Assembly: GCA_031316315.1 (NCBI GenBank)
Contig: JADBEO010000031.1
Location: 1 to 48,802, forward strand
Direction of reading: 5' to 3'
Length of the DNA: 48,802 nt
Origin: Chelatococcus sambhunathii
GTDB taxonomy: Bacteria > Pseudomonadota > Alphaproteobacteria > Rhizobiales > Methylopilaceae
This document shows, in pieces, positions 1 to 48,802 of the stretch (positions within the stretch are counted from its first letter, which is position 1; each line of letters starts with the position of its first letter). The notes beneath the pieces are model-generated. The model was not told where the DNA came from. It saw only the letters and a program-made list of their open reading frames with translations, and did no database searches. Both the position numbers and the translations under genes were made by a program.

Positions 1-37
1 ACCCCCACCCTGCCCTCCCCTTTGCAAGGGGAGGAAG
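1..37. repeat. Paired-hairpin repeat, family B (right half only)
   Basis: The stretch contains a 7-bp inverted repeat CCTCCCC / GGGGAGG around the loop TTTGCAA, preceded by CCCCACCCTGCC. The same arrangement forms the right half of the complete element at 19928-20051, so the left half probably lies outside the window. It sits directly after the stop codon of the last gene of the leftward polysaccharide operon, so it could also act as a transcript-end hairpin, although no U-run is visible. Confidence 0.6.
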
Positions 38-41
38 AGCC

Positions 42-590
42 TCACGCCGCCTGCGTCGCGGCCGGGTCAGTCAGCGCGCGCGTAAAATTGCCGATGGCGC
101 GGTCGAGCATGTCGCGCTGGAGATCGCCGACGACGAACTCCTCGGACGTGGCGTCCAGCGCGCTTTCGATCAGGAAGCAGCCCTGCACGGAATGGCGCAC
201 GCCGAGCGAGTGCAGCACCGGCCGTAAGGCGTAGTCCAGCATCAGCACATGGGCGAGCGAGCCTCCGACCGCGAGGGGGAGCACCGCCTTGTCGGTGAGC
301 GCCCGCTGGGGCAGGAGGTCGAGGAAGGTCTTGATGAGGCCGGAATAGGACGCCTTGTAGGTCGGCGTCACGAAGACGACGCCGTCGGCCTTGTCGAGCG
401 CGGCGACGGCGTCGGCGATCGCCGGCTCGCTGGCGTCTCCGGCGAGCAGAGGCTCCGCGGGAAGGTCGCGGACCCTCACATGGGCGGTGGAGAAGCCCGC
501 GGCGTCGAGCCGGGCGCGGACATGCTCCGCGAGGCGCGCGCTCTTGGAAGTCGGCGCGGGGCTGCCGGATACGAACAGAACCGACGTCAT
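42..590 (-). CDS. ssuE: SsuE-like NAD(P)H-dependent FMN reductase
   Basis: The 182-residue protein is close in length and sequence to SsuE, the flavodoxin-fold reductase that supplies reduced FMN to SsuD-type monooxygenases. The N-terminal phosphate-binding motif is GSPAPTSKSARL, and the segment TPTYKASYSGLIKTFLDLLP (about residues 75-95) is the signature of the family, including the Tyr-containing pi-helix region. It is cytoplasmic with no signal peptide. Its ATG overlaps the stop of the upstream glycosyltransferase by 4 nt (ATGA), so it is probably the last gene of the polysaccharide operon. That is an odd place for a flavin reductase. No alkanesulfonate monooxygenase or transporter gene is nearby, so the sulfonate role is not supported by context. 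It could serve another FMN-dependent enzyme. The family call is firm and the physiological role is open. Confidence 0.88.
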   Translation of the reverse strand: MTSVLFVSGSPAPTSKSARLAEHVRARLDAAGFSTAHVRVRDLPAEPLLAGDASEPAIADAVAALDKADGVVFVTPTYKASYSGLIKTFLDLLPQRALTDKAVLPLAVGGSLAHVLMLDYALRPVLHSLGVRHSVQGCFLIESALDATSEEFVVGDLQRDMLDRAIGNFTRALTDPAATQAA

Positions 591-1789
591 GATACGCCCT
601 CTGGCGTGGCGATCGCGCGGCTGGGCGCCCCTTTGCGGCCGGCGATCGCGGCCCGATAGGCGTCTGCGTATTTGGCCGCGACCTGCGGCCAGGAATAGAC
701 GGCGAGTTCTTCGCGCGACGGCTTTGCGCCGGGCGCGCCTTCGACAAGAGCAGCGTGAGCCGAGACGACCGCAGACGCGGCGGCGGAGGCGTCCGAGAAG
801 TCAACCAGCGCGACGCTCGGATGACGCGCGGCGAGGGTCTGGAACGCCTCGTTCGGATGGACCACAGGCTTCAGTCCGGCGCTCATCGCCTCGATCAGCG
901 CGACCCCAAACCCCTCGTAGTCCGAGGCGGAGACGAACAGCGAGGCGGCCCGAAGGACGTCCGCGACGCCCCTGTCGTCGAGGCCAACGTGCAGACGCAC
1001 ATTCTGCTCGACGCCGGCGCGCGCGATCTCCTCGCGCAGCTGCTCGACCGTCCAGTCCGAAGCCGCGCCGACGAGGTCGAGCCGCCAGTCGGGATCCCGT
1101 GCGGCCAGCGCTTTCGTCATGGCGATCAGGCGCTCGGGATGCTTGTTCTTGGAGAACCGGCCGAGGCTCGCCATGCGCTTGACCGGCGCCGCGCTCGAGG
1201 CCCCCGCGAACTTGTCGAGATCCGCGCCGTTCTCGATCACTTCGACGCCTGACACGACGGCCGAGAAGGCGTGCGCGTCGCTCGGGCTGCAGGCGACGAT
1301 CCGGTCGTAGAGGTTCGAGGTCAGCCGGGTCGGCCCGTCGAACCAGAGCTTCTTCAGCGCCGAGAAATCGCCGGTGTGGAAGAAGCCGCCATGCGTGGTC
1401 GCGACCAGCGGCAGGCGGTGGAAGGGCTTGGCCAGCGCGAGCGCGTCGAAGAAGAAATCGACAGCATGCACATGCACGACGTCCGCGCCGTCCAGGTGCC
1501 GGAAGACAGCGGGCGCAAGCGGATAGCGGGTCGAGCCGCGGAAGGGGATACGCCGCACATCGACGCCGCCGATGATCTCGCGCTCGGGAAGACGCTCGTC
1601 GAGCTTGCGGAACAGCCGGTCGAGCGTCACGACGCGCACATACCATCCGGCGCGCAGCTGCTCACGCGCGAGGTTCGCGACGACGTCCTCCAGTCCCCCC
1701 CGGTTCGGCCGGTACTGGCGCACGACATGGACGACGGAGAGCGGCGCGACCGCGTTCGCAAGATCGCGGCTGCGGAACGGCGCGTTCAT
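587..1789 (-). CDS. GT4-family glycosyltransferase
   Basis: This 400-residue protein is predicted to transfer a sugar from a nucleotide donor to a lipid-linked polysaccharide intermediate at the cytoplasmic face of the membrane. The N-terminal half carries the glycine-rich acceptor-side motif (VRQYRPNRGGLEDVV). The C-terminal half has the GT-B retaining EX7E motif in DYEGFGVALIEAMSAG. The start at 1789 was chosen because its ATG forms an ATGA overlap with the GH5 gene and because a longer frame upstream has no family similarity. Its own stop overlaps the ssuE start in the same way. Donor and acceptor cannot be read from the sequence. Its operon position with a flippase and another GT4 enzyme makes exopolysaccharide repeat-unit assembly the likely role. 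Confidence 0.87.
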   Translation of the reverse strand: MNAPFRSRDLANAVAPLSVVHVVRQYRPNRGGLEDVVANLAREQLRAGWYVRVVTLDRLFRKLDERLPEREIIGGVDVRRIPFRGSTRYPLAPAVFRHLDGADVVHVHAVDFFFDALALAKPFHRLPLVATTHGGFFHTGDFSALKKLWFDGPTRLTSNLYDRIVACSPSDAHAFSAVVSGVEVIENGADLDKFAGASSAAPVKRMASLGRFSKNKHPERLIAMTKALAARDPDWRLDLVGAASDWTVEQLREEIARAGVEQNVRLHVGLDDRGVADVLRAASLFVSASDYEGFGVALIEAMSAGLKPVVHPNEAFQTLAARHPSVALVDFSDASAAASAVVSAHAALVEGAPGAKPSREELAVYSWPQVAAKYADAYRAAIAGRKGAPSRAIATPEGVS

Positions 1790-2820
1790 GAGCGCCCCCC
1801 GAGGTCGCAGGCGGAGCCGCCGTTCGCCATCAGGGGTTTCAGCGCCGCCATCTGCGGGCGCTCGCCGGCGTCGGTGGGCTCCAGGTTGAAGGGGTAGTCC
1901 TTCGGCCACCACGCGCCGGCGCCCCAGGCGGTCCAGCCGATCCAGGCGTCGGGCGCATCGTTCATCTTCCTGACCATGGCGGTCAGAGCCGCGACGCAGT
2001 CGGGACGTTCGGAGGCCGCGAACTCGCCGAGGAAGCCGCGGCGGCCGCCGGCGCGAAGCCAGGCGGTGACGTCGTCGATCGCCTTGAGCGCCCGTTCCGC
2101 GCCCGAGCATTCGGGCTGGCGGCCGGAGAAGTCGGCATCGAGATACTGATGGAAGTCATAGGCCATGCGTCCGAGCGGGTCGGAGACCCTGGCCATCTCG
2201 ACGTCGTTGCGCCCGACGGCGAGCTCGCTCGACCAGCTGTGGGCGCCGGTGTAGGCGGTGCCCGGCACGATGATCATCTGCAGCGCGCCCGTCTTGCGGA
2301 TCGCGTCGACCGCCGCCTGGGACGTCTTCGCCCAGTCCGCCGCCTGCACGTCGTATGGCTCGTTCATGAGCGAGAAGACCGTGCGGGGATTTCCCTTGAA
2401 ATGCGTCGCCAGCCGCTTCCAGAGATCGACGAACTGCGCGACGGGCGCGTCGGCGGATCCGATCCGCTTGCCGCGGTAATAGGCGTAGTCGTGCGGATCG
2501 ACGATCACCGTCAGCCCGGCCGCGTTGGCGGCCTTCACCGCGCCGTCGAGACGGGCGAGTTCGCCCTTGTCGAAGGGAGCGTTCGGCTTCGGCTGCAGGC
2601 GCTCCCAACGGAACGGCAAGCGCACCGCCGTGCCGCCGTTCGCCGCGAGGCGATCGAAGGCGGCGGCGTCGGGATAGGCGTAGTCGAAATTCGGGCGGCC
2701 GGGCGTCGGCCCGAAATCTGCGCCCGAAAGGTTGACCCCGCGCAGGCAGGGTTCGGCGAAGGCCTGCGAGACGGCCGTCGCCAGCGCAAGCGCCACAGCG
2801 AGGGCCGTTTTGCCGCTCAT
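1786..2820 (-). CDS. Secreted GH5 glycoside hydrolase (endoglucanase-like)
   Basis: The 344-residue protein begins with a typical signal peptide (MSGKTALAVALALATAVSQA, probable cleavage after AFA), so it acts in the periplasm or outside. The mature part is a GH5 (cellulase A) TIM barrel. The conserved acid/base lies in LMNEPYD (Glu154) and the nucleophile in GFLGEFAAS (Glu266). The start of the barrel (RGVNLSGADFG) and a late W-x-W region (DAWIGWTAWGAGAWW) also fit. The start at 2820 is supported by the signal peptide. Both ends overlap neighbours by ATGA. GH5 enzymes in export loci usually trim or release the polymer during secretion. Cellulose-like beta-glycan specificity is likely but not shown. 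Confidence 0.88.
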   Translation of the reverse strand: MSGKTALAVALALATAVSQAFAEPCLRGVNLSGADFGPTPGRPNFDYAYPDAAAFDRLAANGGTAVRLPFRWERLQPKPNAPFDKGELARLDGAVKAANAAGLTVIVDPHDYAYYRGKRIGSADAPVAQFVDLWKRLATHFKGNPRTVFSLMNEPYDVQAADWAKTSQAAVDAIRKTGALQMIIVPGTAYTGAHSWSSELAVGRNDVEMARVSDPLGRMAYDFHQYLDADFSGRQPECSGAERALKAIDDVTAWLRAGGRRGFLGEFAASERPDCVAALTAMVRKMNDAPDAWIGWTAWGAGAWWPKDYPFNLEPTDAGERPQMAALKPLMANGGSACDLGGRS

Positions 2821-4751
2821 TCGGCGGCCACGCTCTGCGTCACGGCGGGCGGGGCGACGACGCCGACGAGCGTCGCAAGCAGCCGGGCGCGGGCGCCCTT
2901 GTGGGTGAAGTTGTGGTCGGCGTCCATCACCATGGCGCGCCAGACGTTCGGATAGTTCGCGACCTTCCTGCCGTCCTCGCCGAAATAAGTGTGGAGCTCG
3001 GCGAGGCCGAGGTCGCCCTCGGAATAGACGAGCCAGACGCGCACGCCGCGCCTGTCGAGCGTCGCGAAGCGGCGGTGCACCTCTCGGTAGAGGCGGGCCT
3101 CCGGCGTCAGCTCGCCGAACAGCGGCGCGAACTTTACCGCAGCCTTCCGGAGCAGGCGGTGCGTGACGTATTTGGCGGCCGCGCCGACGCGCAGCTGGCC
3201 CTTGAGCAGGCGCTTCCAGCCGCCGCGCTTCCACAGCGTCGCGCCGAAATCGCCGATCGAGCGATGCGCGTAGCGCAGAGCCTCGGCGATGTCCTCGCGC
3301 GGGTCCCAGACGAAGCGCTCGGTGTTGACCATCACCACCTGGTCGACGCGGTCGTCCTGGACGGCTGCGTTGAAGGCGGCGTAGGCGCCGCTGCAGCGGC
3401 CGATGAGGAACGGCCGGTGGTAGCCGAGCCCGGCCAGCGCGTCGATCGCCGCCTTCATGTCGTCGATCTGACCTTGGCTGTAGAGCACCTCGCCCGTCAT
3501 GTCTGGATGCGGGAGGCTGTCGCCGATCCCGGCCGCGTCGAGGCGAAGCGACGGCACGCCGAGGGCAGCGAGCGCGCGCGCCTGCTCGATCGTCGCCCGG
3601 CCCCAGCCGATGTGATAGTCGCGGCCGGCGTTGGCGAAGATCGCCGCCGGCTGGCCGCTCGGGTTCTCCGGCTCGCACAGCACGCCGAACAGGCGCCCTT
3701 CCGGGCCGAAGCGGATCGGCCGCTCGCGATATCCCTCGCCTTGCACCGGCGCGGGCGCAGCCACGATCGGGGCGGCCCGCCGCGGCAGGAACGATCCCGA
3801 GGCTGTGTCGATGTCGAGCGCGGCGATCCAGTTCGCGACGGCGTCCAGCACCTGGTGGGGCGGCTCGGCCTGGGTGGGGTCGGTGGCGAGGATCTCGTAG
3901 CCCTCGTAGGGCAGCGCTTCGGTCTCGACGCCGAGCGTCGCGAGATGGGCGGCGAAGCGCTCGTCGCCGCCGTGATTGACGCGGCCGACCATCAGCGCGC
4001 GCGCGGCCGGCGCCGCATCGAGCTTGGTCAGGTCGATCGACTTGATGGCGGCGGCGCGGGCCGGCTCCAGCGCGATGCCCGCGACCGCGTGGCCGCCGAG
4101 GTCGTCCGGATCCGGAGTGATGCCGATCCGGTCGGTCAGCATGCGCGCCCACAGCGAAAGCTCCCGGAGATAGAAGCGGCCGCTGGTGACGGGCGCCATG
4201 AAGACGGCCGCTTCTACCGGGCCGATTTCGCGCGCGACGAGCGCGGCGAGCGCGCCGCCGAGGCCCTGCCCGACGACGACAATGCGTTCCCGCCCCGTCG
4301 CCCAGCGCAGGAAGCGCGCGGCGGCGCGGATAGACTCCATCCAGTCATCGAGCCCGGCGGCCTCGGGGCCATCCGGCGAGTCGCCGACCCCCGGATAGTC
4401 GAAACGCAGGCAGGGCGACCCCTGGGCCTGAATACGTTCGGCGAGCGTGCGCCAGGTCGTGCGGACGCACATTTCCTCGTAGCCGATCGCGCCGAGCATC
4501 AGCACCGCGACCGGCCCGTCGGCGGGATAGAGCTGCCCGATGCAGTTGCCGAAGGTGACGGGGACGCCGACGCGGGTGTCCGGCTGCGTGATCGTCGCTC
4601 CGATCGAGGCCGCGTAGTCGCGGACCAGTTCGACCCGGGCCGCGACGCCGAGATCTTCCGTTCCGCGCGCGAACGCGCCAGCGAGGTTGAGCATAAGCGA
4701 GGTCCTGCGATCTGCTGCGTCTGCGGTCGAAAGGATGGGCGGCCGGTTCAT
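2817..4751 (-). CDS. Tandem alpha/beta-hydrolase protein with altered nucleophiles
   Basis: The 644-residue protein contains two alpha/beta-hydrolase domains, roughly residues 55-325 and 350-640. In the first, the nucleophile elbow reads VGQGLGG, placing Gly163 where Ser is expected, so this copy is probably not a normal esterase. In the second, the elbow reads IGRCSGAY, placing Cys453 at the nucleophile site. An acidic residue (SEGD) and a His (DADHNFTH) follow in suitable positions, so a Cys-His-Asp triad is possible. There is no signal peptide. Its neighbours (flippase, GH5, GT4) suggest a role in acyl or ester modification of the polysaccharide or its lipid carrier, but no substrate is known. 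The start at 4751 gives an ATGA overlap with the flippase gene. A later Met at about 4694 is an alternative. Confidence 0.75.
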   Translation of the reverse strand: MNRPPILSTADAADRRTSLMLNLAGAFARGTEDLGVAARVELVRDYAASIGATITQPDTRVGVPVTFGNCIGQLYPADGPVAVLMLGAIGYEEMCVRTTWRTLAERIQAQGSPCLRFDYPGVGDSPDGPEAAGLDDWMESIRAAARFLRWATGRERIVVVGQGLGGALAALVAREIGPVEAAVFMAPVTSGRFYLRELSLWARMLTDRIGITPDPDDLGGHAVAGIALEPARAAAIKSIDLTKLDAAPAARALMVGRVNHGGDERFAAHLATLGVETEALPYEGYEILATDPTQAEPPHQVLDAVANWIAALDIDTASGSFLPRRAAPIVAAPAPVQGEGYRERPIRFGPEGRLFGVLCEPENPSGQPAAIFANAGRDYHIGWGRATIEQARALAALGVPSLRLDAAGIGDSLPHPDMTGEVLYSQGQIDDMKAAIDALAGLGYHRPFLIGRCSGAYAAFNAAVQDDRVDQVVMVNTERFVWDPREDIAEALRYAHRSIGDFGATLWKRGGWKRLLKGQLRVGAAAKYVTHRLLRKAAVKFAPLFGELTPEARLYREVHRRFATLDRRGVRVWLVYSEGDLGLAELHTYFGEDGRKVANYPNVWRAMVMDADHNFTHKGARARLLATLVGVVAPPAVTQSVAAE

Positions 4752-6121
4752 TCGGCGGCCTCAAAGCGGGTCTGGAGGCGAATCTCGCGGGCCTTCGCGC
4801 CGGCGCCGCCGAACAGGAACGGCCTGAAGAAGGCCGTCGCCATGTTGTCGACGCCCCATGCGCCGGCGATCCAGCGGGCGGCGACGTAATTCGAGGCGAC
4901 CGCGTAGACGAAGCTCGCCGAGGCGATGCCGATCAGGCCGAAGGTCCGGCCGAGAGCCAACAGCAGCCCCAGGTAGGCGACGAACATGATCGCGCGCGCG
5001 ATCAGGAAGAAGCGCTCGCCGCCGCCGATCATGATCAGCCAGGAGCCCGGCCCGAAGAAGGCCTGGCTCACCGCCAGGGCGCAGAGCACCACGAGGACGT
5101 TCGAGTCGCGAGCGAAATGCTCGTCGAACAGGGTGAGCACGAAGGGGCCGGCGACGGCGAGGACGAGCGCCCCGAACAGCGAGATGCAGAAGGCGGCCAT
5201 GGACAGACGGCCGGTGATCCGCTGCGCGCCGGCCCGGTCGCCGGCCTGGAACTTGGCGGCGATCAGCGGCACGCCCACGGTGTCGATGGCGGCGACCGGC
5301 AGGGTGAGCAGCATGGCGATGCGGAGCGCGACGAAATAGAAGCCGGCCTGCTCCAGCCCGAGCAAAGCGCCGATCAGGATCGTCTCCAGATAGGCTTGGG
5401 CGGAGTTCAGCACGTTGTTGGCGATGAAGTAGCCGCTCTCGGCGCGCCATTCACGCGGCGCGACCTCGTCGGAACGAGGTCGAAGGAAGCCGACGCCCTC
5501 GTCCTTCAGGAATGCGAGAACCTGATAGGCCGTTGCGGCCCCGAGCAGCAGCGTGACGATGACCATCGCCGCCGCGCCGCCGGACATCAGCCCGTAATAG
5601 GCGGCCGCGAAGAACGCCACGACGCTCGCCGCGCGCCAGATGATCTCGCGCGGCAGCAGCGAGAGGTTGATGCTGCCGTGGATGCGGAAATAGTTCTGCA
5701 GGTACTCGCTCAGCGAGAACACCGCCGCGAACAGGAAGCCGATCCAGAGATGGTCATAAGGGTATGGGATCTCGTCGGAGAAGACGAACAGCGCGGCCGC
5801 CGCGAGGGACAGCGCGCCGCATCCCCCGAGTAGCCACTCGGCGTTGACGCGCAGGAGCGTGCGGTTGATCGGATCGTCGGCGCCGGCGTCGCGGCGGTAG
5901 TGCTTCACGACCAGGATCTGCTGGCCGAGCACCGCGATCAGCCCAAGAGCGCTGCCGATCGAGAACAGGAAGACATAGAGGCCGTACTCGTGGGTCGACA
6001 GCAGCCGGCTCGCGACCAGCATCACGAGAAACGACAGGAAGGTCGAGCCGAAACGCGACGAGAAGGCGATCGCGAAGCGCCTGAGCTCGATGAAGCGGGG
6101 CGACCGGATGAGCGCGATCAT
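4748..6121 (-). CDS. Wzx-like polysaccharide flippase (MOP superfamily)
   Basis: This 457-residue protein is almost entirely hydrophobic, with about 12 to 14 predicted membrane helices. Its N-terminus (RFAIAFSSRFGSTFLSFLVM followed by ASRLLSTHEYGLYVFLFS) matches the start of polysaccharide-biosynthesis/Wzx transporters. It should flip the undecaprenyl-linked repeat unit from the cytoplasmic to the periplasmic face of the inner membrane. The start at 6121 overlaps the stop of the upstream GT4 gene (ATGA), and its stop overlaps the tandem hydrolase gene. With the Wzz-like and Wzy-like genes at 8.7-12.0 kb it supports a Wzx/Wzy-dependent pathway. The transported glycan is unknown. Confidence 0.85.
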   Translation of the reverse strand: MIALIRSPRFIELRRFAIAFSSRFGSTFLSFLVMLVASRLLSTHEYGLYVFLFSIGSALGLIAVLGQQILVVKHYRRDAGADDPINRTLLRVNAEWLLGGCGALSLAAAALFVFSDEIPYPYDHLWIGFLFAAVFSLSEYLQNYFRIHGSINLSLLPREIIWRAASVVAFFAAAYYGLMSGGAAAMVIVTLLLGAATAYQVLAFLKDEGVGFLRPRSDEVAPREWRAESGYFIANNVLNSAQAYLETILIGALLGLEQAGFYFVALRIAMLLTLPVAAIDTVGVPLIAAKFQAGDRAGAQRITGRLSMAAFCISLFGALVLAVAGPFVLTLFDEHFARDSNVLVVLCALAVSQAFFGPGSWLIMIGGGERFFLIARAIMFVAYLGLLLALGRTFGLIGIASASFVYAVASNYVAARWIAGAWGVDNMATAFFRPFLFGGAGAKAREIRLQTRFEAAE

Positions 6122-7371
6122 GCGCGCGCTCCCTGGACGGCGGCGGCGGGCGCCGGGCGCAGCGCGGGCTCGATCGAGGCGAAGACGGCGTCGAAACCTG
6201 CGGCGATCCGCGGCGTCAGATACTTCGCGGCCGAGGCCAGCGCGCCGGCGGAAAGCCGCGCGATCCGCTGCGGCTGCGCGGCGAGCGACGCGAGTTTCTC
6301 GGCCAGTTCGACGTCGTCTCCGGGCTCGAAGACATCGCCGTTGAAATCGGGCTCGATGGTTTCCGGAAGGCCGCCGGACCGGGCCGCGATCACCGGCACG
6401 CCATGCGCGAAGGCCTCGATCGCGACGCGGCCGAACGGCTCCTGGAACAGCGAGGGAACGACCAGCACGTCGATCTCGGGGAAGAAGTCCGCCGGCTTTG
6501 TCCAGCCGAGGAATCGGGCGTCGGCAGGGAACTTGGCCGGCAGCGTTTCCGCGTAGTCGCCGAAGCCCGTTCCGGCGACCAGGAACTCGGCCTGCCCCGG
6601 GGCGAGCCGGCGGGCGGCGGCCGCCAGCGTGTCGAGGCCCTTCACGGGATCGAGCACGCCGATGAACCCGAAGCGGACCGGCCGGCCCTCCGGCGCGGCG
6701 CGCGGTCCCGGGGCGACGATCTCGGTGATCGCGCCCGGCACGATATGCGGCTTCGCGTTCGGAAAATAGCCGTGCTCGAGATGGCGGCCGACGATGAAGC
6801 CGGTCTCGCCGACGACGGCGTCGACGAAGCGGGAGGTGAGCTTCTTGCCGTAGGAGGTCGCCTGGCACGAGCCGCAGGCGCGGCCGCAGTTGCCGCCGCC
6901 CTTGCGCATGCTGGCCTTCCAGCACAGCAGGAAGGCCGAGCGCAGGATATGAACCGTCGGCAGGCCGAGCGACTTCGCCGCGGCCCAGGTCGCGACGTTC
7001 ACGTTCTCGATGGAGTCGGTGAGCACGATCTCCGGCCGGAACCGCTTCATCTCCCGCCGCATGACGAAAAAGGCGCGCGGATTGAAATTCTCCAGCGCGT
7101 GCCACAACGCCTTGCGCCAGGCCGGACGCGGCAGGCGGTAGTTCCAGTCGACGTTGGGGCTTTTCAGACGCCGTACGGGAACGCCGTCGAAGATCTCGTG
7201 CTTGTCCTCGCCCGAGACGTTGACGACCTCGACCTCGTGGCCGCGCGCGATCAGCAGCTTCGCGACCATCATGGCCGAGATCGGCCCGCCGCCGTCGATG
7301 AACGGCGGAAAGGCCGCGCACGCCATCAGGATGCGTCGCCCGCCCTCGCGATGTCCGACCGCCTCGACCAT
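6118..7371 (-). CDS. GT4-family glycosyltransferase with Cys-rich insertion
   Basis: The 417-residue protein is a GT-B fold glycosyltransferase. The N-terminal domain has the glycine loop FPPFIDGGGPISAM, and the C-terminal domain has the EX7E motif in FQEPFGRVAIEAFAHG followed by ARSGGLPETI. Between about residues 145 and 175 is a cysteine cluster (LLCWKASM...GNCGRACGSCQ), as seen in a subset of GT4 enzymes. It may bind a metal or be structural. I chose the Met at 7371 because a GGAGG sequence lies about 10 nt upstream. The frame stays open to 7431, so a 20-residue extension is possible. Its stop overlaps the flippase start (ATGA). It is probably cytoplasmic and adds one sugar of the repeat unit. 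Confidence 0.85.
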   Translation of the reverse strand: MVEAVGHREGGRRILMACAAFPPFIDGGGPISAMMVAKLLIARGHEVEVVNVSGEDKHEIFDGVPVRRLKSPNVDWNYRLPRPAWRKALWHALENFNPRAFFVMRREMKRFRPEIVLTDSIENVNVATWAAAKSLGLPTVHILRSAFLLCWKASMRKGGGNCGRACGSCQATSYGKKLTSRFVDAVVGETGFIVGRHLEHGYFPNAKPHIVPGAITEIVAPGPRAAPEGRPVRFGFIGVLDPVKGLDTLAAAARRLAPGQAEFLVAGTGFGDYAETLPAKFPADARFLGWTKPADFFPEIDVLVVPSLFQEPFGRVAIEAFAHGVPVIAARSGGLPETIEPDFNGDVFEPGDDVELAEKLASLAAQPQRIARLSAGALASAAKYLTPRIAAGFDAVFASIEPALRPAPAAAVQGARA

Positions 7372-7469
7372 CGAGACTTCGCCTCCCTGCCTGCAGCCTT
7401 CATAGCGCGGGCGCCGTAAAGACTTCCCCAAGCGCCATGCTTAAATCGGGTTTTACGCGTTGCGCCGTC

Positions 7470-8294
7470 TCAGTTTTCCGGCCGCAGACGGCGCGGCGCG
7501 AGATCCATTGCCTGAGACGCGCGGCGGAGCTTCAGCCAGGCGATCCAGCCGAAGAAGCGCACGACGTCGATCGTGTAGCGCCGCCCGAGCCGTCGCGGCT
7601 CCTGGACGAGGCGGAACAGCCATTCCGCGCGCAACGCGCGCACGATCCGGGGCGCCCGTACGACGCGGCCGGCGATGAAGTCGAGCAGCGCGCCGACCAT
7701 CATGATCGCCGGAGCGTCCATGGCCGCGGCGTGCTCGGCGACGAAGGTCTCCTGCCGCGGATTGCCGAGCGCGACCAGTACGAGGTCCGGCGCCGCGGCG
7801 TTGATTTCGGCGACCACCTCCGACGCCTCGTGGTCCGCGAAATAACCGTCTCGGACCCCGACGATCCGGTGGCGCGGGAAGCGCTCCTCGAGCCGCCTGC
7901 CTGCCTCTTCGGCGACGCCAGGCTTCGCGCCCAGCAGGAAGATTCTCAATTCGCGCCGCGTCGCGCCCAGAAGGGCCGGCGTCAGATCGGTCCCGTTGAG
8001 GTTCTGCTCGAAGCGGCGCCCGTTGACCAGTTGCGAGCAGATGTCGACGCCGACGCCGTCGTTCAGCACGAGGCAGCGCGAGAGCGTACGGGCGTACTCA
8101 CGCGACTCGAACGCCTGCAACATGGTGTTGGCGTTACAAAAGGCGACGCGGATCTGCCGGCGGTCCTCGAACGACTTCTGGATCGTCTGGATGGCCCTCG
8201 CGCGATCGACATAGGGGATCTCGAGCCCGCCGATCCGCAGATACGGGCCGATCCACCGACGTTCCGGCCCCTGATAGATCGCCTGATTGCCCAT
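7470..8294 (-). CDS. WecG/TagA/CpsF family glycosyltransferase
   Basis: The 274-residue protein (start at Met 8294) belongs to the GT26 WecG/TagA/CpsF family, whose members add the second sugar (for example ManNAc(A) or glucose) to a polyprenyl-diphosphate-linked sugar. Visible family signatures are VAFCNANTMLQA, the acidic LNDGVGVDI motif with its catalytic Asp, LVLVALGNPRQE, and the C-terminal membrane-associating region RAEWLFRLVQEPRRLGRRY. The frame is open to 8411, but the upstream residues look unlike the family. The Met at 8294 places the conserved IGGLEIPYVD strand about 17 residues from the start. It lies 98 bp upstream of the leftward GT4-flippase operon and is probably its first gene. 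No priming phosphoglycosyltransferase is present in the window. Confidence 0.87.
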   Translation of the reverse strand: MGNQAIYQGPERRWIGPYLRIGGLEIPYVDRARAIQTIQKSFEDRRQIRVAFCNANTMLQAFESREYARTLSRCLVLNDGVGVDICSQLVNGRRFEQNLNGTDLTPALLGATRRELRIFLLGAKPGVAEEAGRRLEERFPRHRIVGVRDGYFADHEASEVVAEINAAAPDLVLVALGNPRQETFVAEHAAAMDAPAIMMVGALLDFIAGRVVRAPRIVRALRAEWLFRLVQEPRRLGRRYTIDVVRFFGWIAWLKLRRASQAMDLAPRRLRPEN

Positions 8295-8666
8295 GTGCCC
8301 GCGTCTTTCCGCAGATTTTCTCTCGGACGCCGCCGCGATGCCGGCCGGCATCCGCTCATATTCGGCCCGTCCGCCTGTAGGCGCCCGAGGCTCCGTTCTC
8401 CGTCCCGCCATCGGACGCCACGCGGCGGGGCTGACGGAGGTTACCTAAGCCAGCGCCATGCCAGGCTCAAGTTTTATAGCAGGGCATACTTAAGTTGTTT
8501 TCATCTGTTTCTTTGAAAAGTGGTGCGGCATAAGTAAGTAATTGTTAAATACTTTTCGTCTCGGCGATTATCGAAAAATTAACCATGACGACGCACGGTC
8601 GGCGTGACGCGTTGCGCGCGCCCTGTGGGCCGGCCTAGCAACAAAAAGTCGAGACGGAGCAAGGGC
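8295..8666. promoter_or_regulatory. Divergent intergenic control region of the polysaccharide locus
   Basis: This 370-bp gap separates the leftward wecG-like gene from the rightward wzz-like gene. Its middle (about 8455-8590) is far richer in A and T than the flanks. A possible sigma-70-type promoter for the rightward genes is TTGTTA at 8542-8547 and GATTAT at 8566-8571 with 18 bp between. A related pair of short sequences, CATACTTAAG and CATAAGTAAG, could form operator half-sites. A 17-codon frame beginning ATGACGACG at 8585 ends before the wzz-like gene and looks like chance. The promoter assignment is by eye only. Confidence 0.4.
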
Positions 8667-10772
8667 GTGGCCCAAGGCGTGTCCCAAGGCGGGTCCCACG
8701 GGATGGCCCAGGCGTCTCCGGTCGCGATCCGCGAGCCGGCGCCGCCTTCGGTCGAGGAGACGGTCGCGAGCACGGCCTCGGACTTCGCCGAGCTCGCCCG
8801 GCGCCGCGTCAAGCTGATCGTCGCCACGGCCGCTGCGACGATGCTGCTCGCCATGGCCTTCCTCGCCCACCAGACCCCGCTCTACCGCGCCACGGCGGAG
8901 ATCCTCGTCGACCCGCAGGCGCTGCAGGTCGTCGGCAAGGACATCGTGCGCCAAGACACCGCAGCCTCGATCGACTTCGCCAATGTCGACAGCCAGGCGA
9001 TGGTGATGGTCTCGGGCTCGATCCTGAACCAGCTGATCGACGAGCTCGACCTCGAGGCGGATCCCGTCTTCCGCGCCCAACCCGGCCTGCTCAGCCGGCT
9101 CTTCGGCGGCGAGACCCCGGCCCAATCGCGCGCCACGACCATCGAGGCGCTGCGAAAGGCCGTCGTCGCCCGCCGCGTCGACAACTCGCTCGTATTCGAA
9201 ATCACCGTCTCGCATCCGAACGCCGAGCGGTCCGCCTTGATCGCCAACCGGCTGGCGGCGATCTATCTCAAGCAGGGGAACGATGGCCGCGGCCAGGCGG
9301 TGAAGCGCGCCGGCGACACGCTGCTCGGCCAGCTCTCGAGCCTGCGCAAGCAGCTCAACGACGCCGAGGTCGCGGTGGAGAAGTTCCGCAGCGACAACGA
9401 CCTGATCTCGACCGGCGAGGCCGGGCTGATCGTCAACCAGCAGTTGCGCGACCTCTACGGCCAGATCACGCAATCCGAGACCGAGGTCGCGCGGCTCGCC
9501 GCGCGGCGAGACCAGGTCGCCAAGATCGGTCCGGACTCGCTTCTCTCCGACCGGATCTCGGAGGCGCTCAACGCTCCGACCATCATCGCGTTGCGCAGCC
9601 AATACGCCCAGACCGCGCAAGAAGCCGCGCGCATGGCGGAGACGCTGCTGCCGCGGCATCCGCGCCTCGTCGAGGCCCGCGCAGAGCTCGCCGCCGCCCG
9701 CAAGGCCCTCTCGGAGGAGCTCGACCGGGTGCGCGCCTCGATCGTGCAGGACTACGCGCAGGCGCAGGACAATCTGAAGAAGCTGAGGGAGCGCGCCGCG
9801 GCCCTCACCAAGAACCAGGTGTCGAGCAGCGAGAGCGAGATCAGGCTCCGCCAGCTGGAGAGCGAGGCGGAGGCGATCCGCACCGTCTACAACGCCTCGC
9901 TCGGCCGGGCGAAGGAGCTCGAGCAGCAGCAGCAGATCCAGACCAACAATTCGCGCCTGATCTCGTCCGCCTCGATCCCGATGAAGCCCTCGAAGGCGCC
10001 GGCGCTGATCGTCGCGCCGGCCGCGCTGGTGTTCGGGGCGTGCCTCGGCCTCGCGCTCGGCTTCCTGCTCGATCTCCTCCGCGGCGCGGCGCCGAACGCG
10101 CGCTCGGCGGCCGAGATGCTGGGCGTCGAGAGCTACGCGACCCTGAAGCGCCGCGGCTCCGGGCCGGCGCTCGACGAGCGCGATCCCGCCGCCCTGCTCG
10201 CTGTCGCCCGCCGCCTCCAGGGCCGGGTCGGCGCCAAATCCCCGGCCGTCGTCGTCATGGCGGGCGCGCATGATCTCGACCCGGCCTTGCGCCGCAACGT
10301 CATCCAGGGCCTCGCCCGGGCGCTCGCCGGCATCGGCGAGGGCGTCTGGATCTGCGCGCAGAACGACCGCGATGAGCCGATGCATGTCGAGCGGATCCAG
10401 CCCATCCACGCCGCGGCGCCCGACGCCGCGACGATCGGCGGACCGCTGGTCGAGGCGGCCAAGCGCGCCCGCGCGTCCCGCGTGATCGAGGCCCTGCAGG
10501 GCCGCACCGGCGAGCGCGGCGAGGGCTCGGAATTCCTGCTTCTGTCTGACGACGACGCCGCCGGCCTCGCCGCCTCGGCCGCAATGGCCGACGCCGTCGT
10601 CCTGCTGTTCGAGCCCGGCCGCACGCGCCGCCGGACGCTGCGCGATCTCGCGGCGATGCTCGACCCGGCGGGCGACCGCACCGCGGCGCTGATCGCGGTC
10701 GAGCCGTCGCGCCCCAGCCGGATCGCGCTGCCGGAGTTCGCGACGCGGCGCTTCCGCAAGGCCGCGGCGTGA
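8667..10772 (+). CDS. Wzz/GumC-like polysaccharide co-polymerase with degenerate C-terminal ATPase domain
   Basis: The 701-residue protein controls polymer length and links polymerisation to export. A first membrane helix lies at about residues 49-68, followed by the Wzz domain (YRATAEILVDPQALQVV). Long coiled-coil segments rich in Ala, Glu and Arg come next, then the proline-containing second membrane segment (SIPMKPSKAPALIVAPAALV) near residue 450. The C-terminal 220 residues have the layout of a BY-kinase/CpsD domain. The place of the P-loop reads MAGAHDLDPALRRNV, with no GxxGxGKT, so it should not bind ATP in the usual way. I chose GTG 8667 because GGAG lies about 8 nt upstream. An in-frame GTG at 8604 and ATG at 8703 are alternatives. 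The N-terminus is a short Gln/Gly/Ser repeat. Confidence 0.83.
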   Translation: MAQGVSQGGSHGMAQASPVAIREPAPPSVEETVASTASDFAELARRRVKLIVATAAATMLLAMAFLAHQTPLYRATAEILVDPQALQVVGKDIVRQDTAASIDFANVDSQAMVMVSGSILNQLIDELDLEADPVFRAQPGLLSRLFGGETPAQSRATTIEALRKAVVARRVDNSLVFEITVSHPNAERSALIANRLAAIYLKQGNDGRGQAVKRAGDTLLGQLSSLRKQLNDAEVAVEKFRSDNDLISTGEAGLIVNQQLRDLYGQITQSETEVARLAARRDQVAKIGPDSLLSDRISEALNAPTIIALRSQYAQTAQEAARMAETLLPRHPRLVEARAELAAARKALSEELDRVRASIVQDYAQAQDNLKKLRERAAALTKNQVSSSESEIRLRQLESEAEAIRTVYNASLGRAKELEQQQQIQTNNSRLISSASIPMKPSKAPALIVAPAALVFGACLGLALGFLLDLLRGAAPNARSAAEMLGVESYATLKRRGSGPALDERDPAALLAVARRLQGRVGAKSPAVVVMAGAHDLDPALRRNVIQGLARALAGIGEGVWICAQNDRDEPMHVERIQPIHAAAPDAATIGGPLVEAAKRARASRVIEALQGRTGERGEGSEFLLLSDDDAAGLAASAAMADAVVLLFEPGRTRRRTLRDLAAMLDPAGDRTAALIAVEPSRPSRIALPEFATRRFRKAAA

Positions 10773-12031
10773 CGCTCGCGGCCGCGCGCCCGGCGCCGGC
10801 CTCGCTGCGCGACCGGCTCCATCCGACCGCGACGCTCGCGATCCTGTTCGGCGCGCTGACGTTCAACGCGGGCCTGTGCTTTCTCAACACCTCCATGCTC
10901 GCCGTCACCGACACGATGGTGATGGCGATGGAGGGGCTGCTGCTCGCGCTCGCCTTCAGCTTCGCGCTAGGCCGCTCCGTCCCGGTCTATCTGGTGCTGG
11001 TGGTGTTCCTGACCTATGCGGCGCTGCTGATGGCGATGCGGCCGCTGATCGATCCGAAGGCCGTGCGCGACATCCTCATCCCGATCGCCTTCTACGCGCT
11101 CGGGCGCCGGCTGCCGGACATCAGGCTGGCTGACAAGGCGGTGTTCTGGAGCGCGGCGATCGTGCTCGCGATGGGCTGCTTCGAATATTTCGCCCTCGAC
11201 GTTTTCACGACCTACTTCAACGTCATCAAGTACTACGTGGCGCGCGGCACCGTGGCGCCGAGCGAGCTTTCCGAGCAGACCGGGGCGCTGTTCCAGAGCG
11301 GCGTCAGGCCCGACGCGCGGGCGCTGCTGCCCTTCCTCGGCCAGCACCGCGTCTCGTCGGTGTTCCTGGAGCCGGTCTCGGCGGGCAACTTCGGCGCGAT
11401 CGTCTATCTCTGGGCGCTCTACCGCAAGGGGATGAAGCTGCGCTGGCTTGTCGGCCTGATGGGCGTCGCCTGCGTCATCCTCGCGGACGCCCGCTTCGGC
11501 GCCTACGTCTCGCTCGCGGCGACGGGCGTCTACCTCATCGCCCGCCACGTTCCCCGCGCGCCGTTCGTCGCCGCGCCGTTCCTGATCCTGTCGATCCTCG
11601 CGGTCTACGGCCTGACGACGGCCGAAAAAGTCTGGTCGAACGACATCGGCGGCCGGATGCTCTGGACCTCGATGCTGCTCACGTCGCTGACGCCGGAAGC
11701 CGTGTTCGGCCTGTCGCCCGACAAGCCGTTCCTGTCGGACTCCGGCTACGCCTACACGCTGAACCAGATCGGGCTGATCGGCTTCGCGGGGCTCTGGGCG
11801 CTGTTCGTACTCTTGCCGCAGGAGACCCGACGGGCCTGGCCGTACAAGGCGGCCGCGATCACCTACATCCTGCTGCTGCTGCTGATCTCGGACTCGGTCT
11901 ACACGATCAAGACCGCCGCCCTGTTCTGGTTCCTGCTCGGAACCAGCGACGGAGCGCCGGCCGAAGCGGCGCTGCGGAGACTCGCGCGCCGTCAGGCGAC
12001 GGCGCGCGAAGCGGTCGGCGCCGGGGCCTGA
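10769..12031 (+). CDS. Wzy/O-antigen-ligase-like polytopic membrane protein
   Basis: The 420-residue protein has about 10 to 12 hydrophobic segments. It also has a larger periplasmic loop (about residues 145-205) containing RxxSxFxEP-type residues (QHRVSSVFLEPVSAGNFG), which resembles Wzy polymerases and O-antigen ligases. It would join lipid-linked repeat units in the periplasm. Its GTG start overlaps the stop of the wzz-like gene (GTGA), so the two are translationally coupled, which suits a polymerase with its chain-length regulator. The last 40 bp overlap the convergent acyltransferase gene. Polymerase and ligase cannot be separated by sequence alone. The Wzz partner favours polymerase. 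Confidence 0.75.
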   Translation: MTLAAARPAPASLRDRLHPTATLAILFGALTFNAGLCFLNTSMLAVTDTMVMAMEGLLLALAFSFALGRSVPVYLVLVVFLTYAALLMAMRPLIDPKAVRDILIPIAFYALGRRLPDIRLADKAVFWSAAIVLAMGCFEYFALDVFTTYFNVIKYYVARGTVAPSELSEQTGALFQSGVRPDARALLPFLGQHRVSSVFLEPVSAGNFGAIVYLWALYRKGMKLRWLVGLMGVACVILADARFGAYVSLAATGVYLIARHVPRAPFVAAPFLILSILAVYGLTTAEKVWSNDIGGRMLWTSMLLTSLTPEAVFGLSPDKPFLSDSGYAYTLNQIGLIGFAGLWALFVLLPQETRRAWPYKAAAITYILLLLLISDSVYTIKTAALFWFLLGTSDGAPAEAALRRLARRQATAREAVGAGA

Positions 12032-13188
12032 GCCGCGGCGGCCGCTTCCGCATCGCGCGGCTCGGTGTGGATGCGCGCCGACAGCGAGAAATGGCGGCGC
12101 ATCCGGAGGATCGGCTTCTCGATCAACCGCCACGAGAGCGCCGCCATCGCGAGGCTCGCGGCGAAGCTGAGCCCGAAGAACAGCGCCGGATCGACGAGCT
12201 TCGGGAACAAGGCGAGGATCGTCTGCTGCAGCGGGAAGCCGTAGAGATAGATCCCATAGGAGTAGTCGCCGCTGATGGACTGCAGCCTGAGCTCGGGCGT
12301 CAGTCCCGCGACCGCCACCGCATAGGCAAGCAACGGCCCGGAGACGGCGGCGAACAGCGGCGAGTTCATCCATTCCGTCCGGCCGAAGGCGGAGATCGCG
12401 AAGAAGGCGGCGACGGCGGCGAGCCCGTAGCTCCGCCGGAACGGCAGCACGTCGCGATAGCGGTAGACCGCCATCCCGAGCAGGAAGATCGGCACGAGCT
12501 TGGCCGCGCCGCGCGTGACGAACATGTGGTTCATCGTCTCGACGAGCAGCGACTTCGGAAAGATCGTCACGAGCAGCGGCGTGACGGCGCCGACGGCGTA
12601 GAGCCCGACGGCCGCGAGCAGCAGCAGTCGACGGTTGCGATGGAGGCCGAAGGCCATGAACAGCGCGAGCAGCGTGTAGCAGCTCAGCTCGTGCGGGACC
12701 GTCCAGAGCGATCCGTTGACGACGCCCGGCTCCGGATTGGAGGCGAACAGGCCCGGCAACTCGTAGTGGATCGCGCCGAAGATGTTGAGGAAGTAGCTGG
12801 CGAAGCGCGGATCGAAGAAGTACTCGCCGAGCGGCAGCGTGGTGAGCAGCGGTCCGAGCACGAGCGCCGAGAGCGTGATCTCGACCGCAAGGGCTGGAAA
12901 GATTCGCAAGGCTCGGTTGGTCAGGAAGCTGCCGAGCGACAGCCGCTCGGCGCTGCCCGCGACGAGGAACCCGCTCAGCGCGAAGAACATCGGAAGGACG
13001 GCGTAGTTGAGCGCCCAGCGCTCGACCGGCGCGCCGGGAAACAGAGGCGCGTTCTCGGCCCCGACGACGCCCGGCGCGATCAGCGACGTGTGGATGAAGA
13101 GGACCAGCGTCGCAAGAGCGAGCCGGACGAAGTCGAAGCCGGGCCCGACGCCGCCGTGGCGGTCGAGTTGCTGCTGGAGAGTGGGCAT
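11992..13188 (-). CDS. Acyltransferase-3 family membrane protein
   Basis: The 398-residue protein has the 10-helix layout of acyltransferase-3 (OafA/NodX/ExoZ) proteins, which O-acylate surface sugars using a cytoplasmic acyl donor. The N-terminal GFDFVRLALATLVLFIHTSL contains the conserved Arg and His of this family. MFFALSGFLVAGS and NGSLWTVPHELSCY are the next conserved blocks, and the C-terminal YSYGIYLYGFPLQ also fits. The start at 13188 leaves a normal cytoplasmic N-terminus before helix 1. The frame is open to 13239 but its extra residues look non-coding. It is transcribed towards the wzy-like gene and overlaps it by 40 bp. It probably decorates the polysaccharide made by this locus. 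The acyl group is unknown. Confidence 0.85.
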   Translation of the reverse strand: MPTLQQQLDRHGGVGPGFDFVRLALATLVLFIHTSLIAPGVVGAENAPLFPGAPVERWALNYAVLPMFFALSGFLVAGSAERLSLGSFLTNRALRIFPALAVEITLSALVLGPLLTTLPLGEYFFDPRFASYFLNIFGAIHYELPGLFASNPEPGVVNGSLWTVPHELSCYTLLALFMAFGLHRNRRLLLLAAVGLYAVGAVTPLLVTIFPKSLLVETMNHMFVTRGAAKLVPIFLLGMAVYRYRDVLPFRRSYGLAAVAAFFAISAFGRTEWMNSPLFAAVSGPLLAYAVAVAGLTPELRLQSISGDYSYGIYLYGFPLQQTILALFPKLVDPALFFGLSFAASLAMAALSWRLIEKPILRMRRHFSLSARIHTEPRDAEAAAAAQAPAPTASRAVA

Positions 13189-13654
13189 GACGCGGACGCC
13201 TGTGTGAGGCCCGAAAGGGCGGCTTCGCGGCGGACGCATAGGATTTGAATTAAATCGGAAAACCGATCAACCAGCCGCCGGCAGGCCGATGCATTCGGCG
13301 TTAACACACCCTTAAACTTAGAGAATAAACGCGGGCCTAATTTTCCTCCTCGTACACTCACGAACCCGCATTTTATCTCAATTTAGAGGATTTTTGTATC
13401 AGATCAGGACGACTTACGCCGGCGCCGTTAGTGGAAAATATACTATGATAATTCGCATTTATGCTTTTAATTTTCGATGATCGTCGCAAGGCCGCGTTAA
13501 ATCTCCTGGGTTATGACTAGGGGCGTGGACGCTTACACGCCATCGGGGGCTTGAAGGTCAGGCGGCGTGAAGCGCGACAGGGATCACGTCAACGGCGGAA
13601 CGCCGCGCAGGCGCTGGAGCGAGCGAGCGCGGCTCCAGGGACAGGAGCATGGGC
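13189..13654. promoter_or_regulatory. AT-rich intergenic region upstream of the carrier-protein cluster
   Basis: This 466-bp gap holds no convincing gene. From about 13245 to 13520 it is strikingly AT-rich for this genome, with runs such as AATTTTCCTCC, ATTTTATCTCAATTTAG and AAAATATACTATGATAATTC. It must carry promoters for the rightward aminoacyl-carrier-protein genes and perhaps for the leftward acyltransferase gene. TATGATAAT near 13444 could be a -10 element, but I cannot assign a partner -35 with confidence. Low-GC intergenic DNA of this length often binds H-NS-like silencers such as MucR/Ros in this order. That is inference. Confidence 0.4.
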
Positions 13655-13903
13655 ATGAAGACGACCATTCGCGACATCCTCGCCAAGCACGGCCGCCTTC
13701 CGGCGCCGGTCGGCGGCCTGTCGGACGACGACGACCTCCACGCCGCCGGCCTCACCTCCTTCGGATCGGTCGAGGTGATGATGGCGCTCGAAGAGGCCTT
13801 CGGCATCGAGTTTCCCGACCGCATGCTGAACCGCCGCAACTTCTCCTCGATCTCCGCGATCGAGCAGGCGGTGATGACGGTCCAGGCCGAGGAAGCCGCG
13901 TGA
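13655..13903 (+). CDS. Acyl carrier protein-like carrier protein (aminoacyl carrier)
   Basis: The 82-residue acidic protein has the four-helix carrier-protein pattern. The phosphopantetheine attachment site reads AGLTSFGSVEVMMALEE, so the usual DSL motif is TSF with Ser35 as the modified residue. Carrier proteins paired with amino acid:[carrier protein] ligases often deviate from the DSL motif. The Met at 13655 is preferred because AGGAG is 7 nt upstream. Met 13649 lies inside that spacing. The stop overlaps the GTG start of the flavoprotein gene (GTGA), and the ligase follows two genes on, so it is most likely the substrate of that ligase rather than a fatty-acid ACP. It also requires a phosphopantetheinyl transferase, which is not in the window. 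Confidence 0.85.
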   Translation: MKTTIRDILAKHGRLPAPVGGLSDDDDLHAAGLTSFGSVEVMMALEEAFGIEFPDRMLNRRNFSSISAIEQAVMTVQAEEAA

Positions 13904-15132
13904 CCTCCGCTCTCGCCCGGCGCGACGACATCGCCGAGGCCCTCGCGCTCGTCCCGCCTGCGGTCGACGAGCGTGAACTGGTCAAGGCTGCGCGCACCAT
14001 CGCGACCAAGATCGCGGCGCCCAACGCCGCCGACGTCGACGAGAACGCCCGCTTCCCGTCGGAGACCTTCGCCGCGCTGAAGGAAGCCGGGCTGCTCGGG
14101 ATCATGGTCCCGCAGGCGCTCGGCGGCCAAGGCGCGAGCGTCGCCTGCGTCTCGGAGATCTGCGCGGCGCTGGCTCAGGCCTGCGCGAGCTCCGGCATGA
14201 TCTACGCGATGCACCAGATCAAGATGTCGAGCCTGACGGTGCATTGCCTCGACAGCGAATGGCACCGCGGCTTCATGCGCGCCTGCGCCGAGGAGCAGCT
14301 GCTGCTGGCTTCCGCGACCACGGAAGGCGGCGGCGTCGGCGGCGACATGCGCCAGTCGATCTGCGGCGTCCAGCGCGACGGCGACATGTTCGACCTCGCC
14401 AAGGACGGCTGTCTGATCTCCTACGGCGCCTATGCCGACGCGATCCTGATCACCGCGCGCCGCACGCCGGACGCTCCGGCCTCCGACCAGGTCATGGCGG
14501 TGATGCGCGCCGACCAGTACCGGCTCGAGAAGACCGGCGCCTGGAACACGATGGGCATGCGCGGCACCTGCTCGGACAACTTCTTCTTCTCCGGCCGCGC
14601 GCCGGCAGAGCAGATCATCCCGCTCGCTTTCGCCGACATCTCGGCCCAGTCGATGCTGCCTTACGCGCATCTGCTGTGGGCCTCGGTCTGGTACGGCATC
14701 GCCTCCGACGCCGTGGCGCGGTCCGAGGCCTTCGTGCGCGCAGAGGCCCGCAAGCGTCCCGGCGCGACCCCGCCGAGCGCGCTGCGCCTCGCGGAACTGC
14801 TGACCCTGCAGCAGCGCTTCAAGGCGCTCGTCGTCGCCGGCATCGACCGCTACGAGCGTGCGAAGGACGACGCCGACGAGCTCACCTCTATCGGCTTCGG
14901 CGTCGCGATGAACGCGATCAAGATCTCGGCCAGCCAGTCCGCCGGCGAGATCGTCAACGCCGCATTCCTGATCTGCGGGATCATGGGCTACCGCAACGAC
15001 AGCCCCTACAGCCTCGCCCGTCCGATGCGCGACGCGCTGTCGGCGCCGATCATGATCAACAACGACCGCATCCTCGGAAACGTCTCCAACCTGCTCGCCG
15101 TGTACAAGCACGACGCCAGCCTGCTGAGGTGA
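13900..15132 (+). CDS. Acyl-CoA dehydrogenase-fold flavoprotein lacking the usual catalytic Glu
   Basis: The 410-residue protein has the three-domain acyl-CoA dehydrogenase layout: helical N-terminus ([20 protein letters not shown]), beta domain with the flavin contact motif ([12 protein letters not shown]), and C-terminal helical domain ending in [19 protein letters not shown]. In medium-chain enzymes the base Glu follows this RD motif by about ten residues. Here the segment reads [19 protein letters not shown] and has no Glu. I also see no Glu at the alternative helix-G position ([19 protein letters not shown]). It starts at GTG 13900, overlapping the carrier-protein stop. The likely substrate is an aminoacyl or acyl group on that carrier protein. 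Oxidation, as in prolyl-carrier-protein dehydrogenases, is one option and flavin monooxygenation is another. Confidence 0.85.
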
Positions 15133-15139
15133 TCAGACC

Positions 15140-16078
15140 ATGTGCGTGATTTGCGACGAGGTCGAACCGACCACCCTGCTCGAGCAGCTGATTTCCCACG
15201 GCATCCTGATCGAAACCGGCGTCGACGGCATCTACGGCCGCTCCGGCGCGTTCGAGGACGTCATCGCCCGGTTCGAGGATCTGGTGACCCGCACCGGCGC
15301 TTCGGGCGCGAACCCCGGCGTTCCGGAAGTGATCCGTTTCCCGCCGGCCATGAACCGCTTCCACTTCGAGCGGTCGGGCTACATGAAGTCGTTCCCGCAG
15401 CTCGCCGGCACGGTCCACGCCTTCATGGGCGACGACCGCGGCCATTTCGAGCTGCTCGACAAGCTCCAGAACAACGAGGACTGGACCGGCCAGCAGAAGA
15501 CCACCGGCGTCGTGCTGACGCCTGCGGCCTGCTACACGCTCTATCCGATCGTCGCCAAGCGCGGCCCGCTCAAGGCGGAAGGCGCGCTGTTCGACCTGCA
15601 GAGCTACTGCTTCCGCCACGAGCCCTCCAAGGACCCGGCGCGCATGCAGATGTTCCGCATGCGCGAGTTCGTCCGCTTCGGAAAGCCTCGCCAAGTCCAG
15701 GAGTTCCGCGCCGGCTGGCTCGAAAACGGCGAGACCATGATGAAGAAGCTCGGCGTGCCGATCCATGTGGATCTGGCCAACGATCCCTTCTTCGGGCGCT
15801 CGGGCCGCATGCTGAAGAACAACCAGCGCGACCAGGGCCTCAAGTTCGAGATGCTGATCCCGATCGAGAGCGAGGAGAAGCCGACCGCCTGCCTCTCCTT
15901 CAATTATCATCAGGACCATTTCGGCACGACCTGGGGCCTGATCGACGCCGACGGCGAGACCGCGCACACGGCCTGCGTCGGCTTCGGCCTGGAGCGCGTC
16001 GCGCTCGCGCTGTTCAAGCATCACGGCTTCGACGTCGAGGCCTGGCCGAAAGCCGTGCGCAAGGTTCTGTGGCAGTGA
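15140..16078 (+). CDS. Amino acid:[carrier protein] ligase (class II aaRS-like)
   Basis: The 312-residue protein is a homologue of the catalytic core of atypical archaeal seryl-tRNA synthetase that lacks the tRNA-binding domain. Such enzymes activate a small amino acid (glycine or alanine in the characterised Bradyrhizobium and Agrobacterium enzymes) and load it on the phosphopantetheine of a carrier protein. Class II motif 2 is [20 protein letters not shown] and motif 3 is [12 protein letters not shown]. The zinc ligands known for this family are present as Cys131 (PAACYTLYP), Glu176 (RMREF) and Cys279 (HTACVGFG), at the same numbering I recall for the Bradyrhizobium enzyme. It is 7 nt after the flavoprotein gene and in the same operon as a carrier protein, which is the expected partner. 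Confidence 0.93.
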
Positions 16079-16256
16079 CGATCGGCCCGAGACACCGACG
16101 CGCGCCTCACGCGACGCAGCCACTCGACGCGCAGCCGGCGCAGCAGCCGCGCGCCCACGCGCACGGCTCGATGATGGCGCTGCCGGCCGCCTCGGCCGGT
16201 GGCTTCGCCCCGGTGCGCCAGTGCGGCGGCGCGTCCGTCGCGATGAGGATGCCCCG

Positions 16257-17276
16257 ATGACGGCCGTTCCGTTTCGCGCCCGCCCCGCGGCGCCCGCCGC
16301 GCCGCGCGTGCTGCCGATCGATCCGATCGGATGGAAGAACCACGCCATGCACGGCGCGGACCGCAACTGGCCGCAGACCAACTGCTACGCCGATCTGTGG
16401 ATCGAGGTTCTGCACGCGATGGGCGCGGAGCCCGCGGCGGCGTTCGGCTTCGCGATCAGCCAGGATTTCGAGGGCGACCAGTTCACCTTTTTCAAGCCGC
16501 CGCTCGAGGACCTCGAGGCGCTCTATGGCCTGCGCGTCACCGAGCTCGCGCTCTATGACGACCTCGTCTCGCATCTCGAGACGCAGGCCGCGCTCGGCCG
16601 CATCGTGCTGATCGAGCTCGACAGCTTCTACCTGCCGGACACGCAGGGCGTGACCTACCGCACCGCGCACGGCAAGACGACGGTCGCGATCAACCGGATC
16701 GACCGCGCGGCCAAGGAGCTGGACTACTTCCACAACGAAGGCTTCTTCCGCGCTTCCGGCGAGGACTTCGACGGGCTGATGCGGCTGCTGCCGGGCCAGG
16801 CGCGCGAGGACACGCTGTTCCCCTACGCCGAGGTCATGCGGCTGCCGAAGGACCAGGCGTCCTCCGCGGAAACGGCGGCCGCGGCGCTCGCGCTGCTCGT
16901 GCGCCACATCCGCCGGCGCCCGGAGACGAACCCGCTGATCGGCTTCCGCGCCGTCGTCGAGGCGCAGGGCGCCGCGCTGAAGGACCGGCCGACGGAGGCG
17001 TTCCACCACTACGCCTTCAACACGCTGCGCCAGCTCGGCGCCAATTTCGAGCTGTTCGCGAGCCATCTGGAGTGGCTCGGGCGCGAGGGCCTCGAAGGTC
17101 TCGGCGAGGCCGAAGCCGCCGCCCGCTCGATCGCCGAGGGCGCCAAGATCGCGCAGATCGTCATGGCCCGATCGGTGCGGCAGCAGTCCTTCGGCCGTCT
17201 CGACGGCGCGCTTGCGGTGATCCAGGCCGACCACGACAAGCTGGTCGCGGCGCTGACGGCGCGGTTCCCGGACTGA
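16257..17276 (+). CDS. DUF1839 family protein
   Basis: The 339-residue protein starts with the conserved block RVLPIDPIGWKNHAMHGADR followed by WPQTNCYADLWIEVLHAMG. I recognise this as the DUF1839 family that commonly accompanies amino acid:[carrier protein] ligases. Other dense conserved parts are DFEGDQFTFFKPPLEDLEAL, LIELDSFYLPDTQGVTYRT and AKELDYFHNEGFF. It has no signal peptide or membrane helix. The pattern of conserved Cys, Asp and His residues (NCYAD, DSFYLPDT, YFHNEGF) resembles cysteine-peptidase-like or transglutaminase-like folds, so transfer of the aminoacyl group from the carrier protein to an acceptor is a reasonable guess. That is inference. The start at 16257 has GAGGA 8 nt upstream. 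The 178-bp gap before it holds no gene. Confidence 0.82.
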   Translation: MTAVPFRARPAAPAAPRVLPIDPIGWKNHAMHGADRNWPQTNCYADLWIEVLHAMGAEPAAAFGFAISQDFEGDQFTFFKPPLEDLEALYGLRVTELALYDDLVSHLETQAALGRIVLIELDSFYLPDTQGVTYRTAHGKTTVAINRIDRAAKELDYFHNEGFFRASGEDFDGLMRLLPGQAREDTLFPYAEVMRLPKDQASSAETAAAALALLVRHIRRRPETNPLIGFRAVVEAQGAALKDRPTEAFHHYAFNTLRQLGANFELFASHLEWLGREGLEGLGEAEAAARSIAEGAKIAQIVMARSVRQQSFGRLDGALAVIQADHDKLVAALTARFPD

Positions 17277-17296
17277 CGGCGCGCGACGGAGATCGA

Positions 17297-17457
17297 CTGC
17301 GTGCTTCGAGACGCCGGCCGCAGGCCGGCTCCTCAGCATGAGGGATGTTGAGTAGGGCGAAGACAGCGTGTTGCGTAACCAGGCCTCTTCTTTCCAACGC
17401 TTCCGCCTTCCTCATGCTGAGGAGCCTCGTGCCAGCGAGGCGTCTCGAAGCACGCAG
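17297..17457. repeat. Paired-hairpin repeat, family A (copy 1)
   Basis: The outer arms CTGCGTGCTTCGAGACGC (17297-17314) and its reverse complement (17440-17457) enclose the element. Next to each arm is a stem of different sequence: CCGGCC-GCA-GGCCGG on the left and CCTCG-TGCCAG-CGAGG on the right. A constant hairpin follows (CCTCAGCATGAGG, and its complement on the right), with about 65 bp of spacer. The copies at 34507, 39337 and 46353 have the same plan. It lies between the DUF1839 and GH2 genes, which are on the same strand. Confidence 0.92.
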
Positions 17458-17477
17458 TCGGCCTGACGCCTCCCGCC

Positions 17478-19904
17478 ATGGCGACCATCCGCGCCTTCTC
17501 CACCCGTTCGCGCGAACCGCTCGGCGGCTGGACCTTCCGCGCGACGGCGCCTGACTCCGCCCCGACCCCGGCGGAGCTGCCGCCGGACGATTGGGCGCCG
17601 TTCGACGTTCCCGGCACGGTCGCCGGCGCGCTGCGCGCGGCGGGCCGGCTGACCGACGCGACGGCGCAGGAGATCGACGTCCAGGACTTCTGGATCCGGA
17701 CGCGGCTCGAACGGCCGCTCGCCGGGACGCTCGCCTTCGACGGACTGGCCGTCGTCTCGGAAATCTGGATCGACGGCGAGAAGCGCGCCGAATGCCGCTC
17801 GATGTTCGAGCCGCTGGAGCTGACTGTCGATCTGCCCGCCGGCGCCGAGATCGCCGTCGCGTTTCGCGCGCTCGGACCGAAGCTCGCCGCCATGCCGAAG
17901 CGCTCGCGCTGGCGCCCGCAGATGATCCAGCCGAACGGACTGCGCTTCTTCCGCACGACTGCGCTCGGCTCGACGCCCGGCTGGAGCCCGGCGGGACGAC
18001 CGACCGGTCCTTGGCGCCCGATCACACGCCTCACCCGCGCGCCGGCGCCGAAGGTCGACCTGCGAACGAGCTATGCGGGCGGAGTCGGGCGGCTCTCACT
18101 CTCGATCGGGGTCTCGGACGAAGCGGAGGGGACCGTCTCGTGCGCCGGCTTCTCGGCGCCTCTCGCCGCAACGGATGCCGGCCTCCTCATCGCCGAGCTC
18201 GCATTGCCCGGCGTCGCGCCGTGGTTCCCGCACACCCATGGCGAGCCCGTCCTCCATGACCTGAAGGTCGTTCTCGGCGGCGAGACGCTGAACCTCGGCC
18301 GCGTCGGGTTCCGCTCCATCGAGATCGACCGCGACGCCGACGGAGAAGGCTTCGGGCTCGTCGTCAACGGTGTGCCCGTCTTCTGTCGCGGGGCGTGCTG
18401 GTCGAGCGCCGACGCCGTGTCGCTCGCCGGCTCGCGCTCCGCCTACGAGCCGTGGCTGCGGCTGGCGGCCGAGGCCGGCATGAACATGATCCGCGTGCCG
18501 GGCGTCATGGCCTATGAAACGAACGACTTCTTCGACATCTGCGACGAGCTCGGCCTGCTCGTCTGGCAGGAGGCGGCGCTCGCCAACTTCGACTACCCAC
18601 AAGGTGACGAGGCGTTTCGCGAGAGCGTCCGGCGGGAGGCCGAAGCCTTCCTCGACCGCACCCAGACGCATCCCTCGCTCGCCGTGTTCTGCGGCGGCTC
18701 GGAGGTCTTTCAGCAGGCGGCGATGCTCGGCGCGCCGCCGGAGCTTTGGGGCGGGCCCGTCTTCGACGAAGTGTTGCCGGGCGCGATCGGCAGACTAAGG
18801 CCCGACCTCGCCTATGTGCCGAACTCGCCGAGCGGCGGCCCTCTTCCCTTCGTGGTCGACCGGGGCGTCGGCCATTACTATGGCGTCGGCGCCTACCGCA
18901 GGCCCCTCGACGACGCCCGCCGCGCGCGGGTGCGCTTCGCGTCCGAATGCCTCGCCTTCTCGAACGTGCCGGAAGACGTGTCGCTGGCGCAGGCGAAGCT
19001 GGCGCCCGTCGTCCATACGCCGGAGTGGAAGCGCGGCGTGCCGCGCGACATGGGCGCCTCGTGGGACTTCGAGGACGTCCGCGACCACTATGTCGAGCTG
19101 CTTTACGGCGTCTCTGTCCTCGCGCTGAAGCGCGAGGAGCCGGAGCGCTATCTCGCGCTGTCGCGCGCGGCGGTCGCGGAGGTGATGGAGGAGACCTTCG
19201 CCGAATTCCGCCGTCCGGGCTCGCCGACGCGCGGGGCTCTGGTCTGGCTGCTGCAAGACCTCATGCCCGGCGCCGGCTGGGGCGTCATCGCCGTCGACGG
19301 CGAGCCGAAGTCGGCCTGGCATGGCCTGAAGCGCGCCTTCCGGCCGGTGCAGGCGTCGGTCACCGACGAGGGGACCAATGGGCTCGCCATCCATCTGCTC
19401 AACGAGCGCGCGGAGCCGTTCGAGGGAACGCTGTCCCTGACCTGCTGGCGAGACGGCGAGACGCCGGTGATCCGCGCCGAGGCGCCGGTCGCGATCGCCC
19501 GGCAAGAACAGAAGACGCTTTCGGCGTTCGACCTCATCGGCCGCTTCTTCGACGTGACCTATGCCTACCGCTTCGGCCCGCCCGGCCACGACGTCACGTC
19601 GGTCGAGCTGAAGGACAAGACCGGCGCGACGGTCGCGGAGGCGTTCCACTTCCCTTGCGGACGCGGGAACGCGCGCCGCAGGCTCGGACTGTCAGCGCGC
19701 ATCGAGGGGGATGCGTTGGTCGTCTCGACCGAGCGGTTCGCCCAGTCGGTCCATATCGCGGCCGACGGGATGAGGGCTGCGGAGAACTGGTTCCACCTCG
19801 CTCCGGGCGTCGAGAAGCGCGTCGCCCTCACGGCACGCCGCGACGGCGCGAAGCCGGGCGGGCTCGTCCGCGCCGTGAACGGGCTCGACGAAGCGGGCTA
19901 CTGA
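17478..19904 (+). CDS. GH2-family glycoside hydrolase (beta-mannosidase-like)
   Basis: The 808-residue protein has the GH2 layout: N-terminal jelly-roll sugar-binding domain (about 1-190, with GGWTFRAT and FDVPGTVAGAL), immunoglobulin-like domain, then a TIM barrel starting near residue 300 (GACWSSADAVSL, NMIRVPGVMAYETNDFFDIC). The acid/base is probably Glu409 in FCGGSEVFQ, where the usual Asn before the Glu is Ser. The nucleophile is probably Glu490 in RFASECLAFSN, compared with SEFG in classical members. There is no signal peptide, so it appears cytoplasmic. It follows the DUF1839 gene after repeat copy 1. Its role with aminoacyl-carrier-protein genes is not understood. It could remodel a glycoside that receives the amino acid. 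Substrate specificity cannot be set. Confidence 0.82.
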   Translation: MATIRAFSTRSREPLGGWTFRATAPDSAPTPAELPPDDWAPFDVPGTVAGALRAAGRLTDATAQEIDVQDFWIRTRLERPLAGTLAFDGLAVVSEIWIDGEKRAECRSMFEPLELTVDLPAGAEIAVAFRALGPKLAAMPKRSRWRPQMIQPNGLRFFRTTALGSTPGWSPAGRPTGPWRPITRLTRAPAPKVDLRTSYAGGVGRLSLSIGVSDEAEGTVSCAGFSAPLAATDAGLLIAELALPGVAPWFPHTHGEPVLHDLKVVLGGETLNLGRVGFRSIEIDRDADGEGFGLVVNGVPVFCRGACWSSADAVSLAGSRSAYEPWLRLAAEAGMNMIRVPGVMAYETNDFFDICDELGLLVWQEAALANFDYPQGDEAFRESVRREAEAFLDRTQTHPSLAVFCGGSEVFQQAAMLGAPPELWGGPVFDEVLPGAIGRLRPDLAYVPNSPSGGPLPFVVDRGVGHYYGVGAYRRPLDDARRARVRFASECLAFSNVPEDVSLAQAKLAPVVHTPEWKRGVPRDMGASWDFEDVRDHYVELLYGVSVLALKREEPERYLALSRAAVAEVMEETFAEFRRPGSPTRGALVWLLQDLMPGAGWGVIAVDGEPKSAWHGLKRAFRPVQASVTDEGTNGLAIHLLNERAEPFEGTLSLTCWRDGETPVIRAEAPVAIARQEQKTLSAFDLIGRFFDVTYAYRFGPPGHDVTSVELKDKTGATVAEAFHFPCGRGNARRRLGLSARIEGDALVVSTERFAQSVHIAADGMRAAENWFHLAPGVEKRVALTARRDGAKPGGLVRAVNGLDEAGY

Positions 19905-19927
19905 GGGATCATCTCAGAACCAAGCGC

Positions 19928-20051
19928 GATCCCTCCCCTTGCAAAGGGGAGGGCATGGTGGGGATCGGTCAGGATTGAGCGAAGTCCTGAGCCGTAGAAC
20001 TCCAAGCCCGGCGCTCCCCACCCTACCCTCCCCTCAACGAGGGGAGGGATC
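19928..20051. repeat. Paired-hairpin repeat, family B (complete)
   Basis: The element is bounded by GATCCCTCCCC and GGGGAGGGATC. The left half folds as CCCTCCCC-TTGCAAA-GGGGAGGG-like, and the right half as CCCTCCCC-TCAACGA-GGGGAGGG-like. In between is CATGGTGGGGATCGG, mirrored by CTCCCCACCCTA. It lies exactly between the convergent GH2 and MHS transporter genes and could serve as a bidirectional transcript end. A right half of the same element is at the left edge of the window. Confidence 0.88.
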
Positions 20052-20071
20052 CGGAAAGGTCGCGCGACCAC

Positions 20072-21385
20072 TCAGTCGTTCATCACCAGCTGGCGGTTGA
20101 TGAACAGCGAGGCCAGCGTGCAGATCGCGCCGGAGATCAGATAGCCGCCGACGGTGAACAACCCGAAATGGCTCGACAGGCCGAGCGCCACGAACGGCGC
20201 GAAGCCGGCGCCGACCAGCCAGGCGAGATCGGATGTCAGCGCGGCGCCTGTGTAGCGGTACTTCGAGGAGAAGTTCGAAGTCAGCGAGCCGGACGACTGG
20301 CCGAAGGTGAGGCCGAGCAGCGTGAAGCCGATCAGGATGAACACGGTTTGGGCCGTCACGCCGCCGCCGAGCAGCCAGGGCGTGAAGAAGCTGTAGACCG
20401 CGATCGCGCCGGCGGACCAGCCGAGCAGCGTACGCCGGCCGATGCGGTCGGCGATGACGCCGGAGGCCACGATGGCCGCGGCGAGGAAGAGCGCGCCCAC
20501 CATCTCGATGATCAGGAAGGTGCGGGCGTCGAGGCCAGTGAACAGGGTCGCCCAGCACAGAGTGAAGATCGTGACGAGATGGAACAGGGCGAAGCTCGCG
20601 AGCGGCGCGAAGGCGCCGATCAGCACGTTCCAGCCCTGCTCGCGAATCATCTCGAACACCGGTGCCGGCGCGAGCGAGCGGGTCTCCAGCATCTGAGAAT
20701 AGGCCGGGCTGAGAACGAGGCGCAGCCGCGCGAACAGCGCGACGACGTTCACCGCGAAGGCGCAGAAGAACGGGTAGCGCCAGCCCCAGCTGAGGAAGTC
20801 CTCCTCCGGCAGGTAGGTGACGAAGAAGGCGAACAGCGCGGCTGCGATCAGGAAGCCGAACGGCGCGCCGAGCTGCGGCATCATCGCATACCAGCCGCGC
20901 TTTCCCGCCGGCGCGTTGAGCGAGAGCAGCGAGGCGAGCCCGTCCCACGCGCCGGCGAGGCCGAGACCCTGCCCGACGCGGCAGGCCGCCAGCAGCCAGG
21001 CCGCCACATAGCCGACCTGCGCGTAGCTCGGCAGGAAGCTGATCGCGGCGGTGGACGAGCCGAGCAGGAACAGCGCGATCGTCATCTTCACGCCCCGGCC
21101 GTAGAGCCGGCCGATCTGCATGAAGATGATCGAGCCGATCGGCCGTGCGACGAATGCGAGCGCGAAGACGCCGAAGGAGTAGAGCGTCCCCATCACGGGG
21201 TCGAACTCCGGGAACATCAACTTCGGGAACACCAGCACCGAGGCGATGCCGTAGACGAAGAAGTCGAAATATTCCGACGTGCGGCCGATCACGACCGCGA
21301 GCGCGATCTCGCCCGGCGTCACCTTGCCGTGGGACTCGGTGGCGCGGTCCATCGCGCCGGAAGGCGCTGCGATGTCATGGCTCAT
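20072..21385 (-). CDS. MFS transporter, metabolite:H+ symporter (MHS) family
   Basis: The 437-residue protein has 12 predicted membrane helices and the features of the MHS family (ProP, KgtP, ShiA). It opens with the motif VVIGRTSEYFDFFVYGIASVL. The loop 2-3 signature FVARPIGSIIFMQIGRLYGR follows, and the mirror loop GVIADRIGRRTLLG occurs in the second half. It imports an unknown organic anion, zwitterion or similar solute with protons across the inner membrane. The start at 21385 (MSHDIAAPSG) is preferred over an upstream Met because GGAG lies ahead of it. It is convergent with the GH2 gene and divergent from cyoA. Its link to the aminoacyl-carrier-protein cluster is only by proximity. Confidence 0.88.
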   Translation of the reverse strand: MSHDIAAPSGAMDRATESHGKVTPGEIALAVVIGRTSEYFDFFVYGIASVLVFPKLMFPEFDPVMGTLYSFGVFALAFVARPIGSIIFMQIGRLYGRGVKMTIALFLLGSSTAAISFLPSYAQVGYVAAWLLAACRVGQGLGLAGAWDGLASLLSLNAPAGKRGWYAMMPQLGAPFGFLIAAALFAFFVTYLPEEDFLSWGWRYPFFCAFAVNVVALFARLRLVLSPAYSQMLETRSLAPAPVFEMIREQGWNVLIGAFAPLASFALFHLVTIFTLCWATLFTGLDARTFLIIEMVGALFLAAAIVASGVIADRIGRRTLLGWSAGAIAVYSFFTPWLLGGGVTAQTVFILIGFTLLGLTFGQSSGSLTSNFSSKYRYTGAALTSDLAWLVGAGFAPFVALGLSSHFGLFTVGGYLISGAICTLASLFINRQLVMND

Positions 21386-21615
21386 GGCTCGAGCCGCTCC
21401 TCGGTCTGGTCCGGACGCCACAATAGCCGCATTCCGGGGCCGCGCCCAAAGGCCGGGTTGTAATCCGGGGGGCGGACTTGGTTACAATGCGCCGCGGGGG
21501 CGCCGCGCGCATCTAGACCATTTGCGACATTCGCGCCCATAGGACAAAGCGTCCAATGTCGCATTGCACAACAGCGGCGTAGAGGGGCGGCGCATAGCCC
21601 CGGGTCAGGTGCACG
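21386..21615. promoter_or_regulatory. cyo promoter region with TGCGACATT/AATGTCGCA inverted repeat
   Basis: The 230-bp divergent gap contains a perfect 9-bp inverted repeat, TGCGACATT at 21523-21531 and AATGTCGCA at 21555-21563, with a 23-bp centre. The half-site resembles the TGCGRC-type sites bound by redox response regulators of the RegA/PrrA/RegR family, which control terminal oxidases in alphaproteobacteria. The position 55-95 bp before cyoA suits a regulator site. The assignment to RegA is inference from the motif. Confidence 0.45.
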
Positions 21616-22758
21616 ATGAAGCCGTTCGGCAGACTTTTCCGCGCTTTAGCGATCATTCCGGCGCTCTTCGCGCTGGCCGGTTGCGAGATGGTCGTGATGT
21701 CGCCGTCGGGCGATATCGCGGCGCAGCAGCGCGATCTGGTGGTGATCTCGACGGTGCTGATGCTGCTGATCATCGTGCCGGTGATCGCCCTGACCATCGC
21801 CTTCGCTTGGAAGTATCGCTCCTCGAACAAGGACGCCGACTACGATCCGGACTGGCATCACTCCACCGGTCTCGAAGTCGTGATCTGGGCGGCGCCGCTG
21901 GTGATCATCATCGCGCTCGGCGCGATCACCTGGGTGTCTACCCACCTGCTCGATCCGTACCGGCCCCTCGCACGCCTCGACGCCTCGCGGGCGATCCCCG
22001 AGGGCGTGAAGCCGCTTCGCGTGCAAGCGGTCGCGCTCGACTGGAAGTGGCTGTTCTTCTACCCGGACTACGGCGTCGCGACCGTCAACGAGCTCGCCGC
22101 GCCGGTCGACGCGCCGATCAGCTTCCAGATCACCTCCTCGACGGTGATGAACTCGTTCTACGTGCCAGCGCTCGCCGGCATGATCTATGCGATGCCGGCG
22201 ATGGAGACGAAGCTGCACGCCGTCATCAACAAGGCGGGCGTGTATGACGGCTTCTCGGCGAACTATTCGGGCGCCGGCTTCTCCGATATGCGCTTCAAGT
22301 TCCACGGCCTCGCCCAGGCCGACTTCGACAAGTGGATCGAAAGCGTGAAGGCTTCGGGCGACCAGCTCGACCGCGCCGGCTTCATCGAGCTCGAGAAGCC
22401 GAGCGTGCGGGTCGCGCCCCGCAAGTACGGCTCGACGCCGGCGGACCTCTACGACGCGATCCTCAACCGCTGCGTCGACGCCGCCAAGATGTGCGTCAAG
22501 GACATGATGCGCGTCGACGCTCAGGGCGGCATGGGCCTCGCCGGCCTCGGCAACGTGTTCTCGCTCGCTTATGACGAGCCGCGCCGGCAGGGCGGAAACG
22601 TCGCGCCGAAGGCCCGCTACGTGGCGGCGATCTGCACGCCCGAGGCGCCGCGCGACGGCCGGACGGTGGAGGCGCCCATCGCCGCGCCGCTCGGCAAGCG
22701 CGCCGCATCGGAGCCTTTGATTTCTGCGGGTTCGACCCGCCTCGCCTCTTCGAAATGA
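21616..22758 (+). CDS. cyoA: Cytochrome bo3 ubiquinol oxidase subunit II
   Basis: The 380-residue protein is the lipoprotein subunit II of cytochrome bo3. The signal peptide ends in the lipobox ALAGC (lipid-modified Cys23), followed by two membrane helices (about residues 40-65 and 85-110) and a periplasmic cupredoxin-like domain. As expected for a quinol oxidase, the CuA-binding Cys-x-x-x-Cys pattern is absent ([47 protein letters not shown]). The C-terminal tail after about residue 300 is longer than usual. Its last residues ([12 protein letters not shown]) are encoded by DNA with a perfect GC hairpin. It is first in cyoABCD, 13 nt before cyoB. Confidence 0.95.
22726..22740. other. GC hairpin inside the 3' end of cyoA
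   Basis: GCGGGT-TCG-ACCCGC is a perfect 6-bp stem with a 3-nt loop, about 30 nt before the cyoB start codon. It lies inside codons for the non-conserved tail of CyoA. It may be a small intergenic repeat captured in the coding sequence, or it may tune processing or stability between cyoA and cyoB. Both ideas are inference. Confidence 0.35.
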
Positions 22759-22771
22759 CGGTGCAGCCGCG

Positions 22772-24778
22772 ATGACCCCCGCCCACCAGGCCCCCGAAAG
22801 CGTCCTGTTCGGACGCCTCTCGCTCGAGGCGATCCCCTATCACGAGCCGATTCTGCTCGCGACCTTCGCGGTCGCCGCGCTCGGCGGGATCGGCGTCCTC
22901 GCCGCCGTCACCTACTTCCGTCTTTGGGGGTGGCTGTGGCGCGATTGGATCACCTCGATCGACCACAAGAAGATCGGGATCATGTACATGATCCTTGGTC
23001 TGATCATGCTGCTGCGCGGCTTCGCCGACGCGCTGATGATGCGCCTGCAGCAGGCGATCGCTTTCGGCGGCGCCGAGGGCTACCTGCCGCCGCACCACTA
23101 CGACCAGATCTTCACCGCGCACGGCGTGATCATGATCTTCTTCGTGGCGATGCCGTTCGTCACGGGGCTGATGAACTACCTCGTGCCGCTGCAGATCGGC
23201 GCGCGCGACGTCGCGTTCCCGTTCCTGAACAACTTCAGCTTCTGGATGACCACGGCCGGCGCCATTCTGGTCATGCTCTCGCTGTTCGTCGGCGAGTTCG
23301 CGACCACCGGCTGGCTCGCCTATCCGCCGCTGTCGGGCATCTATTCGTCGCCGGGGGTCGGCGTCGACTACTACATCTGGGCGCTGCAGATCGCGGGCGT
23401 CGGCACGACCCTGTCGGGCGTCAACCTGATCGCGACCATCGTGAAGATGCGCGCGCCCGGCATGACCATGATGCGGATGCCGATCTTCACCTGGACCTCG
23501 CTCTGCTCAAACGTCCTGATCGTGGCGAGCTTCCCGGTGCTCGGCGCGACGCTCGCGCTGCTGTCGCTCGACCGCTACGTCGGAACCAATTTCTTCACGA
23601 ACGATCTTGGCGGCAGCGCCATGATGTACGTGAACCTGATCTGGATCTGGGGCCACCCGGAGGTCTACATCCTAATCCTGCCGGCGTTCGGCGTGTTTTC
23701 CGAGGTGACCGCGGCGTTCTGCGGCAAGCGCCTGTTCGGCTACGCCTCGATGGTCTACGCGACCGTCGTCATCACCATCCTGTCCTACCTCGTCTGGCTC
23801 CACCACTTCTTCACGATGGGGTCCGGCGCGAGCGTGAACTCCTTCTTCGGCATCACGACGATGATCATTTCGATCCCGACGGGCGCGAAGATCTTCAACT
23901 GGCTGTTCACGATGTACAAAGGCCGGATCCGCTTCGACCTGCCGATGATGTGGACGGTGTCCTTCATGATCACCTTCACCATCGGCGGCATGACCGGCGT
24001 GCTCCTCGCCGTTCCGCCGGCCGACTTCGTGTTGCACAACTCGCTGTTCCTGATCGCGCACTTCCACAACGTGATCATCGGCGGCGTGCTGTTCGGCCTG
24101 TTCGCCGGCATCTACTTCTGGTTCCCGAAGGCCTTCGGCTTCCGGCTCGATCCGTTCTGGGGCAAGGTGTCGTTCTGGTGCTGGACGGTCGGCTTCTACG
24201 TCGCCTTCATGCCGCTCTACGTGCTCGGCCTGATGGGCGTGACCCGCCGCATGTCGAAGTTCGACGACCCGTCGCTGCAGATCTGGTTCGTGATCGCCGC
24301 CATCGGCGCGCTCATGATCCTGTGCGGCATCGCCGCCTTCCTGATGCAGATCTTCGTGAGCATCCTGAGGCGCGAGCAGCTGAAGGACACGACCGGCGAC
24401 CCCTGGAACGCCCGCACGCTCGAGTGGTCCACGTCCTCGCCGCCGCCCGCCTACAACTTCGCCTTCACGCCGATCGTGCACGATCTCGACGCCTGGTGGG
24501 ACATGAAGCGGCGCGACTATGTCCGACCGACCGAGGGCTTCATCCCGATCCACATGCCGAAGAACACCGGCGCAGGCTTCGTGCTGGCCGTGATCGCCAC
24601 CGTCGCCGGCTTCGGCCTGATCTGGCACATCTGGTGGCTGGCTGCGGCGGGCTTCGTCGCGCTGGTCGCGACGGCGATCGTCCACACCTTCAACTACAAG
24701 CGCGACTTCCACATCCCGGCCTCTGAGGTGGTCGAGACCGAGAACGCGCGCACGCGCCTGCTCGCGGCGAGGGCCTGA
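22772..24778 (+). CDS. cyoB: Cytochrome bo3 ubiquinol oxidase subunit I
   Basis: The 668-residue, roughly 15-helix protein is the catalytic haem-copper subunit that oxidises ubiquinol, reduces oxygen and pumps protons. Diagnostic segments are the haem-ligand helix with HGVIMIFF, the CuB/Tyr cross-link helix [15 protein letters not shown], the CuB His pair WLHHFFTMG, the K-channel region [10 protein letters not shown] and the haem ligand pair [10 protein letters not shown]. The N-terminal extra helix and the [10 protein letters not shown] motif fit bo3-type (CyoB) oxidases. Length matches E. coli CyoB. It lies between cyoA and cyoC with short spacings. Confidence 0.97.
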
Positions 24779-24782
24779 GACC

Positions 24783-25436
24783 GTGAGCGCATCCGTCACC
24801 GCAGACATCGCCGCGACCGACGCCGCCATGGAGGCGCCGACGCCGGGCCGCGACTTCTACGTCCGGGGCGAGCACCACCCGGAGAACGGGACGCTGCTCG
24901 GCTTCTGGCTCTACCTAATGAGCGACTGCCTGGTCTTCGCGGTGCTGTTCGCCTGCTACGGCGTGCTCGGCCGCAGCTACGCGGCCGGCCCCTCCGGCGC
25001 GGACCTGTTCGACCTCAAGCTCGTCGCGATCAACACCGGCTTCCTGCTGGCTTCGTCGATCACCTACGGCTTTGCGATGCTGGAGATGCAGCAGAACCAC
25101 AAGGGCACGACGCTCTTCTGGCTGTTCGTCACCGGCTGCTTCGGCGCCTCCTTCCTCGCGCTCGAGCTCTATGAGTTCTGGCACCTGATCCATGAGGGGG
25201 CGACGCCGCAGCGCTCAGCCTTCCTGTCGAGCTTCTTCACGCTGGTCGGCACGCACGGGCTGCACGTCACCTTCGGGTGCGTCTGGCTCGTGACGCTGAT
25301 GGTCCAGGTCGTCAAGCACGGCCTGATCCCCGCCAACCGCCGCCGGCTGATCTGCCTGTCGATGTTCTGGCACTTCCTCGACGTCGTCTGGATCGGCGTC
25401 TTCACCTTCGTCTATCTGATGGGATCGCTGGCATGA
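24783..25436 (+). CDS. cyoC: Cytochrome bo3 ubiquinol oxidase subunit III
   Basis: The 217-residue protein has five membrane helices and the CyoC signatures GFWLYLMSDCLVFAVLFACY and SFFTLVGTHGLHVTFG. FWHFLDVVWIGVFTFVYLMG follows near the C-terminus. It starts at GTG 24783, only 4 nt after cyoB. Subunit III stabilises subunit I and does not bind metal. Its stop overlaps the cyoD ATG (ATGA). Confidence 0.95.
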   Translation: MSASVTADIAATDAAMEAPTPGRDFYVRGEHHPENGTLLGFWLYLMSDCLVFAVLFACYGVLGRSYAAGPSGADLFDLKLVAINTGFLLASSITYGFAMLEMQQNHKGTTLFWLFVTGCFGASFLALELYEFWHLIHEGATPQRSAFLSSFFTLVGTHGLHVTFGCVWLVTLMVQVVKHGLIPANRRRLICLSMFWHFLDVVWIGVFTFVYLMGSLA

Positions 25437-25891
25437 CCGCCGCCGGAGCGAGCCACGACGCGCACGGGCATGACCCGCAGGGGCATGACGCCCACGATCA
25501 CGACCCCCATGACGGGACCGCCTATCACGGCACGATGAAGCACTACCTGATGGGCTTCGTCCTGTCGGTGATCCTGACCGCCATCCCGTTCTGGATCATC
25601 ATGGGCGACGTCTTCCGCAGCCCGGTCACGGCGGCGGTGGTGGTGATGGTCTTCGCGGTCGCGCAGATCTTCGTCCACATGGTCTACTTCCTCCACATGA
25701 ACCCGCGGTCGGAAGGCGGCTGGAACATGCTGGCGGCGATCTTCACCATCGTCATCGTGGTGATCACGCTGTCGGGTTCGATGTGGGTGATGTCGCATCT
25801 GCACCAGAACATGGCTCCGATGCCGGCCGGCGGGCACGAGATGGCGCCGCCTCCCGCGACGCCGGTTCCGGCCAAGCCGTCCCACGAGTGA
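25433..25891 (+). CDS. cyoD: Cytochrome bo3 ubiquinol oxidase subunit IV
   Basis: The 152-residue protein has three membrane helices typical of CyoD, with the conserved MKHYLMGFVLSVILTAIPFW and AQIFVHMVYFLHMN. It is preceded by a His/Asp-rich cytoplasmic stretch (about residues 8-32, HDAHGHDPQGHDAHDHDPHD) and followed by a Pro/Met/Ala-rich tail that again contains His. These His-rich ends are longer than in E. coli CyoD and may bind metal, which is inference. The start at 25433 gives the ATGA overlap with cyoC. The stop overlaps the SURF1-like GTG start. Confidence 0.92.
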   Translation: MTAAGASHDAHGHDPQGHDAHDHDPHDGTAYHGTMKHYLMGFVLSVILTAIPFWIIMGDVFRSPVTAAVVVMVFAVAQIFVHMVYFLHMNPRSEGGWNMLAAIFTIVIVVITLSGSMWVMSHLHQNMAPMPAGGHEMAPPPATPVPAKPSHE

Positions 25892-26640
25892 GCGCGGGCG
25901 CGCCGCGTCGTCCCCGGCGGGCGCGGCTCGTCGCCATCGCTCTCGGCGCGACCGTTCTGACCGCCGGCTTCGCCGCGCTCGGCGTCTGGCAGGTGGAGCG
26001 CCGGGCCTGGAAGCTCGCGCTCATCGAGCGCGTCGAGACCCGGGCGCATTCGGTCCCTTCTCCCGCGCCGGGCCCGGAAGACTGGGCTTCGGTCACGGCG
26101 GAGACCGCCGAATACCGGCGCGTCCGGGTCTCCGGGACCTTCGACAATGCGCGCGAGACGTTTGTTCAAGCGGCGACGGATTACGGCGCCGGCTTTTGGG
26201 TGCTGACGCCGCTCGTCACCGACCGCGGCTTCGCGGTCATCGTCAACCGCGGCTTCGTCCCCCCCGACCGCAAGGACCCGGCCAGCCGCGCCGCGGGCCT
26301 TCGCGAGGGACCGACGACCGTGACGGGCCTGCTGCGCATCACCGAGCCGCGTGGCGCCTTCCTGCGCGCCAACGATCCGGCCGCCGACCTCTGGCGCTCC
26401 CGCGACGTCTCGGCGATCGCCGCGAAGCGCGGCCTCGAGGCGCCCGTCGCGCCTTATTTCGTGGACGCTGACGCCGCGCCCAATTCGGGCGGCTGGCCGA
26501 TCGGCGGGCTCACCGTGATCGCCTTCCGCAACAGCCACCTCGTCTATGCGCTGACCTGGTTCTCGCTGGCGATCGGAACCGCGATCGGCGGCTGGATCGT
26601 GGCGCGGCACGAGCTGAGGCGGCGTCCCTCCGCAAATTGA
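25888..26640 (+). CDS. SURF1-family oxidase assembly protein
   Basis: The 250-residue protein has the SURF1 topology: one N-terminal helix (LVAIALGATVLTAGFAALGVWQ), a periplasmic domain with the conserved ALGVWQVERRAWKLALI and VNRGFVPPDRKDP, and a C-terminal helix (YALTWFSLAIGTAIGGW). SURF1 proteins help insert haem into haem-copper oxidases. It starts at GTG 25888, overlapping the cyoD stop (GTGA), and is therefore probably dedicated to the bo3 oxidase. No haem O synthase gene (cyoE) follows. Confidence 0.9.
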   Translation: MSAGAPRRPRRARLVAIALGATVLTAGFAALGVWQVERRAWKLALIERVETRAHSVPSPAPGPEDWASVTAETAEYRRVRVSGTFDNARETFVQAATDYGAGFWVLTPLVTDRGFAVIVNRGFVPPDRKDPASRAAGLREGPTTVTGLLRITEPRGAFLRANDPAADLWRSRDVSAIAAKRGLEAPVAPYFVDADAAPNSGGWPIGGLTVIAFRNSHLVYALTWFSLAIGTAIGGWIVARHELRRRPSAN

Positions 26641-26649
26641 GGGCGTCCG

Positions 26650-29600
26650 CTACTCCGCCGGCTGCGCGTCGCCCTCCGTCCTGCCCGCTTCGCGCGCGTC
26701 ATGGCCGCGCCGGGCCCAGCTCTCCAGCCGGTCGAGATAGAGATAGACCACCGGGGTCGTGAACAGGGTGAGCAACTGGCTGACCAGCAGGCCGCCGACC
26801 ATCGCGTAGCCGAGCGGCTGGCGAAGCTCGAAGCCGACGCCCGTGCCGAGCATCAGCGGCACGCCGCCGAGCATGGCGGCCATGGTGGTCATCAGGATCG
26901 GCCGGAAGCGCAGCATGCAGGCTTTTCTGATCGCCTCTTCGGGCGTCAGGTGCTCGGTCCGTTCGGCGACCAGCGCGAAGTCGACCAGCATGATGCCGTT
27001 CTTCTTCACGATGCCGATCAGCAGCACCACGCCGATCAGCGCGATCAGGCTGAACTCGTATCCGGCGAGATGCAGGATCCCGAGCGCGCCGACACCCGCC
27101 GAAGGCAGCGTCGAGAGGATCGTCAGCGGATGGACGAAGCTCTCATAGAGCACGCCTAGGATGATGTAGACCGCGACCAGCGCCGCGAGGATCAGCAGCG
27201 GCACGGTCGAGATCGAGGCTTGGAAGGCCTGGGCGGTGCCGGCGAAGGAGCCGACCAGCGAGGCCGGCGCGCCGAGGCCGCGCATCGTCTCCTGGATAGC
27301 GGCGGTCGCCTGGCCGAGCGCGACGCCCGGCGCGAGGTTGAAGGAGAGCGTCACCGCCGGGAACATGCCCTGATGGTTGATGGTGAGCGGCGCCGTCTCC
27401 TCGCGCGACCAAGTGGCGAGCGCCGACAGCGGCACCTGCTCGCCGTTTCCGGCTCGCACATAGAGGCGGCGCAGCGTCTCGACGTCGCCGCGCTCCGCCC
27501 GCGGCGCCTCGAGGATCACCTTGTAGGTGTTCACCTGTGTGGAGAACTGCGCCACCTGCCGCTGGCCGAACGCGTCGTAGAGCGTGTCCTCGATCACCTT
27601 GGGCTGCACGCCGTAACGGGACGCCTGGTCGCGGTCGATCTTCAGGGTCAGCGTCGCGCCGGAGTCCTGCTGGTCCGAGGCGACGTCGCGCAGCTCCTTG
27701 AGACCCTTGAGCGCCTCCAGGGCGCGTGGCGCGAATTCTTTGAGCGTCTCGAAGTTGGCGTCCTGCAGCACGTACTGGAACTGCGTGCGAGTCCGCCGGC
27801 CGCCGAGCCGCACGTCCTGCGCGGACTGCAGCAGCAGCGTCGCGCCCTCGACCTCGGCGAGTTTTGGCCTCAACCGCGCGATGACCTCTTCAGCGCTGGC
27901 GTTGCGCTCGTGTTGCGGCTTCAGCTGGATGAAGTTGCGTCCGGCGTTTGGGGCCGCCGCGCCGCCGCCGGCGCCGATCAGGCTGGCGTTGGTCTCGACC
28001 GCGGGATCGGCGTTCACCACCGCGTCGAGCGCTTGCTGGCGGCGCGCCATCTCGTCGAAGGAGACGTCCTGCGCCGCCTCGCTCGCGCCGGTGATCAGGC
28101 CCGTGTCCTGCTGCGGGAAAAAGCCCTTCGGGATCGTGACGAACAGCCAGACCGAGGCTGCGACCGTCGCGAAGAAGGCGAGCAGCGTCAGGAACTGGTG
28201 GCGAAGCACCACGTTCAGGCCGCGCCCGTAGGCGTTCAGCATGCCGTTGAACGCCGCCTCGACGCCACGATAAAGCGCGCCGTGCCCGCGATGCGTCTCG
28301 TCGCGCAGCAGCCGCGCGGAGAGCATCGGCGCGAGCGTCAGCGAGACCACAGCCGACACCGCGATCGTAATCGCGACCGTCATCGCGAATTCGCGGAACA
28401 GGCGGCCGATGATCCCGCCCATCAGCAGCAGCGGGATGAACGCGGCGACCAGCGACACGCTGATCGAGACGATGGTGAAGCCGATCTCGCCGGCGCCGCG
28501 GAGCGCGGCGGCGTAGGGCTTCATCCCTTCCTCGATGTGGCGGGAGATGTTCTCGATCACGACGATCGCGTCGTCGACCACGAAGCCGACCGCGATGACC
28601 AGCGCCATCAGCGACAGGTTGTTGAGCGAATAGCCGAAGGCGTACATCAGCGCGCAGGCGCCGAGCAGCGAGATCGGCACGGCGAGCGAGGCGATCACCG
28701 TCGCCTGCCAGCTCCTCAGGAAGACGAAGATCACCGCCACGACCAGCGCGATGGTGATGACGAGCGTCAACTCGACCTCGTGCAGCGAGGCGCGGATGGT
28801 CGTCGTGCGGTCGCTGAGAATCTCGACCTTGAGCTCCGGCGGCAGCGAGGCGGTCAAGCGCGGCAACTCCGCCTTGATGGCGTCGACCGTGTCGACGACG
28901 TTCGCCCCCGGCTGCTTGCGCACGACGAGGAACAGGCCCCGCTTGCCGCCGACCCAGGCGGCCTGCGAGCGATCCTCAGGGCCCGAGACGGCGCGCCCCA
29001 CGTCCCGCACGCGAATCGGCGCGCCGTCGCGATAGGCGAGCACGACGTCGTTCCACCGGTCGGCCTCGGCCAGCTGGCCGTCGGCGTAGATGGTGAGCTG
29101 GCGCTTCGTCCCGTCGATCGCGCCCTTCGGGCTGTCGCTGGTCACCGTCGCCATCACGCCGCGGATGTCCTCGAGCGTCAGATTCTTCGACGCGATCTTG
29201 GCCGGATCGATCTGCACGCGGATGGCCGGCTTCTGCTCGCCGCCCATCGTCACCTGGCCGACGCCCTTGATCTGGCTGATCTGCTGGGCGAGCCGCGAGT
29301 CCACAAGGTCGTTGACCTCGACGATCGGGATGGTGTCCGAACGCGCCGACAGCAGCAGGATCGGGGCGTCGGCGGGATTGGTCTTGCGATAGGTCGGCGG
29401 CGCCGGGAGGTTCGCCGGGAGGTCGCCGGCGGCTGAATTGATCGCAGCCTGGATGTCCTGCGCCGCGGCGTCGATGTCGCGATCGAGGTCGAACTCGACG
29501 GTGATCGTGGTGGCCCCGACGGCGCTGACCGAGGTGAGCTCGTTGACGCCCGGAATCTGCGCGAATTCACGCTCGAGCGGCTGAGCGACCGAGGCGGCCA

Positions 29601-29805
29601 TGGTCTCAGGGCTCGCCCCGGGGAGGGTCGCCGTCACCTGGATCGTCGGGAAGTCGATCTGCGGCAGCGGCGCGACCGGCAGGCGCATGAAGGCCGCGAG
29701 CCCGATCAGCAGGATCGCGGCCATGGCGAGCCAGGTGGCGACCGGCCGCCTGATGAACGGGCCGGAGACGCCGCCCGAATGGGCGGCCGGACCGTCGGGC
29801 GTCAC
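26650..29805 (-). CDS. RND efflux permease (MdtB/MdtC-like)
   Basis: The 1051-residue protein is a full-length hydrophobe/amphiphile efflux RND pump with 12 helices in two halves and two large periplasmic domains. The N-terminus (FIRRPVATWLAMAAILLIGL, then LPVAPLPQIDFPTIQVTATL) is typical, resembling the MdtC branch. The proton-relay Asp pair is D411/D412 in GFVVDDAIVVIEN. It should exchange protons for drugs or detergents as a trimer in the inner membrane. Its ATG overlaps the stop of the membrane fusion protein gene by ATGA. Only one permease is present and no outer-membrane channel gene is in the window, so the channel must come from elsewhere. Substrates are not predictable. Confidence 0.94.
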   Translation of the reverse strand: MTPDGPAAHSGGVSGPFIRRPVATWLAMAAILLIGLAAFMRLPVAPLPQIDFPTIQVTATLPGASPETMAASVAQPLEREFAQIPGVNELTSVSAVGATTITVEFDLDRDIDAAAQDIQAAINSAAGDLPANLPAPPTYRKTNPADAPILLLSARSDTIPIVEVNDLVDSRLAQQISQIKGVGQVTMGGEQKPAIRVQIDPAKIASKNLTLEDIRGVMATVTSDSPKGAIDGTKRQLTIYADGQLAEADRWNDVVLAYRDGAPIRVRDVGRAVSGPEDRSQAAWVGGKRGLFLVVRKQPGANVVDTVDAIKAELPRLTASLPPELKVEILSDRTTTIRASLHEVELTLVITIALVVAVIFVFLRSWQATVIASLAVPISLLGACALMYAFGYSLNNLSLMALVIAVGFVVDDAIVVIENISRHIEEGMKPYAAALRGAGEIGFTIVSISVSLVAAFIPLLLMGGIIGRLFREFAMTVAITIAVSAVVSLTLAPMLSARLLRDETHRGHGALYRGVEAAFNGMLNAYGRGLNVVLRHQFLTLLAFFATVAASVWLFVTIPKGFFPQQDTGLITGASEAAQDVSFDEMARRQQALDAVVNADPAVETNASLIGAGGGAAAPNAGRNFIQLKPQHERNASAEEVIARLRPKLAEVEGATLLLQSAQDVRLGGRRTRTQFQYVLQDANFETLKEFAPRALEALKGLKELRDVASDQQDSGATLTLKIDRDQASRYGVQPKVIEDTLYDAFGQRQVAQFSTQVNTYKVILEAPRAERGDVETLRRLYVRAGNGEQVPLSALATWSREETAPLTINHQGMFPAVTLSFNLAPGVALGQATAAIQETMRGLGAPASLVGSFAGTAQAFQASISTVPLLILAALVAVYIILGVLYESFVHPLTILSTLPSAGVGALGILHLAGYEFSLIALIGVVLLIGIVKKNGIMLVDFALVAERTEHLTPEEAIRKACMLRFRPILMTTMAAMLGGVPLMLGTGVGFELRQPLGYAMVGGLLVSQLLTLFTTPVVYLYLDRLESWARRGHDAREAGRTEGDAQPAE

Positions 29806-30962
29806 GGCGCGGCGCTCTCGCCCGCCGGCTTGGCGTCGGCGCTGCGCGCGTCCGAAACGTCGAGCCGCGCGCCATCGCTCACGCGCGAGGCGCCCCCGGT
29901 GACAACGCGCTCGCCGGCCCTCAGGCCCTCCCCCACCACCGCAAGTCCGTCAGCCTGTCGGGCGACGACGATGCGTCGCCGCTCGGCCGCGCCGTCGGCG
30001 CCTACCACGAAGGCGTAAGCGCCCTGAGGTCCGCGCTGCACGGCGTCCTCAGGCGCGGTGACGACCTGTGTCAGCGTGTCCGTGCGCACGCGCACAGTCA
30101 CGGACTGGCCGGGCCACAGCACGCCGTCGGCGTTGGGAAATTCCGCCTTCGCCCGGAACGTGCCGGTCGCCTGGTCGATCAGGCTGTTCAGCACCGACAG
30201 CTTGCCGGTCGCGAGCTCCCGGCCATCCGGCGCCAAGGCGACGGCTTGGACCTCGCCGCGCTTCAGCGCGGCCGAGACGTCGGAGAAGTCGCGTTCGGGC
30301 AGCGTGAACACCGCGTTGATCGGATCGAGCTGCGAGATGGTGACGATCCCGGTCGCGTCGGACGAGCGCACGAGGTTGCCCTTGTCGACCAGGCGGAAGC
30401 CGGTGCGCCCGGTGATCGGCGCGCGTATGGTGGCGTAGTCGAGCTGCACCTGCGCGCTTTCTACCGCCGCCTTGTCGCCCTCGATCTGCGCCTTCAGCTG
30501 GGCGACCGTGGCGCGCTGCTGGTCGACCGTCTGGCGCGAGGCGTAGGCGTTCTGGGCGAGCGCCTGCGACCGCGCGAGATCGCGCTCGGCGTTGGCGAGC
30601 GTCGCCTCATCCTGTTGCTGCTTGGCCTTGGCCTGGTCGAGCGCGGCCTTATAGGGACGGGCGTCGATCTGCACGAGCAGGTCGCCCTGCTTGACGAGCC
30701 GGCCCTCTTCATAGGCGACCTCGGTCACTGCCCCGTCGACGCGGCTTCTCACCGTCACGACGTTGAGCGGCTGGACGACGCCGAGGCCCGAAAGCGTGAC
30801 CGGGACGTCGATCTGCCTGGCCTCGGCGACGGTGACCGGAATGCGCGGCTTCGGCTTCTCGGCCGGCGCGGCGGCGTCCGCCGCCCATTGCATGCGGTAC
30901 ACGCCGAAGCCCGCCCCCGCCGCAAGCGCGAGCGCCAAGGCAAGATATACGCGTCCCGCCAT
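29802..30962 (-). CDS. RND efflux periplasmic adaptor (membrane fusion protein)
   Basis: The 386-residue protein links the RND permease to an outer-membrane channel. It has an N-terminal signal anchor (VYLALALALAAGAGFGVYRM). A lipoyl-like half follows (VQPLNVVTVRSRVDGAVTEV), then an alpha-helical hairpin of about 70 residues rich in Ala, Gln and Lys (ALDQAKAKQQQDEATLANAE). The second lipoyl half contains the motif YATIRAPITGRTGFRLVDKG. Beta-barrel and membrane-proximal domains complete it, and the C-terminus is Ala-rich. It is the first gene of the two-gene operon and is divergent from the small gene at 31199. It resembles MdtA in length and domain order. Confidence 0.93.
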   Translation of the reverse strand: MAGRVYLALALALAAGAGFGVYRMQWAADAAAPAEKPKPRIPVTVAEARQIDVPVTLSGLGVVQPLNVVTVRSRVDGAVTEVAYEEGRLVKQGDLLVQIDARPYKAALDQAKAKQQQDEATLANAERDLARSQALAQNAYASRQTVDQQRATVAQLKAQIEGDKAAVESAQVQLDYATIRAPITGRTGFRLVDKGNLVRSSDATGIVTISQLDPINAVFTLPERDFSDVSAALKRGEVQAVALAPDGRELATGKLSVLNSLIDQATGTFRAKAEFPNADGVLWPGQSVTVRVRTDTLTQVVTAPEDAVQRGPQGAYAFVVGADGAAERRRIVVARQADGLAVVGEGLRAGERVVTGGASRVSDGARLDVSDARSADAKPAGESAAP

Positions 30963-31198
30963 CGATCGAATTCCAACGCTCGCGACGCGCGGTCAGCTCC
31001 GCGCCAAGGACGACAGAAGGCAAAATACCGCAAAACCGATCACGGCGCTCGCCCGGAGCGATGACATGCGCGTGTCGCCGGTCCGTCGGGCGTCATTTCT
31101 CTAAATCTTTGCACTCCCACTGAAAAAATTCCCTTGCCGGGTCTTTCCTCCGCTCGTTTCCGCGTCATCTACCGCGGCCCCTGCCCGAGGAGAGCTCC

Positions 31199-31390
31199 GT
31201 GCACGCATTCGAGATCGGCGCGACCGCGCAATTCCTGGGGAGCCCCGTGGGCGCCAAGTCGCAGCCTGCGGAGATCATCGCCCAGCTTCCGGCCGAGGAA
31301 GGCCAGCCCGGCTATCATGTCCGTTGCCTGGGCGACGGCCGCATCCGCCATGTCCGGGAATCCGAGCTGCAGAGCGCCGACGACGAATAG
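31199..31390 (+). CDS. Small hypothetical protein (63 aa)
   Basis: This short frame starts at GTG 31199 with AGGAG about 8 nt upstream and encodes 63 residues. The sequence (FEIGATAQFLGSPVGAKSQP, then GYHVRCLGDGRIRHVRESEL) has alternating hydrophobic residues and a turn-rich middle, consistent with a small beta-barrel of the SH3/KOW-like size. It has no signal peptide or membrane segment. Codon composition is GC-rich at third positions, as in neighbouring genes, and the ribosome site is good, so I regard it as real. I do not know its function. It is convergent with the ELM1-family gene, ending 9 bp before it. Confidence 0.65.
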   Translation: MHAFEIGATAQFLGSPVGAKSQPAEIIAQLPAEEGQPGYHVRCLGDGRIRHVRESELQSADDE

Positions 31391-31398
31391 CCGCCCCG

Positions 31399-32484
31399 TC
31401 AGCCTGCAGCGAAGAGCGATTTGACACGCGTGGCGACGACCTCGTCGCCGTCGAACGGCTGAGGCGGCTCAGTGTTGAGGGACCCGTCGAAGATGCGGCC
31501 CCACCGCCGGCCCTCGATCATCCGGTGCAGATTTGCGAGGTCCCGCCGCGGCGCCACCCAGCCGCCGACCATGATCCATCCGAGCAACGGCGACAGCATC
31601 CGCGAGGTGGCCATCGCAGCGATGGCGCTCCGGATGCGCAGCATCGGCGACAGCGGTCGCGCGACGAGCGGATAGATCGTCAGCGGCCTGCCGCTCGCCG
31701 CCGCCTCCGCCAGCATGGACTCGCTCTCGCCGGTGACGACGAGGAAGTCGGCGTTGGCGATGTAGGACAGGTAAGCGCCGCCCGGCGCGTTCGGGCGCCA
31801 TTCGAACAGCAGCGCCCCGGGGGCGCCGCGCTTCAGCGCCGTGACGCCTTCCGCCCCGGTCCTGCGGCTGGTGACGATGGCGAGCGAGGCGCCGGCGTCG
31901 GCCGCGGCGTGCGTTACCTCGGCCGCCATGCGCTCGGCGAAGTCCGGCCGGAAGCGATGTCGTCCTGTCTCGCCGCCGACGAGCATGACGCAGACCGGCT
32001 TGGGGAGTGTCGCGAAGGGGTTCTGCTCCTCGGCCCGGACGCGCGCGAGCGTCGGCCCGTCGACCTGCGTCGGCGGCAGGGTGACCTCGACGAGATTGGG
32101 CGTGGCCGCCTGCCGGAAATAGGCGCAGCGGATGACGAGGTCGGCCTCCTCCGCCGGCGTCCTGCGGCCGATCAGCACGATCCGCGTGGTCCCGCTGGTC
32201 GCCCGTCGGACGTATCGCGCCACCGGCACGGCGCGTCGACCCGCGGCGAGCACGAGGTCCGGCCAGGGCGGCGCGATCTCGGCTCGCGAATCGCCGTCGA
32301 GCGTGTCGAGCGTCGCGCCGAGAGCGGCGGGCGAGCCGTGCTGAAGCGCGTTGAAGGCGAGCTTTTTCTCGACGAAGGGCCAGCCGAGCGCGCGTGCGAC
32401 GCCAAGCGCCTGTGTCCGGTTGCCCGGGCGGTCGTCGGTGAGGACCCAGACGGAGGGCGGGGATGAAGGTTCGAAGCTCGCCAT
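31399..32484 (-). CDS. ELM1/DUF1022 family protein
   Basis: The 361-residue protein belongs to the bacterial ELM1-like family, named after a plant mitochondrial fission factor. It has an apparent GT-B-like fold. Typical blocks are VWVLTDDRPGNRTQALGVARALG at the N-terminus, PPWPDLVLAAGRRAVPVARYV, VMLVGGETGRHRF and the late FLVVTGESESMLAEA. It may be a glycosyltransferase or nucleotide-sugar-binding protein. No activity is established that I know of. The start at 32484 is chosen because the family motif begins about 12 residues later. The frame upstream encodes Arg-rich unrelated residues. It is divergent from the ABC exporter gene at the edge of the sphingolipid island, so a role in surface-lipid glycosylation is possible. 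Confidence 0.8.
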   Translation of the reverse strand: MASFEPSSPPSVWVLTDDRPGNRTQALGVARALGWPFVEKKLAFNALQHGSPAALGATLDTLDGDSRAEIAPPWPDLVLAAGRRAVPVARYVRRATSGTTRIVLIGRRTPAEEADLVIRCAYFRQAATPNLVEVTLPPTQVDGPTLARVRAEEQNPFATLPKPVCVMLVGGETGRHRFRPDFAERMAAEVTHAAADAGASLAIVTSRRTGAEGVTALKRGAPGALLFEWRPNAPGGAYLSYIANADFLVVTGESESMLAEAAASGRPLTIYPLVARPLSPMLRIRSAIAAMATSRMLSPLLGWIMVGGWVAPRRDLANLHRMIEGRRWGRIFDGSLNTEPPQPFDGDEVVATRVKSLFAAG

Positions 32485-32683
32485 GGTCTGCCCGACTAGC
32501 GCATCGCACATATACGACGAGGCGGCGCGGGGTTTTCGTCCGGCGACATGACGCCGCGCCGGTCGGCGCGGAAGCTCCGGAACCGCCGCCCGCTTGAGGC
32601 CGGCGTCGATTGCTCCTAGAAAGCGCCCGTCGCCGGGCGCGCCGCGTCGCCCGCGGACCATCGGAGCTCACGGCCCCTCATTC

Positions 32684-34477
32684 ATGTCCGAACCACGGAC
32701 CCAATCACTGGCCGCGTCCCGGCCGGCCGTCGACCGGACTCGTCGCACGTCGACGCTGCTGCGCATCGCGCGGGTGATCCCGCTGCGGCGCTCTGTCGTC
32801 ACGCTGCTGCTGCTGACGCTCGCCGGCGCCGCCGAAGGTCTCGGCGTGGCCAGCCTGCTGCCGCTCGTCGCCGCCATCGGCCCGGACGGGACGCAGCCGA
32901 CCAAGGGGACCAGCGGCAAGGTCGTCGAGGCGCTGCACTCGGTCGGCCTCGAGCCGACGCTCGGCCTGTTCGCGGCGATCCTGATCGTCGGCATGTCGGT
33001 CAAGGCGTTCCTGACGATCATCGCCATGAACCGGGTGGGTCGCGCCGGCGCCGATGTCGCGACCAAGATGCGGCTCGACCTGATCGACGCGCTGCTCGCG
33101 GCGCGCTGGTCCTATTACGTGCGCCAGCCCGTCGGGCGCTTTTCGGCGGCGCTTTCGGTCGAGGCGATGCAGGCCGGCGAGGCCTACAACGCCGCGGCCA
33201 AGTTCGCTGCCGAGATGATCCAGGTCGTCACCTATGTGACCGTCGTCGCCGTGTTCTCCTGGAAGCTCGCGCTGCTCTCGCTCGGCGCCGGCCTTGTGAT
33301 GGTGCTCACGCTCAACCGCTTCATGGCGATCGCCAAGAAGAACGCGCGCCTGCAGAAGAAGCGCGTCAGCTCGATGGTGGCGGGCCTCACCGACCTGCTG
33401 GTCGGCATCAAGCCGATGAAGGCGATGGGCCGCCACGCCCGATTTCAGGAGCTGTTCGAGCGCGACGCTGAGAAGATCCGCAAGGCCCAGCGCAAGCAGT
33501 CGCTCGCCCGCGACACCAACAAGGCGCTTCAGGAGCCGATCCTCGCCGCCTTCCTCGCCGCCGGCATGTATCTGACGATCGGCGTCTGGCAGATGCCGCC
33601 CGGCCAGGTGATCATCATGGCGCTGCTGCTCGCACGCACCGTCGCGACCATCGGCAAGGCCCAGCAGGCGCTTCAGAACGTCCGGATCCAGCAGGCGGGC
33701 TTCAACGCCATAGCAGACACGATCGACATCGCCCGGGCGATGAAGGAGCAGTCACATGGCGGACGGAAGCCGAAGTTCGAGCAGGCGATCGAGTTCCGTG
33801 ACGTGACCTTCGGCTTCGGCGACGCCGAGATCATCCGCGGCGCCTCCTTCGTCGCGCCGCAGGGCAAGGTCACGACCATCACCGGCGCCTCCGGCGCGGG
33901 CAAGACCACGACGGTCGACCTGCTGCTCGGCCTGCACGAGCCCTCCGGCGGCGAGATTCTGATCGACGGCGTGCCGCTTCGCGACATCGACCTCGTCGCC
34001 TGGCGCCAGATGACCGGCTACGTGCCGCAGGAACTGACCCTCTTCCACGACACGCTGAAGTCCAACGTCACGCTCGGCCACCCCGACTTCTCCGACGAGG
34101 ACGTCGCGCACGCCCTCCAGCAGGCCGGCGCCGCGGAGTTCGTCCACAGCCTGCCCGAGGGGATCGAGACCGTCGTCGGCGAGCGCGGCGCGCGGCTGTC
34201 GGGAGGCCAGCGCCAGCGCATCTCGATCGCCCGCGCGCTGCTGCACCGGCCGAAGATCCTGATCCTCGACGAGGCGACCACCGCCCTCGACCCGGCGACC
34301 GAGGCGAACATCGTCGCGAACGTCATCGACCTGACCCGGCGCGCCGGCCTCACCGTGCTCGCGATCTCGCATCAGCCGGCCTGGGCGGCGGCCTCCGACA
34401 CCGTCGTGCGGCTGCGCGACGGCAAGACCGAGACGGTTGACAGGCGGGCCTCGGAGTGGTCTCCCGCAGCCGAATAG
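32684..34477 (+). CDS. MsbA-like ABC exporter (fused membrane and ATPase domains)
   Basis: The 597-residue half-transporter has about six membrane helices in the first 330 residues and a C-terminal ATPase domain. Walker A is GASGAGKTT, the Q-loop is near GYVPQELTLF, the signature is LSGGQRQR, and Walker B is ILILDEATTALD with the switch His in AISHQ. It would work as a homodimer to export a lipid, lipid-linked glycan or peptide. It lies directly before repeat copy 2 and the fatty acyl-AMP ligase of the sphingolipid island. Flipping of a sphingolipid across the inner membrane is therefore a good candidate role, but this is contextual. The start at 32684 (MSEPRTQS) gives the normal length. Its ribosome site is weak. 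Confidence 0.88.
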   Translation: MSEPRTQSLAASRPAVDRTRRTSTLLRIARVIPLRRSVVTLLLLTLAGAAEGLGVASLLPLVAAIGPDGTQPTKGTSGKVVEALHSVGLEPTLGLFAAILIVGMSVKAFLTIIAMNRVGRAGADVATKMRLDLIDALLAARWSYYVRQPVGRFSAALSVEAMQAGEAYNAAAKFAAEMIQVVTYVTVVAVFSWKLALLSLGAGLVMVLTLNRFMAIAKKNARLQKKRVSSMVAGLTDLLVGIKPMKAMGRHARFQELFERDAEKIRKAQRKQSLARDTNKALQEPILAAFLAAGMYLTIGVWQMPPGQVIIMALLLARTVATIGKAQQALQNVRIQQAGFNAIADTIDIARAMKEQSHGGRKPKFEQAIEFRDVTFGFGDAEIIRGASFVAPQGKVTTITGASGAGKTTTVDLLLGLHEPSGGEILIDGVPLRDIDLVAWRQMTGYVPQELTLFHDTLKSNVTLGHPDFSDEDVAHALQQAGAAEFVHSLPEGIETVVGERGARLSGGQRQRISIARALLHRPKILILDEATTALDPATEANIVANVIDLTRRAGLTVLAISHQPAWAAASDTVVRLRDGKTETVDRRASEWSPAAE

Positions 34478-34506
34478 CGGGTTCTCGGTCCGCTTGCAGA
34501 AGCCGA

Positions 34507-34655
34507 CTGCGGGCGTCGAGACGCCTCGGCTGACGCCGAGGCTCCTCGGCATGAGGAAGGTCGGCGCCAGGATGTTCGGCGACGGCGGCGGAGCAACCCT
34601 TGACGCGCCTCATGCTGAGGAGCCTTGCGCAAGCAAGGCGTCGCGAAGCACGCAG
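34507..34655. repeat. Paired-hairpin repeat, family A (copy 2)
   Basis: Same plan as the element at 17297-17457. The left half has the arm CTGCGGGCGTCGAGACGC and the stem GCCTCGG-CTGACG-CCGAGGC. The right half has the stem CCTTGC-GCAA-GCAAGG and the arm GCGTCGCGAAGCACGCAG. The two arms have diverged from each other, but both variable stems still pair. The right arm ends 35 bp before the fatty acyl-AMP ligase start codon, so the hairpins lie in its leader. Confidence 0.9.
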
Positions 34656-34690
34656 TGGATCCCCGCCAGAAAGGCCAACAGAGGAAGGGC

Positions 34691-36412
34691 ATGACGACCG
34701 CAGACACGCTCAACCTCACTCGCGAGGACCCGACAGGCGAAGGCCCGGCCACCATCCTCGACGCGCTGGAGGCCGCCGCGCGCGCGCCGGAAGGCTTTAA
34801 CTTCCATTCAGGCCGGGGCGAGCTGATCGAGGCGCTGGGCTACGCCGCGCTCGTTGAGCAGTCGCGCGCGCTCGCCGCCAAGCTCATCGGCGCGGGCGTA
34901 AAACTTGGCGATCACGTCGCGCTGATCGCCGACACCGAGGGCGACTTCGTCCGGCTGTTCTTCGCCTGCGCCTATGCCGGCGTCGTCCCCGCGCCGATGC
35001 CGTTGCCCATGGCGTTCGGGGGCCGCGAAGGCTACGTCGCCCATGTCCGCCGGATGATCGAGGCGTCCGACGCCTCGGCCGCCTTCGCGCCGGCCATGAT
35101 GCGCGACTGGCTGAAGGAGGCGGCCGAGGGCCTGCCGCTGCGGCTCGTCGGGACCATTGCCGACCTCGCCGAGGTCCAGCCCTCGACCGCCCCGCTGCCG
35201 ACGCCCGATCCGGACGCGCTGGCCTATCTGCAGTTCTCGTCGGGGTCGACGCGCTTTCCGAAGGGGGTCTCGGTCACCCACCGCTCGCTGATGGCGAACG
35301 CGGCCGCGATCAGCCGTCATGGCCTCCAGACCCGGCCCGGCGACCGCTGCGTCTCCTGGCTGCCATTCTATCACGACATGGGACTGGTCGGTTTCATGCT
35401 GTCGCCGATCGTGGCGGGGCTGACGGGCGACTATCTCGCGACCCGCGACTTCGCCCGCCGCCCATTGCTGTGGCTGCAGATGATCGCCCGCGCGAAGGCC
35501 ACGATCTCCTACTCCCCGAGCTTCGGCTACGAGCTCGCCGCCCAGCGGGCCGCGACCGTCGATCTGGGAGACCTCGACGTCTCGTGCTGGCGCTGCGCGG
35601 GCATCGGCGGCGACATGATCCGCCCGCACGTCCTGCGAGCCTTCGCCGACCGCTTCCGGCCTCACGGCTTCGATCTCGACCGCTACGTCGCGAGCTACGG
35701 CATGGCGGAGGCGACGCTCGCGCTGTCCTTCGCGCCGCTCGGACCGGGATTGCGGACGGAGACCGTCGACCTCGACCGGCTGGAGAGCGACGGCGTCGCC
35801 GATGCTGCGAAGCCCGGCGCGTCCCGGACGCGCGAATTCGTGCTGTGCGGCCCCGCTTTGCCCGGCCACGAGCTTGCGGCGCGCGGCCCGGACGGTTCCG
35901 CGCTGCCGGCACGGCGGGTCGGCAAGATCTTCGCGCGCGGCCCAAGTCTGATGCGGGACTATTTCCGCGAGCCCGAGGCGACCGCCGAGACGCTCTCGCC
36001 GGACGGCTGGCTCGACACCGGCGACCTCGGCTACTTCACGCATGGCGAGCTGGTCATCACCGGCCGCGCCAAGGACCTGATCCTCGTCAACGGCCGCAAC
36101 GTCTGGCCGCAGGATCTCGAATGGGCGGTCGAAGCGGGCGTGCCGGGCGTGCGGTCCGGCGACGTCGCGGTGTTCTCGGTCGATCGCGACGAGGGCGAGG
36201 AGGTCGTCGCGCTGATCCAGTGCCGCACGCGCGAGCCGGCTGCGCGCGCCGCGCTGCAGGACCAGGCGGCGAAGCTGCTGCGGCTGCAGTTCGGCACACC
36301 CGTCGTGGTGCGCCTTGTCGGGGCGCACGCGCTGCCCGTCACGTCGTCGGGCAAGCTCAGCCGCAGCCGGGCCCGCGAGCTCTACCTGTCCTTGCCGGCC
36401 GAGGCCGCCTGA
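34691..36412 (+). CDS. Fatty acyl-AMP ligase / acyl-ACP synthetase of the sphingolipid pathway
   Basis: The 573-residue adenylating enzyme has the FAAL-type order of motifs: YLQFSSGSTRFPKGVSVTH (P-loop-like A3), WLPFYHDMGLVGFMLSP, YGMAEATLALSF (A5), and GWLDTGDLGYFTHGELVITGR (A7/A8), then the C-terminal Lys region LPVTSSGKLSRSRAREL. It should convert a fatty acid to acyl-AMP and transfer it to the phosphopantetheine of the carrier protein encoded at 36879. In Caulobacter the equivalent acyl-ACP synthetase feeds serine palmitoyltransferase. The start at 34691 has GAGGAAG 6 nt upstream. An in-frame Met at 34625 lies within the repeat and is unlikely. Confidence 0.88.
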   Translation: MTTADTLNLTREDPTGEGPATILDALEAAARAPEGFNFHSGRGELIEALGYAALVEQSRALAAKLIGAGVKLGDHVALIADTEGDFVRLFFACAYAGVVPAPMPLPMAFGGREGYVAHVRRMIEASDASAAFAPAMMRDWLKEAAEGLPLRLVGTIADLAEVQPSTAPLPTPDPDALAYLQFSSGSTRFPKGVSVTHRSLMANAAAISRHGLQTRPGDRCVSWLPFYHDMGLVGFMLSPIVAGLTGDYLATRDFARRPLLWLQMIARAKATISYSPSFGYELAAQRAATVDLGDLDVSCWRCAGIGGDMIRPHVLRAFADRFRPHGFDLDRYVASYGMAEATLALSFAPLGPGLRTETVDLDRLESDGVADAAKPGASRTREFVLCGPALPGHELAARGPDGSALPARRVGKIFARGPSLMRDYFREPEATAETLSPDGWLDTGDLGYFTHGELVITGRAKDLILVNGRNVWPQDLEWAVEAGVPGVRSGDVAVFSVDRDEGEEVVALIQCRTREPAARAALQDQAAKLLRLQFGTPVVVRLVGAHALPVTSSGKLSRSRARELYLSLPAEAA

Positions 36413-36878
36413 TCCGGCGGCGCCGTAACATTCGGCGCCGAATTATTTCAAAGCTGAAGCAATTTCGCGCGTACGGGGCCACCTCCGGGCGCGGCCGATG
36501 CGCGCCCCGCCCTGCAGGCGGAGGCGGCGGGCGTCCGGCCCGCCAGATCGCGGCGCCCGGGGCCGCGGGCGAAGAGCTTGAAATCGATAGATGATTTTTT
36601 GGGCGGCCCGGCCTGCGCCGCGCCGTTTCTCTCGCGACGACCGCGCCAAAGACCCGGGGAAACGTCTCTCGGGCATTTGCGCAACACCTGCTTAACAAAG
36701 CTTTTCCGGCGTCTACCGCGGCCGGCTCGACTCATGATTCAGTAAGGAGATCAACATGTAACATGCTGCATTGATTAGTGTTTCCGGAAGTCCCTGGCGA
36801 ACTTTACATAGCGACTGTCGCTACCTAGGTTCCGGTCGCTGAGAAAGGCTTGCACTGGCTTATCGCCAAGGCAATCAG
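36413..36878. promoter_or_regulatory. Leader and control region of the acp-spt operon, with mini-ORFs
   Basis: This 466-bp gap has a GC-rich first half with a possible hairpin near 36510 (CCCGCC-CTGCA-GGCGG) and then a T6 run at 36595. The second half, from about 36590, is AT-richer. It contains three tiny frames in a row: ATG-ATT-CAG-TAA at 36734, ATG-TAA at 36756, and ATG-CTG-CAT-TGA at 36763. The middle one has a near-perfect Shine-Dalgarno TAAGGAGAT (36743-36751). The true acp start at 36879 has only AAGG about 8 nt ahead. A leader that captures ribosomes is possible but untested. Confidence 0.4.
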
Positions 36879-37130
36879 ATGAGTGAAGATCAGACAGCGT
36901 TGTTGAACGAAGTTTCGGACGTTCTCGAAAGCGTCCTGAATAAGAAGGTCGAGCTGAAGCCCGAGATGAATATTGTGAATGACCTCGGCCTCGATTCCAT
37001 CGCCGTGATGAATTTCACGATGGCGCTGGAAGACAAGTTCGACATCTCGATCCCGCTGAATGACATGGCCAGCGTCGTGACGGTTCAGGATCTCCTGGAC
37101 ACGCTGCAGACGCTGCGGAGCGCTGCGTAA
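36879..37130 (+). CDS. Acyl carrier protein of the sphingolipid pathway
   Basis: The 83-residue acidic protein has the canonical carrier-protein site DLGLDSIAVMNF, with Ser40 as the phosphopantetheine attachment residue. It is followed by the usual helix-3 region (DKFDISIPLNDMASVVTVQD). Its stop overlaps the start of serine palmitoyltransferase by one base (TAATG). In Caulobacter the ACP beside serine palmitoyltransferase delivers the acyl chain to it, and the same is inferred here. It differs clearly from the carrier protein at 13655, which lacks the DSL/DSI motif. Confidence 0.92.
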   Translation: MSEDQTALLNEVSDVLESVLNKKVELKPEMNIVNDLGLDSIAVMNFTMALEDKFDISIPLNDMASVVTVQDLLDTLQTLRSAA

Positions 37131-38434
37131 TGTCCCTGCTTTCCAAGTTCCAGCCCCTCGCGGCTCGCTATGACGCCCTGCGCGCGAGCGGCGCCGACCC
37201 GTTTTCGGTCAAGTTCGACGACATCGTCTCGTCGGTCGAGGGCGTGCTGAAGGGCAAGCGAACCCTGCTGTTCGGCACCAACAACTATCTCGGCCTGACC
37301 TTCGATCCGCATTCGATGGAGCGGTCGATCGAGGCCATCCGCATGCACGGCACCGGCACGACCGGCTCGCGCATCGCGAACGGCTCCTATGACGGCCACG
37401 CCGAGCTCGAGCGCGCGATCGCGGACTTCTACGGCCGCAAGCACTGCATGGTGTTCTCGACCGGCTACCAGGCGAACCTCGCCATGATCTCGACGCTGGT
37501 CGGCAAGGACGACCACCTCGTGATCGACGCCGACAGCCACGCCTCGATCTACGACGCCTCGCGCCTCGGCCACGCGCCGGTCGTGCGCTTCCGTCACAAC
37601 AATCCGGACGACCTCGCCAAGCGCCTCGCGCGGCTGAAGGACCAGCCGGGCGACAAGCTGATCGTGGTCGAGGGCATCTACTCGATGCTCGGAGACACCG
37701 CGCCGCTGAAGGAGTTCGTCGACGTCAAGAAGGAGTTCGGCGCCTACCTGATGGTCGACGAGGCCCACTCCATGGGCGTGCTCGGCAAGCGCGGCCGCGG
37801 CCTTGCGGAGCGTGAGGGCGTCGAGGACGACGTCGACTTCGTGGTCGGCACCTTCTCAAAGAGCCTCGCCTCGGTCGGCGGCTACTGCGTCTCCTCGATG
37901 GAGGGCTTCGAGATCCTGCGGATCGCGGCTCGCCCCTACATGTTCACGGCCTCGCTGCCGCCGGCGATCATCGCCTCGACGACCGCCGCGCTCGAGACGC
38001 TGCGCGCCGAGCCGCAGCGCCGCGAGAAGCTGACGGCGAACTCCCGCCGCTTCTACAACGGCCTGAAGAGCGCCGGCTTCACCGTCGGTCCGGAAGCAAA
38101 CCCGATCGTCGCGGTGATCATCGACAAGGTCGACGTCGCGGCCGCCTTCTGGAAGCGGCTCGTGGACGAGGGCATGTACCTCAACCTCGCGCTGCCGCCC
38201 GCGACGCCGAGCCATCAGGCGTTCCTGCGCTCCAGCGTCAGCGCGGCGCACACCTTCGAGCACATCGACTTCGCGATCGAGCTGATGACCCGCGTCGGCC
38301 GCGAGTTCGGCCTGCTGCCGGAGAACGTGCATCCGTTCCCGCCGCGGATCGTCACCGCAGAACGCCTTTCCGCCAGAGCCGCCACAATGCCGGTCCGGCG
38401 GCCAGCAGCGGATGTCGGCGCTGGAATGGCGTGA
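37130..38434 (+). CDS. spt: Serine palmitoyltransferase (ACP-dependent type)
   Basis: The 434-residue PLP enzyme belongs to the alpha-oxoamine synthase family. It condenses L-serine with a fatty acyl thioester to give 3-ketosphinganine, releasing carbon dioxide. Visible are the glycine-rich HGTGTTGSRIANGSYDGH, the cofactor-stacking His137 (DADSHASIYD), the Asp/His pair in MVDEAHSMGVLG (Asp210, His213) and the Schiff-base Lys244 in GTFSKSLASVGGY. The KBL/ALAS branch is less likely because the gene lies beside a dedicated ACP and fatty acyl-AMP ligase. The C-terminal about 30 residues (ERLSARAATMPVRRPAADVG) look atypical and are encoded in the 83-bp overlap with the convergent gene. Confidence 0.92.
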   Translation: MSLLSKFQPLAARYDALRASGADPFSVKFDDIVSSVEGVLKGKRTLLFGTNNYLGLTFDPHSMERSIEAIRMHGTGTTGSRIANGSYDGHAELERAIADFYGRKHCMVFSTGYQANLAMISTLVGKDDHLVIDADSHASIYDASRLGHAPVVRFRHNNPDDLAKRLARLKDQPGDKLIVVEGIYSMLGDTAPLKEFVDVKKEFGAYLMVDEAHSMGVLGKRGRGLAEREGVEDDVDFVVGTFSKSLASVGGYCVSSMEGFEILRIAARPYMFTASLPPAIIASTTAALETLRAEPQRREKLTANSRRFYNGLKSAGFTVGPEANPIVAVIIDKVDVAAAFWKRLVDEGMYLNLALPPATPSHQAFLRSSVSAAHTFEHIDFAIELMTRVGREFGLLPENVHPFPPRIVTAERLSARAATMPVRRPAADVGAGMA

Positions 38435-39311
38435 CGATCTCCTTGTGGCCGGAGTGCCGCTCGATCTTCCAGGCGACGTAGTCCGCGCCGCCTGAGAAGG
38501 TGAAGGCGGCCTTGGCGAGCCGCGCGAGGTTCAAGGGCTTGGCGAGACGCGAGCGCGTCCGCCAGGCCCTTTTTGCATCCGCGCGCGCCTGATCGGAGAT
38601 ATGGGGCGCAAGGATCGGAGCGCCGCCCGAGTCCCCCTCTTGTTCGCCAAAGGCAATCCCCTCCGCGGCCCAGGCGAGCCGCAGCATGGCGTCGTAGCGC
38701 TCGGGGGCGGCGTCGATGATCGAACCGGGCCGGTTCACGCCTTCGACGCGCAGCTCCGAGGCGTAGGTGCGCGAGAACAGCGCCTGCCAGAAGTCGGCGG
38801 CGCGGCCCCGCTCCGGACCGAGATGCGCGGCCCACCAGGCGGCCGCCCGGCACGCGCCGGCGACGGCCTCTGCGACCTGCGCCCCCGCGAACAGGTCGCG
38901 GCGCCACGCCAATCCAGCCGGCTGCGCGAAGCGCGCCCAGATGGTCGTGTCGAGGCTCTTCGCCCGCGCATGGTCGACGAACTGGGCGAGCGTCATGACC
39001 GCGAGCTTGGCCCGCAGCGTCATGCCGGCGGCCGTGGTCTCGGCGTATTCCACGTTCGGCGGAAGGCGGCGGTTGCCGGCGCGCTGGAACGGCGTCTGAT
39101 CCCAGGCCTCAAGCTCGTCGAGCAGGATGTAGAAGTCGAGCAGCCCGTCGGTCGCGCCGGTCCGGAGCGCCGAGCCGTAGAACAGCACGCCGACGACGCC
39201 GCGCCCGCCGCGCGCCGCGAGCTCGGCGGCGAAGGCGGTCACCGCCGGGGCGATCGGCCGGTCGAGCTCGCCGGCGACGAAGCGGATCAGGGACGCGGCG
39301 GCTTCGGTCAT
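38352..39311 (-). CDS. Tam41-like CTP:phospholipid cytidylyltransferase
   Basis: The 319-residue protein aligns by eye with mitochondrial Tam41 (CDP-diacylglycerol synthase) from end to end. The nucleotidyltransferase motif is GVLFYGSALRTG with the metal-binding acidic residue in DGLLDFYILLDELEAWD (YGS 45-47, Asp59). NVEYAET precedes AGMTLRAKLAVMTLAQF, and the C-terminal SRLAKPLNLARLAKAAFTFS matches Tam41 SRISKSSALQTIKGVFT. Tam41 makes CDP-DAG from phosphatidate and CTP. Beside a ceramide-type lipid kinase and a CDP-alcohol phosphotransferase, the likely substrate is ceramide-1-phosphate, giving CDP-ceramide. The start at 39311 avoids the repeat upstream. Its 3' end overlaps spt by 83 bp, tail to tail. 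Confidence 0.78.
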   Translation of the reverse strand: MTEAAASLIRFVAGELDRPIAPAVTAFAAELAARGGRGVVGVLFYGSALRTGATDGLLDFYILLDELEAWDQTPFQRAGNRRLPPNVEYAETTAAGMTLRAKLAVMTLAQFVDHARAKSLDTTIWARFAQPAGLAWRRDLFAGAQVAEAVAGACRAAAWWAAHLGPERGRAADFWQALFSRTYASELRVEGVNRPGSIIDAAPERYDAMLRLAWAAEGIAFGEQEGDSGGAPILAPHISDQARADAKRAWRTRSRLAKPLNLARLAKAAFTFSGGADYVAWKIERHSGHKEIVTPFQRRHPLLAAGPALWRLWRKGVLR

Positions 39312-39336
39312 CGGTCGACGGGGTTGGAGGAGCGTG

Positions 39337-39458
39337 CTGCGTGCTTCGAGACGCGCGCCTCTGGCGCGCTCCTCAGCATGAGGACTGTGGAGGATGCCAT
39401 ACACAAAGCTCCCCATGCTGAGGAGCCGTCCCGCAGGACGGCGTCTCGAAGCACGCAG
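39337..39458. repeat. Paired-hairpin repeat, family A (copy 3)
   Basis: Same plan as the element at 17297-17457. The left half has arm CTGCGTGCTTCGAGACGC with stem GCGCGCC-TCT-GGCGCGC. The right half has stem CCGTCC-CGCA-GGACGG with arm GCGTCTCGAAGCACGCAG. The spacer between the constant CCTCAGCATGAGG-type hairpins is only about 30 bp. It fills the gap between the Tam41-like gene and the lipid kinase gene, both leftward. Confidence 0.92.
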
Positions 39459-39475
39459 TCAGCCTCTGCAAGGCC

Positions 39476-40402
39476 CTAGAGCCGCACGAAGGTGAATTCG
39501 GGACCCGACGTCAGCTCGACCCGGCCGTCGGCGCCGGGCGCGAACGTATCGCCGTCGAAGATGAAGGGTTCACGAAGCGTGAGCGACACCCGATCCGCCT
39601 TGGCGCTCCGATAGCCATACGCCGCCGCCCAGGCCGGCGGGCGGCCGAGGCCGGCGGTGGCGAGGGTGCGGATGAGCCGGCGCGGCGGCGCGGCGATCTC
39701 GGTGACGTCGAAGCCGCGCTCGCCCTTCCCCCAGAACGGCCAGAGACCGAGCATCAGGCGCCTCAGCGACGTCGCGAGCAGCGCGAAGGAGTGGCGCATC
39801 TGCGGCTCCTCGCCGTCGATCGAGATCGCGAGCGGGACTCCGCTGCGCCATACCTCGCGGTCCTTGCCGAGCGCCGCCGCGCCGGACATGACGACGCCCA
39901 TCGCGACGCCCATCTTCTGCGCGAAGCCGCGGGAATGGATGCGCTCGTTGACAAGCCGCGTCGCCCGCTCGAAAGCGCCGAGACCGAAGACGAAGCCGAG
40001 CATGCGCGCCTCGCCGACCTCGACCTGGATCGGCCGCCTGACCTGCCGCTTCAGCGCGGCCCCCGCCCGCGCGGCCTCGGCGAGCGCCGGCAGCTGATCG
40101 CGCGCGACTCCGCCGACGTCTGCGGCCGCCACATTGGTCTTGCCGCTCGCGAGCAGCGCGATTTCGGGAAGCGCGCCGCCATAGGCCCAGGGCAGCACGC
40201 TCATCACGTCGCGCAGCGTGCCGTCGCCGCCGTCGACGGCGACCAGCGTCACCCCCTCCTCGGCGAAGCGGCGCAGCAGCGCGGGATAGCCGTCCGGCCC
40301 GTCCGCCGCGCCGTAGAGCGCATCCCCGAGGTCAGGCTTGTCATGCGCGGCGTCGCGGTTTTTCCAGCTCCGCGCGTTGGCGACGACCCCAAGTCTGCCC
40401 AT
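39476..40402 (-). CDS. Diacylglycerol/ceramide-kinase-like lipid kinase
   Basis: The 308-residue protein has the DAGK catalytic fold with the nucleotide-binding motif VAVDGGDGTLRDVMS (GGDGT at residues 58-62). LLASGKTNVAAADVGG follows, in place of the usual PGTxN, with the second-domain region ISIDGEEPQMRHSF after it. Family members phosphorylate diacylglycerol, sphingosine or ceramide. In Caulobacter the DAGK-like CpgB of the sphingolipid cluster is a ceramide kinase, which is the best model here. The predicted product, ceramide-1-phosphate, would feed the neighbouring cytidylyltransferase. Its ATG shares one base with the stop of the CDP-alcohol phosphotransferase gene (TGATG), so the two are coupled. 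Confidence 0.85.
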   Translation of the reverse strand: MGRLGVVANARSWKNRDAAHDKPDLGDALYGAADGPDGYPALLRRFAEEGVTLVAVDGGDGTLRDVMSVLPWAYGGALPEIALLASGKTNVAAADVGGVARDQLPALAEAARAGAALKRQVRRPIQVEVGEARMLGFVFGLGAFERATRLVNERIHSRGFAQKMGVAMGVVMSGAAALGKDREVWRSGVPLAISIDGEEPQMRHSFALLATSLRRLMLGLWPFWGKGERGFDVTEIAAPPRRLIRTLATAGLGRPPAWAAAYGYRSAKADRVSLTLREPFIFDGDTFAPGADGRVELTSGPEFTFVRL

Positions 40403-41535
40403 CACGCGTCGAGCCAGGAGACCAGCGGAGCGCGCCGGTTCTCGACCGTGCCCTGCAGCACCTGCGCGCCATGGACGACGAGCGACAGCACGATCCAGAC
40501 GCACACCGCCGCCATGCCGAGGTCCGGACGACCGAGCAGCGTGAACAGCGTCAGGATCACGAGGTTCGGATTGCGCCGCGCGGTGATCAGCCGGAAGAAC
40601 GAATCGAACGGCCGCCAGACATGCATGTGGAAGCCCCACAGGCGGATGAAGGCGCCCTCGAACAGCCGCTGCACGATGTAGCCGATCAGGATCACGGCGA
40701 TCATCAGCCCGGCGTAGTCGACCGGGTAGCCGGCCTTCGGCAGGCCGTAAATCCAGGCGATCCACCAGAACGGCGGGTGGATGAGGTCGATGCCGTGATC
40801 GAGGATGTCGCCGAACTTCGAGGACGTCATGGTGACGCGCGCGAGCTTGCCGTCGACCGTGTCGAGGAAGGTCATGATCCAGGCCGGGATCAGGCCCAGC
40901 AGGAAATTGCCGTTCCAGAACAGGAACAGCGCGACGAACATCAGGACCAGGCCGAGATAGGTCACCTGGTTCGGCGTGATCGCGCGCTCGGCGCACCACT
41001 TGGTCACGGCGCGCGCGGGCCTCGGCCACCAGAACTTCGTCACGAAGTCCGTGACGCCCTTGTAGGAACCGGCGAAGCTGCGCTGCTCGACGTCCGCGAC
41101 CGAGGCCTCGGAGAGCGGAATCAGGAACGCGATCTCGCGCTTGCGCAGCTTCCGGTCGTAGGAGCCGGCGAGCCCTTCGGGGTCAAGCTCCTCCGTCCCG
41201 GCCGGGATCTCGCCATTTGCAATCGCGCCCGCAACCTCTTGCGCCCGCGCTCCGGCGACGCTCGCGGCCACCGCCTCGGCGCCGGAGACGAGACAGGCGC
41301 CCGGCCGTTCGAGCAGGGCGGCGATCAGCCGCTGGTCGTAGGCCCAGTCGAGGCGAAGGATGAGCGCATCGGCCTGCTGTTCGAGGCCCTCGGCGCTCGC
41401 CCGCACGTCGCTCACCCCGGCGCGCTGGAGCTGCCGCCTCAGCCGTTCCGCGGAACTCATGCCCCAGATCCTCACAGTCGAGGCCCCGACGAGCACGGCG
41501 ACGCGAGGGCGGGGCGATATCTGCGGGTCGGTCAT
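40402..41535 (-). CDS. CDP-alcohol phosphotransferase with N-terminal nucleotidyltransferase-like region
   Basis: The 377-residue protein has a C-terminal membrane domain (from about residue 180, about six helices) with the complete CDP-OH-P signature DxxDGxxAR(x8)GxxxDxxxD at Asp225, Asp228, Asp246 and Asp250. It transfers a phospho-group from a CDP-linked substrate to an alcohol. The first 180 residues (RVAVLVGASTVRIWGMSSAE) resemble a worn nucleotidyltransferase domain, as in two-domain inositol-phosphate cytidylyltransferase/phosphotransferase enzymes, but the signature GxGxR is missing. With the kinase and Tam41-like genes it probably forms a phosphosphingolipid headgroup. The alcohol is unknown. 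Confidence 0.85.
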   Translation of the reverse strand: MTDPQISPRPRVAVLVGASTVRIWGMSSAERLRRQLQRAGVSDVRASAEGLEQQADALILRLDWAYDQRLIAALLERPGACLVSGAEAVAASVAGARAQEVAGAIANGEIPAGTEELDPEGLAGSYDRKLRKREIAFLIPLSEASVADVEQRSFAGSYKGVTDFVTKFWWPRPARAVTKWCAERAITPNQVTYLGLVLMFVALFLFWNGNFLLGLIPAWIMTFLDTVDGKLARVTMTSSKFGDILDHGIDLIHPPFWWIAWIYGLPKAGYPVDYAGLMIAVILIGYIVQRLFEGAFIRLWGFHMHVWRPFDSFFRLITARRNPNLVILTLFTLLGRPDLGMAAVCVWIVLSLVVHGAQVLQGTVENRRAPLVSWLDA

Positions 41536-41690
41536 TCCAGTTGCGTTTCCCTCGTGGCCGGTCCAATCCGGCGTGTCGTTTAGCGACGAATTCCCGACGG
41601 CGCCACCGCAGCGTCCTCGAATGCGCCGTAACAGCGTATAGAAGCTCAGCGCACGCCGTCCGCGCCGAGGCAGAGATTGACGACGCCGAT

Positions 41691-42128
41691 ATGACGAACG
41701 CGACGCTCGAGAAGTTCGGATTTCCGCGAACGGCGGTCGCTGAAATCGGCCGGTGGACCGTGCTCGTGCGGCCGAAGCAGCCGACGCTCGGATCGCTCGT
41801 CCTCGTCTGCCGCGACGAGGCGAAGGCGTTTTCTGAAGTGAGCTCTGAGGCCTTCGTCGACCTCGGTCGCGCGGTGTCGAAAATCGAGCGCGTCCTCAAG
41901 GCGCATGTCGCCTATGAGCGCATCAACTACCTGATGCTGATGATGGTCGACCCGGACGTGCACTTCCATGTCATCCCCCGCTATGAGGGGACGCGCGAGC
42001 GCGCCGGCGCCGTATACGAGGATAAGGGCTGGCCCGGTCCGCCCAACCTGGCTTCGGGGATCGACCTCGAAGGCGAAGCGCTCGACGCGCTGGTCGCCGA
42101 GCTCAAGTCGCGATGGGCCGAGGCCTGA
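41691..42128 (+). CDS. HIT-like nucleotide-binding protein
   Basis: The 145-residue protein belongs to the histidine-triad superfamily. The motif near the C-terminal half reads MVDPDVHFHVIPRY. This keeps the two downstream histidines (His91, the usual catalytic position, and His93) but has Asp in place of the first His of HxHxH. HIT proteins hydrolyse or transfer nucleoside monophosphates. Here, next to CTP-using lipid enzymes, a CDP-lipid or dinucleotide substrate is conceivable. The start at 41691 fits the family. The frame is open upstream to 41541 with no similarity. The gene ends in a TGATG junction with the lptF-like gene, so it is the first gene of the rightward lptFG-GNAT-nucleotidyltransferase operon. 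Confidence 0.8.
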   Translation: MTNATLEKFGFPRTAVAEIGRWTVLVRPKQPTLGSLVLVCRDEAKAFSEVSSEAFVDLGRAVSKIERVLKAHVAYERINYLMLMMVDPDVHFHVIPRYEGTRERAGAVYEDKGWPGPPNLASGIDLEGEALDALVAELKSRWAEA

Positions 42129-43333
42129 TGCCGAAACTCCGCATTCTCGACCGATACATCCTCGGCCTGACGCTCAAGCCGATGATGCTCTCGCTCAGCA
42201 TCGTGCTGCTCGCGCTGCTGCTCGAGCGCATCCTGCGGCTGATCGACATCCTCGCGACCGCAGGCGCCCCGATCTTCGTCGCCTTCGCGCTCGCCGGCAA
42301 TCTGGTCCCGCATTATCTCGGCTTCGCGCTGCCGGCGGGCTTCGCGCTCGGCGTCTACAGCGCGATCTCCAAGATGAGCCTCGGCGCAGAGCTCGAGGCC
42401 GGCCTCGCCTCGGGCGTTTCGGTCCGGACCATGACGCGGCCGCTGATCCTCCTCGGCTGCGCCCTGAGCCTCCTCAGCATTATCGTGGTCGGCTTCGCCT
42501 CGCCCTATTGCCGCTACGTCTACCGCGAGATCATCAACCAGAGCACGGCCTACGCCTGGCGGGCGCACGCCCCGGCGGCGACCTTCATCAGCGTCAAGGA
42601 CGGGCTGACCGTGACAGCGGACGAGGTCGACAAGACCGGCCGCGGGTTGAAGGGCGTCTTCATCCAGAACCGCAAGGACGACCAGGACGTCGTTACCTCC
42701 GCCGCCACCGGCCGGCTGGAGCTGACCGAGGACCAGAGCGCGATCCAGCTCAAGCTGTTCAACGGCGCCGTCGTGCGGGACATCGGCGCGGCCGAGCCCT
42801 CGACGCTGCGCTTCAAGGAGTTCGTGCTCGACAAGAAGTTCGACCTCGAGGCGCCGCCGTTCCGGCCGCGCGGCGGCAGCGAGCGCGAGCTCACCATGTT
42901 CGAGCTCTGGAGCGAGATGCACGCGCCGGTGCCCTCGCAGTATTACCGAGAGCTCTCCGCCGAATTCCACGGGCGCCTCGCGCGCTCGCTGTCGCTCGCC
43001 TTCCTGCCGCTGCTGATCGTACCGCTGTCGATGACGATGCGGCGGAATGCGCGCATCGCGAACATGGTCGCGGCCGGCGTCGCGATGGTCGTCTATCACA
43101 ACGCCCTCCAGATCGGAGAGACGATCGCCCACAAAGGAACCGCGCCGGCGATCCTGACCTGCTGGGCGCCCTTCGTGATCTTCCTCGCTTTGTCGATCTG
43201 GCTGTTCCGGACGAGCACCGACCGCCCGGGGGACACACTCGTGTCGCGGGCGATCGACGGCGTGCGCGACGCGGTCCTGCGCGCGGTGCGCAAGCGGCCG
43301 GCCGCCGAGCCCCAGGTCGCGGCGGGAGGCTGA
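42128..43333 (+). CDS. lptF: LptF-like permease of the sphingolipid island
   Basis: The 401-residue protein has the YjgP/YjgQ (LptF/LptG) layout: a first helix with LDRYILGLTLKPMMLSLSIV, three N-terminal helices, a central periplasmic beta-jellyroll (about residues 130-260) and three C-terminal helices (LAFLPLLIVPLSM, MVAAGVAMVVYHN, WAPFVIFLALSIWLF). Such proteins receive lipid A-type lipids from the inner membrane with an LptB ATPase. The usual position of alphaproteobacterial lptFG is beside lptD/surA. Here the pair lies inside a sphingolipid cluster, so it is likely a dedicated paralogue for sphingolipid transport. I chose ATG 42128 because it forms TGATG with the HIT gene and has GAGG 4-5 nt upstream. 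ATG 42113 is an alternative. Confidence 0.85.
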   Translation: MPKLRILDRYILGLTLKPMMLSLSIVLLALLLERILRLIDILATAGAPIFVAFALAGNLVPHYLGFALPAGFALGVYSAISKMSLGAELEAGLASGVSVRTMTRPLILLGCALSLLSIIVVGFASPYCRYVYREIINQSTAYAWRAHAPAATFISVKDGLTVTADEVDKTGRGLKGVFIQNRKDDQDVVTSAATGRLELTEDQSAIQLKLFNGAVVRDIGAAEPSTLRFKEFVLDKKFDLEAPPFRPRGGSERELTMFELWSEMHAPVPSQYYRELSAEFHGRLARSLSLAFLPLLIVPLSMTMRRNARIANMVAAGVAMVVYHNALQIGETIAHKGTAPAILTCWAPFVIFLALSIWLFRTSTDRPGDTLVSRAIDGVRDAVLRAVRKRPAAEPQVAAGG

Positions 43334-43334
43334 G

Positions 43335-44474
43335 ATGCGGCTTGCACGCTACATGAGCGTCACGCTGGTCAAGCTCGCGCTCGTCGCGACGCTGATCCTC
43401 GCCTTCATCGCGGAGGTGCTGGATCTCGTCGACAACGCCGGCGACATCATCGACGCCGGCGAAGGCGTCGGCGGCATCCTGCGTTACGCAGGGCTTCGCA
43501 TGCCGATCCTGCTGGTCCACGCCATGCCGCTCGGCGCCCTTGTCGGCGCGCTGCTGACCCTCGCTTTGCTCGCGCGCAACAGCGAGATCTCGGCGATGCG
43601 CTCGGCCGGACGCGGCATGTTCAACCTGTTCATGGCGATGCTGCCGGGCGCCTTCGTCCTTGTGGTGCTGCATTCGACGCTGATCGACGTCGTCGCGCCG
43701 CGCGCCCAGGCCAAGCTCGCGATCCAGATCACGCAGCGGGTGGAGGCCAAGCAGGCCAAGCAGGACGGCGTCCGCGACCTTAAGACCACGCGCCTCAGGG
43801 TCGGCGAGGACATCGTCACCTTCGACCGGGTGAGCGACAAGGGCCGGCGGCTGAAGAACGTGCGCATCTACGACCGCGGGGCCGACAAGATCGTCACCGC
43901 CCGCACCGTCGCCCAGGAAGCGCGCTGGCGCGATGATAAATGGACGCTGACGGGCGCCGAGAAGGTGTCCTGGGCGAAAGAGACGATGAACCAGAAGACG
44001 ACCGCGGACGGCGTCTGGGACACGACGATGACGCCCGACGACGTGCTCGGGGCGTTGAGCCCGGAGAGCCGCATCTCGCTGGATTCGGCGCGCAAGGTGC
44101 TCGCCGGCGAGCAGACGCCCAACGCGCCGCTGCCGTTCTACCAGACGCTCGTCGAGCGCGTTTACGCCATGCCGCTCGGGCTGATCGTGATGGTGCTGCT
44201 GGCGATGCCGGCCGCGCTCGTGAACTGGCGCGACGTCCGCTCCTCCCGCCACATGGCCTTCGCCCTCGTCGCCGGCCTCGGCTTCCTGCTGACGGACGGC
44301 GTCCTGACGACCCTCGGACTGACCGGCGTCGTTCCGCCGATGTTCGGCGCCTGGGCCGGCGTCGTGGCGTTCGCGGTCATCGGAATATTGCGGGTCATGC
44401 AGATCGACGCGGGCTGGTCCACGCGCAGGGTCGAGCGGCGCGCGCGGAAACGACTTGCGGAGGCCGGCGCGTGA
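43335..44474 (+). CDS. lptG: LptG-like permease of the sphingolipid island
   Basis: The 379-residue protein is the second YjgP/YjgQ permease. The start MRLARYMSVTLVKLALVATL and the helices LVHAMPLGALVGALLTLALL and NLFMAMLPGAFVLVVL are typical. A periplasmic domain spans about residues 120-270, and C-terminal helices include RVYAMPLGLIVMVLLAMPAA. It begins one base after the lptF-like stop codon and overlaps the GNAT gene by GTGA. LptF and LptG form a heterodimer. No lptB, lptC or lptA is in the window, so any dedicated ATPase or bridge would be shared or elsewhere. Confidence 0.85.
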   Translation: MRLARYMSVTLVKLALVATLILAFIAEVLDLVDNAGDIIDAGEGVGGILRYAGLRMPILLVHAMPLGALVGALLTLALLARNSEISAMRSAGRGMFNLFMAMLPGAFVLVVLHSTLIDVVAPRAQAKLAIQITQRVEAKQAKQDGVRDLKTTRLRVGEDIVTFDRVSDKGRRLKNVRIYDRGADKIVTARTVAQEARWRDDKWTLTGAEKVSWAKETMNQKTTADGVWDTTMTPDDVLGALSPESRISLDSARKVLAGEQTPNAPLPFYQTLVERVYAMPLGLIVMVLLAMPAALVNWRDVRSSRHMAFALVAGLGFLLTDGVLTTLGLTGVVPPMFGAWAGVVAFAVIGILRVMQIDAGWSTRRVERRARKRLAEAGA

Positions 44475-45589
44475 GCGGCATCGAGATCAGGCCCGTACAG
44501 TCCTCGCGCGAACTCGACGAATTCATCGACCTTCCGAAGACGCTGCACGCGAACGATCCGGCCTTCGTCGCGCCGCTTCGGCTCGAGCGCCGCCAGGCGC
44601 TTTCGGCCAAGCACAATCCGCTGTTGAGGAAGATCGAAGCCCGGTTCTGGACGGCGCGCCGGGGCGGCAAGGCGGTCGGGCGCATCAGCGCGCAGGCCGA
44701 TCCACGGCAGGGCGAGGCCGGGCTGTTCGGCTTCGTGGCGGCGCAGGACGACCCCCAGATCTTCCACGCGCTGTTCCGCACCGCCGAGCGCTGGCTCGCG
44801 AGCCGCGGCAAGACCGAGGCGCAAGGGCCCTTCCACCTCAACATCAACGAGGAGACGGGCGTCCTGGTCGACGGCTTCTCGACGCCGCCGATGCTGCTGA
44901 TGCCGCACGACCTGCCTTACGTCGCCGGCCGCATCGAGGCGGAAGGCTACGTCAAGGCGATGGACATGTTCGCCTATCTGCACGACACGCAGGTGCCGTT
45001 CCCGAAGTCGATCGACCGCCTGCTCGCGCGGCCCAAGCCGCCGAACGTCGTCATCCGTCACATGGACTGGTCGCGCTACGACGACGAAATCCGGACCGTC
45101 GTCGACATTTTCAACGACGCCTGGTCGGAGAACTGGGGCTTCATGCCGTTCGGCGAGGACGACCTCGCCCATATGGCGAAGTCCATGAAGCTGCTGCTCG
45201 ACGAGAAATTGCTGTGGTTCGTCGAGGTGGACGGCAAGCCCGCCGCCTTCGGCCTGTCGCTGCCGAACCTCAACGAGATGATCCGAGACCTCGACGGCGA
45301 GCTCTTCCCGTTCGGCTGGGCCAAGCTCCTGCTGCGGCTGAAGCGGCGCTCCTACACCTCCGGACGCATCCCGCTGATGGGCGTGCGCAAGGAGCATCAC
45401 AAGAGCTACCTCGGCCAGCTCCTGCCGCTCTACATCTTCGAGAAGTTCCGCGAGGAGGGGCGCGCCCGCAACGTCCGCCACGTCGAGATGTCGTGGGTGC
45501 TCGAGACCAACAAGCCGATGCGCCATTTCGGGGAGGCGCTCGGCTCGGCCTACAAGACCTACAGGGTCTATTCCAAGAAGATCGCCTGA
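44471..45589 (+). CDS. GNAT-fold acyltransferase resembling bacterial ceramide synthase
   Basis: The 372-residue soluble protein has the GNAT-type architecture of the bacterial ceramide synthase family: IEIRPVQSSRELDEFIDLPK, then PAFVAPLRLERRQALSAKHN and GRISAQAD. GPFHLNINEETGVLVDGF and WGFMPFGEDDLAHMA follow, with the C-terminal HVEMSWVLETNKPMRHFGEALG. In Caulobacter a protein of this type N-acylates 3-ketosphinganine to oxidised ceramide and is unrelated to eukaryotic ceramide synthases. The gene starts with GTG 44471, overlapping the lptG-like stop. Its place in the same island as spt, acp and the acyl-AMP ligase strongly supports ceramide formation. An uncharacterised YghO-type acetyltransferase is the alternative. 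Confidence 0.82.
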   Translation: MSGIEIRPVQSSRELDEFIDLPKTLHANDPAFVAPLRLERRQALSAKHNPLLRKIEARFWTARRGGKAVGRISAQADPRQGEAGLFGFVAAQDDPQIFHALFRTAERWLASRGKTEAQGPFHLNINEETGVLVDGFSTPPMLLMPHDLPYVAGRIEAEGYVKAMDMFAYLHDTQVPFPKSIDRLLARPKPPNVVIRHMDWSRYDDEIRTVVDIFNDAWSENWGFMPFGEDDLAHMAKSMKLLLDEKLLWFVEVDGKPAAFGLSLPNLNEMIRDLDGELFPFGWAKLLLRLKRRSYTSGRIPLMGVRKEHHKSYLGQLLPLYIFEKFREEGRARNVRHVEMSWVLETNKPMRHFGEALGSAYKTYRVYSKKIA

Positions 45590-46332
45590 TGACTTCCGCC
45601 CTCATTCTGGCCGGCGTCCGCAAGGGCGGCGACAGGCTCGCCGAATTCGCGGGCGTCGAGCACAAGGCGCTGATCCCGATCGGCGGGCGACCCATGATCG
45701 AGCGGGTGATCGCCGCGCTACGCGCCAGCGGCCGGATCGACCGCATCCTGGTCTCGGTCAACCGCCCGAAAGCGCTAAAAGATCTCGACGTCGAGGTCAT
45801 CAAGGCCGCGGACACACTGAGCCAGAGCGTCGTCGAGGGCGTCACCGCGCTCGGGACGCCCGCGCTGGTTACCACGGCCGACCATGCGCTGCTCGAGCCC
45901 GAATGGGTGCGCTACTTCCTCGACAACCTGCCGGATGCGCAGATCGCAGCCGGGATCGCGCGCTCCGAAGTGGTGATGGGAGAGACGCCGGACACCAAGC
46001 GCACCTTCCTGAAGCTCGCCGACGGCTCCTTCTCCGGCTGCAATCTGTTTTTCCTGCGCGACATGGACGCGCTGAGGGGCGTCGCGCTCTGGCGCGAATT
46101 CGAGGCGCTGAGGAAGCGACCGCTCAAAATGCTGCAGAAGCTCGGGCCCCGCGCGATCCTCGCGGCCGCGACCGGCCGCCTGACGACGGATCGCGTCGCC
46201 GCGGAGGTCCAGCGCCTGTCGGGGCTGACAGCCGGCAAGGTCGAGATGCCCTTCGGCCGCGCGGCGATCGACGTCGACAAGCCGGAAGACCTGATCCTGG
46301 TGCGCAGGCTGGTGGGTGACGAGGCGGCTTAA
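45589..46332 (+). CDS. MobA-like nucleotidyltransferase (NTP transferase)
   Basis: The 247-residue protein has a GT-A type nucleotidyltransferase fold. The N-terminal motif is LILAGVRKGGDRLAEFAGVE, the substrate-binding part is HKALIPIGGRPMIERVIAAL, and the metal-binding Asp is in LVTTADHALLEP. The GxGxR loop is GVRKGGDR, slightly altered. Such proteins attach CMP, GMP or a similar group to a phosphorylated compound. In this operon it may activate the sphingolipid headgroup, as CDP- or GDP-alcohol, for the phosphotransferase at 40402. Molybdenum cofactor synthesis is less likely because no mo genes are near. It starts in a TGATG overlap with the GNAT gene and is the last gene of that operon. 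Confidence 0.8.
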   Translation: MTSALILAGVRKGGDRLAEFAGVEHKALIPIGGRPMIERVIAALRASGRIDRILVSVNRPKALKDLDVEVIKAADTLSQSVVEGVTALGTPALVTTADHALLEPEWVRYFLDNLPDAQIAAGIARSEVVMGETPDTKRTFLKLADGSFSGCNLFFLRDMDALRGVALWREFEALRKRPLKMLQKLGPRAILAAATGRLTTDRVAAEVQRLSGLTAGKVEMPFGRAAIDVDKPEDLILVRRLVGDEAA

Positions 46333-46352
46333 GGCAGCCTGTCTGACGCCGA

Positions 46353-46469
46353 CTGCGTGCTTCGAGACGCGCCGCTGGCGCGGCGCTCCTCAGCATGAGG
46401 AACGCTTTGGGCCAGGCTTAAACGTCCCTCATGCTGAGGAGGCCCAACGGGCAGTCTCGAAGCACGCAG
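46353..46469. repeat. Paired-hairpin repeat, family A (copy 4)
   Basis: Same plan as the element at 17297-17457. The left half has arm CTGCGTGCTTCGAGACGC and stem GCGCCGC-TGGC-GCGGCGC. The right half has the shortest stem of all copies, GCCC-AAC-GGGC, followed by AGTCTCGAAGCACGCAG. It lies in the 150-bp gap between the convergent nucleotidyltransferase and DNA ligase genes. Confidence 0.92.
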
Positions 46470-46483
46470 TGGGTTTCGGCAGC

Positions 46484-48127
46484 TCAGGTGGCCTCCCTCT
46501 CCGCGATCAGCTTCTCAAGGCTCTCCAGCCTGTCGGCCTCGGCCGTCGGCTTGTCCCAGCGGATGCGCGCTACGCGCGGGAAGCGCATCGCCACGCCCGA
46601 CTTGTGCCGCGCCGAGCGGGCGATTCCCTCGAAAGCGACCTCCAGCACGAGACCCTGATCTTCAGTGTGGACCACCTCCCGAACGGGACCGAAGCGGTTG
46701 GTCGTGTTGCGCCTGACGAACCGGTCGAGCTCTAGCAGCTCTTCATCCGTGAAGCCGAAATAGGCCTTGCCGACGGGCACGAGCTCCTGCCCTCCCTGGA
46801 CGTCGCGCCAGAGCCCGAAGGTGTAGTCCGAATAGAAGGACGAGCGCTTGCCGTGGCCCCGCTGGGCGTACATCAGCACGGCGTCAACGGTCATCGGGTC
46901 GTGCTTCCACTTGAACCAGAGGCCCTTGGGTCGACCGACGACGTAGGGGCTGTCGCGCCGCTTGACCATCAGCCCCTCGACGGCCGCGGCGTCGTCGCCC
47001 GCGCCGGCCGAGGCCGGGTCGAGGCGGGCGGCGGCGAGGCCGTCCCAGTCGTCGAACTCGACGATCGGCGATAGATCCACGACGTGATTGGCCTCGCGGG
47101 CGATGAAGGCCTCGAGGCGCTGGCGCCGCTCGCTGAACGGAAGCTCGCGCAGATCTTCGTCGCCCTCGAACAGGAGGTCGTAGGCCCGAATGTGCGCCGG
47201 AAACTCGGCGAGCAGCTTCGGCGTCACGCTCTTCCGGTTGAGCCGCTGCTGCAGCACGTTGAAGGTCTGGACGCGGCCGTCGCGCAGGATCAGCAGTTCG
47301 CCGTCGATTGCGCCCTCGAAGGTCAGCGCCTCGACCAAATCGGGAAAGGCGCCGGAGACATCCTCGCCGGACCGGCTCCACAGCCGCGCGACATGCTTGC
47401 CATCGCCGTTCTTCCCGGCCGAGGCCTGCACGCGGATGCCGTCCCACTTCCACTCGGCCACAAACTCCTTCGGGTCGAAGGCCCGGAAATTTGCGTCCTC
47501 GAGCGGATGGGCGAGCATCGGCGGCCGGAACGGCGCCGGATCCTCCGCGAACGGTTTTTCGCCTCGCCCCTCGACCCAGGCGAACAGGTCCTCATAGGGA
47601 GGCTCCAAGCCCGGCCAGACCAGCTCGACGTCGTCGGGCTTCACCTCGTCGCCAAGCGCCGCCACGGCGGTCTTGGCGAGACGCGCGGAGGCGCCGATGC
47701 GAAGGGAGCCGGTGATCAGCTTGAGCAGCGCCCAGCGCCCGGTCTCGTCGAGCGCGTCGAGCCAGGTCTCGAGCCGCTTCGGCAGGTCGAGCTTGGCGGT
47801 CGTCGCCAGCCCCTCGACGATCTCGGAGAGCGGCGGCGTCCGGTTGGCGCGCGGCTCGCCGGGCCACATCAACGCGACCGTTTCCGCAAGGTCGCCGACG
47901 AAGTCGTAGGACAGGCCGAACAGGATAGGGTCCGTCCGCTCCATGATCAGGCCGCGGATCAGGCCCGGCTTGGCGTGCCGGAACTTCAGCGCCCCGGTCA
48001 GCGCCGCGAGCGCAAAGCCGCGCTCGGGGTCGGGCGTCTCCCGAAAATAGTCCGCGATCAGCCGGATTTTGGCGTTGCGCCGCGGCTCGTAGGCCAGGCG
48101 GTCGAGGAGGAAGGCGAAGCGGTTCAT
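46484..48127 (-). CDS. ATP-dependent DNA ligase, cisplatin-damage-response type
   Basis: The 547-residue enzyme has an N-terminal DNA-binding domain (MNRFAFLLDRLAYEPRRNAK), an adenylation domain and an OB-fold domain. The nucleophilic lysine of motif I is Lys227 in EWKWDGIRVQ. Further motifs are IDGELLIL (III), EGLMVKRRDSPYV (IV) and WFKWKHDP (V). It matches the bacterial ligase usually found with a metallo-beta-lactamase-fold exonuclease and connected to cisplatin or crosslink tolerance. It seals nicks using ATP and is distinct from the essential NAD-dependent LigA. The start at 48127 gives the family N-terminus. Upstream in-frame residues to 48190 lie in a repeat. Confidence 0.92.
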   Translation of the reverse strand: MNRFAFLLDRLAYEPRRNAKIRLIADYFRETPDPERGFALAALTGALKFRHAKPGLIRGLIMERTDPILFGLSYDFVGDLAETVALMWPGEPRANRTPPLSEIVEGLATTAKLDLPKRLETWLDALDETGRWALLKLITGSLRIGASARLAKTAVAALGDEVKPDDVELVWPGLEPPYEDLFAWVEGRGEKPFAEDPAPFRPPMLAHPLEDANFRAFDPKEFVAEWKWDGIRVQASAGKNGDGKHVARLWSRSGEDVSGAFPDLVEALTFEGAIDGELLILRDGRVQTFNVLQQRLNRKSVTPKLLAEFPAHIRAYDLLFEGDEDLRELPFSERRQRLEAFIAREANHVVDLSPIVEFDDWDGLAAARLDPASAGAGDDAAAVEGLMVKRRDSPYVVGRPKGLWFKWKHDPMTVDAVLMYAQRGHGKRSSFYSDYTFGLWRDVQGGQELVPVGKAYFGFTDEELLELDRFVRRNTTNRFGPVREVVHTEDQGLVLEVAFEGIARSARHKSGVAMRFPRVARIRWDKPTAEADRLESLEKLIAEREAT

Positions 48128-48158
48128 GAAGTTTGGCCAAGCCGCTTCAGAACAAAGC

Positions 48159-48250
48159 TCGTCGTCCTCCGGCTTGACCGGAGGACCCACGCCTCCCGCC
48201 GAGCTCCACGTCCGGCGCGGATGGTCCGGTTAAACCGGAACATGACGAGG
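48159..48250. repeat. Palindrome-rich direct repeat, family C (copy 1)
   Basis: A 92-bp sequence begins TCGTCGTCCTCCGG. It contains the palindromes CCTCCGG-CTTGA-CCGGAGG and GGTCCGGTTAAACCGGAAC and ends ATGACGAGG. The second copy, at 48615-48706, is in the same orientation and differs at roughly one position in ten, including an intact GGTCCGGTCAAGCCGGACC. The pair brackets the GIY-YIG gene. Confidence 0.9.
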
Positions 48251-48272
48251 TTCTTCCTGTGACGGCAGACAT

Positions 48273-48569
48273 TCAGGGGCGCGCAATCTGCTCGTAGAGA
48301 TCGTCCCATTGCGGGTTTGTCATTTCAATCAGGTCGATCTTCCAAGCGCGTAGCCAAGTCTTCAGCCGCTTCTCGCGACGGATCGCGCTTTCCGCGGTCG
48401 CATGCCGTTCGAACCACACCAGGTGATGGACGCGATAGGCCTTCGTGAAGCCGCCGACTGCGCCCTCGCGGTGCTCCCACACCCGCCGGACGAGATCGCT
48501 CGTCATGCCGACATAGAGCGTTCCGTTCCGCTGGCTGGCAAGGATGTAGACGTAGAACGACCGCTCCAT
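48273..48569 (-). CDS. GIY-YIG domain protein (YhbQ/UPF0213-like)
   Basis: The 98-residue protein is a single GIY-YIG nuclease-like domain. The first strand reads FYVYILAS and the second TLYVGMTSDLVRRVWEHREG, with the Arg of the active site and the conserved KAYRVHHLVWFE. The conserved Glu is likely in the ESAIRREKRLKTW segment. Stand-alone proteins of this size are numerous in Hyphomicrobiales, and their function is not established. The start at 48569 (MERSFYVY) is preferred over Met 48578 by similarity. It lies between two copies of a 92-bp direct repeat and separates the DNA ligase from what may be its partner exonuclease. Confidence 0.88.
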   Translation of the reverse strand: MERSFYVYILASQRNGTLYVGMTSDLVRRVWEHREGAVGGFTKAYRVHHLVWFERHATAESAIRREKRLKTWLRAWKIDLIEMTNPQWDDLYEQIARP

Positions 48570-48614
48570 GGCCCGCATGATCGCCGCTTACTGTGATCGC
48601 CGCCACAGAGAAGT

Positions 48615-48706
48615 TCGTCGTCCTCCGGGTTGACCGGAGGACTCACGCTTCCCGTCGAGCTTCACGTCCGGCGTGGATGGTCCGGTCAAGCCGGACCATG
48701 ACGAGG
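48615..48706. repeat. Palindrome-rich direct repeat, family C (copy 2)
   Basis: This is the second copy of the 92-bp repeat seen at 48159-48250, in direct orientation, 364 bp after the end of the first. Its palindromes are CCTCCGG-GTTGA-CCGGAGG and ATGGTCCGG-TCAAG-CCGGACCAT. From 48707 to 48779 I see no other feature. Confidence 0.9.
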
Positions 48707-48779
48707 CTCGTTCCGAGCGTTCCGGGCAGATGAGGGCCCCCGCTGTTCCTCGCTACTGCGCCTCTTATCTTACAACCGG

Positions 48780-48802
48780 ATGCGCCCCGAAGACCTCCTG
48801 AT
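48780..48802 (+). CDS. Possible start of ligase-associated exonuclease (partial)
   Basis: The last 23 bases read ATG followed by codons for Arg-Pro-Glu-Asp-Leu-Leu. MRPEDLL is the usual beginning of the metallo-beta-lactamase-fold exonuclease that accompanies the cisplatin-response DNA ligase. Seven residues are very little evidence. The ribosome site is weak, and the orientation would be divergent from the ligase, while the pair is often co-directional. The call rests mainly on the ligase being 650 bp away. Confidence 0.38.

Follow-up and report, generated by a model that had tools for sequence, protein, structure and literature searches.

A Caulobacter-type cluster for anionic sphingolipids and its predicted Tam41-fold protein, CpgC, in a Methylopila-like alphaproteobacterium

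The closest known system to the genes described here is the Caulobacter cluster CC_1168-CC_1152, which carries cpgA-D, spt, cerS and lptF2G2. One of its lipids, CPG2, reportedly aids the survival of Caulobacter without lipopolysaccharide. Ceramide phosphoglycerate (CPG) and ceramide diphosphoglycerate (CPG2) are both made by this cluster; loss of CpgC blocks CPG, and CpgA is required for CPG2 but not for CPG (PMC11324152). CpgB is a demonstrated ceramide kinase (PMC10331486).

We analysed a stretch of 48,802 nucleotides of Chelatococcus sambhunathii (the window) and compared its cluster, gene by gene, with one locus of Caulobacter segnis, whose gene types follow the order published for CC_1165-CC_1152 (PMC11324152). 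AasR, AcpR, Spt, CpgC, CpgB, CpgA, the HIT-domain protein, LptF2, LptG2, CerS and the CC_1153-type gene correspond between the two loci, in identical order and orientation. A preliminary description had listed the genes of this 15-kb island, and Pfam and NCBIfam profile searches found every one of them in place as an open frame, with the expected domain in all but the Tam41-like one (Table 1); its view of the region as an island for sphingolipid synthesis and export agrees with these matches and with the Caulobacter correspondence. Likewise, the ceramide kinase role that it gave to the DAGK-like gene is borne out by the DAGK_cat match (6e-06) and by the Caulobacter counterpart CpgB (PMC10331486). 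The genes aasR, acpR, spt and cerS were found together with cpgA, cpgB and cpgC. The spt and cpgC 3' ends overlap tail to tail by 83 nt, and the cpgB start overlaps the cpgA stop. The island is already known as a kind, being a near gene-for-gene counterpart of the Caulobacter CPG/CPG2 cluster. It is almost certainly a Methylopila-like alphaproteobacterium's version of the CPG/CPG2 cluster for anionic sphingolipids, and, judging from its genes, it would be expected to yield a CPG/CPG2 lipid.

Table 1. Genes of the cluster and one neighbouring gene in the window.
Feature	Position	Strand	Basis
ELM1-like (PF06258) protein adjoining the cluster, possibly linked to it	31399..32484	-	Pfam 6e-50; refined start
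ABC exporter (TM domain + ATPase)	32684..34477	+	PF00664, PF00005 (longer frame)
AasR, fatty acyl-AMP/acyl-ACP ligase	34691..36412	+	PF00501; NCBIfam PRK09192 813 bits; 57% to C. segnis; refined start
AcpR, specialised acyl carrier protein	36879..37130	+	PF00550 1.8e-12; 42% to C. segnis
Spt, serine palmitoyltransferase	37130..38434	+	NF047599 673 bits, above cut-off; 61% to C. segnis Spt
CpgC (CC_1161 counterpart), Tam41-fold protein, predicted ceramide-1-phosphate cytidylyltransferase	38352..39311	-	AF2 model; Foldseek; 50% to C. segnis CpgC
CpgB (CC_1160 counterpart), ceramide kinase	39476..40402	-	PF00781 6e-06 on longer frame 39476-41029; 35% to C. segnis CpgB; refined frame
CpgA (CC_1159 counterpart), cytidylyltransferase-like N-domain + CDP-alcohol phosphotransferase	40402..41535	-	PF01066 2.7e-10
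HIT-domain protein (CC_1157 counterpart)	41691..42128	+	PF01230 1.1e-4 (longer frame); 56% to C. segnis
LptF2-like permease	42113..43333	+	PF03739 4.5e-61
LptG2-like permease	43335..44474	+	PF03739 2.6e-58
CerS/bCerS, GNAT-type ceramide synthase (CC_1154 counterpart)	44471..45589	+	PF00583 1.4e-4; 47% to C. segnis protein at equivalent place; refined start GTG
MobA/CofC-like NTP transferase, CC_1153 type	45589..46332	+	PF12804 8.5e-16; CofC TIGR03552 25 bits, below cut-off; 43% to C. segnis gene adjoining CerS; refined start ATG

The cluster differs from that of Caulobacter in having no CerR between AasR and AcpR, in the placement of the CC_1158-type phosphoesterase and cpgD outside the window cluster, on contigs C35 and C56, respectively, and in carrying an ABC exporter in the place taken in C. 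segnis by a Wzx-like flippase (L124:15198-16529; PF01943 E 0.0041, a weak match below the cut-off). No ortholog-level match to the CerR ketoreductase was found in this genome (best 76 bits, 32%, a level also reached by second, generic epimerase hits), and a CerR match of at least 147 bits occurs in 29 of the 34 CpgC-positive genomes of the survey given below. The CC_1158-type phosphoesterase was rejected as a core partner, since its counts (at least 266 bits in 21/34 CpgC-positive and 2/6 CpgC-negative genomes) do not tie it to CpgC. ELM1-type frames flank the cluster in seven of the nine nearest loci (L064-L072, L072 being incomplete). At the locus level, the HIT-domain gene is associated with cpgA; pooled counts at this level took in 33 + 80 loci, of which at least two pairs (L031/L105 and L034/L115) lie on the same contig, and separate counts were preferred.

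The protein that had been called Tam41-like shows no direct match to the Tam41 profile (PF09139). Indeed, the window CpgC matched no Pfam family at E ≤ 0.01, nor at E ≤ 1, and no NCBIfam family at E ≤ 0.01. PF09139 found nothing in the genome itself at E ≤ 10, gave weak matches in 2 of 299 genomes across a phylum sample, none above the cut-off, and was matched by 0/63 members of the closer CpgC alignment at E ≤ 0.01; in a diverse CpgC alignment, 2 of 29 sequences matched it at E ≤ 1, the best at 9.8e-07. A fold search stood in for profile-profile comparison, because no clear bacterial Tam41 was obtained. With the AlphaFold (AF2) model of CpgC (pLDDT 94.6), Foldseek against the PDB returned Tam41 chains at all ranks from 1 to 5 (E 1.4e-8 to 1.3e-7), the next match being at 8.4e-4. 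TM-scores to the Tam41 structures are moderate (0.49-0.59, rmsd 6.4-7.9), with 11-14% identity in the structural alignments. Moreover, D59 and Y61 are invariant in 63/63 CpgC sequences, Y61 standing where the usual pair has its second acid. Tam41 retains one of three nucleotidyltransferase acids, according to PMC11646218, and D59 with Y61 in the second-acid position fits this single retained acid, two of the three acid positions having been located. The Tam41 relation thus holds, on the predicted structure, as one of fold and distant family, supported by the fold ranks and by the two alignment members, and not as a PF09139 match of the window protein; the model leaves very little doubt that CpgC is a distant Tam41 homologue.

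We then surveyed a sample of 289 alphaproteobacterial genomes. Forty of them carry Spt, of which 34 are CpgC-positive and 6 CpgC-negative; all 34 genomes with CpgC have both Spt and CpgB, and CpgC occurs in 0/249 genomes without strong Spt. CpgB reaches at least 143 bits in each of the 34 and at most 40 bits in the six others with Spt. The co-occurrence with sphingolipid genes that had been put forward as a check proved to be tight for the Tam41-fold CpgC. Three further members of this bacterium's order are in the class sample and lack CpgC, a point against the explanation proposed below.

In the pathway that we propose, AasR, AcpR, Spt and CerS would build ceramide, and CpgB would convert it to ceramide-1-phosphate, as shown for the Caulobacter enzyme. 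CpgC would, most likely, make CDP-ceramide from CTP and ceramide-1-phosphate by means of its Tam41 fold, and a further transferase would then hand on ceramide phosphate, with glycerate or phosphoglycerate as acceptor, to give CPG. In a separate module, CpgD would make CDP-glycerate, as has reportedly been shown in Caulobacter, and CpgA would move phosphoglycerate from CDP-glycerate to CPG, giving CPG2, a step that is independently supported by the identical distribution of the two genes. LptF2/LptG2 and the ABC protein would export the lipid. We give this two-module explanation as a whole somewhat better than an even chance of being right, and CDP-ceramide, as the product predicted for CpgC from its modelled fold, is likewise slightly favoured. 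The preliminary description knew of no described CDP-ceramide route of this kind. It is plausible that CpgC makes a CTP-activated ceramide, but an NDP-activated ceramide had reportedly been proposed in print by 2024.

To our knowledge, no transferase for CDP-ceramide is known. When such an enzyme was sought in the clusters, only CpgA-type phosphotransferases turned up, and, CpgA being dispensable for CPG in Caulobacter, this counts against the CDP-ceramide explanation. A PF04464-like gene near sphingolipid genes (weak, E 0.005-0.053 in three of four members) was rejected as the missing CPG-forming transferase of the core, since it is present in 7/40 Spt-positive genomes and absent from this one. 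It is therefore possible, although we lean against it, that CpgC has the Tam41 fold and performs another reaction, e.g. direct attachment of glycerate to ceramide-1-phosphate or activation of glycerate, CDP-ceramide never being formed. Direct attachment is an older proposal, cited in PMC11324152, and the mechanism of CpgC is still called unidentified in a May 2026 preprint (PMC13228409). However, direct attachment has been judged energetically not very favorable (PMC11324152), and the nearest solved structures are CTP-using CDP-diacylglycerol synthases, whose substrate, phosphatidic acid, is likewise a lipid phosphate.

The preliminary description had the kinase, CpgC and CpgA act one after another, with CpgA moving ceramide phosphate off CDP-ceramide and onto an alcohol. 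The three genes are adjacent and co-oriented, and the PF01066 match expected for CpgA was obtained (Table 1). D225, D228, G229, A232, R233, G242, D246 and D250 are invariant in 25 CpgA sequences, i.e. all eight residues of DxxDGxxAR(x8)GxxxDxxxD, which we take to be the CDP-alcohol phosphotransferase (PF01066) motif, are intact. The fold matches of CpgA include AF2299, PIP synthases, which use CDP-diacylglycerol, and IPCT-DIPPS 4mnd; its N-domain, cytidylyltransferase-like and presumed inactive, gives separate matches to CTP:inositol-1-phosphate cytidylyltransferases at E 0.1-0.3. However, CpgA and CpgD occur in exactly the same 20 of the 34 CpgC-positive genomes, and the remaining 14, with CpgC and CpgB, have neither. 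Presence was defined by our own bit-score cut-offs, with a wide gap on either gene (CpgD at least 190 vs. at most 43 in negative genomes; CpgA at least 278 vs. at most 22). Furthermore, Caulobacter CpgA (CC_1159) is dispensable for CPG (PMC11324152), and CC_1160 alone was reported to restore CPG in a CC_1159/CC_1160 mutant. These results contradict CpgA as the third serial step, and the linear route is very unlikely. Because its distribution is identical to that of CpgD, CpgA is most likely a CDP-glycerate user (CPG to CPG2) and not a CDP-ceramide consumer; we hold its use of CDP-glycerate to be highly probable. On the CpgC tree, the joint CpgA/CpgD label requires at least 7 changes (6-9 over bootstrap trees), 5 of them forced by well-supported branches. 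The pair test, for which one label was used because the two patterns are identical, yielded 5 pairs (p 0.0625), too few for significance.

The CpgD of this genome lies outside the window (G000:C56:120462-121199; 276 bits, 55% identity to the C. segnis gene). The C. segnis cpgD used here is the LicC-like gene L124:1091-1849, assigned by position and Pfam, not from a published sequence. The MobA-like gene of the window was considered as CpgD and rejected, as it is of the CC_1153 type, whereas the CpgD counterpart is on contig C56. NTP transferases of the CC_1153 type track CpgC (33/34), not CpgA/CpgD, a pattern that fits poorly with the role reported for them in the CPG2 step.

Finally, the fold of CpgC and the PF09139 matches of 2/29 alignment members might suggest an ordinary CDP-diacylglycerol synthase of the Tam41 type, with phosphatidic acid as its substrate, but this is extremely improbable, given that CpgC never occurs without strong Spt in the 289 genomes, that its loss blocks CPG in Caulobacter (PMC11324152), and that this genome has two CdsA-type genes (PF01148), which would allow glycerolipids to be activated without CpgC.

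The interest of the cluster is that CpgC resembles the mitochondrial enzyme by which CDP is attached to a lipid, and its confident Tam41 fold gives the CPG step a concrete, testable chemistry. The two-module gene distribution supports CpgA as a CDP-glycerate user and predicts a CPG-type lipid without CPG2 in some bacteria, e.g. the Acetobacteraceae of the sample. With our confidence evenly divided, we propose that CpgC may be the founding member of a branch of the Tam41 superfamily dedicated to sphingolipids, as a ceramide-1-phosphate cytidylyltransferase. CDP-ceramide would then be an activated lipid new to the literature and, in proteobacteria, the core intermediate on the way to phosphosphingolipids. 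CPG would be made in a phosphatidylglycerol-like manner, and the CDP-glycerate chemistry of CpgA with CpgD would form a second module, optional and always gained or lost together. CpgA shares its two-domain fold and catalytic motif with the AF2299/PIP synthase and IPCT-DIPPS phosphotransferases, but has its cytidylyltransferase partner, CpgD, on a separate polypeptide. CpgC is like the CDP-diacylglycerol synthase Tam41/TAMM41 (PF09139) in the fold predicted for most of its length and in keeping one acid of the nucleotidyltransferase site; it differs in its link to Spt and in its predicted substrate, ceramide-1-phosphate, and the window protein lies below Pfam detection.

Every gene named in the preliminary description was found in the window at the position assigned to it. 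From left to right, the cluster encodes an ELM1-like protein, an ABC exporter, AasR, AcpR and serine palmitoyltransferase (Spt), then, on the opposite strand after Spt, CpgC (Tam41-like, CC_1161 type), CpgB (ceramide kinase) and CpgA (CDP-alcohol phosphotransferase), followed by a HIT protein, LptF2, LptG2, a GNAT-type CerS and a MobA/CofC-like nucleotidyltransferase. Overlaps of 1-16 bases link CpgB/CpgA, HIT/LptF, LptG/CerS and CerS/NTP transferase. The spt/cpgC overlap is shared with the nearest relative (locus L064), whereas these genes do not overlap in Caulobacter segnis. Among named relatives, the nearest is a contig of an uncultured Methylopila with identical gene order (CpgC 91%). Our class-wide sample holds three more genomes from the order to which the window belongs, and CpgC is absent from all three. 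Near polysaccharide genes, the window also carries a gene pair that we take to be reminiscent of amino acid:carrier protein ligases.

Coordinates of the features discussed in the window, its own genome and loci of relatives
Feature	Location	Remark
spt/cpgC	window 37130-39311	tail-to-tail overlap, 83 nt
HIT gene	window 41691-42128	relatives examined alongside
AasR-AcpR interval	window 36412-36879	without CerR
Gene pair near polysaccharide genes	window 13567-16078	acyl-CoA-dehydrogenase-like gene, then class II tRNA-synthetase-core protein
Second CC_1153-type NTP transferase	own genome, G000:C38:7874-8650	183 bits
Conserved protein near sphingolipid genes	L124:17288-18544	
Conserved protein near sphingolipid genes	L112:14470-15606	
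Conserved protein near sphingolipid genes	L076:8781-10082	
Conserved protein near sphingolipid genes	L134:5118-6371	

The distribution of these genes was followed in 289 alphaproteobacterial genomes, including the window's own. Spt scores fall into two groups, with at least 401 bits in 40 genomes and at most 264 in the rest. CpgC (E<=0.001) was found in 34 of the 289 genomes, all within the 40 high-Spt genomes and none among the 249 others (Fisher test, 1.8e-38, kinship being ignored). CpgB reaches at least 143 bits in the 34 CpgC-bearing genomes and at most 40 bits in the six genomes with Spt and without CpgC. For CpgC, the co-occurrence with Spt across Alphaproteobacteria holds (34/34). As the own genome carries two CdsA-type genes, its glycerolipids are presumably independent of CpgC, which would be dispensable for them.

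CpgA scores at least 278 bits in 20 of the 34 CpgC-bearing genomes and at most 22 in the remaining 14, and CpgD at least 190 bits in 20 and at most 43 in 14; the two sets of 20 genomes are identical. Mapped on a CpgC tree with 33 proteins (G163, which has CpgA and CpgD, was omitted, its cpgC being broken across contigs), this pattern requires a minimum of seven changes (6-9 on bootstrap trees), and supported branches force five. Because the patterns are identical, both genes received a single label in the pair test, which gave five independent pairs on supported branches and seven on all branches, the p floor for five pairs being 0.0625. In one family (f96), both genes are present in one genome and both absent in the other. 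This identical distribution indicates that CpgA goes with CpgD and not with CpgC, in line with the proposal of the CDP-glycerate papers (PMC12275187; PMC13228409). The series of kinase, CpgC and CpgA first proposed is contradicted by a CpgA missing from 14 of 34 CpgC-bearing genomes. The pairing agrees with the published finding that formation of ceramide phosphoglycerate (CPG) does not require CpgA (PMC11324152), and a linear Kennedy-like route ending in CpgA is rejected. Structural matches to the predicted fold of CpgA (pLDDT 88.1) include AF2299, PIP synthases and the bifunctional IPCT-DIPPS (E 7.8e-11 to 3.1e-8), with CTP:inositol-1-phosphate cytidylyltransferases as weaker hits (E 0.1-0.3); the catalytic motif of CpgA is complete. 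A second, divergent CpgA-like phosphotransferase (CpgA2) lies downstream of LptG in loci L043, L045, L055, L056, L061, L100 and L119.

The HIT gene was counted only in loci with both CpgC and LptF, i.e. 70 of 80 in the set of named loci (10 dropped) and 26 of 33 in the other (L031-L063; 7 dropped). It accompanies 30 of 31 loci with CpgA and none of 39 without it in the former, and 8 of 12 and none of 14, respectively, in the latter; these counts are not independent, many loci being closely related and some common to both sets. PMC11324152 calls this gene probably unrelated. Its distribution with CpgA suggests that the HIT protein belongs to the CDP-glycerate module, where it perhaps acts on CDP-glycerate or related nucleotides.

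By direct profile search, the CpgC of the window did not match the Tam41 profile (PF09139), which found nothing in the own genome at E<=10. None of the 63 members of the closer CpgC alignment matched it at E<=0.01, and two of 29 did so at E<=1 (best 9.8e-07) in a more diverse alignment including the window protein. In an AlphaFold2 model (63 sequences; pLDDT 94.6, pTM 0.92), the top five PDB matches are Tam41 chains (6ig4, 6ig2, 7ecd; E 1.4e-8 to 1.3e-7), followed by other nucleotidyltransferases, chiefly aminoglycoside enzymes, from 8.4e-4; TM-scores are moderate (0.49-0.59). Residues G46, S47, D59, Y61, Y89 and K102 are invariant in all 63 sequences, which retain a single acid, the usual second one being replaced by tyrosine (63/63). 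Tam41 itself retains just one of three acids according to a structural paper (PMC11646218). The likeness to Tam41 is thus found in the predicted fold and not in the direct profile search with the window protein, and we consider with high confidence that CpgC is a distant Tam41 homologue. It would use CTP on ceramide-1-phosphate. In PMC13228409, CpgC is still assigned "an unidentified mechanism". PMC11324152 reports for CC_1161 an InterPro domain pointing to CDP-DAG synthase and suggests NDP-activated ceramide as a possible product, so the central idea of the preliminary description was already in print as a suggestion. The term "CDP-ceramide" does not occur in the literature searched, and no paper showing both CpgC and Tam41 was found among the matches listed for CpgC, ceramide and Tam41. 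With the CpgA-terminated series dropped, a Tam41-type, CDP-ceramide-forming CpgC is kept as the best mechanism, with about an even chance of being correct.

No CDP-ceramide-using enzyme was found within about 10 kb around cpgC, where a CpgA-profile search of the 33-locus set returned only CpgA-type phosphotransferases, several loci ending at contig ends. The CC_1153-type NTP transferase is present in 33 of 34 CpgC-bearing genomes at E<=1e-6 (one truncated by a contig end) and in none of the six without CpgC; the sole exception is G071, a genome 82% complete. Its distribution tracks CpgC, not CpgA/CpgD. Set against the CPG2 (ceramide diphosphoglycerate) step in which Caulobacter mutants place it (PMC11324152), this association fits the model less well. 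The own genome has a second copy. Separately, a conserved protein is encoded close to the sphingolipid genes of Caulobacter, Acetobacteraceae, Sphingomonas and Nevskia-type bacteria, and is present in 7 of 40 Spt-bearing genomes; three of the four members tabulated weakly resemble CDP-glycerol glycerophosphotransferases (PF04464).

The best CerR match in the own genome (76 bits) falls short of ortholog level, against at least 147 bits in 29 of 34 CpgC-bearing genomes. No CerR separates AasR from AcpR in the Methylopila/Hansschlegelia-type loci L064-L071, and neither CerR nor CerS was recognised in the Acetobacteraceae loci within the stretch covered. Another ketoreductase is implied. The CC_1158-type phosphoesterase of the own genome (282 bits) lies on a different contig from the cluster. 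In 19 of the 33 loci L031-L063 and in many Acetobacteraceae loci, the cluster is accompanied by a gene of the fatty acid hydroxylase type (in C. segnis, PF04116); no such gene was recognised in L064-L072, the named loci closest to the window, or among the window cluster genes listed.

No paper combining Methylopila and sphingolipid was found in the literature searched. In C. segnis (locus L124), gene order is as in the window, with 33-61% identity over eleven shared proteins, and CerR, a phosphoesterase and a LicC-like gene (taken for cpgD) are additional. Its gene types follow the order published for C. crescentus CC_1165-CC_1152, genes that mutants show to be required for CPG and CPG2 (PMC11324152). 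Purified CpgB is a ceramide kinase (PMC10331486), and CpgD produces CDP-glycerate (PMC12275187; PMC13228409). The window thus carries a CPG2 locus of an already described type, from a Methylopila-like bacterium whose genome holds two more members of the gene set at other sites.
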